64,000 nt of DNA from Blautia sp. (GTDB taxonomy: Bacteria; Bacillota; Clostridia; Lachnospirales; Lachnospiraceae), in the NCBI GenBank assembly GCA_023663685.1, contig JAMPHB010000001.1:864594-928593 (forward strand). Direction: 5' to 3'. The position numbers and the translations under genes were made by a program. Shown here piece after piece: positions 1 through 64,000 of this stretch. The stretch's first letter is position 1. Each line of letters opens with the position of its first letter. The notes beneath the pieces are model-generated. The model was not told the origin of the DNA, ran no database searches, and was given only the letters and a program-made list of their open reading frames with translations.

Positions 1-2
1 AA

Positions 3-401
3 TTTATGGAAGATGCCGCAAAGGAGGAAACACAAAAGAGTTGGGCGAAACTCATCGAATGGCACGGAAGCAAAGAGGATGCCTTAGAAACAGCGAAGAA
101 TCCCATAGGGGAAGAAATACTTCATGCACTCCGCCTGCGGCAGGAAGCTGTTATGGATAAATTGGCCAAACGAAAAGACGAGGGATTTACTTTGGATTCC
201 TTTGAAATCAGGGAAGTGGTTGCAGAATATGGGTTTGTCCAAAAACAATTATTTCGCATAAAATATGAAAAAGACTTCATGCTGCAACTGGCAGATATAT
301 ACCAGAACAATAAAGGTATACAAGCAGAATGTGACAGCCAGTATGGAGAAGGAGTTGCAGATTTTTTTGCCGAAGCAATCCGGCATTTCTATGAGGAATA
401 A
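3..401 (+). CDS. TipAS-like ligand-binding domain of a probable MerR-family regulator (5' end outside window)
   Basis: The open frame runs back to the window edge without a stop, so the ATG at 6 is probably internal and the gene is cut. The visible ~132 residues resemble the C-terminal TipAS domain of MerR-type regulators: an all-helical region, a central segment around FEIREVVAEYGF, and a late motif LADIYQNNKGIQ...GVADFFAEAIRHFYEE that parallels the TipAS ending (helix, Tyr, Asp/Pro turn, then GLAEFLRDAIR). TipAS domains bind thiopeptide-like or hydrophobic ligands and control an N-terminal DNA-binding MerR domain, which would lie upstream of this window. No operon partner follows; the next gene is convergent. 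Identification rests on pattern similarity only. Confidence 0.55.
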   Translation, partial: FMEDAAKEETQKSWAKLIEWHGSKEDALETAKNPIGEEILHALRLRQEAVMDKLAKRKDEGFTLDSFEIREVVAEYGFVQKQLFRIKYEKDFMLQLADIYQNNKGIQAECDSQYGEGVADFFAEAIRHFYEE

Positions 402-430
402 TTATTCCAACACATTCTATTTAAATGGAA

Positions 431-511
431 TTGCCTTTGCCTGATATCAGCGTAAGCTTCAAATATCAAGACAAAGGCAACCTATTATCGTATTAGAACT
501 CTTTTTATTTT
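431..511 (+). terminator. Long stem-loop followed by a T-rich run; probable terminator of the TipAS gene
   Basis: TTGCCTTTG at 431-439 pairs with CAAAGGCAA at 472-480, and TGATAT (442-447) pairs with ATATCA (463-468). A T-rich stretch begins near 500. The T-run is about 20 bases from the stem, so this is a weak rather than classical intrinsic terminator. The rest of 402-588 shows nothing else recognisable. Confidence 0.45.
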
Positions 512-588
512 GTGTAAATATCATGTTAATTTCCCATTCGCAACTTTTACAATGCTTATAAATACTGGATTTTATGAGAAAATTTATC

Positions 589-1455
589 CTAACAGTTTTG
601 TAAGATTCTCGGGAGAAAGACCTGAAAGCGGCTCCCTCTCCCCACCTGGGAAATCACCTTGATATATCCGCCCTGCGTCTCCACGATCCTTCGGGACAGA
701 AAAAGTCCGACGCCCACACCCTCGTCGTCCCGCACATTTTTTCCACGGTAAAAACGGGCGAAAATACGGGGAATCTCCTCCTCAGAAATCCCCACGCCCT
801 CGTCCCCCACCTCCACGCAGGCAAACATCTCATAGGAAAACAGCCGTATCGTCACCAGACCTCCGGCATGGGAATACTTGACCGCATTGTCTAAAATATT
901 GCCGAGCGCCTCCTGCGTCCATTTGCGGTCACAGCATACCTGATCCCCGCTGTCGCTACCCCCCCGGCAAAGGCTGATTCGCACGCCTTTCTCCATGGCA
1001 CGCTCCCATCCTGCGCTCTTTACTGCCTCCGCCAGCTCCGTTAAACTGCACGCTGCCGGCAAAAGCTGAAATGTTCCCGATTCCAGCCGCGAGAGCTTTA
1101 CCAGTGACTGAATCAGAAACTCCAGTTTCCCCGCATGGCATAAAATCTGCTCCACCATGCTGCCGCACTCCTCATCCAGCTCCCTCTCCTTAAGAAGCTC
1201 CCCGTATAGCAGAATATTCGCAAGGGGTGTTCTGGTCTGATGGGAGATATCCGTTACAAGGCTCTCAATCTTTGCCCTCTCCTCCTCCACCTTCCCTGCG
1301 GACATTTTCGCCGAGCTTAAATATCTCACCCACTTACTCTCCAGCTTCGACAATTCGCTCTCGTCGTAATCCGACTCCTCAAAATATCCTCCAACCGCCG
1401 CATCCAGCATCCGGTTGATTCTTTCATACTCCCGGCTCTTCACCCGACTTTTCAT
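589..1455 (-). CDS. Cytosolic sensor histidine kinase, partner of the adjacent OmpR-type regulator
   Basis: A 288-residue kinase core: phosphoacceptor H-box DISHQTRTPL with His near residue 72, an N-box LGNILDNAVKYS, a G1 box DEGVGI and a G2 box GVGVGLFLSRRI. No transmembrane segment or periplasmic sensor domain is visible; the ~60 residues before the H-box are charged and helical. The protein is therefore expected to sit in the cytosol and may sense through a partner protein. The ATG at 1455 was chosen because a GAAAGGCGG-type ribosome site lies 7 bases upstream; a longer frame to 1500 lacks one. It overlaps the regulator gene by 32 bases, implying translational coupling. Kinases of this shape often pair with peptide-resistance ABC transporters, but no transporter gene is adjacent, so the target is unknown. 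Confidence 0.88.
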   Translation of the reverse strand: MKSRVKSREYERINRMLDAAVGGYFEESDYDESELSKLESKWVRYLSSAKMSAGKVEEERAKIESLVTDISHQTRTPLANILLYGELLKERELDEECGSMVEQILCHAGKLEFLIQSLVKLSRLESGTFQLLPAACSLTELAEAVKSAGWERAMEKGVRISLCRGGSDSGDQVCCDRKWTQEALGNILDNAVKYSHAGGLVTIRLFSYEMFACVEVGDEGVGISEEEIPRIFARFYRGKNVRDDEGVGVGLFLSRRIVETQGGYIKVISQVGRGSRFQVFLPRILQNC

Positions 1456-2122
1456 TCTGCACGCCGCCTTTCTCCAGCCGCCACACATATCCAATTCCAT
1501 ACACTGTGTGGATATACTTCTCCTCCTCCGTTTCCAGCTTGTCCCGCAGCCGCTTTACCGTTACGGACAGCACATTTTCATCCACAAAATCCGCCTCCTG
1601 CCACACATAGTCCAAAAGCCTTTCCCTCTGCAGGGTTCGCCCCGCATTTTCCACCAGTATGTACAGCAGGCGCTGTTCCGTCCGGCTCAGCTCCACCGGC
1701 TTCTCCGCCTGGAAAAACTCCATACGCGCAAAATCCATCTGCAGATTTCCAAACTGGTAAACCGCATTCTGCCTCCTTTTCCCCAGCAGCTTCTCCACCC
1801 GTACCCGAAGCACCATAAGGCTGAAGGGCTTCGTCATGTAATCGTCAGCTCCCAGCTCCAGCCCCACCACCTCGTCCAGCTCACTGTCGTTGGCAGTCAG
1901 AATGAGCACCGGCACCTGCGAGCGCTCCCGCAGGCTCCTCAAAAGCCCCATGCCGCTTCCATCCGGCAGACTGATGTCAAGTATCACCAGATCCATGCCT
2001 GCCAGATCCCCCGCCTCCGCCAGCGTATAATACTGAAAAAAACAATAATTCTCCTTCTTAAGCGCCAGTGTAATCCCGGTGCTCAGTCCTCTGTCATCCT
2101 CAACGATCGCTATGTTTGTCAT
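1424..2122 (-). CDS. OmpR/PhoB-family response regulator
   Basis: 232 residues. The N-terminal receiver domain has the acidic pair near D9-D10, phosphoacceptor Asp49 in VILDISLPDGSG, the conserved Thr in ILTAND and Lys in YMTKPF. The C-terminal winged-helix DNA-binding domain includes LSRTEQRLLYILVENAG and the recognition region VLSVTVKRLRDKL, ending with the wing IHTVYGIGYVWR. It acts as a transcription factor switched by the histidine kinase encoded next to it. The start ATG at 2122 is preceded by AGGGAG at a good distance and lies inside the 3' end of the preceding small gene. Overlaps with both neighbours show one transcriptional and translational unit with the polymerase genes upstream. 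Confidence 0.92.
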   Translation of the reverse strand: MTNIAIVEDDRGLSTGITLALKKENYCFFQYYTLAEAGDLAGMDLVILDISLPDGSGMGLLRSLRERSQVPVLILTANDSELDEVVGLELGADDYMTKPFSLMVLRVRVEKLLGKRRQNAVYQFGNLQMDFARMEFFQAEKPVELSRTEQRLLYILVENAGRTLQRERLLDYVWQEADFVDENVLSVTVKRLRDKLETEEEKYIHTVYGIGYVWRLEKGGVQNEKSGEEPGV

Positions 2123-2339
2123 AGTATGTCTCCCTGCTCATACCCTCTCCGAGCTCCATGCGCTCCTCGTGCCTCTCCCCGGTCTCCCGGATTACCCGTT
2201 CATAACCCGACAATGCCGCAAAGGGGGAAAACTGCGCCGCCCTGTCCCCCAGCGGCATCTGCGGATGCGTTTTTGACACATGATGTTCACGGTCAATCAA
2301 ATCATCATATTTATGCGTATTCGTTAGTGCCCCGCTCAT
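2100..2339 (-). CDS. Small YolD-like protein associated with Y-family polymerase
   Basis: 79 residues with the core HPQMPLGDRAAQFSPFAAL followed by a charged helix GYERVIRETGERHEER. Small proteins with this RAAQFSPFAAL-type core commonly sit beside translesion polymerase genes in Clostridia and resemble the YolD-like family of Bacillus. The start ATG overlaps the polymerase stop by four bases (ATGA), and its 3' end overlaps the response-regulator start by 23 bases. The role is inferred: YolD-type proteins are thought to act with UmuC-type polymerases in SOS mutagenesis, but the biochemistry is not settled. Nothing in the sequence suggests a nuclease or DNA-binding motif. Confidence 0.7.
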   Translation of the reverse strand: MSGALTNTHKYDDLIDREHHVSKTHPQMPLGDRAAQFSPFAALSGYERVIRETGERHEERMELGEGMSRETYYDKHSDR

Positions 2340-3871
2340 GCCTTATGCCCTCCAATCTGCTGGTTTCGCTCCTTCGCCATTGCCCCCTCCTCTAAGTTCA
2401 TCCCCTTTAATATCGAATTCTTTCCATACCGCTTCTGGATGCCGAGCACCGCCTGCTGCAGCCTGTGCTCCTTCTCCAAAATCTCCTCTTCATGCTTTTT
2501 CTGTTCGTCCTCTTCACTGGAAAAAAGCGTGAGCTGCTCATAATCTGCTTCCTCCTCTGCCTGCCGCTCCACTACCCCGCAGGCCGCAAGCGTCACCCTG
2601 CGCACCAGAAGTTTTGTGTCCACAATACGGTCGTAAAGAGCCAGAACAGCCTCCATAATCAGCCGGGTCGAGGCGGTTTTATGCTTTAGCCTCGCCGTAC
2701 CGTGCGCATGCTTTGGCACCCTGCGGCCGTACCGGTCCAGCGTGACTTCCCCCCGGTAGGCCTTTGCCCGCGCCTCATCGGAAAGGTTCTCCCGGTCGTA
2801 GCCCACCGTCAGCACAAGCTGGTCAGTCACCAGCCCCTTGTCCACCAGCTCAAGCACAAGCTGATCCGTCATCTCCTGCACGATCAGCCTTGCCTTTTCA
2901 AAGGGATAGGGGCACTGCAGCACCTGCCCCGAGCCGACGCTGCTGCTCTCGGGACGGTATGCCTTCACCTCCGCGATCGTGCAGGGCTCATAGCCCCACG
3001 CGTGATCAATCAAAAGCTCCGCATTCACCCCAAACAGCCGGTACAAAAGCTCCTCGTTGTGAAAATCCATCGCTTCCCCCACAGAACAGCGCGCCACGTC
3101 CCCCATCGTGTACAAACCATGCTCTGCCAGCTTTTTCGCATAGCCTGCCCCTACCCTCCAGAAATCCGTGATCGGCCGGTAGTCCCAGAGCATCTCCCGA
3201 TAGCTCCTCTCGTTCAGCTCTGCAATCCGCACCCCCGTCTCGTCGGCGTCAATGTGCTTCGCCACAATATCCATCGCGATTTTCGCGAGATACAGATTTG
3301 TGCCAATGCCCGCTGTCGCTGTGATTCCGGTGGTATCCAGTACATCGCGTATGATTTTTGCCGCAAGCTCCCGCGCCGTCATGCGGTAAGCGGCGAGGTA
3401 ATGCGTAACATCCATGAACACCTCATCAATGGAATAGACATGGATATCCTCTTTGGAAATATATTTCAAATACACATCGTAAATGGCGGCACTGCACTCC
3501 ATGTAGCGCGCCATGCGGGGAGGCGCCGTCACATAGGTAAGCTGCAGCCCATTGTCCGCCCGAAGCTCTTCCGCGTCGCAGGAGCTTCCGGTGAAGCGGT
3601 GTCCCGGCGCACGCATAAGGCGTGCCTGATTGACCTCCTCCACCCGCTGCACCACCTCGAACAGCCGCGGCCTCCCCGGGATTCCACAGGCTTTTAGCGC
3701 AGGCGACACCGCAAGGCAGATCGTCTTTTCCGTGCGGCTTATGTCCGCCACCACCAGATTTGTGGTCAGCGGATCCATGCCCTGATCCACGCACTCCACC
3801 GAAGCGTAAAAAGATTTTAAATCAATTGCTATATAAATATGTCCCGTTTCCCGTCCCATTCCATGCTCCAT
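2336..3871 (-). CDS. Y-family (UmuC/DinB-type) translesion DNA polymerase
   Basis: 511 residues. The N-terminal palm carries the first catalytic Asp in YIAIDLKSFYASVE and the second acidic pair in YSIDEVFMDVT, both hallmarks of Y-family polymerases. A helix-hairpin-helix-like thumb region follows (WRVGAGYAKKLAEHGLYTMGD), then the little-finger region (GSGQVLQCPYPFEKARLI). The N-terminal block DPLTTNLVVAD..RTEKTICLAVSPALK matches the ImpB/MucB/SamB group found on Firmicutes chromosomes and mobile elements. Such enzymes bypass lesions with low fidelity. M1 at 3871 sits only two bases after the T-run of a terminator; M5 at 3859 is an alternative start. No LexA/SOS box was recognised in the short upstream space. 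Confidence 0.9.
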   Translation of the reverse strand: MEHGMGRETGHIYIAIDLKSFYASVECVDQGMDPLTTNLVVADISRTEKTICLAVSPALKACGIPGRPRLFEVVQRVEEVNQARLMRAPGHRFTGSSCDAEELRADNGLQLTYVTAPPRMARYMECSAAIYDVYLKYISKEDIHVYSIDEVFMDVTHYLAAYRMTARELAAKIIRDVLDTTGITATAGIGTNLYLAKIAMDIVAKHIDADETGVRIAELNERSYREMLWDYRPITDFWRVGAGYAKKLAEHGLYTMGDVARCSVGEAMDFHNEELLYRLFGVNAELLIDHAWGYEPCTIAEVKAYRPESSSVGSGQVLQCPYPFEKARLIVQEMTDQLVLELVDKGLVTDQLVLTVGYDRENLSDEARAKAYRGEVTLDRYGRRVPKHAHGTARLKHKTASTRLIMEAVLALYDRIVDTKLLVRRVTLAACGVVERQAEEEADYEQLTLFSSEEDEQKKHEEEILEKEHRLQQAVLGIQKRYGKNSILKGMNLEEGAMAKERNQQIGGHKA

Positions 3872-3872
3872 T

Positions 3873-3911
3873 CAAAAGCCCACCGGGAAAATTCCTCTAT
3901 CCCGATGGGCT
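3873..3911 (-). terminator. Intrinsic terminator after the hybrid histidine kinase
   Basis: On the minus strand AGCCCATCGGGA pairs with TCCCGGTGGGCT (3900-3911 with 3877-3888, two mismatches at most) and is followed directly by TTTT. It lies in the 56-base gap between the hybrid kinase stop and the polymerase start. Confidence 0.8.
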
Positions 3912-3927
3912 GTGCTTATTATCTGCA

Positions 3928-6801
3928 TCAGTGCAGATACTTATGTAAGGTACTCACAACCTTTTTCATATCCAAAGGCTTCGAGAGATGGTCGTTCATT
4001 CCCTCCGCTGCTGCAGCCGCCACATCCTCCGCAAAGGCGTTGGCCGTCATGGCGACAATCGGAATATTTCGAAGATCCTCCCTCTCAAGGCGGCGGATCT
4101 CACGGGTCGCCTCATAGCCGTTCATCACTGGCATCTGCACGTCCATCAGCACAAGCTGGTAATAGCCCGGCTCCGATTTTTTCAAAATATCCAGTGCATC
4201 CACACCGTCGTTGGCCGTTTCCACTACAAGCCCCACGCCTGAGAGAAGCGCCCTGGCAATCTCCCGGTTCAGCTCGTAATCCTCCACCACCAGAATCCGG
4301 TTGCCCGAAAATCCGGTGAACTTTTCCTGCTTCTCCTCCTTTGGCTCCGCGCTCTTCTTATCCTCCGGCACGTCCTCCTGCAGCTTCAGCTCTATCTCCA
4401 CGGTAAATTCGCTGCCCTCTCCCAGCGTGCTTTCCACCGCGAGACTTCCCTCCATCATGTCCACCAGGCTTTTTGTGATCGTCATGCCAAGTCCCGTACC
4501 CGCAATCCCGCTCACCGTCGTTGTGCGCTCACGCTCAAAAGGCTCAAAAATATGCTTCTGGAACTCCTCGCTCATGCCGATGCCCGTATCCTTTACGGTA
4601 AAACAGTACCGTCCGCAGCCTGACTTCTCCGCCGGCTTTTGCTGCACCTGCAGAGAAACCGTCCCCCCGGTGGGCGTGAACTTCACCGCATTACCCAGAA
4701 TATTTATCAGAATCTGGCGTATTTTTAAAGCGTCCGCATACACATGCGCATCCTCTATGCCCTCTGCATCCACACGGAACGTCAGCTGCTTACTCTGTGC
4801 CTGCGGCTGAATCAGCGCCTGAATACTCTGCACAAGCTCCGGCAGAGAAGTCCTGCTGACCTCCAAAACCGTCTTGCCGGACTCAATCCTCGACATATCC
4901 AGAATATCGTTGATCAGTCCTAATAAATGCTCGCTGGAATTGAGTATCTTACCCAGACAGTCCTTCACACTCTCTACATCGTCCGGGTGTCCGGCCGCAA
5001 TCGAAGCAAATCCGATAATCGAATTCATCGGCGTGCGGATATCGTGGGACATATTCGAGAGAAATCTTGTTTTCGCCACATTTGCCCGGTTCGCCCCCTC
5101 ATAGGCACGTTTTAACTCCTCCTGATAATCCAGCTCACGGCGTTTTTCATCGTCAATAATCTGTACGCCAAACAGAACCGTCCGCGCGCGCCCATTGGCG
5201 TCTCTCGACTCCACAACGAAGCGTCCCCGTCTCCAGCTTCTGGTCACAGTCCGGTATTCATGGGCGATAAACAGCTTTTTCTCCAGTTTGTCGGCGAGAT
5301 ACTCCCGGTCGGCATATTTCTGCATAATAATCAGATCCTCAGGCTGTATCATCTGCCTGCAATAGCTCTTAAAGAATTCCTCGTAGGTCTCCTGACCGAT
5401 AATGCTCTCGGGATAATTTACCTCCTGCCGCAGGGGAAGAAAGGTATTCTCCTGCAGATTGATGTGGAAAATCGCGTAGTAATCCATGCTCAGTGCATAG
5501 ATTGCCTCCATCTGTCTGCGGTTCTCCGCCTTGACACGCAAATTCTTTTTATTATATTCTTCCTTCAAATCCTGCAGGGAGCGCTTCTGTTTCTGCGCCT
5601 GCAGATAGTGCTGGGTAATGTCCTTATATACCCCCACCGCTTTTCCGAAGGGCTTTCCGTCCACACCTAAAATCGCCCGGAAGCGAAGCTCATATACTCC
5701 CGTCTCGCCGTTGGCGGAAATCAGATTGACAATCCCGTCCGCCTCCTTTGCGCCGTGCATGATTTCCTCGTGGAGCCGGATATATTCCGCCTTGGAATCC
5801 TCCGCCACAATCCCGCTCTCCACCGTCTCATAGGGCACTCCCGTCTGGACATCCAGCAGGCCGAACTGATCCGCCACCGAAGCTGTCGCATAAATCTCCT
5901 GCTTCACAGCGTCAAACATGAACACGATATCTCCCGTGGCATCCGCCGCGATCTGAAACGCCTGCACGGTCGCATGAAGCTGCTCGCTCGCCTGCGTCTC
6001 CTCCGTCACATCCCGGAGCAGGCTGTAATGGCGGATGCCGCCGTCCTTTTGCATGACCTTCCGGCCGCTGTCCATGATCCAGAGCAGCCTGCCGTCCTTA
6101 TGGCGCACGCGGTATTTTACGGAATAGGTATCGCCCACGGCATACTGGGCAGCCAGCGCCCTAAGGCACGGCTCTCTGTCCGGCTCATACACATTCGCGA
6201 GCACACTTCCGCCGCAGCTCTCCAGCAGCTCCTCCACGGTATAGCCCTGAATGGCGGCTGCCTCCCCACTGCAGTAATCGAAGGTAAAAGCTTCGTCGTC
6301 GAGACTGATCTTAAAGCCTCCCTGTATGCCGGCCAGCACAGACTCCATCCGCTCATTCTTGTCCTGATTCGCCATCAGGAGCGCATTGACCAGTGCCTTC
6401 TCGTGGATCTTCTCCGCAGAGATATCCTGCACCAGCCCGACCGCCTCCAGCGGCCTGCCGATATTATCCCGCTCTGTCACAGTGATAGTTACTCTGCACC
6501 ACGGACCCGAAGCCTTGCGGATACGGAAGTCCTCCGATCCGCCCTCGGCTCCCGCATCAATGCGGGCATACAATGCCATCGCTGCCTTTTGATCTGCCTC
6601 ATAAACCTTCTGCCTGATAAAGGACTGCGGCGCATCCAGATAGACCTCCTCACAGTCATAGACTCTGCAGGTCTTTATCTCATTGACAATCTTGTGTTCT
6701 CCCGGGAAATACCGAAACAGGCAGATTCCCGTGTAATTTATCGCCTGTATGATTTGTCCGTCGCGCAATGCCTCAAGCTTTTCCACTGTCTTTTCTTTCA
6801 A
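3928..6801 (-). CDS. Soluble multi-PAS hybrid histidine kinase with C-terminal receiver domain
   Basis: 957 residues with no membrane segment. About 550 N-terminal residues form several PAS-like sensor units; two end in recognisable PAC-type motifs (GRPLEAVGLVQDISAEK and GIRHYSLLRDVTEE), and a third unit ends GKAVGVYKDITQ. The kinase core has H-box FLSNMSHDIRTPMNSIIGF (His near 582), N-box ILINILGNAVKFTP, G1 DTGIGM and G2 GTGLGMTI. A receiver domain at the C-terminus has phosphoacceptor Asp near 885 in LVLMDVQMPVMNG and the Lys in HLSKPLD. No HPt domain is present, so phosphotransfer would need a separate partner. The start is TTG at 6801, six bases after AGGAG. No nearby regulator gene identifies the output. 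The gene is preceded by a decayed Rpn gene and has its own terminator. Confidence 0.92.
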   Translation of the reverse strand: MKEKTVEKLEALRDGQIIQAINYTGICLFRYFPGEHKIVNEIKTCRVYDCEEVYLDAPQSFIRQKVYEADQKAAMALYARIDAGAEGGSEDFRIRKASGPWCRVTITVTERDNIGRPLEAVGLVQDISAEKIHEKALVNALLMANQDKNERMESVLAGIQGGFKISLDDEAFTFDYCSGEAAAIQGYTVEELLESCGGSVLANVYEPDREPCLRALAAQYAVGDTYSVKYRVRHKDGRLLWIMDSGRKVMQKDGGIRHYSLLRDVTEETQASEQLHATVQAFQIAADATGDIVFMFDAVKQEIYATASVADQFGLLDVQTGVPYETVESGIVAEDSKAEYIRLHEEIMHGAKEADGIVNLISANGETGVYELRFRAILGVDGKPFGKAVGVYKDITQHYLQAQKQKRSLQDLKEEYNKKNLRVKAENRRQMEAIYALSMDYYAIFHINLQENTFLPLRQEVNYPESIIGQETYEEFFKSYCRQMIQPEDLIIMQKYADREYLADKLEKKLFIAHEYRTVTRSWRRGRFVVESRDANGRARTVLFGVQIIDDEKRRELDYQEELKRAYEGANRANVAKTRFLSNMSHDIRTPMNSIIGFASIAAGHPDDVESVKDCLGKILNSSEHLLGLINDILDMSRIESGKTVLEVSRTSLPELVQSIQALIQPQAQSKQLTFRVDAEGIEDAHVYADALKIRQILINILGNAVKFTPTGGTVSLQVQQKPAEKSGCGRYCFTVKDTGIGMSEEFQKHIFEPFERERTTTVSGIAGTGLGMTITKSLVDMMEGSLAVESTLGEGSEFTVEIELKLQEDVPEDKKSAEPKEEKQEKFTGFSGNRILVVEDYELNREIARALLSGVGLVVETANDGVDALDILKKSEPGYYQLVLMDVQMPVMNGYEATREIRRLEREDLRNIPIVAMTANAFAEDVAAAAAEGMNDHLSKPLDMKKVVSTLHKYLH

Positions 6802-6812
6802 TATGATCTCCT

Positions 6813-7174
6813 TTACTGTCTCCCGAGCAGCTCCTCCGCCTTCTCTACTTCCTGCTCCGAGGCATTTAAGAGGGTAAATGCCTGCGTCCTGTCCCCTCCG
6901 TTCCTCAAAAAATCAACAATGCAGGATATGCGCCCCTGCGTGATTCCCTGCGTTATCCCCTGTGTTATCCCCAGATTAAATTCCTTTTTCTTCATTTCCT
7001 CTATCACTGTGCACATATCCGTCACCTTCCTTTCCCCCGCTTCCGCCCGCAGATTCTCAAAATCGGAATCTCCCGTCATTACTGACAAAAGCTTTAGCAC
7101 CTCGTCCGTGAAAGAATATCGAACACTTCATTGTAATCCTCAAGGAGCTTCTCTGCCATATCCTTTTGTGCCAT
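6813..7174 (-). pseudogene. Internally deleted Rpn-family nuclease gene (copy A)
   Basis: The ATG at 7174 begins the same 18-residue N-terminus as copy B (MAQKDMAEKLLEDYNEVF), then jumps through two short junctions to the 3' third of the gene, passing out of frame to a stop. The C-terminal part is readable from 7100 (MLKLLSVMTGDSDFENL) to 6813 and remains in frame through the segment that is frameshifted in copy B. It contains three tandem GITQ units. The catalytic PD-(D/E)XK core is missing, so the product cannot be a nuclease. The C-terminal fragment could still be translated, but no good ribosome site precedes 7100. Confidence 0.8.
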
Positions 7175-7298
7175 TCTATTGCTCCTTCCTAAAATACATT
7201 ACTTCTTTTTGCCCTTATTTTAACACACGGCATAGAAAAATACCACATTATTTTCGCGATATAAAGAAAGGGCTGCCGCTTCACACGCGACAGCCCGC
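7125..7298. repeat. Direct repeat, unit 1 of a ~170-base duplication (partner 8157-8328)
   Basis: Nearly identical to 8157-8328: it contains the first codons of the Rpn gene, its ribosome site and upstream region, and the GGGCTGCCGC hairpin. The visible difference is two extra bases (AC) in the hairpin loop. It shows that copies A and B arose by duplication of one gene with its flanks. Confidence 0.9.
7270..7296 (-). terminator. Terminator hairpin, copy 1 of 3, downstream of Rpn copy B
   Basis: GGGCTG...CAGCCC stem; on the minus strand it is followed by TTTCTTTAT. The same hairpin recurs at 8302-8326 and 9424-9448. Each lies just after the 3' end of a minus-strand gene. Confidence 0.75.
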
Positions 7299-7313
7299 TT
7301 ATTCCCTCACTAT

Positions 7314-8206
7314 TTATTTAATTCCGTATTTCTTATAGCACTCCTTGCGGAACTGCTCGTCTGACGCCGCCCTGCGTACTTCGTCGTATCTTCCCTCCTC
7401 TGAGAGCTTTAAAATCAGTAACCCCAGACTGCTCTCTCCTTCGGAGTAGCCCTGCAAATGTCCCAGATTAAATTCCTTTTTCTTCATTTCCTCTATCACT
7501 GTGCACATATCCGTCACCTTCCTTCCCCCGCTTCCGCCCGCAGATTTTCAAAATCGGAATCCCCCGTCATCACTGACAAAAGCTTTAGCACCTCGTCCAC
7601 ATGCTCTATTGTTCCCTCCGCCGGGACATAATCCCCGTTCTTTTTTATCTGCACGAAAAAATCTGCGACATACCTGAAATCACTCTGGAACCTATTCACG
7701 GTCTCCTCCGGGAGTGAAGGGATATCGAACACGTTGATTTTGTAGTTGCTGACGTATTTTTTCAGTCTCTCATCCCGAAACTCCAAAACGTCATACAGTT
7801 CCATCCCACAGTTCCACGATTCGTCCAGTCCAAAATACAAGACCATGGTAATGACCGGGTAATGCTTCTTCAGATATGTCCCATCCGGCTGCTTTAACAG
7901 CTGCGAACGGTAAGACTGTCCGTCATAGCCGATGACGCGAAGCGCCATTCCCGGATCCGGCCGCGACTGGTTTTCCACACCGAGCAGGGAAATGCACACG
8001 CCCTCCTCTGTCCAGAACTTTGCAATGTCCCTCTCCTGCTCGTGGAGTTTCCCGTCGTCCGCCTTGTACTGGCTTCCTGCCACCGCCGGAAGTAAACTGT
8101 CCGGTTCCACAACCCGCTCCCCCTCAAAGAGAAGCACATTTACAATGTCGGCAAATACTTCATTGTAATCCTCAAGGAGCTTCTCTGCCATATCCTTTTG
8201 TGCCAT
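7314..8206 (-). pseudogene. Frameshifted Rpn-family recombination-promoting nuclease / putative transposase (copy B)
   Basis: A first frame (8206-7514, 230 residues) and a second frame (7517-7314, 67 residues) together make a full-length ~297-residue Rpn-type protein. Comparison with copy A shows one missing base in a C/T run near 7524-7528: copy A reads CCTTTCCCCC where copy B reads CCTTCCCCC. The N-terminal part holds the PD-(D/E)XK-like core, with RDIAKFW followed by ISLLGVENQSRPDPGM and a YDGQSYRSQL segment typical of Lachnospiraceae Rpn or 'putative transposase' proteins. Such proteins are Rpn (YhgA-like) endonucleases that promote RecA-independent recombination. The catalytic part could still be made as a C-terminally shortened protein. 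The start at 8206 has a GGAAGGAG site seven bases upstream. Confidence 0.8.
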
Positions 8207-8328
8207 TCTATTGCTCCTTCCTAAAATACATTACTTCTTTTTGCCCTTATTTTAACACACGGCATAGAAAAATACCACATTATTTTCGCGATATAAAGAA
8301 AGGGCTGCCGCTTCACGCGACAGCCCGC
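8157..8328. repeat. Direct repeat, unit 2 (partner 7125-7298)
   Basis: Same sequence as 7125-7298 apart from two bases in the hairpin loop. It spans the 5' end of Rpn copy B, its ribosome site and upstream region, and a terminator hairpin. Confidence 0.9.
8302..8326 (-). terminator. Terminator hairpin, copy 2 of 3
   Basis: GGGCTGCCGC pairs with GCGACAGCCC around a short loop. T-rich sequence flanks both sides (TTTCTTTAT on minus, CCTTTTTC on plus), so it could work in either direction. It separates the intact Rpn gene from copy B. Confidence 0.7.
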
Positions 8329-8370
8329 CTTTTTCTTCATTACTGTGCACATATCCGTTACCTTCCTCTG
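8329..8370 (-). pseudogene. Short scar of a further Rpn gene copy
   Basis: The stretch reads like the MCTVIEEMKKKEF-coding segment of copies A and B (CTTTTTCTTCAT, then ACTGTGCACATATCCGT, then ACCTTCCT) with about ten bases deleted and a few substitutions. Nothing else of that gene remains. The remaining bases up to 8416 hold no recognisable feature. Confidence 0.6.
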
Positions 8371-8416
8371 ATATGCATCTTTATGCTGCTACTCTGCTTT
8401 TCAATCAAATCCCTGA

Positions 8417-9271
8417 TTACGCTAACTGCATGACCTCCGCCTCAATCTCCTTTAATACGTCAAGTGACAGCGAAGGAACACAATCCGCAATTTCCTCCAA
8501 TGACATCTTACCTTTCCTTATCATTCTTTCCGCCGTTTTCCTCGCTTCTCTAAGTGTAACATTATCCTCAATATCCTTTGCATATGCGTCCCAAATCTCC
8601 TCATCATCAAACAATGTCATCATAATATCCACTACCTCCTTTTCCTTATTCTCAAAATATTCCCTCAAGACATTTCTGTCCTTACAGATACGAATGGTTT
8701 CTGTCACTGCCTGCTTTGTCTGCCCGTATTTCTTTCTCTGTTCATTATACACCTTACAAAAAATAATATACTGCCCGATAATACTGCTCTCATCCTCCTG
8801 ATACAGCACTTTGACCTCTGCGTCTATCGCTATCTTTTCACCGTCGAAAAAGTCTTTTGAAAGGGATATGGTGTCGGGAGGGTTCTTCGGCTTTTCTCCC
8901 GTAAAAATCACATACAGTTCAGGTTTTGGCATATTCACTTTTTTAGAGCCGTACAGATTTTGTCTGGTACGCTTGAAAAAATCGTGGTACGTCTGTATCA
9001 GATACATCAGCGCACGGATAATGATGTTCACTGTCCATGTGGACTGACTCTCAACCAAAACGACAAGTCTGTCTCCAACCGAAAATCCAAGGTCATTATA
9101 GTCTGCGTCCACCAGTATGTGCTTAATGGTAACATCTTTTATATCATCTTCCGTCACATCACTGTCCTCCGGGTGGAGGGCTTTGTATAAGCGGAGCAGA
9201 TATTTTTTATCCTGAAACAGATTTGTAAATACACTGTCCTTTATCTTGCGTTTTGGCATATTTTGTGTCAT
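8417..9271 (-). CDS. Intact Rpn-family recombination-promoting nuclease / putative transposase
   Basis: 284 residues without visible defects. The N-terminal half has the Rpn-type core: FKDSVFTNLF-like start (here IKDSVFTNLFQDKKYLLRLY), LGFSVGDRLVVLVESQSTW with the acidic residue and ESQS that fit a PD-(D/E)XK active site, and the ALMYLIQTYHDFF helix. The C-terminal half is charged and helical, ending in a three-helix tail (MIRKGKMSLEEIADCVPSL) seen in many Rpn relatives. The protein differs from copies A and B, so it is a separate subfamily rather than their parent. A SigA-type promoter lies upstream and a GAGGTGG site precedes the ATG. No terminal inverted repeats or target duplications were seen. 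Confidence 0.8.
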   Translation of the reverse strand: MTQNMPKRKIKDSVFTNLFQDKKYLLRLYKALHPEDSDVTEDDIKDVTIKHILVDADYNDLGFSVGDRLVVLVESQSTWTVNIIIRALMYLIQTYHDFFKRTRQNLYGSKKVNMPKPELYVIFTGEKPKNPPDTISLSKDFFDGEKIAIDAEVKVLYQEDESSIIGQYIIFCKVYNEQRKKYGQTKQAVTETIRICKDRNVLREYFENKEKEVVDIMMTLFDDEEIWDAYAKDIEDNVTLREARKTAERMIRKGKMSLEEIADCVPSLSLDVLKEIEAEVMQLA

Positions 9272-9335
9272 TTTACCACCTCACCCCTGACAAATTTGCA
9301 GAACACAAGGCATACGCTGCTTGTGCTATGCTCCA

Positions 9336-9364
9336 ATTATACATAAAATTTCTTGTGCTTACAA
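9336..9364 (-). promoter_or_regulatory. SigA-type promoter of the intact Rpn gene
   Basis: Minus strand TTGTAA, 17-base spacer, TATAAT. It lies about 65 bases upstream of the ATG. Confidence 0.7.
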
Positions 9365-9423
9365 TAAATTTCACATGAAATTCAGGCTACTCCCTCTGTA
9401 TTTTCCAAAATCACCAAAAGAAA

Positions 9424-9448
9424 GGGCTGCCGCTTCACGCGACAGCCC
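9424..9448 (-). terminator. Terminator hairpin, copy 3 of 3, after the amylase gene
   Basis: GGGCTGTCGC / GCGGCAGCCC stem followed on the minus strand by TTTCTTTT. It starts 18 bases after the amylase stop codon. Confidence 0.85.
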
Positions 9449-9466
9449 CCTTGGGAAACTATGAAA

Positions 9467-12400
9467 TTATTTAACTTTTACCTTAATCTTTACAGTCTTA
9501 ACTGTACCGTTTTTCAGCGTAACCTTCGCCTTTACAGTTGCCGTTCCGGGCTTCTTCGCCGTAATCTTACCGTTGGAAGAAACCTTTACAACCGTTTTCT
9601 TGCTGGACACATAGACTACAGACTTCACGTTGTCCATGTTCAGCTTGCTGTCAAAGTCAAATGTCTTCGACTTTCCATTCTTCACAGTTACGCTCGTCTT
9701 CTTCGGCTTAACTGTCTTAACAATCTTCTTGTTAATCTTTTCTGCCTGCGCTGCATCTACCAACTCGTAGGTCGCTTTCTTCGACGCGGATACAGACACA
9801 CTGCCCTTCTCATCGACCTCATAAACCTTTTTGTTGACCATGACGTACTCGCCGGTCTTGGAGTCCACCTTATAAATATAGAGGTCATTTCCCGGCGTCA
9901 GGTCTGCCGTGTCTACCTTGTACTTATACTTTGTGCTGCCGCTCGTATTCTTAACGGTCACAGTAATCTTTACGGAGGACTGTCCCGCCGCATCCGTGAG
10001 CTGCTCTACCACATCACTGGTAATCGTTGTCTTTGTCGAATTGGTAACAGTCACTGTAACTGCCGCCTTTGCCGAGGTCACATTGCCCTCTGCATCCGAC
10101 TTTACCGTAACAGTTGCCGAGGTATTCTCCGCAATATTCTCAATCGCAGACTTCTCGGTGGTAGAAAGCACATTGCCCTCTGCATCCTTCTTCGTTACCG
10201 TAGTAACCTTCACATCATTTCCAGCCTTGTTGGTCGCTTCCTCTGTAACAGTCTCTGTCACCGAGCCGTCCTCAGCCACTTCTACCACCTTGTTGGGAGT
10301 GGTTTCCGTGCTGGTAGTCGTGCTCGTAGAAGAAGAGCTGCTGCTCGTGATTGCGCCCGTTCTAACGAGAATCACAGTACCGCCGTCTGCCGCCGCAGGA
10401 ATCGTAACGCTCACGTTGCCGGAGCCGTCCGAATTATACTGAGTCCCGCTGTACAGATCCGTATATACGCCGGAAACACCCGTTGCAACTCTTACCGATG
10501 CTGCCGTATCCTTAATGTTCATGCCCACATAGAGCGTCGTGCCGTTGTAGCTTCTGGAGAATACATCGTAGCCGTTTGCATCCGAAGCATCCAACGTCGT
10601 CCGGGTTCCCCTTGCAAACACATCTGTGTACTGGTTACGGATGGAAAGAAGCGTCTTGTAATGGTTGTACATGCTGTTGCTGTCGGTCTTCTGCGTCTCA
10701 AGTTCAGCCCAGTCAAAATCCCTGCGGTTGGTCTGATATGGCCAGTCATTCTTTCCTGCCTGCCCGATTTCCTCACCGTAGTAAATAATCGGCTGTCCCT
10801 TTGCCGTAATCTGCAGAGCCGCTGCAACCTTCGCCAGATTGTAAGCAGCCTGCTCACTCTTTCCTTTTTCAGTTACCAGCGTTGCCTGCAAAGAATCTTC
10901 ATCATGGCTGCTCAAGAAGCTGCCCATCATAGCGGTATTATCAATTGCACCGTTGCGCGTCTGTAAATTCTGCTCGATTCCGGAAATATTTCCAGTCACA
11001 AAATCTGCTGCCCAGCCATTAAAATCAAAATCCAGCAGCGCGTCCATCGTTCCGGTTCCAAGCTCTCCGGCGGTATTTGCATAACCAGCCCCGGCATACT
11101 CGCCAATCATCTTAAAGTCAGGATTCACTTTGGTCAGAGAATTCTTAAATGCCGCCCATGTCGTTGTGTCAACATGCTTTACGGTATCCACGCGATAATA
11201 ATCAATATCAAAACGATCCATCCAATCTGTCTGCCATTCCACGAGCTGATCTCTCACCGCAGCATTCTCCGTTGCAAAATCCGGCAGACCGGACAGAGCA
11301 TCCAGCTTATCGTCTCCGCTCACCGTATCCTGCGCACTCCGAATCATCGGAATCTTACCATCGTCACCGTCAATTATGTTGTTAAAATACGTCTCTGTGC
11401 CATAGCCCGCATGATTCAGCACAACGTCAACCATAATCTTCATGTTTCTGCTGTGCGCCGCATTCAAAAGAGCCTCAAATTCTGTCTCTGTTCCAAGATG
11501 CTGATTTAACTTTGTAAAATCACTCGCCCAGTAGCCATGATATCCGTAGGTCGCAAAATCATCGTCATCGTCATGCTGATCTTCTGTGATGTTTTCTACA
11601 ATCGGTGTAATCCAGATCGTATTAACACCCAGCTCCTGCAAATAATCCAGCTTCGCTGTCAGACCTGCAAAATCTCCACCGTGATAGCTGGAACCGCCCT
11701 TCGCTCCCGTATCGTAATCGCCTACGCTATATGCATCATTGTTGCTCTCATTTCCATCAAAGAACCGGTCAGTCACTGCAAAATAGATAACTGCCTCGTC
11801 CCAGTCGAAATCATTTCCCTTATTTCTTGCGACAACCGTCACATTTACATTTGTTTTGTATACATTGCCATACACATCGGTAACCGTAACCGGAAGCGTC
11901 TTTGCTCCTGCCGCCGTCGTATCCTTGCAGGCAATCGACAGCTCCATCAGCGCCGGATTGATTGCCTGCGCACTGCTCAGTCCGAGCGTACTTAAATCAA
12001 CAATAGCGCTTGCCACTGCAAAGCCGTCCATGGACTCTCCCTGCGCCGGATTTGTTGTTACCGTCAACACATTGTTGTCATTGTAATCCATCGTGCTCTG
12101 TGACATTGTGGCAGAAATCGTCATATTGTAGCTGCGGTATGTACACTTATTGCACTCTTTTCCGTCATGCATTTCTGTCACATCGTTAAAGCTGTCCAGA
12201 ACCTCTGTATCATCAACTGTATAGTAATAATAATAATCTCCCGTCACAATGTCTGTAAGGTCGAAGCAGAAGCGGTCTGTCGTTGCATCATACTGCATCT
12301 CATGCTCGGTGCCGTTGACCGTTATGCTCACCTTTCCATCAAGAGAAGCTAAATTATTATTTGCTGCCAGCACATCATCTCTATAGTAGAAATGAATCGT

Positions 12401-14158
12401 CTTGTTTGTTCCGTCCATCGTGTATCCGGTATTGTCAGGAAGCACCTCCGTGATGCCCTTGCCCTGAACGAATTTTGCCTTTACTACCGTCTGGTTCGCC
12501 GGAACATTCACATAATGGTCTCCGCCGTCCTTCTCCGCCCAGTCATTTCCAGTCTCGCTTCTCCTCATACAGAAGGAAAGCATCAAATCCGCCGGTGAAT
12601 CCTTCACGGGAATTTTGGCAACCATCTTACCATTTAAGCTTGCAATCGGAACAGATACATCAGAACCAAATCCGCTGTTCCATGTATATATGTTCCATCC
12701 CGTATAATCATTTCCAGGTCTGTCATACTCTACCAGCACATAGCGGTCTCTCGGAGGAATCAAATCCGGTATCGTTTCTACCGCCTGCGTACTGTTCGAA
12801 GTAAAATAAATAGTTACATTTTCGCTTTTAGCTGTATTATTGTATAAAACATTTCCCGTCTGCCAGCTCCATCCGCCTTTACTTCTTGCAATAATTGCCA
12901 GATCCGTATATGGAAGCTGAACCTCTGCCTTTAACCATGTATTGCCATCCAGTGTCTCCGTTCCGGTAAAAAGCGTTCCTTCCGTTGCTCCTGCCCCACT
13001 CTTCTGCCAGAGCCATAAATCTGCCGCGGCGGTGCTCATATGGTTTTCGTTGAAATCATAGTAATAAATCGTATAATTATACAGCTTATCCACTACATTG
13101 ACAGTTATATCAGCTGTGTTACCATTTGAATCCGTAGCCGTAAGCGTGAATGCCGTCTTTGTAAACCCTGCCTGCACTGTCAGTTTTCCATTCGCAATGG
13201 TCACATTCGCTGCATCCGCAGAATCCTTGACTGCATAGGTTACTGATGCAGCACTACTGCTTCCATCTTCGGCATAGCACGTTAGTGTCTCGGGAAGATT
13301 TATCGCCGCGCCCTTAGTCGCACTCAGTGCATCCCCTGCAACCAAGCCCGGAACTACAACGACACTATTACCATCTGCACTCATCGAATTCGCAGGGTCT
13401 GCTTTCCAATCATTATCTCCGATTATAAATTTGTATTGCCATTTATTCGGCGTAAGGGTCTGCGTGCAAGTCCAGATATCATCGGCTCCTTTTGTCATTT
13501 CAACCGCATTACTTGCCCAATCCGTCATAGTTCCTGCCAGACGAACCTGCGTTGCCGAATCATCCTTATAGCGGAAAGTTACCTCGTTTCCTTTAACCTC
13601 CGGGCTGACATAGCCTAAATCTATATCAGCTGAAGTTATCTGATTAGATTTATTTGCATCCTTATACCAAGCATATTCACCACTCCCATTTTTCAAACAG
13701 TAAAGCGATGTATTACTTGTAAGTGTTTTAAGATAGCTTGTTATTAATGCCTCACCACTAAACTGCATCTCGGGAGCTGAATCTGCTGTCTTGTTACCAG
13801 CATCTACAAACTGAAAACCCTTCCAGTTGCTTGATGTTACATCCGCCCAATACAAATCTGTATTGGTGTCATCCTGCTTTAGCTTAAACTTCTCTTGATT
13901 TCCCCACTGTGAAATCGACGCCTTTCCTTCGCTACCATTCTCTATGGTTGCATCATCATCCCATACATGAATAACCGGCGTTGTCCAATCGTCCGGTAGT
14001 TCCAAATACAGTCTGACCTTGACGGAAGTCGCCGCCTTAACACTTTCCACCCCCCCAAACGGAGTCAGGGTGAGAACCATTGCAACCGCGAGAATCACGC
14101 TCAAAAAGCGGCTTAAGATTCCGTGGTGCGTTTTGAAAACTTTTGTTTTCTTGTCCAT
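9467..14158 (-). CDS. Secreted multimodular GH13 alpha-amylase / amylopullulanase-type enzyme
   Basis: 1563 residues from the ATG at 14158, which has AAGGAGAG upstream; a longer frame to 14272 lies upstream of the promoter -10. A signal peptide covers about residues 1-42. Then come a starch-binding-like module (~45-165), a CBM48-like fold (VRLAGTMTDWASN), a bacterial Ig-like repeat and two CBM41-like modules (YYYDFNENH...DLWLW and VEYDRPGNDYTGWNIYTW). The GH13 barrel begins near residue 784: region I DVVLNHAGY (~906), nucleophile Asp in YYRVDTVKH (~989), acid/base Glu in MIGEYAG (~1016) and HD in SSHDEDS (~1083). A Ser/Thr linker, a Lys/Val-rich stretch and a C-terminal Big2-like domain complete it. 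It should bind and cut starch outside the cell, possibly held to the wall by the Ig-like end, since no LPxTG motif is visible. The exact bond specificity is not readable. Confidence 0.9.
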   Translation of the reverse strand: MDKKTKVFKTHHGILSRFLSVILAVAMVLTLTPFGGVESVKAATSVKVRLYLELPDDWTTPVIHVWDDDATIENGSEGKASISQWGNQEKFKLKQDDTNTDLYWADVTSSNWKGFQFVDAGNKTADSAPEMQFSGEALITSYLKTLTSNTSLYCLKNGSGEYAWYKDANKSNQITSADIDLGYVSPEVKGNEVTFRYKDDSATQVRLAGTMTDWASNAVEMTKGADDIWTCTQTLTPNKWQYKFIIGDNDWKADPANSMSADGNSVVVVPGLVAGDALSATKGAAINLPETLTCYAEDGSSSAASVTYAVKDSADAANVTIANGKLTVQAGFTKTAFTLTATDSNGNTADITVNVVDKLYNYTIYYYDFNENHMSTAAADLWLWQKSGAGATEGTLFTGTETLDGNTWLKAEVQLPYTDLAIIARSKGGWSWQTGNVLYNNTAKSENVTIYFTSNSTQAVETIPDLIPPRDRYVLVEYDRPGNDYTGWNIYTWNSGFGSDVSVPIASLNGKMVAKIPVKDSPADLMLSFCMRRSETGNDWAEKDGGDHYVNVPANQTVVKAKFVQGKGITEVLPDNTGYTMDGTNKTIHFYYRDDVLAANNNLASLDGKVSITVNGTEHEMQYDATTDRFCFDLTDIVTGDYYYYYTVDDTEVLDSFNDVTEMHDGKECNKCTYRSYNMTISATMSQSTMDYNDNNVLTVTTNPAQGESMDGFAVASAIVDLSTLGLSSAQAINPALMELSIACKDTTAAGAKTLPVTVTDVYGNVYKTNVNVTVVARNKGNDFDWDEAVIYFAVTDRFFDGNESNNDAYSVGDYDTGAKGGSSYHGGDFAGLTAKLDYLQELGVNTIWITPIVENITEDQHDDDDDFATYGYHGYWASDFTKLNQHLGTETEFEALLNAAHSRNMKIMVDVVLNHAGYGTETYFNNIIDGDDGKIPMIRSAQDTVSGDDKLDALSGLPDFATENAAVRDQLVEWQTDWMDRFDIDYYRVDTVKHVDTTTWAAFKNSLTKVNPDFKMIGEYAGAGYANTAGELGTGTMDALLDFDFNGWAADFVTGNISGIEQNLQTRNGAIDNTAMMGSFLSSHDEDSLQATLVTEKGKSEQAAYNLAKVAAALQITAKGQPIIYYGEEIGQAGKNDWPYQTNRRDFDWAELETQKTDSNSMYNHYKTLLSIRNQYTDVFARGTRTTLDASDANGYDVFSRSYNGTTLYVGMNIKDTAASVRVATGVSGVYTDLYSGTQYNSDGSGNVSVTIPAAADGGTVILVRTGAITSSSSSSTSTTTSTETTPNKVVEVAEDGSVTETVTEEATNKAGNDVKVTTVTKKDAEGNVLSTTEKSAIENIAENTSATVTVKSDAEGNVTSAKAAVTVTVTNSTKTTITSDVVEQLTDAAGQSSVKITVTVKNTSGSTKYKYKVDTADLTPGNDLYIYKVDSKTGEYVMVNKKVYEVDEKGSVSVSASKKATYELVDAAQAEKINKKIVKTVKPKKTSVTVKNGKSKTFDFDSKLNMDNVKSVVYVSSKKTVVKVSSNGKITAKKPGTATVKAKVTLKNGTVKTVKIKVKVK

Positions 14159-14227
14159 AGTTTTTCTCTCCTTCCCTTTTTTGCGCCTGCATCCGCGCAG
14201 GCACGTTTCGTTTATTTTCGTACTTTT

Positions 14228-14256
14228 AATATACCCCCATTTTCCAAGGATTTCAA
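14228..14256 (-). promoter_or_regulatory. SigA-type promoter of the amylase gene
   Basis: Minus strand TTGAAA, 17-base spacer, TATATT, about 70 bases upstream of the ATG. No catabolite-response (cre) operator was recognised with confidence. Confidence 0.75.
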
Positions 14257-14325
14257 GTATACAAATCAGCAAAAAAATTTTGCCAATTTTTGTTCAAAAT
14301 TTATAATTAAAAAAACCAGACCTGC

Positions 14326-15615
14326 TTATCCGTTCTTTTTTGGCATCCACAATGGTTCATATAGTCGTTTCAGGGTGCGCACCACGCTGTTGATGTCCCC
14401 GGTATCCACCACCACGTCATAAGTCCCGGGAACCGTGCCAAAGGTCACGGCCTTGGTAAGCCCGGTGCTCTCCTTTAGCTGTGCAATCATATTTTCCTTC
14501 GTCGCATTGCGGTTAAAAATCTTTATGTAGGCATAGCCCGGATAATCCACAGAATCGTAAGCCAGCACCTTCAATTCCTCCAAAAGCCCCGCCGCTTTTA
14601 GCTTCTCATAAAAATTGTCAATTACGGCTCTCGGATAAAGCAGCATGAAATAGACCACCCGTTCCGACTCCGGCACCGGACGCTGCACATAATTGCGGTA
14701 GGGCGAGCGGCGCATATCCTCCACCAGCCGCTTTTGTATCCCGTCCTCCAGCTTATCGTAATAGATAATCAAAAGGTCGTCTATGATGACATTTGTAAAA
14801 CAGCACAGTCCCTCGTCGTGAACCAGCCCCAGCACCTGCTGGGAAGTTGCGGAGGAAATGACATACACTTTCAGATAGCGGTTCTCCCGGATATCGTAGA
14901 GCGCCGCGCCGTCCATCGCAATCACCGGAAGCGCAAGCCGCACATCTTTTGTTGCCTCCATCACGGCGGCGGGAGTCAGCACAGTAGAAATGGTAAAATT
15001 CGCGCCCTCGTCCAGCATACGGTTCAGCTCCACGCGATTGTAATCCCCCAGCCGGTGATTATGATCTAAAAGTATCCCGTCCAGCCCGGAAATAAACAGC
15101 ACATTCCTCTGTTTTTTCCTCGGCAGGGAAAAACTGTTCACAAGCACCCCGATCGCGATTCCGATTACCGTGTCAAGAAAACGGTTCCACACAAACAAGT
15201 AGGGATCCGCGTCCCCGATGTGGTTGACCACAATGCTCAAAAATACGACGCAGGAAAAATAGGAGGCCTGCTTTTTCTTAATCAGCACCGTGGTATAGAG
15301 CACCAGTACAATCATAAAAGCAATCACGACCGCATCCAGATATGGCGCAAGCGCCTCCCCCACCGAAAGCTCCGCCCGGAGCAGAAGAAACAACAGTCCG
15401 TACAGTGCGCCAATCACCGTACCTAAAAAACGCTGTTTCGCATTTTTCCATGTATTTACCGTGTACATCTGGATACACCAGAGCGCGGCAATGTGCGAAT
15501 AAAATACAATTCCGCTTCCGCCTCTGGCAAACGCTACTAAAAAACACAAAGCCACCGCCACGGCGGACTTCACAATCCGAAGTCCCACCGGGGGCAGCCT
15601 CCTCTCCCTTTTCAT
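14326..15615 (-). CDS. FUSC/aromatic-acid-exporter-like membrane protein fused to a degenerate HAD (Cof-like) domain
   Basis: About 429 residues. The N-terminal ~165 residues contain four to six hydrophobic helices like the ArAE/FUSC family (IVKSAVAVALCFLVAFARGG, FLGTVIGALYGLLFLLLRAE, FLDTVIGIAIGVLVNSFSLP). The rest resembles a Cof-type HAD phosphatase, but the nucleophile motif, normally DxDGTLL, reads SGLDGILLD with the first Asp replaced. The Thr-Gly-Arg motif II (ISTVLTP here) and the C-terminal GDxxND motif are also lost. The domain is therefore probably a ligand or regulatory module rather than a phosphatase. The start at 15615 was chosen because the strong promoter just upstream excludes the longest frame (15675); ATG 15627 is an alternative. 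The substrate is unknown. Confidence 0.75.
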   Translation of the reverse strand: MKRERRLPPVGLRIVKSAVAVALCFLVAFARGGSGIVFYSHIAALWCIQMYTVNTWKNAKQRFLGTVIGALYGLLFLLLRAELSVGEALAPYLDAVVIAFMIVLVLYTTVLIKKKQASYFSCVVFLSIVVNHIGDADPYLFVWNRFLDTVIGIAIGVLVNSFSLPRKKQRNVLFISGLDGILLDHNHRLGDYNRVELNRMLDEGANFTISTVLTPAAVMEATKDVRLALPVIAMDGAALYDIRENRYLKVYVISSATSQQVLGLVHDEGLCCFTNVIIDDLLIIYYDKLEDGIQKRLVEDMRRSPYRNYVQRPVPESERVVYFMLLYPRAVIDNFYEKLKAAGLLEELKVLAYDSVDYPGYAYIKIFNRNATKENMIAQLKESTGLTKAVTFGTVPGTYDVVVDTGDINSVVRTLKRLYEPLWMPKKNG

Positions 15616-15648
15616 CAGTGATTCCATCCTCTCTTTCTTCTGCCCTCT

Positions 15649-15677
15649 ATTATATGCGATTACCCCCTGCTTCACAA
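15649..15677 (-). promoter_or_regulatory. SigA-type promoter of the FUSC-HAD gene
   Basis: Minus strand TTGTGA, 17-base spacer, TATAAT. Transcription would begin near 15642, downstream of the longest possible start codon. Confidence 0.75.
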
Positions 15678-15751
15678 GACACAGAACTCAATTTGCCATT
15701 CCATCGTCCGCAATAGCCAAATTGATTTCCGCGTCCACGAAGCTTTCCATA

Positions 15752-15780
15752 TTGCCAATTCCGCTTTAACGTGCTAATAT
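15752..15780 (+). promoter_or_regulatory. SigA-type promoter of the ABC importer operon
   Basis: TTGCCA, 17-base spacer, TAATAT. The leader to the ATG at 15837 is about 50 bases and shows no riboswitch-like structure. Confidence 0.6.
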
Positions 15781-15836
15781 AAATCGTGACTAACACCGAA
15801 AACAAGACTTTGAGGTGAAAGAAAGGAAGATGTAAA

Positions 15837-16904
15837 ATGAAAAAGAAACTACTGACACTGGCACTGACAGCGGCGATGGCATTGACTGCCCTCGCAGGCT
15901 GCGGCTCCTCCCGGGAGGGCGACGACCAAAAGCCCGGCACGGAAGCGGCAGACAGTGACACAGCGACGGACGCTGGCACAGAGGCTGACGCAGCGGCGGA
16001 CACGGAGGCTGTGACCATCCGCATCGGCGGGCTCAAAGGCCCCACCTCCATGGGACTTGCCAAGCTGTTGAGCGACGCGGAGGCAGGAACCTCGGCCAGC
16101 AAAATCGAGTACACGCTTGCGACAGCGGCGGACGAGCTGACCCCCGCCCTGATTCAGGGCAATCTGGACATGATCGCCGTACCCAGCAATCTGGCGAGCG
16201 TCCTCTACAACAAGACCGAGGGACAGGTTTCCGTGCTTGCGGTGAACACGCTGGGCATTCTCTATATTGTGGATACCGGAGACTCTGTCAGCTCCTTTGC
16301 CGATCTAAAGGGCAAAACGATATACGCGACCGGGCAGGGCGCGACCCCGGAGTACTCCCTGAAATATCTCTTACAGCAAAACGGCCTTGACCCGGAGAAG
16401 GACGTGACCCTCGAATTCAAATCCGAATCCGCGGAGATCGTATCTCTGATGACCTCCTCCGGGGAGGAGACCATCGCCATGCTCCCACAGCCATTTGTCA
16501 CGGTTGCACAGACGCAGGTGGAGGGGCTGAACGTCGCCCTCGATCTGAATGCGGAGTGGAATGCGCTGGACAACGGAAGCAGCCTCGTCACCGGAGTCCT
16601 CGTAGCGCGCAACGCCTTTTTGCAGGAGCACCCGGAGGAGGTCGCGGCTTTCCTGTCAGAATACAAGGCCTCCACAGCCTTTGCCAATGAAAATGTGGAG
16701 GAGGTGTCTGCCATGATTGAAGCCCTTGACATTGTAAAGGCGCCGATTGCACAAAAGGCCCTGCACTTCTGCAACATCACCTATCTGGATAAGTCAGATA
16801 TGAAGGAGGCTGTGAGCGGATATTTGCAGGTGCTTTATGAGCAGAACCCGCAGAGCGTCGGAGGAACTCTCCCGGCGGACGACTTCTATTATAGTGCGGA
16901 GTAG
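15837..16904 (+). CDS. Substrate-binding lipoprotein of an NMT1/TauA-type ABC importer
   Basis: 355 residues. A lipoprotein signal with lipobox LAGC places Cys at about residue 21, followed by an Asp/Glu/Ala/Thr-rich tether to about residue 60. The binding domain begins VTIRIGGLKGPTSMGLAKLL, the opening of the NMT1/SsuA/TauA fold; GNLDMIAVPSNLASVLY and LKGKTIYATGQGATPEYSLKYLL also fit, the latter being the hinge motif of this family. The protein is anchored outside the membrane and delivers a small ligand to the permease encoded next. Relatives carry sulfonates, nitrate-like anions or thiamine precursors; which applies here cannot be told. The ATG is preceded by GAAAGGAAG. First gene of three, followed after two bases by the permease. 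Confidence 0.85.
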   Translation: MKKKLLTLALTAAMALTALAGCGSSREGDDQKPGTEAADSDTATDAGTEADAAADTEAVTIRIGGLKGPTSMGLAKLLSDAEAGTSASKIEYTLATAADELTPALIQGNLDMIAVPSNLASVLYNKTEGQVSVLAVNTLGILYIVDTGDSVSSFADLKGKTIYATGQGATPEYSLKYLLQQNGLDPEKDVTLEFKSESAEIVSLMTSSGEETIAMLPQPFVTVAQTQVEGLNVALDLNAEWNALDNGSSLVTGVLVARNAFLQEHPEEVAAFLSEYKASTAFANENVEEVSAMIEALDIVKAPIAQKALHFCNITYLDKSDMKEAVSGYLQVLYEQNPQSVGGTLPADDFYYSAE

Positions 16905-16906
16905 AG

Positions 16907-17701
16907 ATGCAGATAAATCAAAAAACCCCGACCACAAATACAAATAACAGGATAGAGAAAGCGGTAGCCGTCGCTACCGCTCTTCTTGTCTGGCAGTTTA
17001 TATCCATGCTGCTCAATCAGCGCATCCTGCTGGCCTCCCCCCTCGATGTGGCAAAAGCGCTCGCAGAGCTTATCCCCTCAACGGATTTTTTAAAAACCGT
17101 ATGGTTTTCCTTTTCCCGGATTGCGGCGGGCTTTTTCCTCGGACTTGCCGTCGGCTGCATCTGCGCCGCCTGCAGCGCCAGATTCCATATCGCGGAGGTG
17201 CTGCTCTGGCCCTATATGGCCGTGATTAAAGCCACTCCCGTGGCCTCCTTTATCATTTTAAGCCTTGTGTGGCTGACTCCGCGAAAGCTTTCTGTCTTTA
17301 TCAGCTTTTTAATCGTGCTCCCGGTCATCTACACCAACCTGCTGGCAGGGCTTAAAAGCCGGAAACCGGAGCTTGCAGAGATGGCAAAGCTGTACGAAAT
17401 CCCCATTGCAAAGCGCTTCCTCGCGATAGATCTGCCCCAGCTTCGCCCCTACCTTCTCTCCGCCCTCGAGCTTTCCCTCGGTATGGCGTGGAAGGCCGGC
17501 GTGGCGGCGGAGGTGATCGGCACCCCCGCAGGCTCCATCGGAAAGATGCTCTACAACGCGAAAATCTATCTGGCTACGCCGGAGCTGTTTGCCTGGTCTA
17601 TCGTCGTCGTCGTCGTGAGCGTTGTATTTGAAAAGGCCGTGACAGGCGTTTGCAAAATAATCTTTGGAAAACTGGAGAGACTGTTATGGATATTAAAATA
17701 G
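16907..17701 (+). CDS. ABC importer permease (SsuC/TauC type)
   Basis: 264 residues with about six hydrophobic segments, including VAVATALLVWQFISMLL, AAGFFLGLAVGCICAACSA and the strongly hydrophobic WSIVVVVVSVVFEKA near the end. The cytoplasmic coupling loop has the EAA-like pattern ELAEMAKLYEIPIAKRFLAI followed by a Pro-containing segment, which docks onto the ATPase. It forms the membrane channel of the importer with the lipoprotein before it and the ATPase after it. The ATG lies two bases after the lipoprotein stop, and the 3' end overlaps the ATPase start by 16 bases, so the three are made together. Confidence 0.88.
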   Translation: MQINQKTPTTNTNNRIEKAVAVATALLVWQFISMLLNQRILLASPLDVAKALAELIPSTDFLKTVWFSFSRIAAGFFLGLAVGCICAACSARFHIAEVLLWPYMAVIKATPVASFIILSLVWLTPRKLSVFISFLIVLPVIYTNLLAGLKSRKPELAEMAKLYEIPIAKRFLAIDLPQLRPYLLSALELSLGMAWKAGVAAEVIGTPAGSIGKMLYNAKIYLATPELFAWSIVVVVVSVVFEKAVTGVCKIIFGKLERLLWILK

Positions 17702-18279
17702 AACATTTAGATTTTCGTTACGGAGAGCATGTCGTATTCACAGATTTCTCCATGGAGCTTCCCGAGGGAAGCATTACATGTATCATGGGAAAGAGCGGCT
17801 GTGGAAAAACTACACTCCTTGGGCTTTTAACCGGACAGCTTTCCCAATACTCCGGGGTCATATCCGGCGTTAAAAATAAGCGAATCTCCATGGTCTTTCA
17901 GGAGAACCGCCTGTGTGAGGATTTTTCCGCAAAAGTAAATGTAAAGCTTGCCTGCTCCCGAGGCTGTTTTCCAGACCACAGTGCCCCGACAGAGACAGTC
18001 ATTCTCAGGCATCTTGCAGCCGTAGGCCTTAAGAGCGTGGCCGACCGGAAGACCGCGGAGCTCTCCGGCGGCATGAAGCGCCGGGCAGCCATCGTCCGTG
18101 CCATGTTATCTGACAGCGAGCTGCTGCTCATGGACGAGCCTTTCAAGGGACTGGACGCCGCCACAAAGGCGCAGACCCTCCGGTATGTCCTGCGGGAAAG
18201 GGGCAACCGGACTCTCCTTCTCGTCACCCACGACCCCGACGAAGCCAAAAAACTGGGGGGAAGGCTGATCAGGCTTTAA
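17686..18279 (+). CDS. ABC importer ATPase (SsuB/TauB type)
   Basis: 197 residues from the ATG at 17686, chosen because GGAGAG lies six bases upstream; a longer frame from 17650 lies inside the permease. Walker A is GKSGCGKTTL, the Q-loop is MVFQENRL, the signature is LSGGMKRR, Walker B is LLLMDEP and the H-loop His is in LLVTHDPDEAKKLGG. It is short for the family (about 240 residues), lacking the usual C-terminal extension but retaining every catalytic motif. It powers import through the adjacent permease. A bidirectional terminator follows within its last codons. Confidence 0.9.
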   Translation: MDIKIEHLDFRYGEHVVFTDFSMELPEGSITCIMGKSGCGKTTLLGLLTGQLSQYSGVISGVKNKRISMVFQENRLCEDFSAKVNVKLACSRGCFPDHSAPTETVILRHLAAVGLKSVADRKTAELSGGMKRRAAIVRAMLSDSELLLMDEPFKGLDAATKAQTLRYVLRERGNRTLLLVTHDPDEAKKLGGRLIRL

Positions 18280-18305
18280 ACAGCCTTCGCCTTCCCCCAT
18301 TTTTC
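18256..18305. terminator. Bidirectional terminator between the ABC operon and rpoC
   Basis: GGGGGAAGG pairs with CCTTCCCCC across the end of the ATPase gene. ATTTTT follows on plus, and CAGTTTTTT follows on minus. It ends both the ABC operon and the rpoBC transcript. Confidence 0.8.
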
Positions 18306-18309
18306 AATT

Positions 18310-21300
18310 CTATTCCTCTATTGCTTCCGCAAGTGCCTTCTCGGGCACCGTGACAGTCGGAATACTCTCCTCCTCAGTCTTGGGCTTCTCTTCCATATCG
18401 AAGTCCTCGAAATCCTCTAAGAATAATTCCTCCTCCCCGTCAATATCACTGTCCAGCTGGATATTGCGGTATGTCTTCATGCCGGTTCCGGCGGGAATCA
18501 GCTTACCGATAATAACATTCTCCTTCATACCAATCAGCGGATCGACCTTGCCCTTGATTGCCGCCTCGGTGAGCACCTTGGTGGTCTCCTGGAAGGAGGC
18601 TGCCGACAGGAAGGAATTCGTCGCCAGAGACGCCTTGGTGATACCCAAAAGCACCTGGGAGCCCTCCGCGAGCGTCTTGCCCTCTGACTCCAGCTTCTCG
18701 TTCATCTCCATGAATTCCAGCGCATCGACCATACTTCCCGGAAGCCACTCGGAATCTCCATTGTCCTCGACACGGATCTTCTGCAGCATCTGACGCACAA
18801 TTACCTCGATATGCTTGTCGTTGATTTCCACACCCTGCAGGCGGTATACACGCTGCACCTCCCGCAGCATATAGTCCTGCACAGCCCGGACGCCCTTGAT
18901 TTTCAGGATATCATGCGGATTGACAGAACCCTCTGTCAGCTCGTCGCCTGCCTCCAGCAGCGCGCCGTCCATAATCTTGATGCGGGAACCGTAGGGGATC
19001 AGGTAGCTCTTCGTCTCCCCGTCCTCGGGATTCGTCACAATGACCTCCCGCTTTTTCTTGGTATCCTTAATCGTCGCAATGCCGCCAAACTCCGTAATGA
19101 TTGCGAGTCCCTTCGGCTTGCGTGCCTCAAAAATCTCCTCCACACGGGGAAGACCCTGCGTGATATCGTTACCTGCCACACCTCCGGTATGGAAGGTTCT
19201 CATCGTAAGCTGCGTACCCGGCTCGCCGATGGACTGGGCTGCGATAATACCGATTGCCTCGCCCACCTGCACCGCCTGCCCGGTCGCCATGTTCGCGCCA
19301 TAGCACTTTGCACAGACGCCCATGTGGGAGCGGCAGGTCAGAATCGTGCGGATCTTCACCCGCGTAATTGGGTTGCCCTTCTCGTCTACGCCCTCATTTA
19401 CCACCTTGGCCGCACGGCGCGGTGTAATCATGTGGTTCGCCTTGACGATCACATTGCCGCCCTTATCGCAGATCGTATTGCAGGAGAAACGTCCGGTAAT
19501 TCTCTCCTCCAGACTCTCGATCTCCTCCTTGCCCTCCATGAACGCCTTGACGATCATGCCGGGAATCTCTCTGTCCGTTCCGGCACAGCAGTCCGACTCG
19601 CGGACGATCATGTGCTGCGACACATCTACCAGCCGCCTTGTCAGATAACCGGAATCGGCGGTACGAAGCGCCGTATCCGACAGACCCTTGCGCGCGCCGT
19701 GGGCTGACATGAAATATTCCAAAACGTCCAGACCCTCACGGAAATTGGACTTAATCGGCAGCTCGATGGTACGTCCCGTCGTATCCGCCATCAGTCCGCG
19801 CATTCCCGCCAGCTGTTTAATCTGCTTATCAGAACCGCGGGCGCCGGAGTCCGCCATCATAAAGATATTGTTGTACTTGTCCAGACCGGACAACAGCGCA
19901 TGGGTCAGCTCATCGTCCGTCTCCTTCCAGGTCTCCACAACCTCCTTATAGCGCTCCTCCTCCGTAATCAGTCCGCGCTTATACTGCTTCGTAATCTTAT
20001 CCACCGTATCCTGCGCATTCTCAATCATCTGCGGCTTCTGGGGCGGCACGGTCATGTCGGAGATAGAAACCGTCATAGCCGCCTGCGTCGAATACCGGTA
20101 GCCCATCGCCTTGATATCGTCCAGCACCTCGGCTGTCTTGGTCGCACCGTGGATATTGATGACCTTCTCCAGAATCTGCTTGATCTGCTTCTTGCCGACA
20201 TGGAAGTCTACCTCCAGCCGAAGCGCGCCCTCCGGCGTCGTGCGGTCTACAAATCCGAGATCCTGCGGTATAATCTCATTAAAAATCAAAAGTCCAAGCG
20301 TTGTCTTAATGAAACCGGAAACCTCCGTGCCATCCTCAAGCGTCGCCCTGCGGAACACATAGATTGGCTGGTGCAGCGTAATCTCTCCGTTTTCATAAGC
20401 CAGCAGCGCGCGGTTCATGCTGCTGAAATGATAGCCAAACAAATCCATCGGCGTACAGAGCACCCGGCGGTTTTTATCTGCCACATCTTCAAACCAGATT
20501 AAATCATAAAGTCCCAGCCTGCTCTTTCCGGTCTTCGCATCGGGAGTCGTCAGCTTCTTAAGCTCCTCCAGATCATTATATACCTTGTCAGATACCGGCT
20601 TCGAACCCTTCTGCCCGCTTCTGTCTGCAATCTTGTGCAGCGTCAGATAGTACACGCCCAGCACCATATCCTGGGACGGCACGGCCACCGGACCTCCGTC
20701 CGAGGGCTTTAACAGATTGTTCGGAGACAACAGCATAAAGCGGCACTCTGCCTGCGCCTCCACGGACAGCGGAAGGTGAACCGCCATCTGGTCGCCGTCG
20801 AAATCCGCATTAAATGCCGTACATACCAGAGGATGCAGCTTAATCGCCTTACCCTCAACAAGAATCGGCTCAAATGCCTGAATTCCCAGACGGTGAAGTG
20901 TTGGCGCACGGTTTAACATCACCGGGTGCTCCTTGATTACCTCCTCGAGCACATCCCACACCTCAGGCTGCAGACGCTCCACCATCTTCTTTGCGCTCTT
21001 GATATTGTGGGCGGTTCCGTTCGCCGCCAGCTCCTTCATTACAAAGGGCTTGAACAGCTCGATTGCCATCTCCTTCGGCAGGCCGCACTGATAAATCTTG
21101 AGCTTCGGCTCCACACAGATAACCGAACGCCCGGAGTAATCCACACGCTTTCCCAAGAGGTTCTGACGGAAACGCCCGCCCTTACCTTTTAACATATCCG
21201 ACAACGACTTAAGTGCGCGGTTGCCCGGCCCCGTGACCGGACGGCCTCTGCGTCCGTTGTCGATCAGCGCATCCACCGCCTCCTGCAGCATACGCTTCTC

Positions 21301-22173
21301 GTTGCGCACGATGATATCCGGCGCGCCGAGATCCAGCAGCCTGCGCAGACGATTGTTGCGGTTGATGATTCTTCTGTACAGATCATTCAGATCTGAGGTC
21401 GCGAAACGGCCGCCGTCCAGCTGTACCATCGGACGAAGATCGGGCGGAATGACGGGGATTACCGTCATAATCATCCACTCGGGCTTATTGCCTGACTCCC
21501 GGAATGCCTCTACGACCTCCAGACGCTTGATAATGCGCGCCCGCTTCTGGCCGCTGGAATTCTCAAGCTCCGTCTTTAATTCCATGGAATCTTTCTCTAA
21601 ATCAATGGACTCTAAGAGCTCACGGATTGCCTCCGCGCCCATTCCCACGCGGAATGCGTTGCCGTACTGCTCCCTCGCCTCCTGATACTCCGCCTCCGTC
21701 AGCACCTGCTTGCACACCAGGGGCGTATCTCCTGCGTCCAGTACAATGTAGGATGCAAAATAAAGCACGCGCTCAAGCACTCTTGGCGACAAATCAAGAA
21801 TCAGTCCCATGCGGGACGGAATCCCCTTAAAATACCAGATATGAGAGACCGGAGCCGCCAGCTCAATGTGTCCCATGCGCTCCCTGCGCACACTGGACTT
21901 GGTAATTTCCACACCACAGCGGTCGCAGACTACACCCTTATACCGAATCTTTTTATATTTGCCACAGTGGCACTCCCAGTCCTTCTGCGGCCCGAAAATC
22001 TTTTCACAGAACAGACCGTCCTTTTCCGGCTTTAGCGTTCTGTAATTGATCGTCTCCGGCTTCTTCACCTCGCCGTGTGACCACTCTCTGATCTTCTCGG
22101 GAGACGCCAATCCTATCTGGATTGCATCAAACTGCATGGACTGGTTCGTGTCCTTATTATTGTTTTCTGGCAT
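18310..22173 (-). CDS. rpoC: DNA-directed RNA polymerase subunit beta'
   Basis: 1287 residues. It shows the N-terminal zinc-binding cysteines ([20 protein letters not shown]), the catalytic Mg-binding loop [16 protein letters not shown], the bridge-helix/trigger-loop region around [19 protein letters not shown] and the second zinc site C-terminal ([13 protein letters not shown]). Length and order match Firmicutes beta'. The C-terminus ends in an acidic tail. It forms the active centre of RNA polymerase together with RpoB, whose gene lies 39 bases upstream on the same strand. The ATG at 22173 is preceded by GGAAGGAG. Confidence 0.98.
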
Positions 22174-22212
22174 GGTATGACACTCCTTCCCAATTATTCC
22201 GTAGCTGTTGCA

Positions 22213-25200
22213 TTATTCCTCGTCATCAAGGTCTTCATCGTCGAGCTCTTCATCGTCCGCATAGTATTCCTCGTCGTCAAACTCGTCGCTGTCTTCCTCG
22301 TCGATATTCACAAGCTCTTCGTTCTCTGCATCAAATTCCTGCTTGGTAAATCCGTGCTTTTCAAAGGACTCGCTGTCCTCAAAGGCAAAATCCTTATCGT
22401 TGCCGATGATCGCATTGATATCCGTGTTGCCATACTCGCTCGTCTCAATCAGCTCCACCTCGTTGCGCTCCTCGTCCAGCACCTTCACGTCCAGTCCAAG
22501 AGACTGCAGCTCCTTAAGGAGCACCTTGAAGGACTCCGGAATGCCCGGCTCCGGAATATTATCTCCCTTGATAATCGCCTCGTAGGTCTTCACACGACCC
22601 ACCACATCATCGGATTTCACCGTCAGGATCTCCTGCAGGGTATAGGAAGCGCCGTATGCCTCCAGCGCCCACACCTCCATCTCTCCAAAACGCTGTCCTC
22701 CGAACTGTGCCTTGCCGCCCAGCGGCTGCTGGGTCACAAGTGAGTAAGGTCCGGTAGAACGCGCATGAATCTTGTCGTCTACCAGATGATGCAGCTTCAG
22801 ATAATGCATGTGTCCAATCGTAACCTTGCCGTCAAAAAACTCTCCGGTTCTTCCGTCCCGAAGCTGTACCTTTCCATCTCTGGAAATCGGCACACCCTTC
22901 CAGACGCTCCTGTGCTCCCTGTTTTTGGAAAGATACTCCATGACATCCTCAAGAAGCGTATCCTTATACTTCTCATAGAAGCACTCCGTCACTCCCTCCG
23001 CGGCTGCCTCCGCAGCGTCAAAGGGCATATTTACATAATCATTCGCCAGCTCCAGCGTATCCTGGATATCAATCTCTTTCGCGCCGTCAAACACCGGAGT
23101 CTCAATATTAAAGCCCAGCGCTTTGGCCGCAAGGCTCAGGTGAATCTCCAGCACCTGCCCGATATTCATACGGGAGGGCACGCCCAGCGGGTTCAGCACG
23201 ATATCCAGCGGACGGCCATTCGGCAGAAACGGCATATCCTCCACCGGAAGCACGCGGGAAACCACACCCTTGTTTCCGTGGCGGCCGGCCATCTTATCTC
23301 CCACAGAAATCTTACGCTTCTGGGCAATGTAGATGCGCACAGACTCGTTCACTCCCGGAGAGAGCTCATCGCCCGCCTCTCTGGTAAATACCTTCGAAGC
23401 CACGACAATTCCGTATGCGCCATGCGGCACCTTTAAGGAGGTATCCCTTACCTCTCTCGCCTTCTCTCCGAAGATGGCGCGCAGCAGCCGCTCCTCTGCC
23501 GTCAGCTCTGTCTCCCCCTTCGGGGTCACCTTGCCGACTAAGATATCTCCGGCGCGAACCTCCGCACCGACACGAATAATACCTCTCTCGTCCAGATCCT
23601 TGAGCGCATCGTCGCCGACGCCCGGCACATCTCTCGTAATCTCCTCCGGCCCCAGCTTCGTGTCTCTGGATTCTACCTCGTACTCCTCCATGTGGATAGA
23701 GGTATATACATCGTACTCTACCAGACGCTCGCTCAAAAGCACCGCGTCCTCGTAGTTATAGCCTTCCCATGTCATAAAACCGATCAGCGGGTTTTTGCCC
23801 AGCGCCAGTTCGCCGTTGGAGGTGGACGGGCCGTCCGCGATCACTTCTCCGGCCTCGACCTTCTGCCCCTTGAATACGATCGGTCTCTGGTTGTAACAGT
23901 TGGACTGGTTGCTGCGGGAGAACTTCGTCAGTTTGTACTCCCTGCGCTTGCCATTCGACTCGCGCACCACAATCCGGTTCGACTCTGAGCTCTCCACTAC
24001 GCCCGCCGCCTGCGCGACCACACAGACGCCGGAGTCCACCGCCGCCTTCGTCTCCATTCCCGTTCCCACGACGGGAGCCTCTGTCGTAAGCAGCGGCACA
24101 GCCTGACGCTGCATGTTGGAGCCCATCAGCGCACGGTTCGCATCGTCATTCTGCAAAAACGGAATCAGGGCTGTCGCCACAGAGAACACCATCTTCGGGG
24201 ACACGTCCATAAAATCAAACGCCGCCTTGTCGTACTCCTGCGTCTCGTCGAGATAACGGCCGGACACAGAATTGCGGACAAAATGCCCGTTTTCATCCAG
24301 CTTCTCATTCGCCTGCGCCACATGGTAGTTATCCTCCTCGTCCGCAGTCATGTACACGACCTCGTCCGTCACACGGGGATTCTTCGGGTCTGATTTATCA
24401 ATTACACGGTACGGCGCCTCCACGAAGCCGTACTCGTTGATTCTCGCATAGCAGGCCAGAGAGTTGATCAGTCCGATATTCGGACCCTCGGGCGTCTCAA
24501 TCGGGCACATACGCCCATAATGGCTGTAATGCACGTCGCGCACCTCAAATCCGGCGCGGTCTCTGGAAAGACCTCCGGGGCCTAAGGCGGACAGACGTCT
24601 CTTGTGCGTCAGCTCACCCAGCGGGTTGTTCTGATCCATGAACTGGGAGAGCTGGGAGGAACCGAAAAATTCCTTCACAGCCGCCGTCACCGGCTTAATA
24701 TTGATCAGACTCTGGGGAGAGATTCCCTCCAGATCCTGCGTAGTCATACGCTCACGAACCACCCGCTCCAGACGTGACAGACCAATCCGGTACTGATTCT
24801 GCAGCAGCTCACCCACCGCACGGATGCGGCGGTTGCCCAGGTGGTCAATATCGTCGTCGCTGCCGATGCCCCATTCTAAGTGCATGTTGTAATTGATGGA
24901 GGCAAAAATATCCTCCTTGGTAATATGCTTCGGAATCAGATCTGCGATATTCCGCTTAATCGCCTCGATGCGATCCTCCAGCGAATCGTATTCCTCTAAA
25001 ATCTGCGCCAGTGTCGGATAAAATACCAGCTCTGTCACACCGACAGACCTCGGATTTTCAAGTTCCGGGAGCCATGTGCTGATATCCACCATCATAGAGG
25101 AGAGCACCTTTACATTCCGGGTCTCCGTCTGAATCCACACCGCAGGCACAGCCGCGTTCTGAATCTGATCCGCCAGCTCGCGGGTCACAGTCGTCCCTGC

Positions 25201-26148
25201 CCCCGCCAGCACCTCTCCGGTCATGGGATCTAATACGTCCTCCGCCAGAACATGTCCATGGATACGGTTCCTGAGGGACAGCTTTTTGTTAAATTTATAG
25301 CGTCCCACCTTGGCAAGGTCGTACCTTCTCGGGTCAAAAAACATCGCTGTGATCAGGCTCTCCGCGCTCTCCACGGAAAGCGGCTCGCCCGGACGGATTT
25401 TTTTGTACAGCTCCAGGAGCCCCGTCTCATAACTTCCCTGCGGCTCGCGGTCTGTGATGGCGGGATCTTTCTGGAGCGATGCCAGAATCTTCGGCTCCTC
25501 GCCAAACATATCTATAATCTGCTGGTTTGTCCCCACTCCGAGCGCGCGGAGCAGCACCGTGATCGGCACCTTGCGGGTGCGATCCACCCTTACACTAAAA
25601 ACGTCATTGGAGTCCGTCTCATACTCCAGCCATGCGCCGCGGTTCGGAATCACCGTGCAGGAGTACAATGTCTTACCCACCTTATCGTGGGTGATACCAT
25701 AATATATGCCCGGAGAGCGCACCAGCTGGCTGACGATGACACGCTCCGCACCATTGATTACAAATGTACCTGTCTCAGTCATCAATGGGAGATCTCCCAT
25801 GAAAATCTCATGCTCGTTGATCTCGTCGGTCTCCTTGTTGTGAAGTCGCACTTTGACCTTCAAAGGCGCTGCGTAGGTCGCATCTCTCTCCTTGCACTCC
25901 GGAATCGTGTACTTCACATCATCCTCGCACAATGTGAAATCGACGAACTCCAGACTCAGGTGACCGCTGTAATCAGCAATCGGGGAGATATCGGCAAATG
26001 CTTCTCTCAGGCCCTCGTCCAGAAACCACTGATAGGAATCCTTCTGAACCTCAATGAGATTCGGCATCTGCAGAACCTCTTTTTGTCTCGAGTAACTCAT
26101 ACGCATTCCTTTGCCAGCCTGAACTGGACGTATTCTGTTTTTCTCCAT
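22213..26148 (-). CDS. rpoB: DNA-directed RNA polymerase subunit beta
   Basis: 1311 residues from the ATG at 26148, which has AGAGGTGA ten bases upstream; a longer frame to 26217 has no ribosome site. The rifampicin-binding region reads [20 protein letters not shown], the normal sensitive-type sequence, followed by [20 protein letters not shown]. Further conserved blocks include [11 protein letters not shown] and the C-terminal clamp segment [19 protein letters not shown]. The C-terminus carries an unusually long run of Asp/Glu (about 35 mostly acidic residues), a feature of some Clostridia. It assembles with RpoC, encoded immediately downstream. A terminator and a leader stem-loop precede it, so its expression relative to rplJL is probably adjusted by read-through. 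Confidence 0.98.
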
Positions 26149-26186
26149 TGACGTTTCACCTCTCGTTTTTATTTGCGCCGCCCAAA

Positions 26187-26208
26187 AATAGGCGTGAAAA
26201 TGCCTATT
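26187..26208 (-). promoter_or_regulatory. Leader stem-loop upstream of rpoB
   Basis: AATAGGC pairs with GCCTATT around an eight-base loop, followed on the minus strand by TTTGGG. It may be a weak attenuator or RNA-processing signal; no clear separate promoter was found in 26209-26280. Confidence 0.35.
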
Positions 26209-26279
26209 GCACCACAATAATGCAACCTATACTATACAACAAAAAAATGGGAAATGCAAGCAAAAGTTTTAGAAATAAG

Positions 26280-26311
26280 AAAAAGGCCCGCACATCTCAT
26301 GTGCGGGCCCC
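26280..26311 (-). terminator. Intrinsic terminator between rplL and rpoB
   Basis: A perfect 11-base stem, GGCCCGCACAT with ATGTGCGGGCC, three-base loop, followed on the minus strand by TTTTTCTT. Its position fits the partial termination known between ribosomal-protein and polymerase genes. Confidence 0.9.
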
Positions 26312-26325
26312 ACAGAAAATACTTT

Positions 26326-26703
26326 CTACTTTAATGTAACCTTAGCACCCTCTGCCTCAAGCTTTGCCTTGATGTCATCAGCGGTTGCCTTGTCAGCCTG
26401 CTCCTTAACGATCTTCGGAGCGCCGTCAACAACGTCCTTTGCTTCCTTAAGTCCAAGACCGGTCACCTCACGAACGACCTTGATTACCTTAACCTTGTTC
26501 GGGCCAACCTCTGTCAGCTCTACATCAAACTCGGTCTTCTCCTCAGCTGCTGCCGCGCCTGCATCGCCTGCTGCTGCAACTACAACGCCTGCCGCTGCAG
26601 ATACGCCGAACTCTTCCTCACATGCCTTTACAAGATCATTCAGCTCTAATACACTCAGCTCCTTGATCGCATCAATAAACTCTGCGGTTGTCATCTTTGC
26701 CAT
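26326..26703 (-). CDS. rplL: Ribosomal protein L7/L12
   Basis: 125 residues from the ATG at 26703, which has GGAGG eight bases upstream (an upstream in-frame Met at 26718 lacks one). An N-terminal dimerisation helix [20 protein letters not shown] is followed by an Ala/Gly-rich hinge ([19 protein letters not shown]) and the globular domain with [10 protein letters not shown]-like [20 protein letters not shown] and the ending GAKVTLK. It forms the ribosomal stalk that recruits translation GTPases, bound to L10 encoded just upstream in the same operon. Confidence 0.98.
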
Positions 26704-26742
26704 GATTTTTTCCTCCATTCAACAATTGATTATACTACAAAA

Positions 26743-27336
26743 CTATTCTGCCGCTGTCTCTTCCGCTGCAGGAGCCGCCTCTGCTGCCTCCTCTGCCGCA
26801 GGTGCTGCCTCTTCTGCTGCCGGCGCTGCCGCTGCCACGTCTGCATCTGACGCGCCGCCCTTCTCCGCGATCTGATTCAGAACACGGGCAAGGTTGGTAA
26901 CCGGAGACTGTAAGCTTCCAAGAAGCTTGGAGAGAAGGACTTCTCTGCCCGGCACCTTCGCTATGGCCTTCATGCCCTCAGCGTCATAGAAGCTGCCCTC
27001 AACAACGCCTGCCTTCATCTCCAGCTTCGGTGCCTTCTTCGCAAACTCAGCCAGTATTCTGGCCGGTGCGGTCGCATCGTCTGTAGAGACTGCAAAAGCG
27101 CTGGGGCCTTCCAGCACATCCCTCAGGCTTTCAAACTCTGTTCCCTCGACTGCACGGTATACTAAGGTATTCTTATATACCTTATAGGATACGCCCGCCT
27201 CTCTCAGCTGTCTGCGCAGCTGGGTGTCCTCGGCAACAGAGAGTCCGCGATAATCCACGACAACCACTGACTGGGCGCCCTTAATGGTATCGGAAATCTC
27301 CTGAACGATCGGCTGTTTTAATTCTACCTTTGCCAC
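26743..27336 (-). CDS. rplJ: Ribosomal protein L10
   Basis: About 197 residues starting MAKVELKQPIVQEISDTIKG. GTG at 27336 is the likelier start, because AGGAGGT lies about eight bases upstream of it but almost touches the ATG at 27342. The core is the usual L10 domain (SVVVVDYRGLSVAEDTQLRR, YKVYKNTLVYRA), and the C-terminal helix that carries L7/L12 dimers is followed by an unusually long Ala/Glu-rich tail of about 40 residues. L10 anchors the stalk on 23S rRNA and represses its own operon by binding the leader RNA just upstream. Confidence 0.97.
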   Translation of the reverse strand: MAKVELKQPIVQEISDTIKGAQSVVVVDYRGLSVAEDTQLRRQLREAGVSYKVYKNTLVYRAVEGTEFESLRDVLEGPSAFAVSTDDATAPARILAEFAKKAPKLEMKAGVVEGSFYDAEGMKAIAKVPGREVLLSKLLGSLQSPVTNLARVLNQIAEKGGASDADVAAAAPAAEEAAPAAEEAAEAAPAAEETAAE

Positions 27337-27360
27337 GATCATTACCTCCTTTTTTATTTT

Positions 27361-27490
27361 GCCTAAGAAAAACCTCTCCGCCCGAAGGACAGAGAGGTAA
27401 TAATCATTTACGATGCATAACATCTGTAAAATTCCCTCGGTAGGCGATAACACTTACGTCATACGACACCTACTGTCTTCGGCAATATGC
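27361..27490 (-). ncRNA. Ribosomal protein L10 leader with terminator
   Basis: The minus-strand leader carries the L10-binding kink-turn signature GCCGAAGACAGTAGGTGTC...TATCGCCTACCGAGG, followed by a terminator stem ACCTCTC/GAGAGGT (27372-27398) and TTTTTCTT. It matches the Firmicutes L10 leader layout, in which bound L10 favours termination. Confidence 0.9.
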
Positions 27491-27496
27491 TTTGCT

Positions 27497-27525
27497 ATTA
27501 TAATATGGTATTCTGCAATTGTCAA
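27497..27525 (-). promoter_or_regulatory. Consensus SigA promoter of rplJL-rpoBC
   Basis: Minus strand TTGACA, 17-base spacer, TATAAT, about seven bases upstream of the L10 leader. Confidence 0.92.
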
Positions 27526-27573
27526 TCACTTTTTGCAGAATCCCCTGCTTGAAATTAGGTCTAAACGCTCTTT

Positions 27574-28269
27574 TTACTGGGCAATCTTCACTACATTCAG
27601 CTTTACGCCGGGTCCCATCGTAGAGGTCAGCGTCGCACTTCTGATATACTGACCCTTTACGCTCGACGGCTTTGCTTTATTGATTGCACCCATAAGAGAC
27701 TGGAAGTTGTCGTTTAACTGTTCGCTTGAAAAGGATGCTTTTCCAACTGGCACATGGATAATATTTGTCTTGTCCAGACGATACTCAATCTTACCGGCCT
27801 TGATGTCGTTCACCGCCTTGGTGACGTCCATCGTAACAGTACCAGCCTTGGGATTCGGCATCAGACCCTTCGGTCCAAGGACACGTCCCAGACGACCTAC
27901 AACGCCCATCATATCCGGCGTAGCGACTACAACGTCAAAGTCCAGCCAGCCCTCGTTCTGAATCTTCGGAATCAGCTCCTCGCCGCCCACATAGTCAGCT
28001 CCTGCCGCCTGCGCCTCGTCAAGCTTGGTTCCCTTCGCAAATACCAGTACCTTTACTGCCTTACCGGTTCCGTGCGGCAATACCACCGCACCGCGAACCT
28101 GCTGCTCTGCATGTCGTCCATCACAGCCGGTTCTAAGATGAAGCTCGATCGTCTCATCAAATTTTGCTGTGGCATTCTTCTTCACGATCTCGATGGCTTC
28201 ATTCACATCATAGAGATTCGTCCTGTCGTATGCCTTTACAGCTTCCTTATATTTCTTTCCTCGTTTCAT
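27574..28269 (-). CDS. rplA: Ribosomal protein L1
   Basis: 231 residues, normal length. It contains the L1 signature region [21 protein letters not shown] and the first-domain start [14 protein letters not shown]...[12 protein letters not shown]1 forms the mobile L1 stalk of the large subunit and in many bacteria represses its own operon with L11. It follows rplK after an unusually long 196-base spacer that contains a repeated palindrome. The ATG at 28269 has AGGAGG upstream. Confidence 0.98.
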
Positions 28270-28303
28270 GGTTTTACCTCCTTGTGGTATTTGTCATAAG
28301 CTG

Positions 28304-28392
28304 TCAGCTCTGCTGACTGATTGCTTATGACCCAGCTCTTTTCCGTAGGAAAATGGGTTATCATGCTCTCAGCTCTGCTGACTGATTGCTTA
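28304..28392. repeat. Pair of 24-base direct repeats, each with a GTCAGC/GCTGAC-type palindrome, between rplK and rplA
   Basis: TCAGCTCTGCTGACTGATTG plus CTTA occurs at 28304-28327 and 28369-28392. The first copy is extended to a full GTCAGC-TCT-GCTGAC palindrome and the second is imperfect. Both would form small hairpins in the rplK-rplA messenger. Confidence 0.75.
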
Positions 28393-28465
28393 CTTATGAC
28401 CTTTCGGGCAGGAAACACCCTCCCACCATTCTTGTCTTTTTATTCTCCTGCTGACGAAAACGCCA

Positions 28466-28891
28466 TCAGTCGCACACCTCAACGCCCATGGATCTGGCCG
28501 TACCCGCGATCATGCTCATTGCCGCCTCCAGGGAAGCCGCATTCAGGTCGGGCATCTTAAGCTCTGCGATCTCCTGCAGCTGGGCCTTTGTAATCTTTGC
28601 AACCTTGTTCTTGTTCGGCTCTCCCGAACCGGACTTGATGTTGCACGCCTTCTTGATCAAAACCGGCGCAGGCGGAGTCTTGGTAACGAAGCTAAAGCTT
28701 CTGTCCGCATATACGGTAATAACTACAGGGATAATTAAGTCGCCCTGATCGGCTGTCTTTGCATTAAACTGCTTGGTAAACTCTACGATGTTCACACCGT
28801 GCTGTCCAAGCGCCGGGCCAACCGGGGGAGCCGGTGTTGCCTTTCCGGCAGGAATTTGCAGCTTAATGTATCCTTCTACTTTCTTTGCCAT
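28466..28891 (-). CDS. rplK: Ribosomal protein L11
   Basis: 141 residues, the normal length. Conserved blocks are [31 protein letters not shown] and the C-terminal [20 protein letters not shown]...KMPDLNA followed by GTARSMGV. L11 binds the GTPase-associated region of 23S rRNA and is the site of thiostrepton action. It lies between nusG and rplA in the standard order. Confidence 0.98.
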
Positions 28892-28905
28892 TGGAATTGC
28901 CTCCT

Positions 28906-29424
28906 TTAATTAACTTTCTTCACTTCTGCGAAACTTACTTCTACTGGCGTCTCGCGGCCGAACAGCTCCACATTGATCGTCACTGTCTGCTTGCCATGGT
29001 TCATCGCTGTAATCACGCCCGTGGTGTCCTTCCAGACACCGCCGATCACCACGATCATATCGCCCTCGGCGAAATCAACCACAACATTCTCTGTCTTAAT
29101 TCCGAGCGGTCTCATTTCGGCGTCCGTGAGTGGTACAGGCTTGCTTCCCGGGCCGACAAATCCGGTCACGCCCCTGGTATTACGAACCACATACCATGTG
29201 TCGTCGTTCATAATCATATGAATCAGCACATAGCCTGGAAAAAGCTTCTTGGATACCTGCTTCCTGACTCCGTTCTTAACCTCCGTCACTTCCTCGAGAG
29301 GAACGCGGACTTCCAGAATCTGATCCTCAAGGTGTCGGTTCTCAATCGTCTTGTCGATATTCGCTTTGACCTTGTTCTCATAGCCTGAGTAGGTATGAAC
29401 CACATACCAGTTCGCTTCTGCCAT
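28906..29424 (-). CDS. nusG: Transcription elongation/antitermination factor NusG
   Basis: 172 residues from the ATG at 29424, the better fit to AGGAGGAAG upstream; a GTG three codons earlier is too close. The NGN domain begins [17 protein letters not shown] and includes [10 protein letters not shown], and [12 protein letters not shown] ends it. The C-terminal KOW domain reads [20 protein letters not shown]. NusG clamps RNA polymerase and links it to Rho or the ribosome. Part of the rpmG-secE-nusG-rplK-rplA transcript. Confidence 0.98.
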
Positions 29425-29439
29425 AAAACTCACTTCCTC

Positions 29440-29655
29440 CTAAAAATTAAGACCAACCAGGAAATTCACACCGTACTGGATAAGCCAGTCCAACAGTGCG
29501 ATGACCAGACCGAGCACTACGGACACAGCGATTACCGCGACCGTCTGCCTTGCAACGGAACCGCGATCCGGCCAGATGATCTTGGCAAACTCCGCCTTAA
29601 GCCCCGTAAACCACTTTGTCTTCGGAGCCTTTTCTACGTTTTCTGTCTGTCCCAT
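29440..29655 (-). CDS. secE: Preprotein translocase subunit SecE
   Basis: 71 residues with one C-terminal transmembrane helix (TVAVIAVSVVLGLVIALLDWL) preceded by the amphipathic stretch WFTGLKAEFAKIIWPDR, where the WP motif is the SecE hallmark. It clamps SecY in the Sec channel. Located directly upstream of nusG as in most bacteria. Confidence 0.95.
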   Translation of the reverse strand: MGQTENVEKAPKTKWFTGLKAEFAKIIWPDRGSVARQTVAVIAVSVVLGLVIALLDWLIQYGVNFLVGLNF

Positions 29656-29679
29656 TTCGTACTCCTTTACTCTTCCTTA

Positions 29680-29829
29680 CTATTTGGTTTCCTTGTGTAC
29701 TGTATGAGTCCTGCAGAATCTACAGTACTTTTTGATTTCCATTCGGTCCGGATGAGTCTTTTTCTCTTTGGTCGTATTGTAATTACGACGCTTGCACTCA
29801 GTGCACGCTAATGTAATCTTGGTACGCAC
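29680..29829 (-). CDS. rpmG: Ribosomal protein L33
   Basis: 49 residues starting at GTG 29829 with GGAGG nine bases upstream: [20 protein letters not shown], then [19 protein letters not shown] and [10 protein letters not shown]. The two CxxC pairs show the zinc-binding form of L33. First gene of the secE-nusG-rplKA operon; too short for ordinary ORF length cut-offs. Confidence 0.95.
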
Positions 29830-29908
29830 AACTTCCACCTCCGTTTTCTTAAATTAGTTGCCTGTTTAAAATTAGGCATAAAAAAAAGACCTGCTTTCAA
29901 GCCCTCCT

Positions 29909-29937
29909 ACTATAGCACGATTTTTCTTCTCCGTCAA
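29909..29937 (-). promoter_or_regulatory. SigA promoter of rpmG-secE-nusG-rplKA
   Basis: Minus strand TTGACG, 17-base spacer, TATAGT, about 80 bases upstream of rpmG. The leader contains a run of eight T (RNA U) preceded by only weak pairing. The remaining stretch to 30053 holds nothing recognisable. Confidence 0.85.
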
Positions 29938-30053
29938 CACTTTTTCCTTCAAAGCACTCTAAAAATATCCGCAAAAACGCCGATAATATAGGAGGAAACG
30001 GCAAAATCACAAAATATTGTGCAAAAATCGAAATTTTCTTATTTATATAGGTG

Positions 30054-30082
30054 TTGAAAAATTTGATAAAGCACGATATAAT
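30054..30082 (+). promoter_or_regulatory. SigA-type promoter of the FliD-like gene
   Basis: TTGAAA, 17-base spacer, TATAAT, 55 bases upstream of the ATG. No SigD-type element was recognised here. Confidence 0.8.
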
Positions 30083-30137
30083 ATATGTGTACAAATGGAT
30101 TTGTACGCCCTTATCACGGAAGAAAGGAGGGAAGTCT

Positions 30138-31424
30138 ATGGCACGCATCGACAGCGCGTATGCATATTACATGTCCACATATGCGAATAAGGAAGTTTCC
30201 CGCTACGACTCACATAAGAAAAGTGAATTGCGCAAGGTCTACAACCGCATCGTTAAGGCGAACAAGGATTCACCTTTATATAAGATTGCCCATCCGTCCA
30301 GCGCGAAGCGCTATGCCATCGACATTAAGGAGAACGCCAAGTCGATTCAGAACGTGGTTGCCTCCCTGTCAGACCGGTATGGGACTTTCGAAAACTCCTT
30401 CCAGAAAAAGGTAGCAGTTTCCTCCGACGAGGACAAGGTCGGCGTTACCTACATCGGTGACGGGAGCGAAGAGAATCCTTCCGATCAGTTTGTGATCTCC
30501 GTGGAGCAGCTCGCCACACCGCAGACAAATATTGGCAATTATCTGCCCGCCAATGAGCTTTCGATACGGCCGGGGGCTTATTCCTTTGATCTTAGCACGA
30601 ACTCCTCCGCCTACGAATTCCAGTTCAGCGTGAGCGAAAATGAGACGAATCTGGATATTATCCAAAAGCTTGCGAAGCTTGTGAACCAGTCCAATCTGGG
30701 TATCACCGCGGATATTTTGAACGACGGGGACGCCAGTGCCTTAGCGCTCACCTCGGTACAGACCGGGCTTGGCGAGGGCGAAGGACAGCTCTTCTCCATC
30801 TCTCCGGATGCAAGCTCCGGCTCGCTGGAGACGATGAAGCTTTTAGGGATCAATCAGGTGGCGGAAAAAGCGCACAATTCCAGCTTTACTCTGAACGGCG
30901 TTGCGCACACCTCTTTGTCCAATACCTTTACAATCAACAATACCTTTGAGCTGACGCTCAGGGAAGCCACCGACGGCCAGTCCACAACAATCGGCTTTAA
31001 GCCCAATACCGACGCGATTGCCGACAATATCCAGACGATGGTGGACGCGTACAACCGCATCCTCACCGTGGCAGAGAGCTACTCGAAGGGAGAGGGCAGC
31101 CGCCTGTTTAACGATATGTCCTCGCTGGCGCGCCATAACCAGATTGCCCTGGAATATATCGGACTGATGGTCGGGGACGACGGAGACCTCTCGATTGACC
31201 GGGATATCCTTGCCCGCTCCGTGGAGCCCGACCGGGCGGAGAACACTTTTGCCGCCTTAAGCCGCTTCCGGGACACGCTGGGCGTCAAGGCGGAGAATGT
31301 TGCCATCGACCCGATGCATTACGTCAACAAAGTAATCGTGGCATACAAGAATCCGGGACACAATTTCGCCACTCCCTATATCAGCTCGATATACTCCGGC
31401 ATGATGCTGGACAGCTACATCTAA
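30138..31424 (+). CDS. FliD-like flagellar filament cap / hook-associated protein
   Basis: 428 residues starting at ATG 30138 with AAAGGAGGGA upstream (the frame extends back past the promoter to 30051). The C-terminal half carries FliD-type features: SNLGITADILNDGDASALAL with a following GEGQLFSISPD, NTFTINNTFELTLREATDG, TTIGFKPNTDAIADNIQTMV and an amphipathic helical end. The N-terminus (MARIDSAYAYYMSTYANKEV) is unlike classical FliD and lacks the long D0 coiled coil, so it may be a cap-related protein specific to this group. It would sit outside the cell at the filament tip. It is convergent with the glycosyltransferase gene next to it, and flagellin lies 5 kb away. Confidence 0.65.
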   Translation: MARIDSAYAYYMSTYANKEVSRYDSHKKSELRKVYNRIVKANKDSPLYKIAHPSSAKRYAIDIKENAKSIQNVVASLSDRYGTFENSFQKKVAVSSDEDKVGVTYIGDGSEENPSDQFVISVEQLATPQTNIGNYLPANELSIRPGAYSFDLSTNSSAYEFQFSVSENETNLDIIQKLAKLVNQSNLGITADILNDGDASALALTSVQTGLGEGEGQLFSISPDASSGSLETMKLLGINQVAEKAHNSSFTLNGVAHTSLSNTFTINNTFELTLREATDGQSTTIGFKPNTDAIADNIQTMVDAYNRILTVAESYSKGEGSRLFNDMSSLARHNQIALEYIGLMVGDDGDLSIDRDILARSVEPDRAENTFAALSRFRDTLGVKAENVAIDPMHYVNKVIVAYKNPGHNFATPYISSIYSGMMLDSYI

Positions 31425-31428
31425 TAAA

Positions 31429-31470
31429 AAGGCTGTGAAAAATGTTAAGGCATTTTTCACAGCTTATTTT
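31429..31470. terminator. Bidirectional terminator between the FliD-like gene and the glycosyltransferase
   Basis: GGCTGTGAAAAATG (31431-31444) pairs with CATTTTTCACAGCT (31451-31464). TATTTTATT follows on plus and CTTTTTATTAG on minus. Confidence 0.88.
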
Positions 31471-33040
31471 ATTCCTGTATTTCTTTTTCCAGAGCAGACA
31501 GCTCTGCATCGTCCGGCAGCAGCCTGCGCACCTGCGCCAGCACGGCGGCAGCCTCCTCTTTCATTCCGGCATCTATCAAAATCCGAAGCTGCTGTTTGAC
31601 AGAATCCGCCAGCGCGCGAAGCTCCTGCCCGCCGTCTGCTCCCTGCGCACTTTTTTGCGCTTTCACTTCCGCCTCGCTCATCAGCGCATCGGGCGCGACC
31701 CTTCGGATCATATCCATGATGGGCGTGACTTTATTTCCCGCCTCCTCATACTCTGTAAGCTGGCTGCAAAAATACTCCCACAGCCCGGCATGTCCGTGCA
31801 TGACCGCAATTGTCCTCTCAAAAACGGGCGTCCTGCGCAGCTCGCACATCGCGCGCACAAGGGTGGGTACCATCTCCTCAAACACATAGACATGGCCGCT
31901 GACCCATTCCAGCTTATCCAGATATTTTTCCAGATACGCCGTATTCCCCTGCCGAAGCCCGCTGCAGATCAGCAGGGAATATCCCTCCTTGATCATCACC
32001 AGATCCATGCATTCCCCCACAAAGGGTACAGGCTTTTGTAAATATAAGATCGGCTCATTCTCAGCAAAAAAATCCTTCCACCTCAAATATTCCGCCGCTT
32101 TTTTCTCCGCTTCCGCGAAACGTTCCAGATAAAAGTATGCCCGCGCCATATTCAGCGCGAGAAACGCCTGGCACAGCTCGGTATTGCGCTTGTCCCCTAA
32201 GGCCTCCCTGCAGGCCGCCAGCGCCTCCCCGTAGCGCTCCCGCTCTCTGCAGGCAATGACCTTCGCCCCATAAAAACCGCCCAGCGCAATATTGTCATTG
32301 CGCTCGTTGCGCTCTGCCGTCAGCTTCAGGCACTCTTCACCCAGTGCATAGAGCTTGTCGTACTCCTTCACAGAACGGTATTCCTGCGCGAGCTGGATCC
32401 GCCATCGCAGATTGTCCGGCTCCTGCGCAATCATCTCCATCAAAAGCGGCACGTTCCGGTCAAAGTGCTTCCGCAGCGCCTCCTCGGTCTCGTAGACGTA
32501 GCCGAAATGATGGACGATCGCCTTAAGTCCCTTGCAGTCGCCCTCCGCAGGTTCCATATACTCATGGATTTTGCTGACAAAATGCGTTTCGCGCGACAGC
32601 CTTGTCATGCGGGATACCCAGCTGTCTGTATACTGGGTCGCCTCCATATCCAGAAAATTCCTCTGGATATAGCTGGCTCTGCCATAAGACTTATATTCCC
32701 CGCTGACAAAAAAATCAATCAGCTCCCGCACATCCACAAACCACTCGTCGTCGTCCAGATACATATACCACTCGCCCCTGGCGTATTTGAGCGTCTCGTT
32801 GCGCGCTTTGGAAAAATCGTCGCACCACACAAAATCCGCGACCACGTCCGCATATTGCCCGAGAAGCTTCCGAAGCTCCCGGCTGCAACCCGTGTCCACC
32901 ACAATCAGCTCGCAGGGAAGCGCCTCCCGGATTGGCGTCAGGGAATCCAGACATTTCTGAATCGTATCCTTACGGTCCGACGCTAAAAGTGCAATGGAGA
33001 GTACCGGAGCCGCGTCTTTTTTAACTTTTTTATTGTCCAT
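31469..33040 (-). CDS. GT2-family glycosyltransferase with TPR-like C-terminal half (probable flagellin modification)
   Basis: 523 residues. The N-terminal GT-A domain begins LSIALLASDRKDTIQKCLDS, has LIVVDTGCS, and carries an acidic metal/nucleotide site MYLDDDEW near residues 95-100. The C-terminal ~300 residues are helical with TPR-like repeats and close with the module VKQQLRILIDAGMKEEAAAV...LLPDDAELSALE, which recurs in the next two genes. GT2 enzymes of this two-part form near flagellin genes are thought to add sugars to surface-exposed Ser/Thr; that role is inferred here from position between the FliD-like gene and flagellin. The start codon overlaps the stop of the preceding gene by one base (TAATG). 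Confidence 0.8.
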   Translation of the reverse strand: MDNKKVKKDAAPVLSIALLASDRKDTIQKCLDSLTPIREALPCELIVVDTGCSRELRKLLGQYADVVADFVWCDDFSKARNETLKYARGEWYMYLDDDEWFVDVRELIDFFVSGEYKSYGRASYIQRNFLDMEATQYTDSWVSRMTRLSRETHFVSKIHEYMEPAEGDCKGLKAIVHHFGYVYETEEALRKHFDRNVPLLMEMIAQEPDNLRWRIQLAQEYRSVKEYDKLYALGEECLKLTAERNERNDNIALGGFYGAKVIACRERERYGEALAACREALGDKRNTELCQAFLALNMARAYFYLERFAEAEKKAAEYLRWKDFFAENEPILYLQKPVPFVGECMDLVMIKEGYSLLICSGLRQGNTAYLEKYLDKLEWVSGHVYVFEEMVPTLVRAMCELRRTPVFERTIAVMHGHAGLWEYFCSQLTEYEEAGNKVTPIMDMIRRVAPDALMSEAEVKAQKSAQGADGGQELRALADSVKQQLRILIDAGMKEEAAAVLAQVRRLLPDDAELSALEKEIQE

Positions 33041-33861
33041 TAAGAAAAGTGTCCTCTCAGCTCTGCCTTAAGCAGCTCCAAATCCTCGTCCTCCGGCGTC
33101 ATCTGCTGCAGCTGCTCCGCCACCGCGTAAGCCTCCGCATACATGCCGGAATCCATCAGGTTCAAAATCTGCGTCTTCACCTGAATTGCAATCTCCGCCA
33201 TCTCACTGGAAGCCGCCGCAGCCTCCTGCACACGCTTTGCCTCCTCGTCCCCGAGAAGCGACGCGTAATGCCTGATGATGGTTCCAAGCACCGGCCATTC
33301 TCTTGCCGCATTCCCCAGACAGTCCAGCCTTTCCCTGCTCTCCTCCGGTGTATAGGCAAATGCCTTTTCCACCCAGAGCGCGCCCCGGATATGGTCAGGC
33401 AGAATCGCCTGCCCTTCCTCAAACGCCAGCGGCTGGTACACCTGCCTTGCATAGCGCATATTCGCCGCCGCATACTCCCGCATAAGCCGCTCCACGCTCT
33501 CTGTACTGTCTCCCTGCAGGACGCCGCTCACCCAGAAATTCGACATATGCATTTCCAGATAATCGTAGCGGATATCGTTTTTCGTGCGGATTCCCGCCAA
33601 ATGCGTGCGCACAAAATCCCAGTGCTGCGCGGATTTTTTTCCATTCAAAATATTGACCATAATCATCCACTTTGCCAGCGGCTGCTCCAGCAGCATAGCC
33701 TCTAAGGGAATGCGCCCATTCTCCGCCGCCTGCCAGACTTCCTCGGGCAGAAACAGAAAGCTCCCGCTGTCCGTCATAAGCTGCATCGTCTGCGCCTGCA
33801 TGTGCTCGTCTACGCCAAAGCCCTGCATCGTTTCCTCATATCTATCCTTGATTTCGGTCAT
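33040..33861 (-). CDS. Helical repeat protein sharing its C-terminal module with flanking glycosyltransferases
   Basis: 273 residues from the ATG at 33861, which has AAGGACGG upstream. No glycosyltransferase domain is present. The protein is almost wholly helical, and it ends IQVKTQILNLMDSGMYAEAY...QLQQMTPEDEDLELLKAEL, matching the last ~45 residues of both neighbouring GT2 proteins in spacing of Gly, Glu-Ala and Pro-x-Asp. I do not recognise a known family. Being translated from a gene that overlaps the downstream GT2, it may be a subunit or scaffold of a glycosyltransferase complex working on flagellin. Confidence 0.6.
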   Translation of the reverse strand: MTEIKDRYEETMQGFGVDEHMQAQTMQLMTDSGSFLFLPEEVWQAAENGRIPLEAMLLEQPLAKWMIMVNILNGKKSAQHWDFVRTHLAGIRTKNDIRYDYLEMHMSNFWVSGVLQGDSTESVERLMREYAAANMRYARQVYQPLAFEEGQAILPDHIRGALWVEKAFAYTPEESRERLDCLGNAAREWPVLGTIIRHYASLLGDEEAKRVQEAAAASSEMAEIAIQVKTQILNLMDSGMYAEAYAVAEQLQQMTPEDEDLELLKAELRGHFS

Positions 33862-33940
33862 ATTTACCGTCCTTTCTGGCCAGCCTGTTCGTACTGAAAT
33901 ATATTTCGGCAATCCTCCCGCATTTGACAACCTCCGCTTG

Positions 33941-36091
33941 CTACTTTTTCAGACTTCCGAGCCTTGCCGCGAGGGTGAGCTCCGCCACGTCCAGATCGTT
34001 CGGCCGCATCGCGCGAAGCTGTGCAAGAATTTCCAGCGCCGCCTGATACTGTGCATTTTCCATGCAGGAGCGCACCTGCGCCTTGATGCCCTGCTCCAGC
34101 TTCCGCAGCTCCTCCTTCTCCTCCAGCTCCCGCCGCCTTCGCCCGTCTGCGATGGCCTGCAAAAGCTGCTTCACCGCTTCGCCGATTCCCTCATTCACAG
34201 AGGCCGCCCGCCGCATCAGCTCCGCCGCCTGCGGCATATCTGTCTCCTCGCAGGCAAAGGCGCGCTCCAGCAGAATCCCCGCCTGCACATACGCCGGAAG
34301 AAGCTCCGGGTAAGCCTCTATGATCTCCTCTTTAAAATATCGCCGTCCAAAGGTTGACGTTCTTTCGGCAAAATCCGTGAAGCTGCGCCTTTTGGCATGA
34401 TAATCCTTCTCCCCCACACTGTGGAGCACCCGCGCCTCTGCGAGCCGCGCGAGCGCGTAATCTATATGCACCGACTCCCGGCTTCGAATTTTTGTAAGCT
34501 CCTGCTCTGTCGCAAGAATGTCCGAAAGGGGCACTTTGGCAATATAGTCCGCAAGCTGCTCCTTCCATCTCTCAAAGGGTACGGACAGATAGCCCTCCTC
34601 CACGGAGACTCCATACTTATTCAGAATCGCAAGGACATTTTCCGGCGTCAGGAAAACGTCGGGCGTGCGCCGGCAGAACTCTCCAAAAGCCTCCGCCAGA
34701 CGGCTGCCGTCTCCGTTTATGTCTGCGGCCAAAAGCTTTGCATACCAGATATACCAGAACTCTCCCTGCATTTTCGCCGTCATGCCAAGCAGATTCCGGT
34801 ACGCCGGTTCCTGCCCGTTTTTCCCCTCAATCGCGGCAAACAGCTTTGACGCCGCCTCCTTATTGTTCCAGAGATCCTGCATCGCCGTAAGCAGCGTTTC
34901 ATCCTCCGGCTGCTCTGACATCGCTTCCACCAGAACCGGAAACAGATCGTCCGACATGTACATCACCTGCCGTCCCCAGCCCAGCTCGCCGTAGTGCTCT
35001 CTGAGCAGGGAAATATCCCCCCGCATCAGGGCGCATCCAATCCGCAGGGAGAGCGCGCGTTTCATGCACATATCGTCGTATGCCGTTCCCACCAGAAGAG
35101 CGCCCTCCTGCTCGGCCTGCTCCTTCGGGTGCGCCGAAAAATATTTCCGTCCCTCCTCATAGATGCGCAGCTGTTCCTCCGTGGCCTCACATTCCCTCCT
35201 GCAAAAATGCAGGCGTGCCATCTGCAGCGCGCAATAGGCATGGCACAGCCGGGAGAGGCGCTTGTCGAGCTTCATCGCCCGCTCCACCCCCAGCGCCGCA
35301 TCGTAGCGCCCAAGCGCGATCAGGCTTGTCAGAATCCCCGCATAGAAGGTTCCGATATCCCGGTAATCCTGCGGGTCTGTGCACCCCGTTGTCACCCGGA
35401 CAGACTCCTCGCAGAAGCGCAGCATCTCCTCCCACTTCTGCACATTGTTGAACTCCTGCACAATCTGCACCCGCCAGCGCAGGCGCTTTGGCTCCTCCTT
35501 TAGCATCTGCAGAAGAAGCGGATAATTCCGCTCAAATTTTTTAAGCTTCGCCTCGCGGGTCAGCGCGATATAGCCGGTGTGGTTCACGACCGCCCGCAGA
35601 TTGATGCACTGGCCGATCTGCGGCGCAATGTACTCGTGGATCTTGCTGTAAAAACGCGTCTCGGGATAGAGCTTAATCATTCTCGAAACCCAGTTATCGC
35701 TGCAAAAGGTTCCTGCCTGATCGTGGAAATTCCGCTGGATATAGTTGGCGCAGCCATAGCCCTTATATTTGCCGGAGCGGAAAAAATCTATGAGCTCCTG
35801 ATATTCCACAAACCACTCGTCGTCGTCGATGAACAGATACCACTCGCCCTCTGCCATTTTTACGCTGACATTCCTCGCCTTGGAGAAATCGTCGCACCAG
35901 TCGAATTCCGCCACCTTGTCCGTATATTCCAGACACAGCTCATGCACCGACGGCTCCTTACTGGTATCTACGATGATCAGCTCACTGGGAATTTCATCCA
36001 TAATCGGGCGCAGGGAATCCAGACAGCGTTTTACCTCCGCCTTGTTTCTGGACGCCAGCATTGCAATTGATAGTAAAAGCTTTTCGGCCAC
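33941..36091 (-). CDS. Large GT2-family glycosyltransferase with TPR-like region (probable flagellin modification)
   Basis: 716 residues starting at GTG 36091 with GGAGG upstream. GT-A features: LSIAMLASRNKAEVKRCLDS, LIIVDTSKEPS, WCDDFSKARNVSV and the acidic site FIDDDEWF at about residues 88-94. The following ~550 residues are helical and repeat-like, ending with IKAQVRSCMENAQYQAALEI...AMRPNDLDVAELT, the same closing module as in the two genes downstream. The N-terminal 240 residues are clearly related to those of the 523-residue GT2, so the two arose by duplication. It lies directly after the flagellin terminator. The probable substrate is flagellin, by position only. Confidence 0.8.
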   Translation of the reverse strand: MAEKLLLSIAMLASRNKAEVKRCLDSLRPIMDEIPSELIIVDTSKEPSVHELCLEYTDKVAEFDWCDDFSKARNVSVKMAEGEWYLFIDDDEWFVEYQELIDFFRSGKYKGYGCANYIQRNFHDQAGTFCSDNWVSRMIKLYPETRFYSKIHEYIAPQIGQCINLRAVVNHTGYIALTREAKLKKFERNYPLLLQMLKEEPKRLRWRVQIVQEFNNVQKWEEMLRFCEESVRVTTGCTDPQDYRDIGTFYAGILTSLIALGRYDAALGVERAMKLDKRLSRLCHAYCALQMARLHFCRRECEATEEQLRIYEEGRKYFSAHPKEQAEQEGALLVGTAYDDMCMKRALSLRIGCALMRGDISLLREHYGELGWGRQVMYMSDDLFPVLVEAMSEQPEDETLLTAMQDLWNNKEAASKLFAAIEGKNGQEPAYRNLLGMTAKMQGEFWYIWYAKLLAADINGDGSRLAEAFGEFCRRTPDVFLTPENVLAILNKYGVSVEEGYLSVPFERWKEQLADYIAKVPLSDILATEQELTKIRSRESVHIDYALARLAEARVLHSVGEKDYHAKRRSFTDFAERTSTFGRRYFKEEIIEAYPELLPAYVQAGILLERAFACEETDMPQAAELMRRAASVNEGIGEAVKQLLQAIADGRRRRELEEKEELRKLEQGIKAQVRSCMENAQYQAALEILAQLRAMRPNDLDVAELTLAARLGSLKK

Positions 36092-36116
36092 GGCACAACC
36101 TCCACATGATTTTTCT

Positions 36117-36148
36117 AAGAAAAAAGGAGAGCGATTTCTCGCTCTCCG
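36117..36148 (-). terminator. Intrinsic terminator of flagellin
   Basis: Perfect nine-base stem GGAGAGCGA/TCGCTCTCC with a four-base loop, followed on the minus strand by TTTTTTCTT. Confidence 0.93.
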
Positions 36149-36187
36149 TATAAAACATAAGGTTCATATCCCTTGCGGGCATTACGC

Positions 36188-37645
36188 TTACTGTAACAGT
36201 GACAGAACACCCTGAGTTGCCTGATTTGCCTGAGCCAGCATAGACTGTCCAGCCTGTGCAAGAATGTTGTTCTTGCTGTACTCAACCATCTCTTCTGCCA
36301 TATCGGTATCACGAATCTGGGACTCAGCGCTTGTGGTATTCTCAACAACGTTGTCCAAGTTCGAGATCGTGTGCTCCAGTCTGTTCTGGATTGCACCAAG
36401 CTCAGATCTCTGTGCAGAAACCTTTGCAAGTGCGTCTGCGATAGCGTCGATTGCGTAGGTTGCCTTCGCGCCTGTAGTATCCATAACGCTAATGCCCTTA
36501 ATGCCAAGTCCCGGAGCGTCCATGGTGTCGATCGTGAAGGAAATCTTGTTCGTGCCGTCTGCGTCTGCGCCTACATGTAAACCAATCTGTAAGCCCTGCT
36601 TAATCTGTACGTCGCCCTCGTTAATCTTGAAAGCAACCTGGGTCAGATCAGAAGAGTACTGGGTAGATGTCGCATAGTCGTCGGTGAATGAGGATGCCTC
36701 TACAGTTGCCTCATGTCCCGGATCCGCGCCGATGGAGCTTGCCTTGCGAAGCTCATCTGCGATCAGCTCATAAGCCTTCTTTGCGGAGATAACAGAGCCG
36801 TCATTGTCTGCAATACCGTCTCCCGCAACACCCTTTGCCTCTACGCCGTCTGTCATTGCAACCAGCGTCTGTGTTCCAACGATAACCTTGTCAGTATCCT
36901 TAATCAGGTTCGCAATGCTCTCTCTGGTCAGGATATTGTCGGTAACTACCTCATCTGCCTTGTCGTCAACAATCTTGTACTCAGTTCCGTTGATGGAGAT
37001 GATTGCGCCTTCCTCGATTGCCTTTGCCTCTACGCTGGTACCATTCATAATGATATCGCGAACTGCCTCAACGGTTGTACCGATGGTATAGCCCTTTGCT
37101 CCGATGGAAATGGTATCGCCATATTTCAGAGCGTCCATGGTAAAGGTTGCTACGCCGGTTCCAACTCCCTTAAGTGTTCCCTGAAGTCCTGCGTCCTTTG
37201 CAGCCACAATAGCAGTAGAGCTCTTGCCATTGCCCTTCAACAGATATGTCTCGTTGAACTTTGTTGTCTCAGCAACACGATCAATCTCTGTGGTCAGCTG
37301 CTCGATCTCGTTCTGGATTGCCAGACGGTCGGATTCACTGTTTGTTCCGTTTGCTGCCTGCACTGCAAGCTCGTTCATTCTCTGCAGCATAGAATGTACT
37401 TCGTTCAATGCGCCCTCAGCTGTCTGTACTGCTGAGATACCGTCCTGTGCATTGGAGGAAGCCTGATCCAGACCTCTGATCTGCTTTCTCATCTTCTCAG
37501 AAATAGAAAGACCTGCTGCGTCGTCAGCTGCACGGTTAATTCTGAAACCGCTGGAGAGCTTCTCCGCTGACTTACCCTGACTTGTCGTTGTTACGTTCAA
37601 CATTCTGTTGGCGTTCATTGCCTGCATATTGTGCTGTACTACCAT
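36188..37645 (-). CDS. fliC: Flagellin
   Basis: 485 residues from the ATG at 37645, with AAGGAGGAAAAATC upstream. The N-terminal D0/D1 region is canonical: VVQHNMQAMNANRMLNVTTT, SAEKLSSGFRINRAADDAAG, LSISEKMRKQIRGLDQAS. The C-terminal D0/D1 region includes RSELGAIQNRLEHTISNLDN and ends MLAQANQATQGVLSLLQ. A ~220-residue variable central domain, rich in Asp/Thr/Ala/Gly, lies between and offers many Ser/Thr sites for glycosylation. It builds the flagellar filament after export by the flagellar secretion system. It has a SigD-type promoter and its own terminator, so it is a single-gene transcript. Confidence 0.97.
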   Translation of the reverse strand: MVVQHNMQAMNANRMLNVTTTSQGKSAEKLSSGFRINRAADDAAGLSISEKMRKQIRGLDQASSNAQDGISAVQTAEGALNEVHSMLQRMNELAVQAANGTNSESDRLAIQNEIEQLTTEIDRVAETTKFNETYLLKGNGKSSTAIVAAKDAGLQGTLKGVGTGVATFTMDALKYGDTISIGAKGYTIGTTVEAVRDIIMNGTSVEAKAIEEGAIISINGTEYKIVDDKADEVVTDNILTRESIANLIKDTDKVIVGTQTLVAMTDGVEAKGVAGDGIADNDGSVISAKKAYELIADELRKASSIGADPGHEATVEASSFTDDYATSTQYSSDLTQVAFKINEGDVQIKQGLQIGLHVGADADGTNKISFTIDTMDAPGLGIKGISVMDTTGAKATYAIDAIADALAKVSAQRSELGAIQNRLEHTISNLDNVVENTTSAESQIRDTDMAEEMVEYSKNNILAQAGQSMLAQANQATQGVLSLLQ

Positions 37646-37729
37646 GATTTTTCCTCCTTGAATTTCCTTGCAACTTGCCTGTTGCAATCAATGTTTGTGA
37701 GTGTTTTTATTACTACCTACTTGCCTTAT

Positions 37730-37756
37730 ATATCGGGAAAAATCGGAAGTACTTAA
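37730..37756 (-). promoter_or_regulatory. SigD (sigma-28) promoter of flagellin
   Basis: Minus strand TTAA, 15-base spacer, CCCGATAT, against the SigD consensus TAAA-N15-GCCGATAT. It lies about 85 bases upstream of the flagellin start. Confidence 0.85.
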
Positions 37757-37787
37757 CCCCTAATTTAAAATTTTTTATTTATTATCT

Positions 37788-38840
37788 TTAATTTGATAAA
37801 ATCATCACCTTCATATATTCTTCTGCCTTATCTCTCATAATATGTAAGCCCTTTTCCAGTTCCGCAAAAGCAAACCTCTGCGTAATAAATTCCTCCGGCC
37901 GGACAGCGCCTTTAGCCACACGCTTTAACACATAATGCCAGTCATCCTCATCCTCATGGGTAAAGGAAGAATTCCAGCTCCCCCTGACCGTCAGCTGATT
38001 GCGGAGTATCTTCCAGTAGGTATCCCGCCCGAGGCTCATATCTGATGCAGGATTTCCAACCAGCTGTATCCTTCCGCCGGGAGCCATCGCCTGTATTGCA
38101 GCTGCAACCGTCTCGTTTTTCCCGACACATTCAAAAAACACATCCGGCCCTATGCCGTCTGTGTTTTTTAAAAGCCATTCATGGGGCTCCTCCCGCCTGC
38201 TGTCACAGTACGACTGTTCCGAAATCCCCAGCCTCGCCGCCTGCTCCTTCTGAAAATTCTTATTTCCAATCACATAAAGCTTTTGGACGCCTGCCTCCCG
38301 CAAAAACATTGCCAGAAGCATACCAATCGTCCCCAGTCCGCACACCGCGACACGATCCTCCGGCTGAATCCCGGCTCTGCGCATCGCGTGTACCGCGACC
38401 GCCATTGGCTCCAGCATTGCCGCCGCCTCCCAGGATACCGTCCCGGGAAGCTCAATCAGGTTATCCGCAGGAACCACAGCATATTCGGCAAATCCTCCCG
38501 CCGTTCTGGAACCCAGATAACTGTATTTGCGGCACATCTCATACTGTCCCCGGCGGCAGGGCAGGCAGGAGCGGCACGGAATCAGGGGAAATACTCCCAC
38601 TCTTTTCCCAATCCATCCTGCCTCCTCCGGAGCCGCCTCCACGACTCTGCCGGAAAACTCGTGTCCCGGAATCAAAGGATACGAATATGTGCCCGTCCGA
38701 TAGATCCGCGGAATATCCGAACCGCAGATCCCCGCCGCTTTTACCTCTACCAGCACCTCATGCGCACCGGGCTGTGGCCGCGGAACATCTTCTAAACGTA
38801 TATCACCTATATCATGCAGCACAAATGCCCTCATAATCAT
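37788..38840 (-). CDS. Zinc-dependent medium-chain dehydrogenase, likely polyol-phosphate dehydrogenase
   Basis: 350 residues of the MDR family. Catalytic-zinc ligands are in AAGICGSDIP and IPGHEFSG; the structural zinc site is CRSCLPCRRGQYEMC; the NAD(P) fold has VAVCGLGTIGMLLA. The overall pattern is closest to galactitol-1-phosphate or related sugar-phosphate dehydrogenases rather than to classical TarJ. Encoded eight bases after a cytidylyltransferase of the IspD/TarI family, it probably reduces a ketose phosphate to the alditol phosphate that the cytidylyltransferase then activates. Last gene of a four-gene operon with overlapping ATGA junctions upstream. The substrate is inferred from context, not from residues. 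Confidence 0.85.
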   Translation of the reverse strand: MIMRAFVLHDIGDIRLEDVPRPQPGAHEVLVEVKAAGICGSDIPRIYRTGTYSYPLIPGHEFSGRVVEAAPEEAGWIGKRVGVFPLIPCRSCLPCRRGQYEMCRKYSYLGSRTAGGFAEYAVVPADNLIELPGTVSWEAAAMLEPMAVAVHAMRRAGIQPEDRVAVCGLGTIGMLLAMFLREAGVQKLYVIGNKNFQKEQAARLGISEQSYCDSRREEPHEWLLKNTDGIGPDVFFECVGKNETVAAAIQAMAPGGRIQLVGNPASDMSLGRDTYWKILRNQLTVRGSWNSSFTHEDEDDWHYVLKRVAKGAVRPEEFITQRFAFAELEKGLHIMRDKAEEYMKVMILSN

Positions 38841-38848
38841 TCCTCTTC

Positions 38849-39547
38849 TTATATATGTGCTTCTGCCAGCATCCGGAATTTCGCCAGATCACTCTGCGTC
38901 GTAATCTTGAAGTTCCCCTCATCGCCGGGAATCATTGCAATATCCAGCCCGAAAATAATTGCGGGCTCCGTAGAGCCCTTAATTTCTAAAATCCTATGTG
39001 GCATCAGCTGTCTGTTCGCCTCATAATACTTTCCAAGCAAAAATGCCTCCGGCGCCTGCCCCGCATATATACAGCCGCGATCCAGCAGCTTTGTGACCGT
39101 CCTTCCGTCGCTGCTGTAATATACAGTATCCTTCATCGGAAGCACCGGCATCACCCCGTCATGCCCCCGCAGACCCTCCAGACATTTCACAAGCCCCTCC
39201 TCCGTAAGCAGCGGCCTTGCGGCATCATGGACGAGCACCACATCCCCGTCCCCCGCATATTCCCTTATATCATTCAGCCCATTCCAAATGGACAGCTGGC
39301 GATTCTCACCCGGCTCTGAAAACCCGCGGAACTTCTCCGCCGCGTTCAGCTTCTCTAAGGTATCTGTCAACAGACCGTGCCAGCCAGAATCCGCAACCAT
39401 CTGTATCCCGTCTATTTTGTCACTTTTTGCCAGTGTCTCAAGACAATACGCAACAACCGGCCTGCCCCCGACCTCTATGTATTGCTTGGGAATATCTCCT
39501 CCAAGTCTCGTCCCGGTTCCTCCCGACAGCACCAAAGCTATATTCAT
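38849..39547 (-). CDS. IspD/TarI-family cytidylyltransferase (probable CDP-alditol synthase)
   Basis: 232 residues. The nucleotide-binding loop is ALVLSGGTGTRLGGDIPKQY, with a second conserved Lys-Gln and VLVHDAARPLLTEE later, both standard for this family. Family members make CDP-methylerythritol (IspD) or CDP-ribitol (TarI). Location next to a polyol-phosphate dehydrogenase and a pentulose-phosphate epimerase, and away from isoprenoid genes, favours a CDP-alditol product for a wall or surface polymer. The start ATG overlaps the epimerase stop by four bases. The exact alditol (ribitol, xylitol, arabinitol or other) is not determinable here. Confidence 0.82.
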   Translation of the reverse strand: MNIALVLSGGTGTRLGGDIPKQYIEVGGRPVVAYCLETLAKSDKIDGIQMVADSGWHGLLTDTLEKLNAAEKFRGFSEPGENRQLSIWNGLNDIREYAGDGDVVLVHDAARPLLTEEGLVKCLEGLRGHDGVMPVLPMKDTVYYSSDGRTVTKLLDRGCIYAGQAPEAFLLGKYYEANRQLMPHRILEIKGSTEPAIIFGLDIAMIPGDEGNFKITTQSDLAKFRMLAEAHI

Positions 39548-40209
39548 CCAATCTTCATCTCCCGAATATCCTTTATGATCTCCCCATAGGGCTTTTCCTT
39601 TCCGAACAAGAGCGTCGTTCCCAGCACAAATCCGTCCATCCCCTTAGGCGCATACTCCAGAATCCGTTTTGCACTGCAGGCCCCATCCCAGAACAGCTCA
39701 AAATCCATCTCTTCCCTGAGCTTAATCAGCCGGGTCACCTTATTTCCTACATATGGCAGAAACATCTGCCCCGCGTTTCCCGGATTCACGGACATCACCA
39801 GCACGCGCTTCACAATCCGAAGCATCTCCACGACCGTCTCCACACTGGTTCCGGGATTGATGGCAATGCCCGGAATCATTTCCGCATCAATAATCTTTTG
39901 CAGCGTTGTGGACGGGTGGTATTCCGCTTCCGGGTGAATATAGATGGTATCTCCTTTTCGCAAATGCTTAATAAAAAGATTGATATGCGTATTGGGATGC
40001 TCAATCATCAGATGCACGTCCATCGGTTTATTCGTCGCTGACCGGATATAAGCCAGATCATTTAAGGACATGGCGTAATTCGGCACATACCTTCCATCCA
40101 TGATATCAATGTGAAAAGAGTCAATACCCGCCGCCTCCAGCGCGTGAACCTCCTTCTCCAGATTACCAAAATCCGCGCACATCATCGATGCTGTCAGTTG
40201 AAAATTCAT
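39544..40209 (-). CDS. Ribulose-phosphate 3-epimerase-family protein
   Basis: 221 residues from the ATG at 40209, preceded by GAGGAGA; it overlaps the upstream surface-protein stop as ATGA. A TIM-barrel of the Rpe/AlsE family: LTASMMCADFGNLEKEV, the catalytic Asp in FHIDIMDGRYVPN, MDVHLMIEHPN and VLVMSVNPGNAGQMF with metal-binding His/Asp residues. It would interconvert ketose 5- or 6-phosphates and feed the dehydrogenase and cytidylyltransferase encoded downstream. Because DGACSAKRIL replaces the usual DGG(I/V)N, substrate preference may differ from housekeeping Rpe. Confidence 0.82.
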   Translation of the reverse strand: MNFQLTASMMCADFGNLEKEVHALEAAGIDSFHIDIMDGRYVPNYAMSLNDLAYIRSATNKPMDVHLMIEHPNTHINLFIKHLRKGDTIYIHPEAEYHPSTTLQKIIDAEMIPGIAINPGTSVETVVEMLRIVKRVLVMSVNPGNAGQMFLPYVGNKVTRLIKLREEMDFELFWDGACSAKRILEYAPKGMDGFVLGTTLLFGKEKPYGEIIKDIREMKIG

Positions 40210-42665
40210 TTTGTCTCCTCCAGCCTTCGGAATGTAAAAGTGAGCGCAACCGCTATGTCGCCATCCTTCCACATGTACTCAGACCCCTCCGCAATCATCC
40301 CGCGTATATTGACAATCGCATAATCGCCTGATATTACACTCTTCTCGTTTGGATCATTCTGCAAAGCGGCCGCATCCGTATCCGGATTCCCCGGCTCTAA
40401 TACGAAACGGGTTCCGGGCATACTATAGCCTTCCTGTAGCTCCAGCACAGAATTTTCTTCGCCAAACATTTTTAAATTTAGATTTAATTTCGCGTCTTTT
40501 ATATTATTGTCTGGTTGCTGTGTCAAATCAATCGGCTGTTCCAGCGCATTTCCCACCGGCACAGAGGATTTTATAATCTTGTTCTCAGGCAGCGTGTGGT
40601 CAATATCAATCTGCGTGGATTTGAGCATCACCTCCACCGGGAACTCACTCTGATTTGCGACAACAATATCTTCGCCCCATATGTTTCCATTGGAAGCATA
40701 CGGAAAAATCGTCATGGCAAAGCTCGTGGGCAGCACAACAGACACAACATCCATCTGCGATGCATGTACACGAAATGACTGCTCTAATATATTCCCCGCG
40801 TTATCCGCAGCGACTATTTCAACTGTGTGAATTTCATCATCCTGTAACGGGATATCAAAGGAAACCCCGGATACTACCTCTTCTCCGCTGCAGAGCAAAA
40901 CCCTGCCAAATGCATTTGGTGTATATTCTGTATAGGAAAGCCCATCCACCATGCACTCAATATTGTTAAGTCCTGATATAATTTCTCCAGTGTCTTCAAG
41001 ATACACACGCACTGCACTCGTGCCATCGGTTGGAGATGTCACATTTGTATAATCAAGGCTCGGCACCGTCTTCTCCGCAATCACATACTCCGTCATTTCC
41101 GCCGTGACACTGCCGTCCAGCCCCAGTGTATAAAACCGTATCGCGCCATTGTAGATCTCAGGCAGAGTAAAGGATGCATACCCATTCGAGAGAGGAAGCT
41201 CAAATACCTCCCCATTTAAATCACAGAACAGTGCAGAGACAGTCGCTGCATCTACGGTCAGCTCATAGACAGCTGTTGACATCGCAAAGAATGTGTTCCC
41301 CATATAGTAGCCACCTTCACGGGAAACCACTTCCATCTGGGGACCCGGCACAGGCTCTTCTTCCTCAGGCTCCTCCTCTTCGGATCCTTCTTCTCCTTCT
41401 GTGTCCTCTTCCTCCTCCGAAGCGCCAGATTCCTCGGACTCTCCCTCAGAACCTTCCTCTGCGGGCTCTTCGGGAATCATCTCTCCGGCATCTTCTTCTC
41501 CCGCATTCGGCGTTCCTTCTTCCGCGCCCGCATTGGGAATTCCTTCTTCTGTGCCTTCATTCGGCGTTCCTTCCCCGGCCGTTCCCCCCGAGGGCGTCCC
41601 GGACGGAAGTTCTGTGTTCTCTCCACCCTGATCCGCTGACCCGACAACAAAAGAAATGCTCCGCTTCACCGGCTCTTCCAGCTCTGCCGCCTGAATAATC
41701 ACCGTCTCTGTATATTCCCCGGCCGACAGTCCGGTTGGAATGCGCACAACAAAGGAAAGCGTCTCTCCTCTTGGCAGACTCATGGTTACAGTCTCCTCCG
41801 GTTCGCCTCCTATGATTCCGTCTGCTCCGGTTTCTCCCGTTTTCTCCGCTCCCGGCTTTTCTTCTATGGCTTCGTCGGGATTCTCGCCCTCCGGCTCTCC
41901 CTCTATGGCTTCGCCTGTCCCGGTTTCTCCCGGTTTCTCCGCATCCGGTTCTCCTTCTATGGCTTCTTCTGTCCCGGTTGCTCCCGGTTTCTCCGCATCC
42001 GGCTCTCCCTCTACGGCTTCGCCTGTCCCGGTCTCTCCGGGTTCCTCTGCCTCCGGCTCTCCCTCTATGGCTTCCTCTGTCCCGGTTGCTCCGGGCTTCT
42101 CCGGCTGCGATTCTCCGGCTGCGGGCTCACTTTTCTCTGTCTCCTCGCCCTCCTGCGGATGATGATACACCAGCACTTCCTCCTCAAGACCGGTCTCCTC
42201 ATTCAGCACAAGCGCATAGACGTCGCACAAATCAGCGGTCAGTACCTCCACCTCGCTCATATCTATGCCGTCCTCCGGGTTGGCAAGCTCTATCCTGTAT
42301 GGTATGGTATCCTGATATCCTTCAATAATCGGTGAATCCGGCCCCGTAATCGTAATCTCTAAACGGGCGGGCGCTTCGTCCGGCTCCTGTCCTGCCTCCG
42401 AAACTTCCTCCGGCTCTAACGCCCATACGCGCATAGGCGTCTTAACGCAGTTCAGCGCCAGCATAGCGGCACAAAACAGACAGGCATAGCGCAGGACGGA
42501 TACTTCTTTGGCATTCTTAAACAAATGATAGCAGAACAAATAAACCGCCAACACAGCGAGAATCCCCGCCCGAAGCACAGCATTTCTTCTGCCTGCCCGG
42601 ACAAGCACGCACCAAATATCTTTCTGAAATTGTCTCACCAATGTCATTTCGCTTTGGCTTCTCAT
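40206..42665 (-). CDS. Membrane-anchored acidic repeat-rich surface protein
   Basis: 819 residues from the ATG at 42665, with AAGGTGAG six bases upstream. An N-terminal region with two hydrophobic segments (NAVLRAGILAVLAVYLFCYHL and YACLFCAAMLALNCV) provides a signal/anchor. It is followed by a beta-rich part, then about 110 residues of imperfect ~19-residue Glu/Pro/Gly/Thr repeats with core EAIEGEP, a second beta segment, another acidic Gly/Glu/Pro-rich stretch and a ~370-residue beta-rich C-terminus. That C-terminus contains VVLPTSFAMTIFPYASNG and VVANQSEFPVEVMLKS, which match a domain in the secreted protein at 45557-46642. I know no named family. It is the first gene of the CDP-alditol operon, so it may be exposed alongside, or modified by, that polymer. 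Confidence 0.75.
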   Translation of the reverse strand: MRSQSEMTLVRQFQKDIWCVLVRAGRRNAVLRAGILAVLAVYLFCYHLFKNAKEVSVLRYACLFCAAMLALNCVKTPMRVWALEPEEVSEAGQEPDEAPARLEITITGPDSPIIEGYQDTIPYRIELANPEDGIDMSEVEVLTADLCDVYALVLNEETGLEEEVLVYHHPQEGEETEKSEPAAGESQPEKPGATGTEEAIEGEPEAEEPGETGTGEAVEGEPDAEKPGATGTEEAIEGEPDAEKPGETGTGEAIEGEPEGENPDEAIEEKPGAEKTGETGADGIIGGEPEETVTMSLPRGETLSFVVRIPTGLSAGEYTETVIIQAAELEEPVKRSISFVVGSADQGGENTELPSGTPSGGTAGEGTPNEGTEEGIPNAGAEEGTPNAGEEDAGEMIPEEPAEEGSEGESEESGASEEEEDTEGEEGSEEEEPEEEEPVPGPQMEVVSREGGYYMGNTFFAMSTAVYELTVDAATVSALFCDLNGEVFELPLSNGYASFTLPEIYNGAIRFYTLGLDGSVTAEMTEYVIAEKTVPSLDYTNVTSPTDGTSAVRVYLEDTGEIISGLNNIECMVDGLSYTEYTPNAFGRVLLCSGEEVVSGVSFDIPLQDDEIHTVEIVAADNAGNILEQSFRVHASQMDVVSVVLPTSFAMTIFPYASNGNIWGEDIVVANQSEFPVEVMLKSTQIDIDHTLPENKIIKSSVPVGNALEQPIDLTQQPDNNIKDAKLNLNLKMFGEENSVLELQEGYSMPGTRFVLEPGNPDTDAAALQNDPNEKSVISGDYAIVNIRGMIAEGSEYMWKDGDIAVALTFTFRRLEETK
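41803..42111. repeat. Coding minisatellite: imperfect ~57-base repeats
   Basis: Tandem units encode variants of EKPGATGTEEAIEGEP within the surface-protein gene. On the plus strand the recurring core is CTCCCTCTATGGCTTC. Units differ by short substitutions and one deletion. Confidence 0.85.
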
Positions 42666-42826
42666 GCTTTTCTCACCTTCTGTTCCAAAACACACAAACT
42701 CTCTACCTTATATTATCGTCGGTCTATGGGAAAAATCAAGTACTTTTTTGCCAAAACCTAAATCTTCCTCCCCATACACCGATAAATATGGTATATTATA
42801 TCTATCAAACTATCACGGAGGATACT

Positions 42827-44722
42827 ATGAAAGAGAAACTAAAAGCAATCAATTTCAGCGCGGTTTGTGACGTCCTGCTGCTTATCCCAATTCTGTTTGC
42901 AGTGGCCGTCATCCCCCTGATCGTGCGCATCACCTATTACAATCCGCAATTGTCCGGCTATTCATGGTTTCCGGACTGGACCCTGGCCATGGATATGTTT
43001 ATGTTCTATAAAAATAATGCCATGATGCTGCTGGACGGCGTACTTGCCGTTCTGTTTGTCGTGCTGCTGATCCGGCGGCGGCTCCCGGCCGCTGTCACCT
43101 ATGCGCCACTGGGTATCTACCTTATATTAGTAATTATTTCATCCATTTTTTCCATTGCCCCGACACAGACATGGCATGGTTTCTACGATATGATGGAGAC
43201 CGCTTTCGCACTGTTCGGGTATTGCATGATCTGTTACTATACCTTTGCGGTCGTTCGGTCTGAAACTCAAATCAAGATTATATTATCAGTCCTTTTGCTT
43301 GGAGTAATTGTACTGTGCGTCATTGGCGTCCTCCAGTTTTTAGGGCGTGACCCATATATGAGCGACTGGGGAAAAGACCTGATTTTCCCTGCAAAGTACG
43401 CCGGATTCAAGAAGTTTCTGACACTTACTTTTGGCGAGAGACGCGTGTATGCCTCTCTCTATAATCCCAACTATGTAGGTGTGTACGCCTGCATTATTGT
43501 TCCGTTTCTCCAGGTGCTCTCCTTCTCCATGCAAAAAAAGCGCTTTATAGTTCTTTATTTTATACTGGCCGCCATGATTCTCACATGCCTCGTGGGCGCA
43601 GGTTCAAAGACTGCGGTTCTCGCAATCATTCCCTGCATGATATTCGCGGCTTTCTATTATGGAAAAAAACACTGGAAAAAGCTTATCCCGGTTTTTGCGG
43701 TGTACATCGCCATATTCACCGGACTCAACATCTATCAGGCATCCTCATCTGTATTCATCAATGCAATGGAACAGCTGGGAGCCGAGTATATTCCCTCCGC
43801 CGAATACCATCTGACCGACATCACGCTGGGCGACGACGCATTCACTATTACCTACGACGATACGGTGCTGGACGTGAAATACCTTCTGGATTCCGACGGC
43901 TGGTCGATTGAGGTGCGCGATCAGGGAGAAATCATCCGCGCCTATATCAATGAGGAACAGACCGGTTATGAATTCCACGATGAGCGTTTTGCGGATCTGC
44001 AGTTCATTTTCGGCGCCGACCAGAATATGAACGCGGGATTTTCCATCACCAGCGACGGACATTCCTTCTTTATCTACTACGACCAGAGCCAGAATACTTA
44101 TCTCTACCGCTGCCCGAACGGCAACGCCACCAAAATTTATAATGCCGACACCTTCGACTTCCCGCTGTTCCATATGCTGGGTGGTCTGAGCGGCCGGGGA
44201 TATATATGGAGTAAGTCCATTCCCCTTCTGAAAAGTACCTTTATATTAGGAAGCGGGCCTGACACCTATGCATTTATGTTCCCGCAATACGACTATGTCT
44301 CCCTGATCCAGAACGGCTGGGAAGGAATTATGATCACAAAACCCCACAACATGTATCTGCAAATGGCGGTGCAGACCGGAGTACTGTCGCTCATTGCCTT
44401 TTTGGTATTCTATCTGTGGTACATGTTTGCCTCCTTTAAGCTCTATCGCGGCCGGAAGCTTGTCACCCTTGCCGAGCGCATCGGTGGAGCCATTTTCCTC
44501 TCCTCCATCTGTTTTATGATAGCCGGACTGGTAAATGACTCCACCATCGGCGTCTCGATTGTATACTGGACACTTCTTGGCCTTGGCTTCGCCTGCAACC
44601 GCATTGTCGCAGCACAGCCATCAGAGGCGACGGAGACAGCCCTCCCGGAGGAACCGGAGACAGTGCCTGAAACAGACACTGAAACAAGCGTTGAAGCAGA
44701 CAAAGTGGCAGAAATAAATTGA
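42827..44722 (+). CDS. O-antigen ligase / polymerase-like polytopic membrane protein (Wzy_C)
   Basis: 631 residues from the ATG at 42827 with CGGAGG nine bases upstream. About eleven or twelve hydrophobic helices surround a large hydrophilic loop (about residues 310-450, rich in Asp and Tyr). WaaL/Wzy hallmarks are present: YNPNYVGVYACIIVPF, then RGYIWSKSIPLLKSTFILGS followed by GPDTYAFMFPQYD, and KPHNMYLQMAVQTGVLSL containing the conserved His-Asn. Such proteins join or transfer polyprenyl-linked glycans on the outer face of the membrane. It is divergent from the repeat-rich surface protein and precedes two surface-protein genes, suggesting it attaches a glycan to protein or wall. The C-terminus is a Glu/Thr-rich tail of about 40 residues. 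Confidence 0.85.
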   Translation: MKEKLKAINFSAVCDVLLLIPILFAVAVIPLIVRITYYNPQLSGYSWFPDWTLAMDMFMFYKNNAMMLLDGVLAVLFVVLLIRRRLPAAVTYAPLGIYLILVIISSIFSIAPTQTWHGFYDMMETAFALFGYCMICYYTFAVVRSETQIKIILSVLLLGVIVLCVIGVLQFLGRDPYMSDWGKDLIFPAKYAGFKKFLTLTFGERRVYASLYNPNYVGVYACIIVPFLQVLSFSMQKKRFIVLYFILAAMILTCLVGAGSKTAVLAIIPCMIFAAFYYGKKHWKKLIPVFAVYIAIFTGLNIYQASSSVFINAMEQLGAEYIPSAEYHLTDITLGDDAFTITYDDTVLDVKYLLDSDGWSIEVRDQGEIIRAYINEEQTGYEFHDERFADLQFIFGADQNMNAGFSITSDGHSFFIYYDQSQNTYLYRCPNGNATKIYNADTFDFPLFHMLGGLSGRGYIWSKSIPLLKSTFILGSGPDTYAFMFPQYDYVSLIQNGWEGIMITKPHNMYLQMAVQTGVLSLIAFLVFYLWYMFASFKLYRGRKLVTLAERIGGAIFLSSICFMIAGLVNDSTIGVSIVYWTLLGLGFACNRIVAAQPSEATETALPEEPETVPETDTETSVEADKVAEIN

Positions 44723-44734
44723 AAAAGGCAAATA

Positions 44735-44763
44735 TTGACAAGTACGACAAACCATAGTATAAT
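44735..44763 (+). promoter_or_regulatory. Consensus SigA promoter
   Basis: TTGACA, 17-base spacer, TATAAT, just after the ligase stop. It gives a ~165-base leader (44770-44935) that is A/T-rich and contains inverted sequences such as ACCAGCTGGT (44892-44901). Confidence 0.92.
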
Positions 44764-44935
44764 GGTACTATTCGAAAGTATCCATTTTCTATATGGAATA
44801 ATTATTAAAAATTTTTTCCAGAAGTATTATATTTTTAATAATTACACCGATATAGACTATGGTACAAAACATAGCATATATGCTATAAACCACCAGCTGG
44901 TGATGGTAGTACATGTGCTAGGAAAGGATAATGTA

Positions 44936-45514
44936 ATGAGTGATTCAAACAGTTCCACTCCAGTTTCCGAGACACCAGTTGCTGAATCGACCACTGCGGC
45001 GGCACCACCTCAGGAAAGTCCTCAAAAGAAGAAAAGCAATAAGGCGCTGATCATAATTATCATTTTATTGATTCTCCTTGTACTGATTCTTCTTTATGCG
45101 CTATTCAGACCGAAGCCTGAGGATGTGAATGACGGCCGCGCGACCTTTGTATCGCCGGATAATGTGGAAGAGGTACGGCAACAGTTGTCAGAGCCGGTCA
45201 CAGATGCTTATTATACCACATCTATGACAGTTGACTGGTATTTTGACAACGGCGAGGCGGTCTCCACCAGCTCCTATGTGGAGAATGCAGAGGAGAATAC
45301 GCGTACGGTATACTTTGATGTGACGCTGGAAGATGGTGAACTGATCTACTCTTCCCCCTACCTTCCGGTAGGCGAACGGATTGAGCAGATCATGCTGAAC
45401 CGGGATCTGGATGCAGGTGATTACCCGGCTGTCTGTACTTACTATCTGGTAGATGACGACCACAACGTACTCACCAATGTATCTGTAGCGGTCACCATAC
45501 ATGTTCTGAACTAG
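44936..45514 (+). CDS. Single-span membrane protein with extracytoplasmic beta domain
   Basis: 192 residues from the ATG at 44936, with AGGAAAGG upstream; the longer frame to 44735 begins within the promoter. A Ser/Thr/Pro-rich cytoplasmic N-terminus of about 45 residues ends in a KKKSNK stop, then one strong membrane helix ALIIIIILLILLVLILLYAL. The outer ~120 residues are beta-rich with SSPYLPVGERIEQIML, LDAGDYPAVCTYYLVDDDH and a closing VSVAVTIHVLN. The family is not recognised. It lies 42 bases before the secreted protein gene and probably shares its transcript; it could anchor or assemble that protein. Confidence 0.7.
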   Translation: MSDSNSSTPVSETPVAESTTAAAPPQESPQKKKSNKALIIIIILLILLVLILLYALFRPKPEDVNDGRATFVSPDNVEEVRQQLSEPVTDAYYTTSMTVDWYFDNGEAVSTSSYVENAEENTRTVYFDVTLEDGELIYSSPYLPVGERIEQIMLNRDLDAGDYPAVCTYYLVDDDHNVLTNVSVAVTIHVLN

Positions 45515-45556
45515 TGATGTATTGCAGTCACAAAACATTTCAAGGAGGAAAGTTTT

Positions 45557-46642
45557 ATGAACAGAAAAAGAATTGCAGCCTTTATGACTGCAGCAACAAT
45601 GTTACTCAATGTAACACCGGTTATGGCAGCTGAGTTTGCTTCACCATCTGCTACACAGACTGCTACCAGCTCCGGTACAGTCAATGCTTACGACAAGACC
45701 CCGCAGTACAAGGTGACACTGCCGACGTCTAACGCTTTACAGTTTACGGTAGATCCGTATGGCTTGTTAGAGCTTGAAGACGGCGACAGCATCAATATTG
45801 ATGAGTTATCCAACAGCGGTGCAATCGTTGCAGCTTCCGGATCCGGCGCTGTAATCAAGAATCAGAGCAGCGTTCCTGTTACCATTTCCATGAAGTTGTA
45901 TGCAGAGGATTCTTCAAATACTATTCAGCTCAAGTCTGACGCAGACGAGGTTGCTTCTGGAAGCGGTACGAACATGCTTTTAGCTGTAATCCCGAGCGCT
46001 GATAAGGCGGCCAGTGCCAGCGAGTATACGGCGGCCAGCTATGGAATTCCTGTTACACAGAACGCCGCGACCAATGTAGACGCTTCATTTAAACTGGATA
46101 AGGCGGCTTACAAGGTTACAAACAACGGCGGTAAGTTTGAGATGTCACTCGCAACAGACAGCGCTACCAATTATGATGCTACTACCTTTAAAGTAGGCGG
46201 TTGCGTTAATCCGGATGGTGACTGGAGTCCGTTTGTTGCAACAGCGGGCGGTACTGCAGCGACACTTACTTTAGGCGTTGTGTTCGAGTATGCAGAGGCT
46301 CCGTCTACGGATGAAGTTGACAATGATAAGGCTTATGGTCTTGTATCCGGCAGTGCAGCGGCAATTACAGATAAGCTTGGCTCTGCAGGTGGCAGCGAAT
46401 ATACAAGAACTTGGACTTCAGGTGACCTTACATTTACAATCCCTGCAAATGCAAAGACTATTCAGTGGATTGAGATCGATGGAGTAAGCATGAGCAGAGG
46501 CTTTTCTGTCAGCTATGATGGCGGTACAACTTTAACAATTCCGGCAAAAGAGTTCGCCGGAGGTTGGAAGAAGGCAAAACTTAAAGTTGGTTATGCTGAC
46601 AGCTCATTAGATGTTATCATCAATGTAACAAATGGAAACTAA
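45557..46642 (+). CDS. Secreted beta-rich surface protein
   Basis: 361 residues with a Sec signal peptide (MNRKRIAAFMTAATMLLNVT, cleavage likely after VMAA, about residue 25). The mature part starts with a Ser/Thr/Ala-rich stretch and then YKVTLPTSNALQFTVDPYG and AVIKNQSSVPVTISMKLYA, which parallel the C-terminal domain of the acidic surface protein at 40206-42665. No sortase motif, membrane anchor or repeat is visible. GGAGGA precedes the ATG. Codon use is T-ending (GCT, GTT, ACT) more often than in neighbours, as in highly expressed genes, suggesting an abundant product. Function unknown; a surface or fibre subunit fits the features. Confidence 0.72.
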   Translation: MNRKRIAAFMTAATMLLNVTPVMAAEFASPSATQTATSSGTVNAYDKTPQYKVTLPTSNALQFTVDPYGLLELEDGDSINIDELSNSGAIVAASGSGAVIKNQSSVPVTISMKLYAEDSSNTIQLKSDADEVASGSGTNMLLAVIPSADKAASASEYTAASYGIPVTQNAATNVDASFKLDKAAYKVTNNGGKFEMSLATDSATNYDATTFKVGGCVNPDGDWSPFVATAGGTAATLTLGVVFEYAEAPSTDEVDNDKAYGLVSGSAAAITDKLGSAGGSEYTRTWTSGDLTFTIPANAKTIQWIEIDGVSMSRGFSVSYDGGTTLTIPAKEFAGGWKKAKLKVGYADSSLDVIINVTNGN

Positions 46643-46654
46643 ATCGTCTTAGTT

Positions 46655-46694
46655 ACTAAAAAATCAGTGGCAATTTTGCCACTGATTTTTTTAT
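46655..46694. terminator. Bidirectional terminator between the surface-protein gene and the glycan operon
   Basis: AAAATCAGTGGCAA pairs with TTGCCACTGATTTT around a two-base loop, with T-runs on both strands. It ends the + strand surface operon and the minus-strand glycan operon. Confidence 0.92.
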
Positions 46695-48745
46695 AACAAA
46701 TCCCGAATATCCGTCATACGGTTAAAAAACGGATCTTCCACCGTCAGCCCCAGAAACGCCTTATCCCGAATATGAAACCCATGAATCAGGCGGAGCAGAA
46801 TCTCATCAATCCCCTTTTCCGGCGTTCGGATTTCTTCCGGGCAAAGCTCTATATATTCCTTAAAATAATCCACAATACCAGTCTGCACCTGCATGAAGCA
46901 CGCGATGTCCTCCCCGCTGCGTGTTTCGTCTGCATAGCAGGGATTTCCTTCGCTGTCAAATTCCAGCACCGACGGCATGGGAGAAGTAAGGATTGTTTCC
47001 AGTATATAGTACTCTTCATAGATTGCGCTCTGATCCCGTTCACTCTCATCATAGAATGCCTGTATATCCAGTCCCTTGTCCTTCATAAACGACTTTTCCA
47101 ACTGTAAAAAATACAGACCCTCCAAATGGTTTGGCACTAATCTGGAGCAATACATCTGACTCGTCCCCTTTGCCACAAAATCAAAAAATCCAATAGCGCC
47201 CTCCCCCACAGCCAGCGATTCCACATACTTAAGGTTATTTTTTCGTTTCTCCTCCAGCTCCTCCAGAATGACCTCTGTATAATCCACCAAGGCCTTTCCC
47301 TGTGTCTCCCCGTCCGGCCGCGCAATTCCAAACCGCTCCTTTAGCTGCTGCCCCAGCGTGCCGCTGAATTTCATTCCCCCAATATAAGAAATATCCTCCC
47401 TGCTCTGTACACCTGCTCTGAGCGCCGCCATACGGGAGGTGAGAAAATACACCGACCTATTCTCCGGCTGTAATATATCGTATAGTTTCTTTATCAGAAA
47501 GCCGTCCCGCGCACAGAACCAGATATTTTCAAGCTGCCGTTTCCCTGCCTCCTCTGCGAACCAGAGCACAAAGTCTGTGATCATTGGCGCCATAAATAAA
47601 TATCCAATATCATATGCGCTGTCCACATGCAGCCTCTGCTCCTCATTCTCGCACAAAAAGGGACTATTAAACACTTTACTCACAAGCATACCGAGCTTTA
47701 ACCGTGAGGCGAGCGTATCCATAGAATCGCGAAAGCCCAGATATCCCACATTCTCCAGCAAATCCATGCCACTAGGGATAAGAAAGGCTGACAGTCCCTC
47801 CCTCTGCGCGCTTTCTATATCCGCAGAGCTGTCATCTCCCACATGCAGAAAAGTCCTTTCTCCTAAAAGACTTTTGAATTCCTTGAACAAATGCTGTCTC
47901 TTTCCGGTGTGGTACTCGCAGGAGACCAAAAGCCCGTCATAGTCACGGATTCCACATATCCGAAGCATATGCGCAATCTGTTCCCGCCGGTAATACGAAT
48001 CCGTAACAATATAGATTTGCTTCCCCTGCCTGTGAAGCTCCGATAAGAGCTCTGTCATCTCCCTTCTCGGCACGATCAGCTCACAGTCCAGCTCCCACTC
48101 CAGCCTGGCGAGCTCTTCCGCTGTGACAGAAACCGGAGATACCTGATCCAGTACGGACTGATATATCACTTCTAAAAAAGGGGCATCCGCCTTCGAAAGC
48201 TCCTTTTCTGCGCTTATCCGCCTATCCACAAAATGATCAATACAGATTCCCTTTTCTCTTAATCGAAGCTCCAACAGCGCAATGACATCCGTGGGCAAAA
48301 GCACCTTGCGCATAATCAGTGTGTCAAACAAGTCAAAGCTGACCGCTTCCGCCTGCCTGGCGAGATGAAATAATTCTGACTTTTTCGGCCCGGCAATGCC
48401 GGCAAGATCATATGTCACCCGATTCTGCAGCAATAAATCTTTACCCCGCACATCCAGTAGTCGTATCTGATGCTCCTTACAAAATGCACCAATCTTTTTT
48501 GCAATCGCCCTGCATGAGCCCGGGCGCGCCACTACTATAATAAGCTGCACCCCGGCTTTCGCACAGTCCTGCAATGAAATAATGTTCTTCCCGTAAAGTG
48601 TTCCGTCCTCCCGAAAGCTGTCCAGCAGACCGATGACATTAAAGGAGCTAAGTTCGAAAAGCGCTGCCTCTGTCTCTGTTCCGAGCCCGTATAATGCAAT
48701 CGGAATATTCTTATACTCTCCAAACAATTCTTCCAGTGACGCCAC
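46691..48745 (-). CDS. COG5610-type HAD-superfamily protein with N-terminal Rossmann-like module
   Basis: 684 residues starting at GTG 48745 with AGGAGGAG upstream. Residues ~13-105 form a small Rossmann-like module (IPIALYGLGTETEAALFELS, then VIGLLDSF). The HAD domain follows: nucleophile motif FDLFDTL at 137-143, motif II IYIVTDSYY, and the distal acidic motif HVGDDSSADIESAQREG. The C-terminal ~330 residues (GYLFMAPMITDFVLWFAEEA, NIWFCARDGFLIKKLYDIL) are typical of COG5610 proteins found in glycan clusters. The HAD active site is intact, so phosphatase or phosphotransfer activity is possible. Kdo-8-P phosphatase (KdsC) is missing from this operon, but this protein is much larger than KdsC, so equating them would be speculation. 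Last gene of the long minus-strand operon. Confidence 0.75.
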   Translation of the reverse strand: MASLEELFGEYKNIPIALYGLGTETEAALFELSSFNVIGLLDSFREDGTLYGKNIISLQDCAKAGVQLIIVVARPGSCRAIAKKIGAFCKEHQIRLLDVRGKDLLLQNRVTYDLAGIAGPKKSELFHLARQAEAVSFDLFDTLIMRKVLLPTDVIALLELRLREKGICIDHFVDRRISAEKELSKADAPFLEVIYQSVLDQVSPVSVTAEELARLEWELDCELIVPRREMTELLSELHRQGKQIYIVTDSYYRREQIAHMLRICGIRDYDGLLVSCEYHTGKRQHLFKEFKSLLGERTFLHVGDDSSADIESAQREGLSAFLIPSGMDLLENVGYLGFRDSMDTLASRLKLGMLVSKVFNSPFLCENEEQRLHVDSAYDIGYLFMAPMITDFVLWFAEEAGKRQLENIWFCARDGFLIKKLYDILQPENRSVYFLTSRMAALRAGVQSREDISYIGGMKFSGTLGQQLKERFGIARPDGETQGKALVDYTEVILEELEEKRKNNLKYVESLAVGEGAIGFFDFVAKGTSQMYCSRLVPNHLEGLYFLQLEKSFMKDKGLDIQAFYDESERDQSAIYEEYYILETILTSPMPSVLEFDSEGNPCYADETRSGEDIACFMQVQTGIVDYFKEYIELCPEEIRTPEKGIDEILLRLIHGFHIRDKAFLGLTVEDPFFNRMTDIRDLL

Positions 48746-48756
48746 TTTGTCTCCTC

Positions 48757-49908
48757 CTACGTCCCGCCATACAAAAACTCATTAGAAAACCAGCGAATCT
48801 TTTCAGCCAAGAATCCCCGTTCCAGCAAATCTTTTTTGATATCCAAAGCGGTTTTTTCTGAAATATTCGCAATCAGCAAATATTCATATTCTGTATTCGT
48901 TTCATCAAACTCGTCCAAAGTTTCCACGGGCAGATCCTCGCTCCTATAATGACCCGCATTCCGGTCAAGCCATGCAGCGACCTCTATATCCTTCTCCCTG
49001 CAATAGGCATATAAGCTCTGACCGAGGCCGCCTGCCCCATAAATAACAATCCTGCTTCCCCGCTCTATCCCTCCATAGGGATAAAGCAAAACATTCTCAC
49101 TGTCCCAATAGGTCATATCCCGCAATACAAGATATTTTCTATAGATATCTAAATGCCGCAATAATTCTTTGGAATCCGAAAACTCCCGCTTTAAGTGTGC
49201 GATTAGGAAATCAATCTTTTCTATCTCATTTTTGTCTATTTGCTTTGTAATAGAACCCATATGCTGCACATAATGATAACAGCATATATCTGTAAGCAAA
49301 ACCCTCTCACTGTGACAGATATATGGATATACTACTGCTGCATCTTCTCCTACACATATTCTGTTATCAAGTCTCTCCTGAATCATTTTCAGTTTTTCTG
49401 TCTTATACAGCTTAGTAACCCCATGCGGCTGTATTCCATACTCAAAAAATGTCCCGCTATAAAGCATACCCTCTATAATCTCTTTCACATTATAGATGCC
49501 GCACTTCATATTGTTCGTCACAACAGAAGAAGCTTCTCCAAAATCATAATATAAATTTGCTGCCACCATATCCACATGAACGGCAAGCATGGCTTCCATC
49601 ATTCGGGCAAAATAATCCGGCTCAACCCAGTCGTCCGCATCTACCCATAGGATGTATTCGCCCTCCGCAAACGCTGTGCCGGTTCTTCGCGCTTCCACTA
49701 ATCCTGCATTTTTCTGATGATGTACATATATCTTTGCGTATTTCTGCGCATACTTGTCACAAATCCTGCCTGACGAATCCGTCGAACCGTCGTCAATCAA
49801 AATAATCTGTTTGTTTTCATATGTTTGTGCGACAATACTGTCCAGACACCTCTCAATATATTTTTCTACATTATATACCGGGACAACTACACTCAGCAAA
49901 GGCTCCAT
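48757..49908 (-). CDS. GT2 glycosyltransferase with C-terminal Rossmann-like module
   Basis: 383 residues. The GT-A domain is textbook: LSVVVPVYNVEKYIERCLDS, QIILIDDGSTDSSG (40-47), NAGLVEARRTG and the DxD-like site LWVDADDW (87-94), then GEDAAVVYPY. From residue ~284 a separate module begins: GSRIVIYGAGGLGQSLYAY, then VAAWLDRN, the same type of Rossmann-like unit that precedes or follows four other enzymes in this operon. The GT would add a sugar to the growing glycan in the cytosol. It lies between the COG5610 protein and the arabinose-phosphate isomerase, with gaps of about a dozen bases. Confidence 0.88.
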   Translation of the reverse strand: MEPLLSVVVPVYNVEKYIERCLDSIVAQTYENKQIILIDDGSTDSSGRICDKYAQKYAKIYVHHQKNAGLVEARRTGTAFAEGEYILWVDADDWVEPDYFARMMEAMLAVHVDMVAANLYYDFGEASSVVTNNMKCGIYNVKEIIEGMLYSGTFFEYGIQPHGVTKLYKTEKLKMIQERLDNRICVGEDAAVVYPYICHSERVLLTDICCYHYVQHMGSITKQIDKNEIEKIDFLIAHLKREFSDSKELLRHLDIYRKYLVLRDMTYWDSENVLLYPYGGIERGSRIVIYGAGGLGQSLYAYCREKDIEVAAWLDRNAGHYRSEDLPVETLDEFDETNTEYEYLLIANISEKTALDIKKDLLERGFLAEKIRWFSNEFLYGGT

Positions 49909-49923
49909 CTGTCACATCTCCCT

Positions 49924-50883
49924 CTAAACAATCCCCGTGCCGATAATGGACTGCAGCCGAATCGTCCCCACGACGCGGCCATTCTCCACCACCGGCATAC
50001 TTGCAATATTATTCGCTTTCATCTGATTGAGGGCATCCACCGCCAGACTCCCGCACTCAATATATTTAGGCGCTCTGGTCATTACATCCTTTGCCGCCAG
50101 ATGGTAGATATCAGCCCCCTTTTCCAGCTGCCTGCGCAAATCCCCGTCGGTGATCACACCAAGAAGTCTTTGGTTGCTGTCTGTAATTGACACGATTCCC
50201 AAGCCTTTGCTGCTAAGCAGAATAATAATCCGGGGCAGCTCCATGTCCTCAGAGCCCACCGCATTGTCCTCGCCTGCCACCATCAGCTCGTCCACTGTGA
50301 TTGTAATCTTTTTCCCCAATGCCCCGGCAGGATGATATCTCCCGAAATCAATATCACAAAAACCGTTCCGCTCGCTCACAGCCACCGCTAAAGCGTCTCC
50401 ATAGCACAGTGCCTGCGTCGTGCTGGAGGTTGGCGCCAGCCCCAGAATACATGCCTCGCCGTAATCCGGCAGCAGCTGTACAATATCCGCATATTTTGTC
50501 ATCGCAGAGCCCTCTTTTCCAGTAATGGCGACAACGACCGCGCCTGACAATCGAATCGCCGGCAGGATACGGTTGATCTCATCGCTCTCCCCACTGTGGC
50601 TGATGGCAATCACGATATCCTCCCGGCCTACCATTCCCAAATCTCCGTGCAGAGCCTCCGCCGGATGCAGGAAGAAGGAGGAAGCGCCCAGGCTGGCAAA
50701 GGTCGCGGCAATTTTTCGCGCAATATGCCCCGATTTGCCCATTCCAGTAACAATCACTTTTCCCTTACATCCAACTATCAGGTCAACAATTTGTGAGAAC
50801 ACCCCGCCAAGACAGTCCCTCGTCGCCTTCAGCGCCTCGATTTCCTTGTCAAATACATCCTTTCCCCTTGAGACAGCATCCAT
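49924..50883 (-). CDS. kpsF: D-arabinose-5-phosphate isomerase (KpsF/KdsD type, SIS + two CBS domains)
   Basis: 319 residues, the normal length. The SIS domain has KVIVTGMGKSGHIARKIAAT, SFFLHPAEALHGDLGMV and VIAISHSGESDEI; the conserved active-site His of the family lies in HPAEALHGDLG. Two CBS domains follow (about residues 200-319), including GVITDGDLRRQLEKG. The enzyme converts ribulose-5-phosphate to arabinose-5-phosphate, the first committed step toward Kdo. It sits five bases after the Kdo-8-P synthase gene, so the pathway assignment is strong. Because two other SIS/CBS enzymes (GutQ-like) share this form, the substrate is supported mainly by neighbours. Confidence 0.9.
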   Translation of the reverse strand: MDAVSRGKDVFDKEIEALKATRDCLGGVFSQIVDLIVGCKGKVIVTGMGKSGHIARKIAATFASLGASSFFLHPAEALHGDLGMVGREDIVIAISHSGESDEINRILPAIRLSGAVVVAITGKEGSAMTKYADIVQLLPDYGEACILGLAPTSSTTQALCYGDALAVAVSERNGFCDIDFGRYHPAGALGKKITITVDELMVAGEDNAVGSEDMELPRIIILLSSKGLGIVSITDSNQRLLGVITDGDLRRQLEKGADIYHLAAKDVMTRAPKYIECGSLAVDALNQMKANNIASMPVVENGRVVGTIRLQSIIGTGIV

Positions 50884-50888
50884 CGTCT

Positions 50889-51683
50889 CTATACCTCCGT
50901 CTCCTGCACCGCGGCATAAACTCTCAAAAGCTTCTTTAACAGTCCTTCTGCCTCTTCCAGGCGCACCATATTGGGACCGTCAGACAGCGCCTGCTCCGGC
51001 TCCGGATGCACCTCCATAAATAAAGCATCCGCTCCCGCCGCAATTCCCGCCTTTGCCAGCGGCTCCACATAACAGCGGTTCCCTCCGCTGACCGTTCCGT
51101 TCCCTCCGGGCTTTTGCACACTGTGGGTCGCATCCATGACTACCGGATACCCCAGCTTTTTCATTTCAACAATTCCGGTCATATCCACGACAAGCGTATT
51201 GTAGCCAAAGCTGGTTCCCCGCTCGCACAGCAGAATGCGGCGGCTTCCGCTCTCCTCGATTTTCCTGACCACATTTTTCATATCCCACGGTGCTAAAAAC
51301 TGCGCTTTCTTTACATTGATAAGACATTCTGTCTTTGCCGCTGCCACCAGCAAATCGGTCTGTCTGCACAAAAATGCCGGAATCTGAATCATATCCGCCA
51401 CCTGCGCGGCCTCTTTCGCCTGCCATGGCTCGTGTATATCCGTTGCTATTTTCAGACCGTAAGTATCTTTCACCTTTTGCAGCAGCGCAAGCCCCTTTTC
51501 GATTCCCGGCCCCCGGTAGGAAGACAGGCTTGTTCTGTTTGCCTTGTCAAAGGATGCCTTAAAATAGTAATCAATATCCAGTCTTTCTGCAATTTCTTTC
51601 ATCTCCCGCGCAACCCACATCAGATTTTCTTCGGACTCTATCACGCAGGGGCCCGCAATCAGCGTAAATTTTTCTAAGCTCAT
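50889..51683 (-). CDS. kdsA: 3-deoxy-8-phosphooctulonate (Kdo-8-P) synthase, metal-dependent class
   Basis: 264 residues from the ATG at 51683, with GGTGGAG upstream; a GTG two codons earlier is also open. Motifs of Kds[76 protein letters not shown] and [21 protein letters not shown]-type residues separate it from the DAHP synthases. Cys in AGPCVIES, where the E. coli enzyme has Asn, marks the metal-requiring class known from Aquifex. It condenses arabinose-5-P with phosphoenolpyruvate. It lies between the isomerase and the CMP-sugar synthetase genes. Confidence 0.95.
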
Positions 51684-51685
51684 GC

Positions 51686-52321
51686 TCACTCCACCATCCT
51701 TACCGCCATATCATAATCCTGCTGCTCGTCAATATCCACCGCTTCCATACCGCTTACCTCCTGAATATAGGGGCGAAAACCAATCCTGCGGCGATGCTCT
51801 GTAAATATTTCCTTTTGAAACATGTAAAAGCCACTTGTCTCCACCCAGACGGGCTCCATATCCTGCGTTCTCGGAACATCATTCAGATTATAATTGACAG
51901 GCTCGTTTTTGTACCATGCAAAGGTCTGGATACGCTCCGCGGAAAAGGCGGAATCATTTTCGCCCTGCAATACATGCTCCAGCGCGTTTGCAATCGAGGA
52001 GGCCTGCAAAAAGGGAGAGGTCGTGTGGGCAAGAATATATATCTGCGCATCAACCTCCCGGATAAAGCTCTCATATATTTCAAAGCCCTTTACGAGATCG
52101 CCGTCTAAGCTTTCGCTCCGTCTCAGAAACCTTGCCCCGTCGGGAAGATATTTGCAGACTGCCGGATCGCTACAATATACATACACCTCATCAATCCGCT
52201 CTACCTGCAGCAAGGAATTCACAATATGCCAGCAGAGCGGATGTCCCGCTATCGGCAGAATATTTTTGTGCGGCAATCTCTGGGAATCCAGCTTAATCGG
52301 TACAAAAGCAACTACCTTCAT
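51686..52321 (-). CDS. CMP-sugar synthetase (acylneuraminate/Kdo cytidylyltransferase family)
   Basis: 211 residues. The nucleotide-binding start [20 protein letters not shown] matches the NeuA-like branch (S/T-x-R-x-P-x-K-N) more than the classic KdsB opening. Other family marks are [40 protein letters not shown] and the late acidic [12 protein letters not shown]. With arabinose-5-P isomerase and Kdo-8-P synthase beside it, CMP-Kdo is the likeliest product, but a related 3-deoxy-2-ulosonic acid such as a nonulosonate cannot be excluded. The start overlaps the next upstream gene by four bases (ATGA). A KdsC-type phosphatase, needed between the steps, is not evident in the window. Confidence 0.82.
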
Positions 52322-53925
52322 ACTCGTTCCTCCTCGAAAAAATTATATGTGACGGGCAGACCGTACCGCATGACCCTCCTGGAGAGATCGTCCCAGAGGC
52401 AGGTCTTCATCAGCTGTGCTAAATGCATATCAAAGGCCGCATTCTGCTCCTTCGTCATTCCCTTCTGCACGGCTTCCTGCAAGGCCGTTTCTATCTCAGA
52501 GCTGTCGCTGACTTCGTAGGCGCAATTCTTTCCCTGAATCGCACTTCTCCCCACCGGAACTACCGGCTTTCCATACATCAGCGCCTTATATTCCACCGCC
52601 GACGCCATACAGACAGTCACATCTGACATTTGAATGAGGCTGTCCACATCACGGTCCAGAACCAGAATGATCCCGGAGCCAATATCTGCAATATCCGGCA
52701 GATTTCCCTTATTATAATGCGGATGCGGCTTAAAAATCAAATTCCAGTCATTTCTGCGGCATATGTCGTACAGAAATGCCAGCATTTCCTTCGAGGACTG
52801 AAAGCAATGGCTCACATACTGATACCAGTAATCTGACTCAGGATTCATGCCCATCCCCTCATCGTCCATCCCCGCAACAAATACCGTTTTCCTGTCAGTA
52901 TCCAGCTTCGCCAGATGTTCATCATCTGTCATCGTTTTATGAAAGATTCCCGTATCCCTCTGTGAATCTATAATATAGGATTTTACAGCTCCTGCCCTGT
53001 CAAGCTCTTCCTTTTCCACCTTGATATCCAGCAGCTTCTGCGGATTCACCGCATACTCTCCCTGCCCCTGAATCCCTTTTCTGTCAATCTGGTATGTGCC
53101 GGGTATCCAGCCAAACTCCATAAAACCAATAGGAATCTGATGCTTCTCTGCCAGCCTGCCAAGCACATATCCCTGAAAATTCCATGCCGCCCATACGATA
53201 ATTCTTTTTGCCTCTAAAATCATCAGCAACTGCTCATAGTATTCATACATAAGCGCAAGACATCTGCCCGTACAATCAACATCCTCTACATGCTTTCTGT
53301 GCATGATCTCTAAAATGTTTTTGGTCTTTCCACTTTCTCCTGAATCCTCCGCCTTTAGTGCCTCCTTGTACTCCTTTGCTTCATACCAGTTGCTCAATAA
53401 GGGCAAAGCAATTACGTCCCAGCCATATTTTTCGATTACTCCAGACGTATCCATTCCTTCGCAGTCCGTCAGAATGATGCACTGCTCATTTTTATGCGCT
53501 TCCTGATAAGCGGCAAGAAAATTGAGCATAGTCCCATTTTGGCGCATGGTAAAAACCGGGATAAACAGCAATGTGGTGTTTTTGTAATTCTTTACGGCTG
53601 CAAATTCCCTGCACTGTTCTATGCTTTCACGATATGTAATCTTTCTATTATCACAGAGCATATCATAGGTAATGAAATCTGTTCCCTGCCTTAATCCCTT
53701 TGCTTTCAGATCATTTACAATCTCCGCGTGAAATTTACACATAATGATTACAAACAATCCCTGCCAGTCCTCTATGGCTTCGGGAGATAAGACCTTTTTT
53801 CCATAAAACTCCTCTCCATAATAATTGGAGTCAATAAAAAAAGACGGTTCTATTTTTGCATTATTCTCTAAATACGCCCTGCAGAGAGTACCCACTCCCC
53901 AAAATACTGTGGTTTTTTCCTTCAT
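52318..53925 (-). CDS. GT-B-type glycosyltransferase resembling KpsC/KpsS, with N-terminal Rossmann-like module
   Basis: 535 residues. Residues 1-95 form the operon's shared module: TTVFWGVGTLCRAYLENN, SFFIDSNYYGEEFYGKKVLS, LFVIIMCKFHAEI. The rest looks like a two-domain GT-B: IIVWAAWNFQGYVLGRLAEK, a Gly/Met-rich VFVAGMDDEGMGM, LIFKPHPHYNKGN and VTVCMASAVEYKALMYGKPV followed by VPVG. The KPHP element and the late (S/A)xxxEALxYGKPVV-like motif recall KpsC/KpsS capsule enzymes, which transfer Kdo. Placement directly upstream of the CMP-sugar synthetase fits Kdo transfer. Homology is inferred from short motifs, so other GT-B or CDP-polyol transferases remain possible. Confidence 0.6.
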   Translation of the reverse strand: MKEKTTVFWGVGTLCRAYLENNAKIEPSFFIDSNYYGEEFYGKKVLSPEAIEDWQGLFVIIMCKFHAEIVNDLKAKGLRQGTDFITYDMLCDNRKITYRESIEQCREFAAVKNYKNTTLLFIPVFTMRQNGTMLNFLAAYQEAHKNEQCIILTDCEGMDTSGVIEKYGWDVIALPLLSNWYEAKEYKEALKAEDSGESGKTKNILEIMHRKHVEDVDCTGRCLALMYEYYEQLLMILEAKRIIVWAAWNFQGYVLGRLAEKHQIPIGFMEFGWIPGTYQIDRKGIQGQGEYAVNPQKLLDIKVEKEELDRAGAVKSYIIDSQRDTGIFHKTMTDDEHLAKLDTDRKTVFVAGMDDEGMGMNPESDYWYQYVSHCFQSSKEMLAFLYDICRRNDWNLIFKPHPHYNKGNLPDIADIGSGIILVLDRDVDSLIQMSDVTVCMASAVEYKALMYGKPVVPVGRSAIQGKNCAYEVSDSSEIETALQEAVQKGMTKEQNAAFDMHLAQLMKTCLWDDLSRRVMRYGLPVTYNFFEEERV

Positions 53926-55094
53926 TTATAATTACGCTCCCTCTGCTTTGCCGCAGGAACTACATAATCTTTGCTATTACTCCCATGACATCTTCTGCAC
54001 ATACTTAAATACCCCTTTTCAGAATATCCCATATTAAATTCCAGCAAGAGCTTTCTTCCCAAATCGCCCTCCGGAAGCGAAGTCAAATCCAAAAAATCCT
54101 CTTCTCCTATATGATACCCCAGATTATCCGACACTGTCCGGGCCATAACGCAGAAATAGAGTCTTCCATTTCTGGTTTCTCTGCAGGGAGTAGCACAAAG
54201 GTCAAATTTTCGGATAATTTCTTTTTCATCCCCCTCGTCTACATAATTTGCAAACCCATAATCCCACCATTCTTCATCTTCTTTTCCCATGTTATATGAA
54301 ACTCCGGCCTTCGCCAGCAGCTTTTCTAATTTTTCATACTGATCATGTAAGGCTGGAATCGACCTTGTATAATTCGAAATCCTAACCAGAACCCCATACT
54401 TCCGGCAACTGTCTAATAACTCCTTCCCGGGAAGAATTGTTCCATTTGTCGTAATACTGAATGTCCCAATCTTATCCCTGTACTTGTCTCCTATATATCG
54501 AACCGCATATTCCAAATCTGCATATAATAACGGTTCTCCCCCAATCAATACGAACTCATGGATATAGTCCACTTTAGAAAAGAATATGTCTGCGGAATTG
54601 TAAACATCCTCCAGGCGCATATCCTCCGTATTCCGATCCACCGCATAACACGCATGTGCACAGTCCGCGCACTTTAAGGTACACCGTTCGGTCACGCATA
54701 TTTGTGCAAGATTCATAAACAGAAGATTCTTTTTATAAAACATATACAAAGGAAAAATCCTATTCAAAAACCCCTCAGAATAGTAATAGGTACAGTTATC
54801 CTGTTTTAACTGCCTGCTAATTTCCTGTTCATGGGCAGAATTCGCCGCAATAATTATCGTCTCCTCCTTTGCATTCTCTAAATACCACTCGTAAGAATGC
54901 ACAATCTCCCCGCAAAAACCGCTTATCTGCTTTTCCCTGCTATTATCTATAAATCCTGCAAACATATCAAATTTGGATAATGTCACATATAATCCACGGC
55001 CAATATCCCCAGCGCCAAAGATATAAAAAGAGCGGTTATCCAAATTCGGAATCTTTAGCTTGTCCAACTCTGATCCCTTGTGAGTCCATTTCAT
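53922..55094 (-). CDS. Radical SAM protein with N-terminal Rossmann-like module
   Basis: 390 residues. Residues ~20-110 are the shared module (RSFYIFGAGDIGRGLYVTLS, FAGFIDNSRE, IIIAANSAHEQEI). The radical SAM core follows with CTLKCADC (C138, C142, C145, spacing CX3CX2C), EFVLIGGEPLLYADLEYAVR and TFSITTNGTILPG, as expected for a 4Fe-4S/SAM enzyme. A C-terminal cysteine cluster (CATPC, YFC, MCRRCHG) may hold an auxiliary cluster as in SPASM/Twitch proteins. It may modify a sugar or peptide in the glycan pathway; the substrate is unknown. Its stop overlaps the start of the GT-B gene by four bases. Upstream 55095-55190 shows no promoter I can support. Confidence 0.82.
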   Translation of the reverse strand: MKWTHKGSELDKLKIPNLDNRSFYIFGAGDIGRGLYVTLSKFDMFAGFIDNSREKQISGFCGEIVHSYEWYLENAKEETIIIAANSAHEQEISRQLKQDNCTYYYSEGFLNRIFPLYMFYKKNLLFMNLAQICVTERCTLKCADCAHACYAVDRNTEDMRLEDVYNSADIFFSKVDYIHEFVLIGGEPLLYADLEYAVRYIGDKYRDKIGTFSITTNGTILPGKELLDSCRKYGVLVRISNYTRSIPALHDQYEKLEKLLAKAGVSYNMGKEDEEWWDYGFANYVDEGDEKEIIRKFDLCATPCRETRNGRLYFCVMARTVSDNLGYHIGEEDFLDLTSLPEGDLGRKLLLEFNMGYSEKGYLSMCRRCHGSNSKDYVVPAAKQRERNYK

Positions 55095-55190
55095 AATAAT
55101 ACTTCCCCTTCATTTATGATTTCCTTTACCTGTGTGCGTCTCACAAATAGACTTTCGTGTTATAAAATTAGGCTTTCCCGGCTTCATCCA

Positions 55191-56918
55191 CTATCCTAAA
55201 AATGGATATAAATCATCAAACTCCGCCGCTTTTAGGGAACCATCGGGCATCACTCGCGATGCGATCCTTGGCTCAATCGGCGCAAAGTCCTGAATCATTA
55301 CCTCACAGACCACAGACCCTTCCATGCCCAGCACTTCCTCAAGCTTCTGCCGCAGATTATCCTCCGCCGTAATCCGAACGGCCGGAAGCCCATAGGCCTG
55401 TGCCACCTTACAGAATTCCGGCGTCTGCAAACCGCTGTCCGGCCCTACCCCCAAAAAGCGGTCGTTCATATAATTGTGCTGGTTATGCCGAATCAGCATA
55501 TAGCCGTTATTATTATATACAAACAGCTTGACCGGAAGCTTGTGATATGCCATCGTCGCAAATTCCTGTATATTCATCTGGGTGCTTCCATCTCCCGACA
55601 GTGCAAGCACCTGCCGCCCCGCCTGACATGCGCCTATCGCGGTTGCCCATGAGCCCATGCTGGAAAAACCGCCGGAAGCCAGATAACGCTGCCCCTTTTT
55701 CAGCTTCCAGCTCTGGGATACCATACAGTATACGCTTCCTGTATCCACCACAATATTACTATCCGCAGAGGCAAGTGCAGACAACTGCTCTGTAAAGTAA
55801 TATGCATTGAGCGGTTTCTGCGCGCGGTACTCTGGCTTTACAACCGGATAGCGTTCCTTGTTCTCCATGCAGAACTGAATCCACTGTGTATGATCCTCCG
55901 GTGTCTCTCCCTCCAGTTGTCCCAAAAGGCTCTCCAAAAAGACTTTGACATCCTGCCTATACTTGTGCTGAACCGGAACCGCATCGCGGACTAATTCCTT
56001 TTCATCAATATCAACCATAATTTTAACCGCATGTTCTGCCAGACGCTCCGGGTAATAGCCGATTGTTGACACAGATAAGCGGCTTCCCAAGATCAGAAGT
56101 ACGTCGCACGCCTGCACAGCGAAATGAGAGGCGCGGTCTCCATAGCCGCCCGGTCTGCCGACATAATATGCAGCGTCCGATGCAATCACATCAATTCCGC
56201 CCCGGGAAGTAACCACCGGAATCTGATACTTATTGCTTAACAGCTCTAACAGTTCTGTTGCACCCGCACTTCGCACTCCGAAGCCCGCCAAAATCAGGGG
56301 CTTCTTTGCTTCTAAGATAATCCGGGCAATCGATGCATAATCAATTACATCCATCTCCTCCGCCGTCGGCTCATATCCCTCCATAGTCTCCGGCACCTGC
56401 CGGTTCTGAATATCCACGGGAACATCGATCCACACCGGCCCTTGTCTCCCTGCGGTCGCATGGCAGTACGCCTCCTCCAATATTCTGCGGGTATCCTCCG
56501 GCCTCATAATGGTCGCACAGTACTTTGTAATACTCTGCACCACCGGCTCCACAAGCATACTCTGGCAGGCATTCTGCCGGATTCCACTGTCGAGCGTATA
56601 CTGGAGCAATCTGGAATTCGCCTGCCCGGATATGGCAAATACCGGAGTGGAGTCAAAATATGCCTGCGCAATTCCCGTGATGGCATTCGTCACCCCCGGC
56701 CCGATTGTGACAAGGCATGCGCCGGGAACATGGTTCACCCGCGCGTATCCGTCCGCCGCCATTGCCGCTGCCTGCTCATGGTGACAACACACAGCCTCCA
56801 GCTCTTCATTGCGGTATAGCGCGTCCGTCAGCCACATCGCGGAGCTGCCGGACACCATATACACCCGCCCACAGCCCTTTTTTTGTATATAATCAAAAAT
56901 ATAATCTGCCACTGTCAT
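55191..56918 (-). CDS. ThDP-dependent enzyme of the acetolactate-synthase-like family
   Basis: 575 residues with the three-domain plan: the N-terminal domain with catalytic Glu in CCHHEQAAAMAADGYAR and GPGVTNAITGIAQAYFDSTP; the central domain with PLILAGFGVRSAG; the C-terminal ThDP-binding motif GDGSTQMNIQEFATMAYHKL...VYNNNGY. No regulatory small subunit or branched-chain amino-acid genes are nearby, so valine/isoleucine synthesis is unlikely. Related enzymes in glycan clusters join a pyruvate-derived two-carbon unit to a keto sugar, giving branched sugars (YerE type), or make unusual acyl donors. Either would suit the neighbouring ligase/carrier and aminotransferase. The ATG at 56918 follows AAGGGTG. 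Confidence 0.8.
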   Translation of the reverse strand: MTVADYIFDYIQKKGCGRVYMVSGSSAMWLTDALYRNEELEAVCCHHEQAAAMAADGYARVNHVPGACLVTIGPGVTNAITGIAQAYFDSTPVFAISGQANSRLLQYTLDSGIRQNACQSMLVEPVVQSITKYCATIMRPEDTRRILEEAYCHATAGRQGPVWIDVPVDIQNRQVPETMEGYEPTAEEMDVIDYASIARIILEAKKPLILAGFGVRSAGATELLELLSNKYQIPVVTSRGGIDVIASDAAYYVGRPGGYGDRASHFAVQACDVLLILGSRLSVSTIGYYPERLAEHAVKIMVDIDEKELVRDAVPVQHKYRQDVKVFLESLLGQLEGETPEDHTQWIQFCMENKERYPVVKPEYRAQKPLNAYYFTEQLSALASADSNIVVDTGSVYCMVSQSWKLKKGQRYLASGGFSSMGSWATAIGACQAGRQVLALSGDGSTQMNIQEFATMAYHKLPVKLFVYNNNGYMLIRHNQHNYMNDRFLGVGPDSGLQTPEFCKVAQAYGLPAVRITAEDNLRQKLEEVLGMEGSVVCEVMIQDFAPIEPRIASRVMPDGSLKAAEFDDLYPFLG

Positions 56919-56973
56919 ATCGTATCTTCACCCTTCTATATCCCATGCTCTAAAATGATAGCTCCCGCTTTTC

Positions 56974-58386
56974 CTATTGCTTCATTAACTCCTTATACAA
57001 AGTTTTTCCCGATTCATTTTTAGGAATATTCTCCAAATAAATCATCCGAAAAGCATTTCTGTGTAAACCCGTTTTTTTTAATAAAAAACGCTGTATCTCT
57101 TCCTTCATACAACTCTTTGTATAAAATATATCCATCTGGTCATCCACGCCTGCACAAGCCACATCCATATCAGGGAATCCTACCTTGAGAATCTGTTCAA
57201 CTTCATCCAGGCTTATCCGGTTTCCTAAAATTTTTAGAAATCTCTTTCTTCTGCCCGCAAAATAAAAAAATCCATCTTTGTCCTTATATGCGATATCGCC
57301 AGTTTTCAAACAACCAGCCCGCTCATCCCCTTTACACAAATCTTCAAGGCACTCCGCATACCCCAGTGTTACATCATCACCATAATATACAATTTCGCCA
57401 TTCGTATTTGCCTCTTCAATTTCATTTCCCTGCACATCTATCAGCGCCATACGACCATTCGGCACAGCAATTCCCATACTTCCTACCTTCTCAAATTCGT
57501 ATGGAACAGGAACATATGCTAAAACCGCTGTTCCCTCACACTGACCATACATAACCACAAATTTTTTATTTGATTCTCTCGCGTCCTTTGCAAATGCCTG
57601 ATGCAATTCTGCGCGCAGCTTCCCACCCGACTGTGTCATGTATCGCAATGAAGGATAATTCTTTACGGTAAAATGCATACGATTCAATGTCTCATAAGTA
57701 TACGGTACCCCCGAAAAGCTGGTTGCCCTCCGCTCCATAAAGAAATCCCAAAACTCTTTCTGGACAACGGATTTATCGGTAAGCAATATAGTTGCTCCTA
57801 CATCTAAATGAGTATTCACTACACTGAGTCCATATGTATAATTGATCGGTAACGTAGTAATGGGTCTTTCTGTATCACTGATTTTTAAAAAGCTCACAAT
57901 ATTTTCTATATTGGCTCTCATATTCTTATAACTCTGGCGAACAAACTTCGGGCTTCCAGTAGAGCCGCTCGTGGTCAGTAATAATGCTAATTCATCATAC
58001 AATGCAACATCCGTCCCGGCGTATGGTGTCTTATATAAAATGTATTCAAAGCACTCATATACCTTTTTGCACTCCTGCAATAAAGAATAAGAAATATTCG
58101 ACTCTCCAATCCATAAATAAGACGGATGATATTTTTGATATAAGCAATTGAGCATGTCCTCATCCAGGTCAGCCTTTAACATGGCAGGAACTATTCCACC
58201 ATTGATAAATCCTATATATCCAATCAAACTCCCCAAACAATTTTTACAAAACAAAAAGACCATACAGCGTGTCCCTATAACCTTACACAAGTCTTCTCCG
58301 AACTTTTCCAGCTCTCCATAAGAAAGCATTTGTCCCCTATCATCAATGATGGCTGTCCGCTCATCCTTATCGCTAAAATTCCACAT
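56974..58386 (-). CDS. Adenylate-forming (acyl/aminoacyl) ligase
   Basis: 470 residues from the ATG at 58386, with CAGGGAG upstream; it overlaps the carrier-protein gene by 14 bases. ANL-family motifs: A3 LLLTTSGSTGSPKFVRQS, A5 VVMYGQCEGTA, A7 GCLKTGDIAYKDKDGFFYFA, A8 GRRKRFLKILGNRISLDEVE and the C-terminal catalytic Lys in NESGKTLYKEL. It activates a carboxylic acid with ATP and, given the carrier protein encoded directly upstream, loads it as a thioester. The adenylation pocket was not decoded, so the acid is unknown. The gene is visibly A/T-richer than the Kdo genes downstream. Confidence 0.88.
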   Translation of the reverse strand: MWNFSDKDERTAIIDDRGQMLSYGELEKFGEDLCKVIGTRCMVFLFCKNCLGSLIGYIGFINGGIVPAMLKADLDEDMLNCLYQKYHPSYLWIGESNISYSLLQECKKVYECFEYILYKTPYAGTDVALYDELALLLTTSGSTGSPKFVRQSYKNMRANIENIVSFLKISDTERPITTLPINYTYGLSVVNTHLDVGATILLTDKSVVQKEFWDFFMERRATSFSGVPYTYETLNRMHFTVKNYPSLRYMTQSGGKLRAELHQAFAKDARESNKKFVVMYGQCEGTAVLAYVPVPYEFEKVGSMGIAVPNGRMALIDVQGNEIEEANTNGEIVYYGDDVTLGYAECLEDLCKGDERAGCLKTGDIAYKDKDGFFYFAGRRKRFLKILGNRISLDEVEQILKVGFPDMDVACAGVDDQMDIFYTKSCMKEEIQRFLLKKTGLHRNAFRMIYLENIPKNESGKTLYKELMKQ

Positions 58387-58609
58387 TATATTTCTCCCTG
58401 AGAATTTCAAGTCCATTATCAAAAGAATTTAATTCTATTGTGTCATTCATATCAAACTCAATATTAAATTTCTCCTCTAAATCTGCAATCAACATCATAT
58501 GTGTCACGCTGTCCCACATATCATTCATACCATATTTCATCTTAATTGCCTGATCCTTTGTTATATCAAATGTCTCCTCAAAGGCTCTGACATATTTATT
58601 GTAATTCAT
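58373..58609 (-). CDS. Acyl carrier protein
   Basis: 78 residues from the ATG at 58609, which has GGAGGAAG seven bases upstream (an in-frame Met five codons earlier lacks a site). The phosphopantetheine attachment Ser lies in MWDSVTHMMLIADLEEKFNI, corresponding to the DSL(x)xVE motif of carrier proteins, followed by the acidic recognition helix. It carries the acyl or aminoacyl group made by the ligase encoded next and offers it to an acyltransferase. It is not the housekeeping fatty-acid ACP: neither fab genes nor the usual ADSLD sequence is present. Confidence 0.88.
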   Translation of the reverse strand: MNYNKYVRAFEETFDITKDQAIKMKYGMNDMWDSVTHMMLIADLEEKFNIEFDMNDTIELNSFDNGLEILREKYNVEF

Positions 58610-58638
58610 GTGAACTTCCTCCATTTCATAATTTCCAC

Positions 58639-59649
58639 TTATACTAAATTCGGTCTGTCCATATCACCATCAGCATGAAAAAACCGGTAATTTGAATTTT
58701 TAGGAAAGCTGACATAGATGCATTGATTTTCCTGGATCAAGGGATCCAGTCTGTCTGGAATAATATTTGTTTCATTTTCATTTAACACAAATCCCATTTC
58801 CTTCATAACCGTCGGACTGATTCCATAACATAAACAGTCAATATATTCATAATCTCTTTCTTTTCCCATGCTCTCAAAAAAATCCGCTATATCAATTAAC
58901 TCATTTTCGCTTCCAATAATATCCACTATCCGGGCTATTTTTCTATCAGCCACTTGTTGTTCTCTCATAACAAAAAAGGTAGTAAACCGTTTTTTTTCTA
59001 CCTCTATTCCATAAATAGTATAATGATATAGTTCACTTGGAAAATGAAAATATCGTTTAATAATGTATTGCAGACTTTTATATGGCCTCTGCAAAATTAA
59101 ATGATTTTCATTGATCACCTGTCTGCACATATCCTCAGTATCTATCCGTTTTACAGTGTACTTCGACTTTCTAACGGGCAATATAATTTCCTCTGAAATT
59201 TTAGCCACTTTATACTCATCTCCGGCAAATAATTTATAATAATGCTTCATAGTGTCAACCTTCCACTTCAAAAAAGAGGAATACATAAAACGTGTATTTT
59301 TCTCAAGATTGACCGCAGATATATGCTGATAATGCCTGGATAAATAAATCATTATTTTAAGTGCAATTGGATTTTTCTCCCCTTTTTTTACCAGCAGGTT
59401 CGACATCCAAACATCCGTATCTGAACATCTAATAAGCCCGCAAGCGCCTACTAACTGCTGGTCGCATTCCCTTCTTGCAACCACAAAATTTAAACGCTCG
59501 TTCCCTCTGTAATAGTAATCAAACAATTCATCTCTTACGATAATCTGTGAGGTTTTCCATTCTCTACAAAAGAAATCAACAAGTTCCTCTTTTTCATCAT
59601 ACTCTGCAATATAAATCAAATGTCCATCTAAACTTTCCTGATTGCTCAT
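58639..59649 (-). CDS. GNAT-like acyltransferase associated with the carrier protein
   Basis: 336 residues. A double-GNAT-like layout is suggested: an N-terminal half with FVVARRECDQQLVGACGLIR and WMSNLLVKKGEKNPIALKIM, and a C-terminal half with FVMREQQVADRKIARIVDII. The ending RFFHADGDMDRPN is a hallmark I associate with acyltransferases encoded beside ACP/ligase pairs in surface-glycan clusters. It probably moves the acyl group from the carrier protein to an amino group on a sugar. Thirty bases separate it from the carrier-protein start. The whole gene is strongly A/T-rich. Confidence 0.6.
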   Translation of the reverse strand: MSNQESLDGHLIYIAEYDEKEELVDFFCREWKTSQIIVRDELFDYYYRGNERLNFVVARRECDQQLVGACGLIRCSDTDVWMSNLLVKKGEKNPIALKIMIYLSRHYQHISAVNLEKNTRFMYSSFLKWKVDTMKHYYKLFAGDEYKVAKISEEIILPVRKSKYTVKRIDTEDMCRQVINENHLILQRPYKSLQYIIKRYFHFPSELYHYTIYGIEVEKKRFTTFFVMREQQVADRKIARIVDIIGSENELIDIADFFESMGKERDYEYIDCLCYGISPTVMKEMGFVLNENETNIIPDRLDPLIQENQCIYVSFPKNSNYRFFHADGDMDRPNLV

Positions 59650-59658
59650 ATCCTGCCT

Positions 59659-60774
59659 CTACGCACTAATAATTTCTGATATTTCCCTACATACTCTGTC
59701 TACATCTTCCTCTGTAAGATTCAATGCCGAAGGAAGTGTAATACCAGCTTTCCAAAATTTCTCTGATATCGGTACTGAAAATCTCCTATCATAATTAGGC
59801 ATCGCGCTCATGGAGGGGTATCCCGGCCGCGCCCAGATATTTTTTTTCTGCAGGGCTTTCAGTATAGTATCCCTGGATACTGGGCAAGATTCATTGACAA
59901 AGCCCACCACATACGCATAGTTGCTCTCACATTCCGCTCCCACCTTCAACAAATCTATTCCGGCAATTTGCTGGAAGCGCACATGATACCATTCATAAAT
60001 CTGCTTTTTCTTTGCGACCAATTCATCTAAGCGTTCAATTTGAGCCAGAATCAACGCCGCTGTTACATTTGATATGCGGTAATTATACCCCACATCGTCC
60101 GACCACAGATAATCAATGCTGTCATTCCGACAAAAGGTTCCATAGTGCAATGCCCTTTTATATAATGCCTCATCATCTGTAACAAACATCCCTCCCTCTC
60201 CGCCAACCGCAATCTTCGAGCCCTGAAAGCTAAACGCTCCTATATCTCCAATTGTACCACAATAACGACCTTTATACCTGCCGCCAACCATTTGACAAGC
60301 ATCCTCAATAACTTTCAAATGATGATTCCCTGCAATCTCCATAATTCGATCCATATCCGCAGACATTCCTGCAAAATGCACCAGCATAATAGCTTTCGTT
60401 TTTTCTGTAATTGCCTGCTCAATCAATCCCGGATTGATGCAAAGAGTCTCTGGACATATGTCCACAAATACACAGGTAGCGCCTACATAGCTTATAGCCT
60501 GCGCTGTGGCAATATAGCTCTGGTCTGTCACAATCACTTCATCCCCCGGCTGCAGCCCCAGGGCAATCGTTGCCAGATGCAGGGCATGAGTACCACAATA
60601 TGTAGCTATCGCATATTTTACTCCTACCATCTCTGCAAAGGTTCTTTCTAATTTGCGGATGTCCTTGTCATAAGTCTCATACCAGCCGTTTCGCACTGCA
60701 TCTACTACATATTCTATTTCTTTTTCTGTAATGTCCGGGCCTGCTAACGCAATTTTTTTATACTCATTTCCCAT
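59659..60774 (-). CDS. DegT/DnrJ/EryC1/StrS-family sugar aminotransferase
   Basis: 371 residues, the family's normal length. The PLP-lysine lies in FSFQGSKIAVGGEGGMFVTD. Other marks are YCGTHALHLATIALGLQPGD, EVIVTDQSYIATAQAISYVG, VIEDACQMVGGRYKGRYCGT and the dimer segment DDVGYNYRISNVTAALILAQ. These enzymes transaminate a keto group on a nucleotide-linked sugar. The product amino sugar would be the natural acceptor for the acyltransferase encoded immediately downstream. The start ATG at 60774 follows AAGAGG. Confidence 0.92.
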   Translation of the reverse strand: MGNEYKKIALAGPDITEKEIEYVVDAVRNGWYETYDKDIRKLERTFAEMVGVKYAIATYCGTHALHLATIALGLQPGDEVIVTDQSYIATAQAISYVGATCVFVDICPETLCINPGLIEQAITEKTKAIMLVHFAGMSADMDRIMEIAGNHHLKVIEDACQMVGGRYKGRYCGTIGDIGAFSFQGSKIAVGGEGGMFVTDDEALYKRALHYGTFCRNDSIDYLWSDDVGYNYRISNVTAALILAQIERLDELVAKKKQIYEWYHVRFQQIAGIDLLKVGAECESNYAYVVGFVNESCPVSRDTILKALQKKNIWARPGYPSMSAMPNYDRRFSVPISEKFWKAGITLPSALNLTEEDVDRVCREISEIISA

Positions 60775-60789
60775 CTCTTAGACCTCTTT

Positions 60790-61983
60790 CTACACACAAT
60801 AATACACAAATGAGATATGGTTCATATAAGACCTGAGATACAGCTTATAATCAGCGTTATACTTTAAAATTCTATCTGGAACCTCCCACATATCCCAAGT
60901 CTTGTGATATCCTGCAATCGCAAGTCTCGGCTTATAGGTTTCAATTGTTCTCTGCGCGCCCTGCAGCGCCTGCAGCTCCGCCCCCTCTATATTCATTTTA
61001 ATATAAGTAGCTCTGTTTCCGGCAAGCGCGCCATCTATTGTGATGGTCTGTACCTCCTCGCTTCCGATATCTGCTAAAAAGCTTCCCGGCCCCTTCAATG
61101 AATACAGCCTTGCCCCTCCATCATTATTCCAAACAGCTGAATGATACAGCTTCATTTTTTTCCGAATATCAGCCGGCAATCCTGCCACATACTTCTGGAG
61201 CGCTTCATAATTTGATTTATCCGGCTCAAAACCATAATATGCCTCAAACTTACTTCCATTCTCTTTTAAAAACGTTCTGGCACTGATACCATCATAAGCG
61301 CCACAGTCCACAAAGACTTCATCGTCTTGCTTCTCGTAAAAACCTTCCTCAAAATATTGCTTATCCTGCGGCGTCGTAGGTATCGTAAGGCTGTCGTCCA
61401 CCAAACGAAAACGAAGTATTTTCAAGAACACATCTCTGGATAAATCATCTTCCAAACGATTATACACTTTTTCCAGTACATCCTGATGTTCTAAAATACA
61501 ATCCACATCTGAGCAAGACGGAAGATTATATGGATCTCCATGAAACAGCCCATGCACTCTTCGAAAATAAGTATAATCAATATCATGCCGAACTCCACAT
61601 TCCCGGAGCAATTTGTGAACTCCCGGATGTCCGCCGATGCGCAGAGCTTCATCAAAACTTTTACAGTATCTCTTTCCATCCGTATTGATTGTGACAATTA
61701 CCAGAGCTTCCTCACCTGCCCTACTAATAATTTGCTCTGGCGGTATAATCTCTAAATCTTCACAAAACGTCCCCCAGCGAGATGGATTCTTATCCACAAA
61801 ATATATCGGTTCGATTTGGACTTCTCTTAAATACTTTAAAAAGGCAATCCCAGCACTTCCGGCTCCGTAGAGACATATTTTGTGTATTTGCTCCCCTAAA
61901 TCCTGTTTCATTTGGGAAATGGAAATCTCTATTTGCTTTCTATTTTGTTGAAACTCATTTAAAATTTCTTTTACTTCACTCAT
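60790..61983 (-). CDS. FkbM-family methyltransferase with N-terminal Rossmann-like module
   Basis: 397 residues from the ATG at 61983, chosen because it overlaps the upstream stop as ATGA. After a helical lead of ~30 residues comes the shared module (HKICLYGAGSAGIAFLKYLR, PIYFVDKNPSRWGTF, ALVIVTINTDGKR). The FkbM methyltransferase follows with SAM motif I VFVDCGAYDGISARTFL, YYGFEPDKSNYEALQKYV and the family element TIDGAL...TYIKMNIEGAELQALQG. It would O-methylate a sugar or alditol hydroxyl. The module in front could bind a nucleotide or sugar nucleotide and steer the enzyme to its substrate. Confidence 0.85.
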   Translation of the reverse strand: MSEVKEILNEFQQNRKQIEISISQMKQDLGEQIHKICLYGAGSAGIAFLKYLREVQIEPIYFVDKNPSRWGTFCEDLEIIPPEQIISRAGEEALVIVTINTDGKRYCKSFDEALRIGGHPGVHKLLRECGVRHDIDYTYFRRVHGLFHGDPYNLPSCSDVDCILEHQDVLEKVYNRLEDDLSRDVFLKILRFRLVDDSLTIPTTPQDKQYFEEGFYEKQDDEVFVDCGAYDGISARTFLKENGSKFEAYYGFEPDKSNYEALQKYVAGLPADIRKKMKLYHSAVWNNDGGARLYSLKGPGSFLADIGSEEVQTITIDGALAGNRATYIKMNIEGAELQALQGAQRTIETYKPRLAIAGYHKTWDMWEVPDRILKYNADYKLYLRSYMNHISFVYYCV

Positions 61984-63122
61984 GCTAAATACTGAAATAT
62001 TTCCTTTCCACAACTTTTCTCATTATTCAGATCTTTTGTAGCCTCTTGTATGTCAGTAAACAACCGAATTGTATCCAGCCCTTCACATATTAAAGATTCT
62101 ATCATAAAATAATCGCATTGTTTCAAATTTTCCTGATATACCTCTTTTATCTCTTCCCATGGGGTCTCATAAATAATTGTACTCCATTTCCCCTTGTCCA
62201 AATCCAATATTCGATGTCTGGCTTCCCCTCGGCGCAGTATCTGAATCCGCTGCTTTTGAGAATCATAACAACTATATTCCAAAATGGAATTCCTTAGTCT
62301 ATCTCCGTTCTCGTATAGGATAATATCGCTTTCCATCGTAAATATGTTCAAATGGATTAAATAGTTTTGCCTATCCAAAAGAACCCATATATTTTGACCA
62401 TTTAAAAAAAAATCCTTTACTGTGGAAGGCGATTTATTCCAGTCAGCTTGCATACGCTCCAATTTTTTCTCTGCCATATTATCTTCATCTCGATATGCGT
62501 ACAGCTTATTTTCGCAATCTATAATCCAAAACCTGTCTCTGCCATATTGAATGCCTGCAAACCGTACTCCCGCCTCAGCAATTTCGCGAACAAATACTTG
62601 ATTAGATGACATTTTAACTGTGATCAGCAAATTATCCTGTACTATGTATGCACAATCATCTACCACACACCGGATTGGCATTTCTAAAAAAACAGATATC
62701 TTGTTTCGCATTGGAATCGGACACATCCTGATGATACAATCGTTGACATCCAATACAGCCATGTCCTGCATATGATCGTTAAATAAAAAAATCTTGTTCT
62801 CCCACTGTACTGTTATGAATGAGCTCCACATACGCTCTTTCTTACTAATGGGCGTTTCTATCTGAATAAAGCTGTCATTCAATATATTATAAACAGAAAT
62901 ATTTTCAGCACAGTAAGGAATAAAAACCAGCCTATTATTATATACATACACTTTTGTATAAAGTCTGCATTGAAACAACTTCTCCCCTGGAAATATCCTG
63001 ACAAGCTCTGTCTGTCCGCTTTCCGGATTTGCGGAAAATAATCCATTCATAGTATTATTTGAAAACCATATCCTATTATCTACAATCACAAAATCCTGAA
63101 ACACATGCCTAATTACACTCAT
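61980..63122 (-). CDS. Unknown protein with beta-propeller-like repeats
   Basis: 380 residues. The sequence consists of short beta strands with recurring pattern hydrophobic-x-hydrophobic, Asn/Asp turn, then I/L-x-(V/I/L): for example FVIVDNRIWFSNNTMNGLFS, KVYVYNNRLVFIPYCAENIS, NKIFLFNDHMQDMAVLDVND, RFWIIDCENKLYAYRDED and NIWVLLDRQNYLIHLNIFTM. This looks like a five- to seven-bladed propeller, but I recognise no named family and no catalytic motif. There is no signal peptide or membrane helix, so it is probably cytosolic. ATGA overlap with the methyltransferase gene implies coupled translation; it might sense or bind a glycan intermediate, or act as a scaffold. Confidence 0.6.
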   Translation of the reverse strand: MSVIRHVFQDFVIVDNRIWFSNNTMNGLFSANPESGQTELVRIFPGEKLFQCRLYTKVYVYNNRLVFIPYCAENISVYNILNDSFIQIETPISKKERMWSSFITVQWENKIFLFNDHMQDMAVLDVNDCIIRMCPIPMRNKISVFLEMPIRCVVDDCAYIVQDNLLITVKMSSNQVFVREIAEAGVRFAGIQYGRDRFWIIDCENKLYAYRDEDNMAEKKLERMQADWNKSPSTVKDFFLNGQNIWVLLDRQNYLIHLNIFTMESDIILYENGDRLRNSILEYSCYDSQKQRIQILRRGEARHRILDLDKGKWSTIIYETPWEEIKEVYQENLKQCDYFMIESLICEGLDTIRLFTDIQEATKDLNNEKSCGKEIFQYLA

Positions 63123-63132
63123 AACTCATTCC

Positions 63133-64000
63133 TCATTTTCGTCCACTCAATTCCTCCGCCGCCCGCTTCCCGCTGAGCAGGCTCTGCTCCAGCCACAGAT
63201 AATCCCACTCCCCGAACCGCCCTGCGCAAAGTATCCCCTGCCTCTCAAGATACTCCCGAACCGTTTTTCTCGCCTCATAGATATCGGGCGTAAACATAAT
63301 GTTCGCAAACTCCTCGAAACGGATGTCCTTTACCATGATATCCTCTTTCTCAAACAGCCCCATACCAATCAGCAGTTCAATCACTTTTTCCTGAAGCTCT
63401 TCCTTTGTCCCCTCAAAGCTCCTATACCTGGAGACATACACCTCCGCCTGCAGGGAGCTGCAGCCCTCTGGCACATTGTTCGGTGCTTTCTTATTTGGGA
63501 AATACACCCGCGCCGGCAGAATCGACTCATCGTAAATGTAAAACCATATTGTGGGGAATGAAATCTCTTTATTTACCCCCACAGATATCATATAGCCGGA
63601 AGTGTAATCCAACCGCTCTGCAGCTCTGCATACGGAGTCAGGAAGCCCCTCCGTCATCTCCGGCAAAAGGCTTAAGGGCAGGGTCGTAATCAGATGGTCA
63701 TAACTTTCTTCCGAACCGTCCGCAAAGGTAATTCTTTTCTCCCCCGGCGCAAGTTTTACCACCTCTTTTTTGTATTCAATATCAATTCCCTCAATCAGCG
63801 GCTTAAGGAATCCCTGAAAGCCGCCCTCCTTTGGATAATGCATCTCTTTCGAATAGTGGACATTCGGCGTATCGCTCTCGAACGCTCCCCGCAGTATCTC
63901 CTCCAGCGAGGGTACATACATCCTTCCTTTTACCCATTCAGTCTCAAGGCTCTCCGGCTCAACTGTCCAGTACTTTCTGGTATACCGGTATGGAAAATGC
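63133..64000 (-). CDS. FAD-dependent oxidoreductase of the UDP-galactopyranose mutase / protoporphyrinogen-oxidase-like group (5' end outside window)
   Basis: The frame is open to the window edge, so the N-terminal FAD-binding GxGxxG region lies outside; the ATG at 63921 is probably internal. Visible parts fit a flavoprotein of the amine-oxidase/Glf superfamily: YRYTRKYWTVEPESL near the edge, the substrate-domain region RITFADGSEESYDHLITTLP, and the C-terminal FAD-contact segment GILCAGRFGEWDYLWLEQSL with SGKRAAEEL. Such proteins in glycan clusters often make furanose sugars or oxidise sugar nucleotides. The conserved Arg pair of true UDP-galactopyranose mutases cannot be confirmed. It shows that the operon continues upstream of this window. 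Confidence 0.75.
   Translation of the reverse strand, partial: HFPYRYTRKYWTVEPESLETEWVKGRMYVPSLEEILRGAFESDTPNVHYSKEMHYPKEGGFQGFLKPLIEGIDIEYKKEVVKLAPGEKRITFADGSEESYDHLITTLPLSLLPEMTEGLPDSVCRAAERLDYTSGYMISVGVNKEISFPTIWFYIYDESILPARVYFPNKKAPNNVPEGCSSLQAEVYVSRYRSFEGTKEELQEKVIELLIGMGLFEKEDIMVKDIRFEEFANIMFTPDIYEARKTVREYLERQGILCAGRFGEWDYLWLEQSLLSGKRAAEELSGRK

Follow-up and report, generated by a model that had tools for sequence, protein, structure and literature searches.

A homologous Rossmann module of about 90 residues is shared by five proteins encoded in one run of glycan genes of a Blautia sp. (Lachnospiraceae), as profile searches confirm. The modules are probably long-fused copies of one domain of the PglD-N / C-methyltransferase-C / WbaP-DUF / Rex group. 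We lean tentatively towards a role as a putative nucleotide-binding control or dimerisation unit on surface-glycan enzymes, like the DUF of WbaP. The data directly support the homology of the modules, their number and partners, the fold (modelled for two of them), the conservation of ligand-site residues and a constant position within each main partner class.

Results

The window, the whole stretch of DNA analysed, comprises 64,000 nt (GCA_023663685.1, contig JAMPHB010000001.1, 864,594-928,593, forward strand). Its relevant features, and those of the adjoining DNA (numbered in locus L002), are as follows.

36188..37687, minus strand: first flagellin gene, within the window
46691..48745, minus strand: HAD-type protein, 684 aa; module N-terminal, HAD domain at 134-315, C-terminal ~350 aa without assignment
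48452..48733, minus strand: module HAD_N, residues 5-98, independent E-value 2.6e-9; glycine loop YGLGTE, strand-2 Asp in LLDS
48757..49908, minus strand: GT2 glycosyltransferase, 383 aa; module C-terminal
48784..49077, minus strand: module GT2_C, residues 278-375, E 5.7e-18; YGAGGLG, WLDR
49924..52321, minus strand: precursor genes (KpsF-type isomerase, Kdo8P synthase, PseF/KdsB-like CMP-sugar synthetase), without module
52318..53925, minus strand: GT-B/Capsule_synth-like protein, 535 aa; module N-terminal
53662..53925, minus strand: module GTB_N, residues 1-88, E 2.6e-11; WGVGTLC, FIDS
53922..55094, minus strand: Twitch-type radical SAM protein, 390 aa; module N-terminal, after a conserved MKWxxKGxE segment
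54774..55055, minus strand: module rSAM_N, residues 14-107, E 4.7e-15; FGAGDIG, FIDN
55191..60774, minus strand: TPP enzyme, AMP-ligase, 336-aa protein without Pfam match and DegT aminotransferase; same gene run, without module
60790..62013, minus strand: FkbM-type methyltransferase, 407 aa, TTG start; module N-terminal
61636..61911, minus strand: module FkbM_N, residues 35-126, E 1.2e-17; YGAGSAG, FVDK
L002 5787-6854, beyond the window, same gene run: second FkbM protein (FkbM2), carrying the module
L002 10885-11337, beyond the window, same gene run: stand-alone module protein, 150 aa, without partner
L002 13139-14566, beyond the window, same strand as the run and upstream of it: second flagellin gene

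The catalytic parts of the HAD, GT2, GT-B, radical SAM and FkbM proteins correspond to the Pfam families Hydrolase/HAD_2, Glycos_transf_2, Capsule_synth, Radical_SAM and Methyltransf_21, respectively. The genes lie where the initial annotation placed them, with the module at the C-terminus of the GT2 protein and the N-terminus of the other four; the end it gave for the FkbM gene, 61983, is an in-frame ATG, and 62013 is the TTG start. All five modules it counted are present, but the total is seven, since FkbM2 and the stand-alone protein, which belong to this gene run too, each carry another.

The FkbM protein of the window passes the cut-off of the methyltransferase family PF05050 (53.2 vs 22.7 bits). 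The radical SAM protein has a Cys triad, a further Cys and a fold match to Twitch dehydrogenases, and is a putative SpeY/BtrN-like Twitch dehydrogenase with predicted oxidation of a sugar or cyclitol hydroxyl. SpeY and BtrN act on aminocyclitol substrates. The HAD protein was considered as the missing Kdo8P phosphatase and rejected in that role, as a Kdo8P synthase in the stretch covered accompanies this HAD class in only two of its 18 loci, the window and the closely related L076. The glycan genes adjoin a flagellin gene, which, judged from the genes, is the arrangement of a flagellin glycosylation island. A promoter scan found 51 sites where 36.5 were expected, and leaves the start of transcription undecided.

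Homology of the modules was established with a profile HMM of relatives, seeded without HAD_N and GTB_N and then trained on 132 modules of other genomes only. This model recovers all five window modules, and indeed all seven local ones. The five give independent E-values of 2.6e-9 or lower, against 0.13 for the best non-module ORF in the window and 34 kb beyond it. Chance similarity was rejected on this search. A profile built from the seven local modules was discarded as sole basis because, in leave-one-out searches, GTB_N fails (0.28, behind three non-module ORFs) and HAD_N is weak (E 0.021, yet ahead of every non-module ORF); the remaining five give 3.1e-5 to 9e-11. Against the relatives-only model HAD_N scores 31.8 bits and GTB_N 38.3, the range in which Rex and VioB score against a profile of 85 modules, a rough comparison between two different, though related, profiles. 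The module is a branch of a larger Rossmann group and not a sharply bounded family.

The initial annotation likened the fold to PglD-N and C-methyltransferase-C domains. Profile matches, structure matches and confident models of two modules agree with it, the models having a Rossmann fold of PglD-N / C-methyltransferase-C / WbaP-DUF / Rex type. The AlphaFold2 model of HAD_N has a pLDDT of 94.7 and a pTM of 0.85; the radical SAM protein is modelled confidently over its whole length (pTM 0.93), with a helix (106-122) joining the module to a catalytic part that resembles SpeY and BtrN. Biliverdin reductase and Rex hold the top Foldseek ranks, and the structural search with HAD_N has the sugar C-methyltransferases MtmC and KijD1 in its first rows, followed by the acetyltransferase PerB.

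These leading HAD_N matches speak for a module that grips an NDP- or CMP-sugar by its nucleotide, leaving the sugar to the catalytic domain. This is the role ascribed to the matching domain in PglD/PerB-type acetyltransferases and in sugar C-methyltransferases, and the helix-linked whole-length radical SAM model, with its SpeY/BtrN-like catalytic part, would suit it. So would the fixed position of the module, N-terminal in 119/119 radical SAM and 32/32 FkbM proteins and C-terminal in 114/114 GT2 proteins. Single old fusions would equally give a fixed position, however, and in GT4 proteins it is mixed (16 N-terminal, 5 C-terminal). Glycosyltransferases also possess a nucleotide-sugar site of their own, as is established for GT2 and GT4, and some module proteins stand alone (46 to 49 of 546, see below). 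We regard such a substrate grip as possible but not probable.

By sequence, the 85-module profile matches best the structure 3nkl (1.4e-11), by its title a UDP-D-quinovosamine 4-dehydrogenase, followed by Rex (1e-9), with VioB at 1.2e-6, WbaP residues 144-226 at 2e-4 and the FkbM protein 2py6 at 0.005. Rex is a better match than WbaP, VioB and PglD-type proteins, and unrelated Rossmann proteins also outscore WbaP: 2g6t (3.8e-6), STEAP4 (7.9e-6) and dihydrodipicolinate reductase (1.2e-5). The ligand class is therefore not fixed by the sequence match. The rank of Rex in both searches would accord with modules that bind NAD(H) and adapt glycan assembly to redox conditions in an anaerobe, but Rex is outscored by 3nkl, by title a domain of a nucleotide-sugar enzyme, and most identified partners are glycan-related. 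Redox sensing is highly improbable.

In 522 non-redundant modules the first and second loop glycines are conserved at 0.97 and 0.87 and the strand-2 Asp at 0.85, and most partner classes retain both loop and Asp. The Asp is replaced in modules of the RgpF type (V at 0.91 among 11) and of the DUF4422 type (V at 0.73 among 11), HAD-class modules, including HAD_N, have the third glycine substituted, and a glycine or the Asp is missing from some small classes with 4-5 members. In these classes ligand binding may be lost or different. Such gaps might suggest that the modules are old fused remnants that only aid folding or solubility. We consider this the least probable reading of all, given the conservation in most classes over so many diverged modules and the presence of the module on 20/20 HAD and 32/34 FkbM matches (near-duplicates included).

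The module has partners from about 20 Pfam families, mostly enzymes of glycan assembly and tailoring, and occurs on none of the 128 matches of ten precursor-type and accessory queries. Of 546 module proteins, counted with near-duplicates, 49 have no partner part of 100 residues, and 46 of these are not clipped by a locus edge. The initial annotation called five modules in one operon unusual. The survey contradicts this. At least five module matches occur in 18 of 150 genera of the family, and 40 of 50 long loci, found via the radical SAM protein, have at least five modules.

Kinship among the modules bears on the adaptor that the initial annotation proposed, for docking or sugar-nucleotide binding. 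Its interpretation is partly supported. The fold is of the type it named; the docking part, in which enzymes would be gathered on one carrier by contacts between modules or with a shared hub, for instance the stand-alone module, fares less well. Many modules per locus, at either end of their partners, the stand-alone copies and the occurrence on assembly and tailoring enzymes but on none of the 128 precursor-type and accessory matches all favour it, as does WbaP, whose DUF supplies most inter-chain contacts of the dimer (PMC10942596). However, when the nearest relative is sought in other loci, it shares the partner class of the module in 299 of 522 cases (0.10 by chance). The nearest relative lies within the same locus for 26 of 522, more than the 6.2 expected, but with the same partner class in 19 and a different one in only 7. 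Identity between modules on different partners is 0.199 within and 0.196 between loci, an excess that lies above most shuffles (6/500 reach 0.199) but is tiny. Modules thus resemble same-partner modules elsewhere, with hardly any likeness to those on the other enzymes of their own locus. This pattern argues against docking specific to a locus, and docking would not need a conserved ligand-type loop. We think docking unlikely. That one module was recently copied onto the several enzymes of the locus was rejected, because identities are low and most nearest relatives lie outside it.

Discussion

The modules are borne by glycosyltransferases, methyltransferases, radical SAM enzymes and HAD proteins that assemble and tailor glycans in surface-glycan loci, in this case one beside flagellin. 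Under the control or dimerisation role that we favour, the glycine loop and strand-2 Asp of each module would bind a nucleotide (UMP, UDP, CMP or an NDP-sugar, possibly NAD(H)), and the bound module may stabilise, dimerise or switch its own enzyme. The steps of glycan building could thereby sense one common metabolite pool, with stand-alone copies acting in trans; the existence of such copies fits a function that does not depend on a fused catalytic domain. As a direct precedent for regulation the analysis found WbaP alone, yet it is not the closest match. Its DUF is proposed by the authors of its description as a regulatory domain (PMC10942596). The modules may share the traits of a WbaP-type DUF, uridine nucleotide binding and dimerisation.

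A broader and rather doubtful version is a common-currency system, in which a nucleotide-sensing module on many enzyme classes lets one metabolite, or a stand-alone hub, switch or gather the glycan-building set. It would extend across the surface-glycan loci of the Lachnospiraceae and of some further lineages.

How the many enzymes that build one bacterial surface glycan are coordinated is an open question. One domain on glycosyltransferases, methyltransferases, radical SAM and HAD proteins of the same locus, absent from the tested precursor-type enzymes, offers a concrete handle on it, and makes one idea testable across many enzyme families together. Its presence on many sugar-assembling enzymes in related gut bacteria suggests that surface-sugar assembly may possess in it a common control or attachment part that has been overlooked. 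The module is also a signature for unannotated glycan-tailoring enzymes in gut bacteria, such as the MKW-type radical SAM family. No earlier description of it was found among the papers listed in searches of the open-access literature.

Several known domains are close to the module. PglD_N (PF17836) of the PglD, VioB and PerB sugar N-acetyltransferases is joined to an acetyltransferase; like it, the modules have a Rossmann fold (two modelled) with glycine loop and strand-2 Asp. No window module reaches its cut-off of 23.4 bits (best GT2_C, 16.9), and the other four proteins have no PglD_N match at E<=1. The C-terminal domain of sugar C-methyltransferases such as MtmC and KijD1 (PF08484) has different partners; FkbM_N falls just under its cut-off (22.4 vs 23.5 bits) and GT2_C scores 12.6. 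C2185-like_N (PF22674) is matched by 7 of 85 modules at E<=0.01, one protein (L050:7708-8721) scoring above the cut-off (30.9 vs 27 bits); at E<=0.01 neither the window's genome nor the control genomes have a match. A single solved fusion, PDB 2py6, is an FkbM methyltransferase of Methylobacillus flagellatus with such an N-terminal domain. The NAD(H)-binding domain of Rex matches the modules in sequence and fold, but Rex is a DNA-binding, redox-sensing repressor, whereas the modules ride on glycan enzymes. Finally, the modules match the WbaP DUF (PF13727, 'CoA_binding_3') by sequence and fold, and PF13727 is absent from the 21 Pfam families that the 85 modules match at E<=0.01. That DUF, common to PglF-like dehydratases, belongs to membrane enzymes and comes with a transmembrane bundle (PMC10942596). 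The modules described here, unlike the WbaP DUF, are found on many enzyme families and often many times in one locus.

Seven related modules in one gene run

The initial annotation had placed one Rossmann unit of about 90 residues on five enzymes of the window. All five proteins are located as claimed, on the minus strand, and their partners are indeed unrelated: Pfam recognizes HAD hydrolase, GT2, Capsule_synth, Radical_SAM and FkbM catalytic parts (modules HAD_N, GT2_C, GTB_N, rSAM_N and FkbM_N, respectively, named for the end they occupy). The module is real, but the gene run carries seven, not five. It extends past the window's right end into an adjoining stretch, L002, where two more are found:

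L002 5787-6854, second FkbM protein with module
L002 10885-11337, stand-alone module protein, 150 aa

The assembly comprises 2.32 Mb in 31 contigs and is 81.8% complete. The twelve intergenic gaps between 46691 and 63122 measure -34 to 15 bases, except for three of 96, 55 and 216 bases. The 216-base one, between 58422 and 58639, could accommodate a promoter. Two proteins of the run, one of 336 aa (window 58639-59649) and one of 380 aa (window 61980-63122), had no Pfam match at E≤0.01, and the shorter one had no other match at E≤1e-10 anywhere in the stretches fetched.

In none of the five window proteins does the extra part reach a Pfam cut-off; the best sub-threshold scores are Methyltransf_14 in the FkbM protein (22.4 bits, cut-off 23.5) and PglD_N in the GT2 protein (16.9 bits, cut-off 23.4). 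Plain BLAST confined to the five module sequences, without composition correction, linked GT2_C with FkbM_N (1.8e-6), GT2_C with rSAM_N (0.006) and HAD_N with GTB_N (0.04), the remaining pairs giving nothing better than 5. Leave-one-out profiles of the seven local modules recovered five (3.1e-5 to 9e-11). HAD_N came through weakly at 0.021, ahead of every ORF that lacks the module; GTB_N was not recovered (0.28, with three non-module ORFs scoring better). A profile trained solely on other genomes, whose seed omitted HAD_N and GTB_N, was extended over five rounds to 132 modules from 20 fetched loci and recovers all seven, HAD_N at 2.6e-9 and GTB_N at 2.6e-11; the next-best ORF in the window plus 34 kb beyond scores 0.13. 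As a negative control, none of 40 SDR dehydratases from the fetched loci, themselves Rossmann proteins, was called as a module. Across its own genome, the profile of the seven local modules (A1) has no match at E≤0.001 beyond those seven, which it finds by construction, and one further candidate at E 0.117. The 85-module profile (A4) has eight matches there at E≤1e-6, six of them among the matches listed.

Distribution

The clustering had been called unusual, which overstates its rarity. A1, which contains the own genome's modules, was run on 150 genomes, each standing for one genus of the same family; 97 have at least one match at E≤0.001, and 18, own included, have at least five. Across the phylum, A4 at E≤1e-6 gives at least five matches in at least 11 of 249 genomes, own included. 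These high counts may be too low because no more than 20 candidates were scored in each genome, and the other counts include Rex because many single matches lie in Rex-looking frames of about 210-240 aa.

Two sets of loci were collected. The first, 20 regions chosen for several matches plus the own locus, holds 139 modules in 138 proteins (61 N-terminal, 60 C-terminal, 17 stand-alone, 1 internal). The second, from named public genomes searched with the radical SAM protein, holds 410 modules in 75 loci, mostly Lachnospiraceae, seven of which lack any module by this profile. One module per locus is expected here by selection, since the query carries it; the others are not. Among its 50 loci of at least 19 kb, 44 have at least three modules, the number suggested for a neighborhood survey, and 40 have at least five. 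The sets partly overlap (L047 and L085, for example, come from contigs of equal length and share the same flagellin matches), so the joint counts include near-duplicates: 549 modules, or 522 after removal at 90% identity.

Partners and position

Clustered by sequence, the remainders of 546 proteins form 77 groups, which are not equivalent to superfamilies; in 49 of the proteins no partner part reaches 100 residues. A Pfam scan of representatives of 32 of the 36 first-set groups, and of a few more proteins drawn from the joint set, found above cut-offs GT2, Radical_SAM, FkbM, HAD hydrolase, Glycos_transf_1, RgpF, GT8, WbsX, MptE-like, TylF, LicD, TOD1/MUCI70, Gly_transf_sug, Glyphos_transf, DUF4422, Methyltransf_11/25, Methyltransf_24, GT-D, NKWYS, WcbI and Capsule_synth. 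Some representatives had no Pfam-named partner (for example L054:11639-12937, L051:2188-3723 and L052:9632-11419). The domain superfamily is already known; in the literature searched here, we found no description of it on glycan enzymes of so many families within a single locus.

The module's end is constant in the largest classes (radical SAM 119/119 N-terminal, GT2 114/114 C-terminal, FkbM 32/32 N-terminal) and mixed in HAD (19 N, 1 C) and GT4 (16 N, 5 C). In the fetched loci it is present on 20/20 HAD, 32/34 FkbM, 112/198 GT2 and 4/4 GT-B matches, and on 120/139 radical SAM matches, the last partly by selection. Ten precursor-type or accessory queries gave 130 matches in these loci (128 distinct proteins), none with a module: DegT 18, nucleotidyltransferase 23, SDR 40, CMP-sugar synthetase 19, TPP enzyme 9, AMP-ligase 1, aldo/keto reductase 1, amine-oxidase-like 5, KpsF 8 and KdsA 6.

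Stand-alone modules are a class of their own, the nearest relative in another locus being stand-alone for 30 of 46 non-redundant cases. The 49 such proteins are L002 10885-11337 and 48 others in fetched loci; three are truncated by a locus edge, and in 26 at least 36 residues precede the module. L002 10885-11337 shares 37 bases with the end of the neighboring Glyphos_transf-like gene (21.2 bits, cut-off 22.1). Radical SAM proteins have a conserved segment N-terminal of the module, with M1, W3 and G7 invariant in 47 and K2 and E9 nearly so. It was modelled with high confidence in the protein of window 53922-55094 and may reach the active site.

Evolution of the fusions

Among modules of other loci, the nearest one belongs to the same partner class in 299 of 522 cases, against a proportion of 0.10 expected from class frequencies. 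When all loci are considered, the nearest module is a same-locus one in 26 of 522 cases, where chance would give 6.2; 19 of these pairs share a partner class, as expected of tandem copies, and 7 do not. Mean identity between modules on different partners is 0.199 within a locus and 0.196 between loci, an excess of 0.003 that is very small, though reached in just 6 of 500 label shuffles; for the same partner the values are 0.253 and 0.237. The fusions are therefore mostly old, modules move together with the enzymes that carry them, and different enzymes show little evidence of having co-evolved within a locus. The initial annotation had proposed a docking adaptor, a possible reading that we do not favor. 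A cognate docking code would predict just such co-evolution; a generic, non-cognate association of modules is possible.

The flagellin-side locus

Upstream of the start of the gene run, on the same strand, lies a flagellin gene (L002 13139-14566). Another lies in the window:

window 36188-37687, second flagellin gene

The run also contains glucose-1-phosphate cytidylyltransferase- and CDP-glucose dehydratase-like genes, two transketolase halves and an aldo/keto reductase, names taken from sequence inspection, with Pfam backing for the dehydratase and reductase only. Judging by position, we infer that the locus modifies flagellin. Eight other fetched loci, duplicates among them, have flagellin-like matches, so that for most module loci no adjacent flagellin is seen within the fetched stretch. 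Flagellin glycosylation islands containing FkbM genes are described for Geobacillus (PMC5109656).

At window 49924-52321, genes for Kdo8P synthase (408.7 bits, cut-off 242), a KpsF-type isomerase and a CMP-sugar synthetase (PseF/KdsB-like, below Pfam cut-offs) adjoin. They belong to the flagellin-side locus of a genome resembling those of Lachnospiraceae, for which an LPS with Kdo would not be expected. Zinc alcohol dehydrogenase, IspD-type cytidylyltransferase and ribulose-phosphate epimerase genes (window 37788-40272) adjoin the window's own flagellin gene, a trio that we take to resemble a CDP-polyol (TarI/TarJ-like) set. Window 40206-42695, minus strand, encodes an 829-aa protein with a long repetitive Glu/Gly/Pro-rich stretch. 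The nearest named record, L076 (JAMPCA010000001.1), has a 97% identical radical SAM protein and 8 modules; its title, Muribaculaceae, conflicts with the Lachnospiraceae relatives and is probably a MAG naming error.

Ligand site and possible function

The fold was guessed correctly in the initial annotation as resembling the PglD-N / C-methyltransferase-C nucleotide-binding fold. Across the 522 modules, the three loop glycines are conserved at 0.97, 0.87 and 0.67 and the strand-2 Asp at 0.85. The Asp is kept in most partner classes and is mostly Val in RgpF-type and DUF4422-type modules. About half of the DUF4422-type modules have lost the second Gly, the third is Thr or Ala in HAD modules, and departures at the Gly/Asp positions also occur in a few classes of 4-5 members. 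For most classes the pattern is consistent with binding of a ligand that contains ribose; it does not distinguish NAD(H) from pyrimidine nucleotides.

The analysis shows that the modules are homologous, what fold they have, that the site is conserved and how they are distributed; ligand, control and dimerization are inferred. Of the two main rival readings, one is docking and the other is that the module would grip the substrate by its nucleotide end. We rank above both, by analogy with known systems, a reading in which the module would be a nucleotide-responsive control or dimerization part on glycan-assembly and tailoring enzymes. The nearest experimental precedent we found is WbaP, for which a regulatory role is proposed by the authors of PMC10942596. 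PMC12802240 describes the Myxococcus large monoPGT EpsZ as activated by a response regulator, which is proposed to promote the EpsZ dimer.
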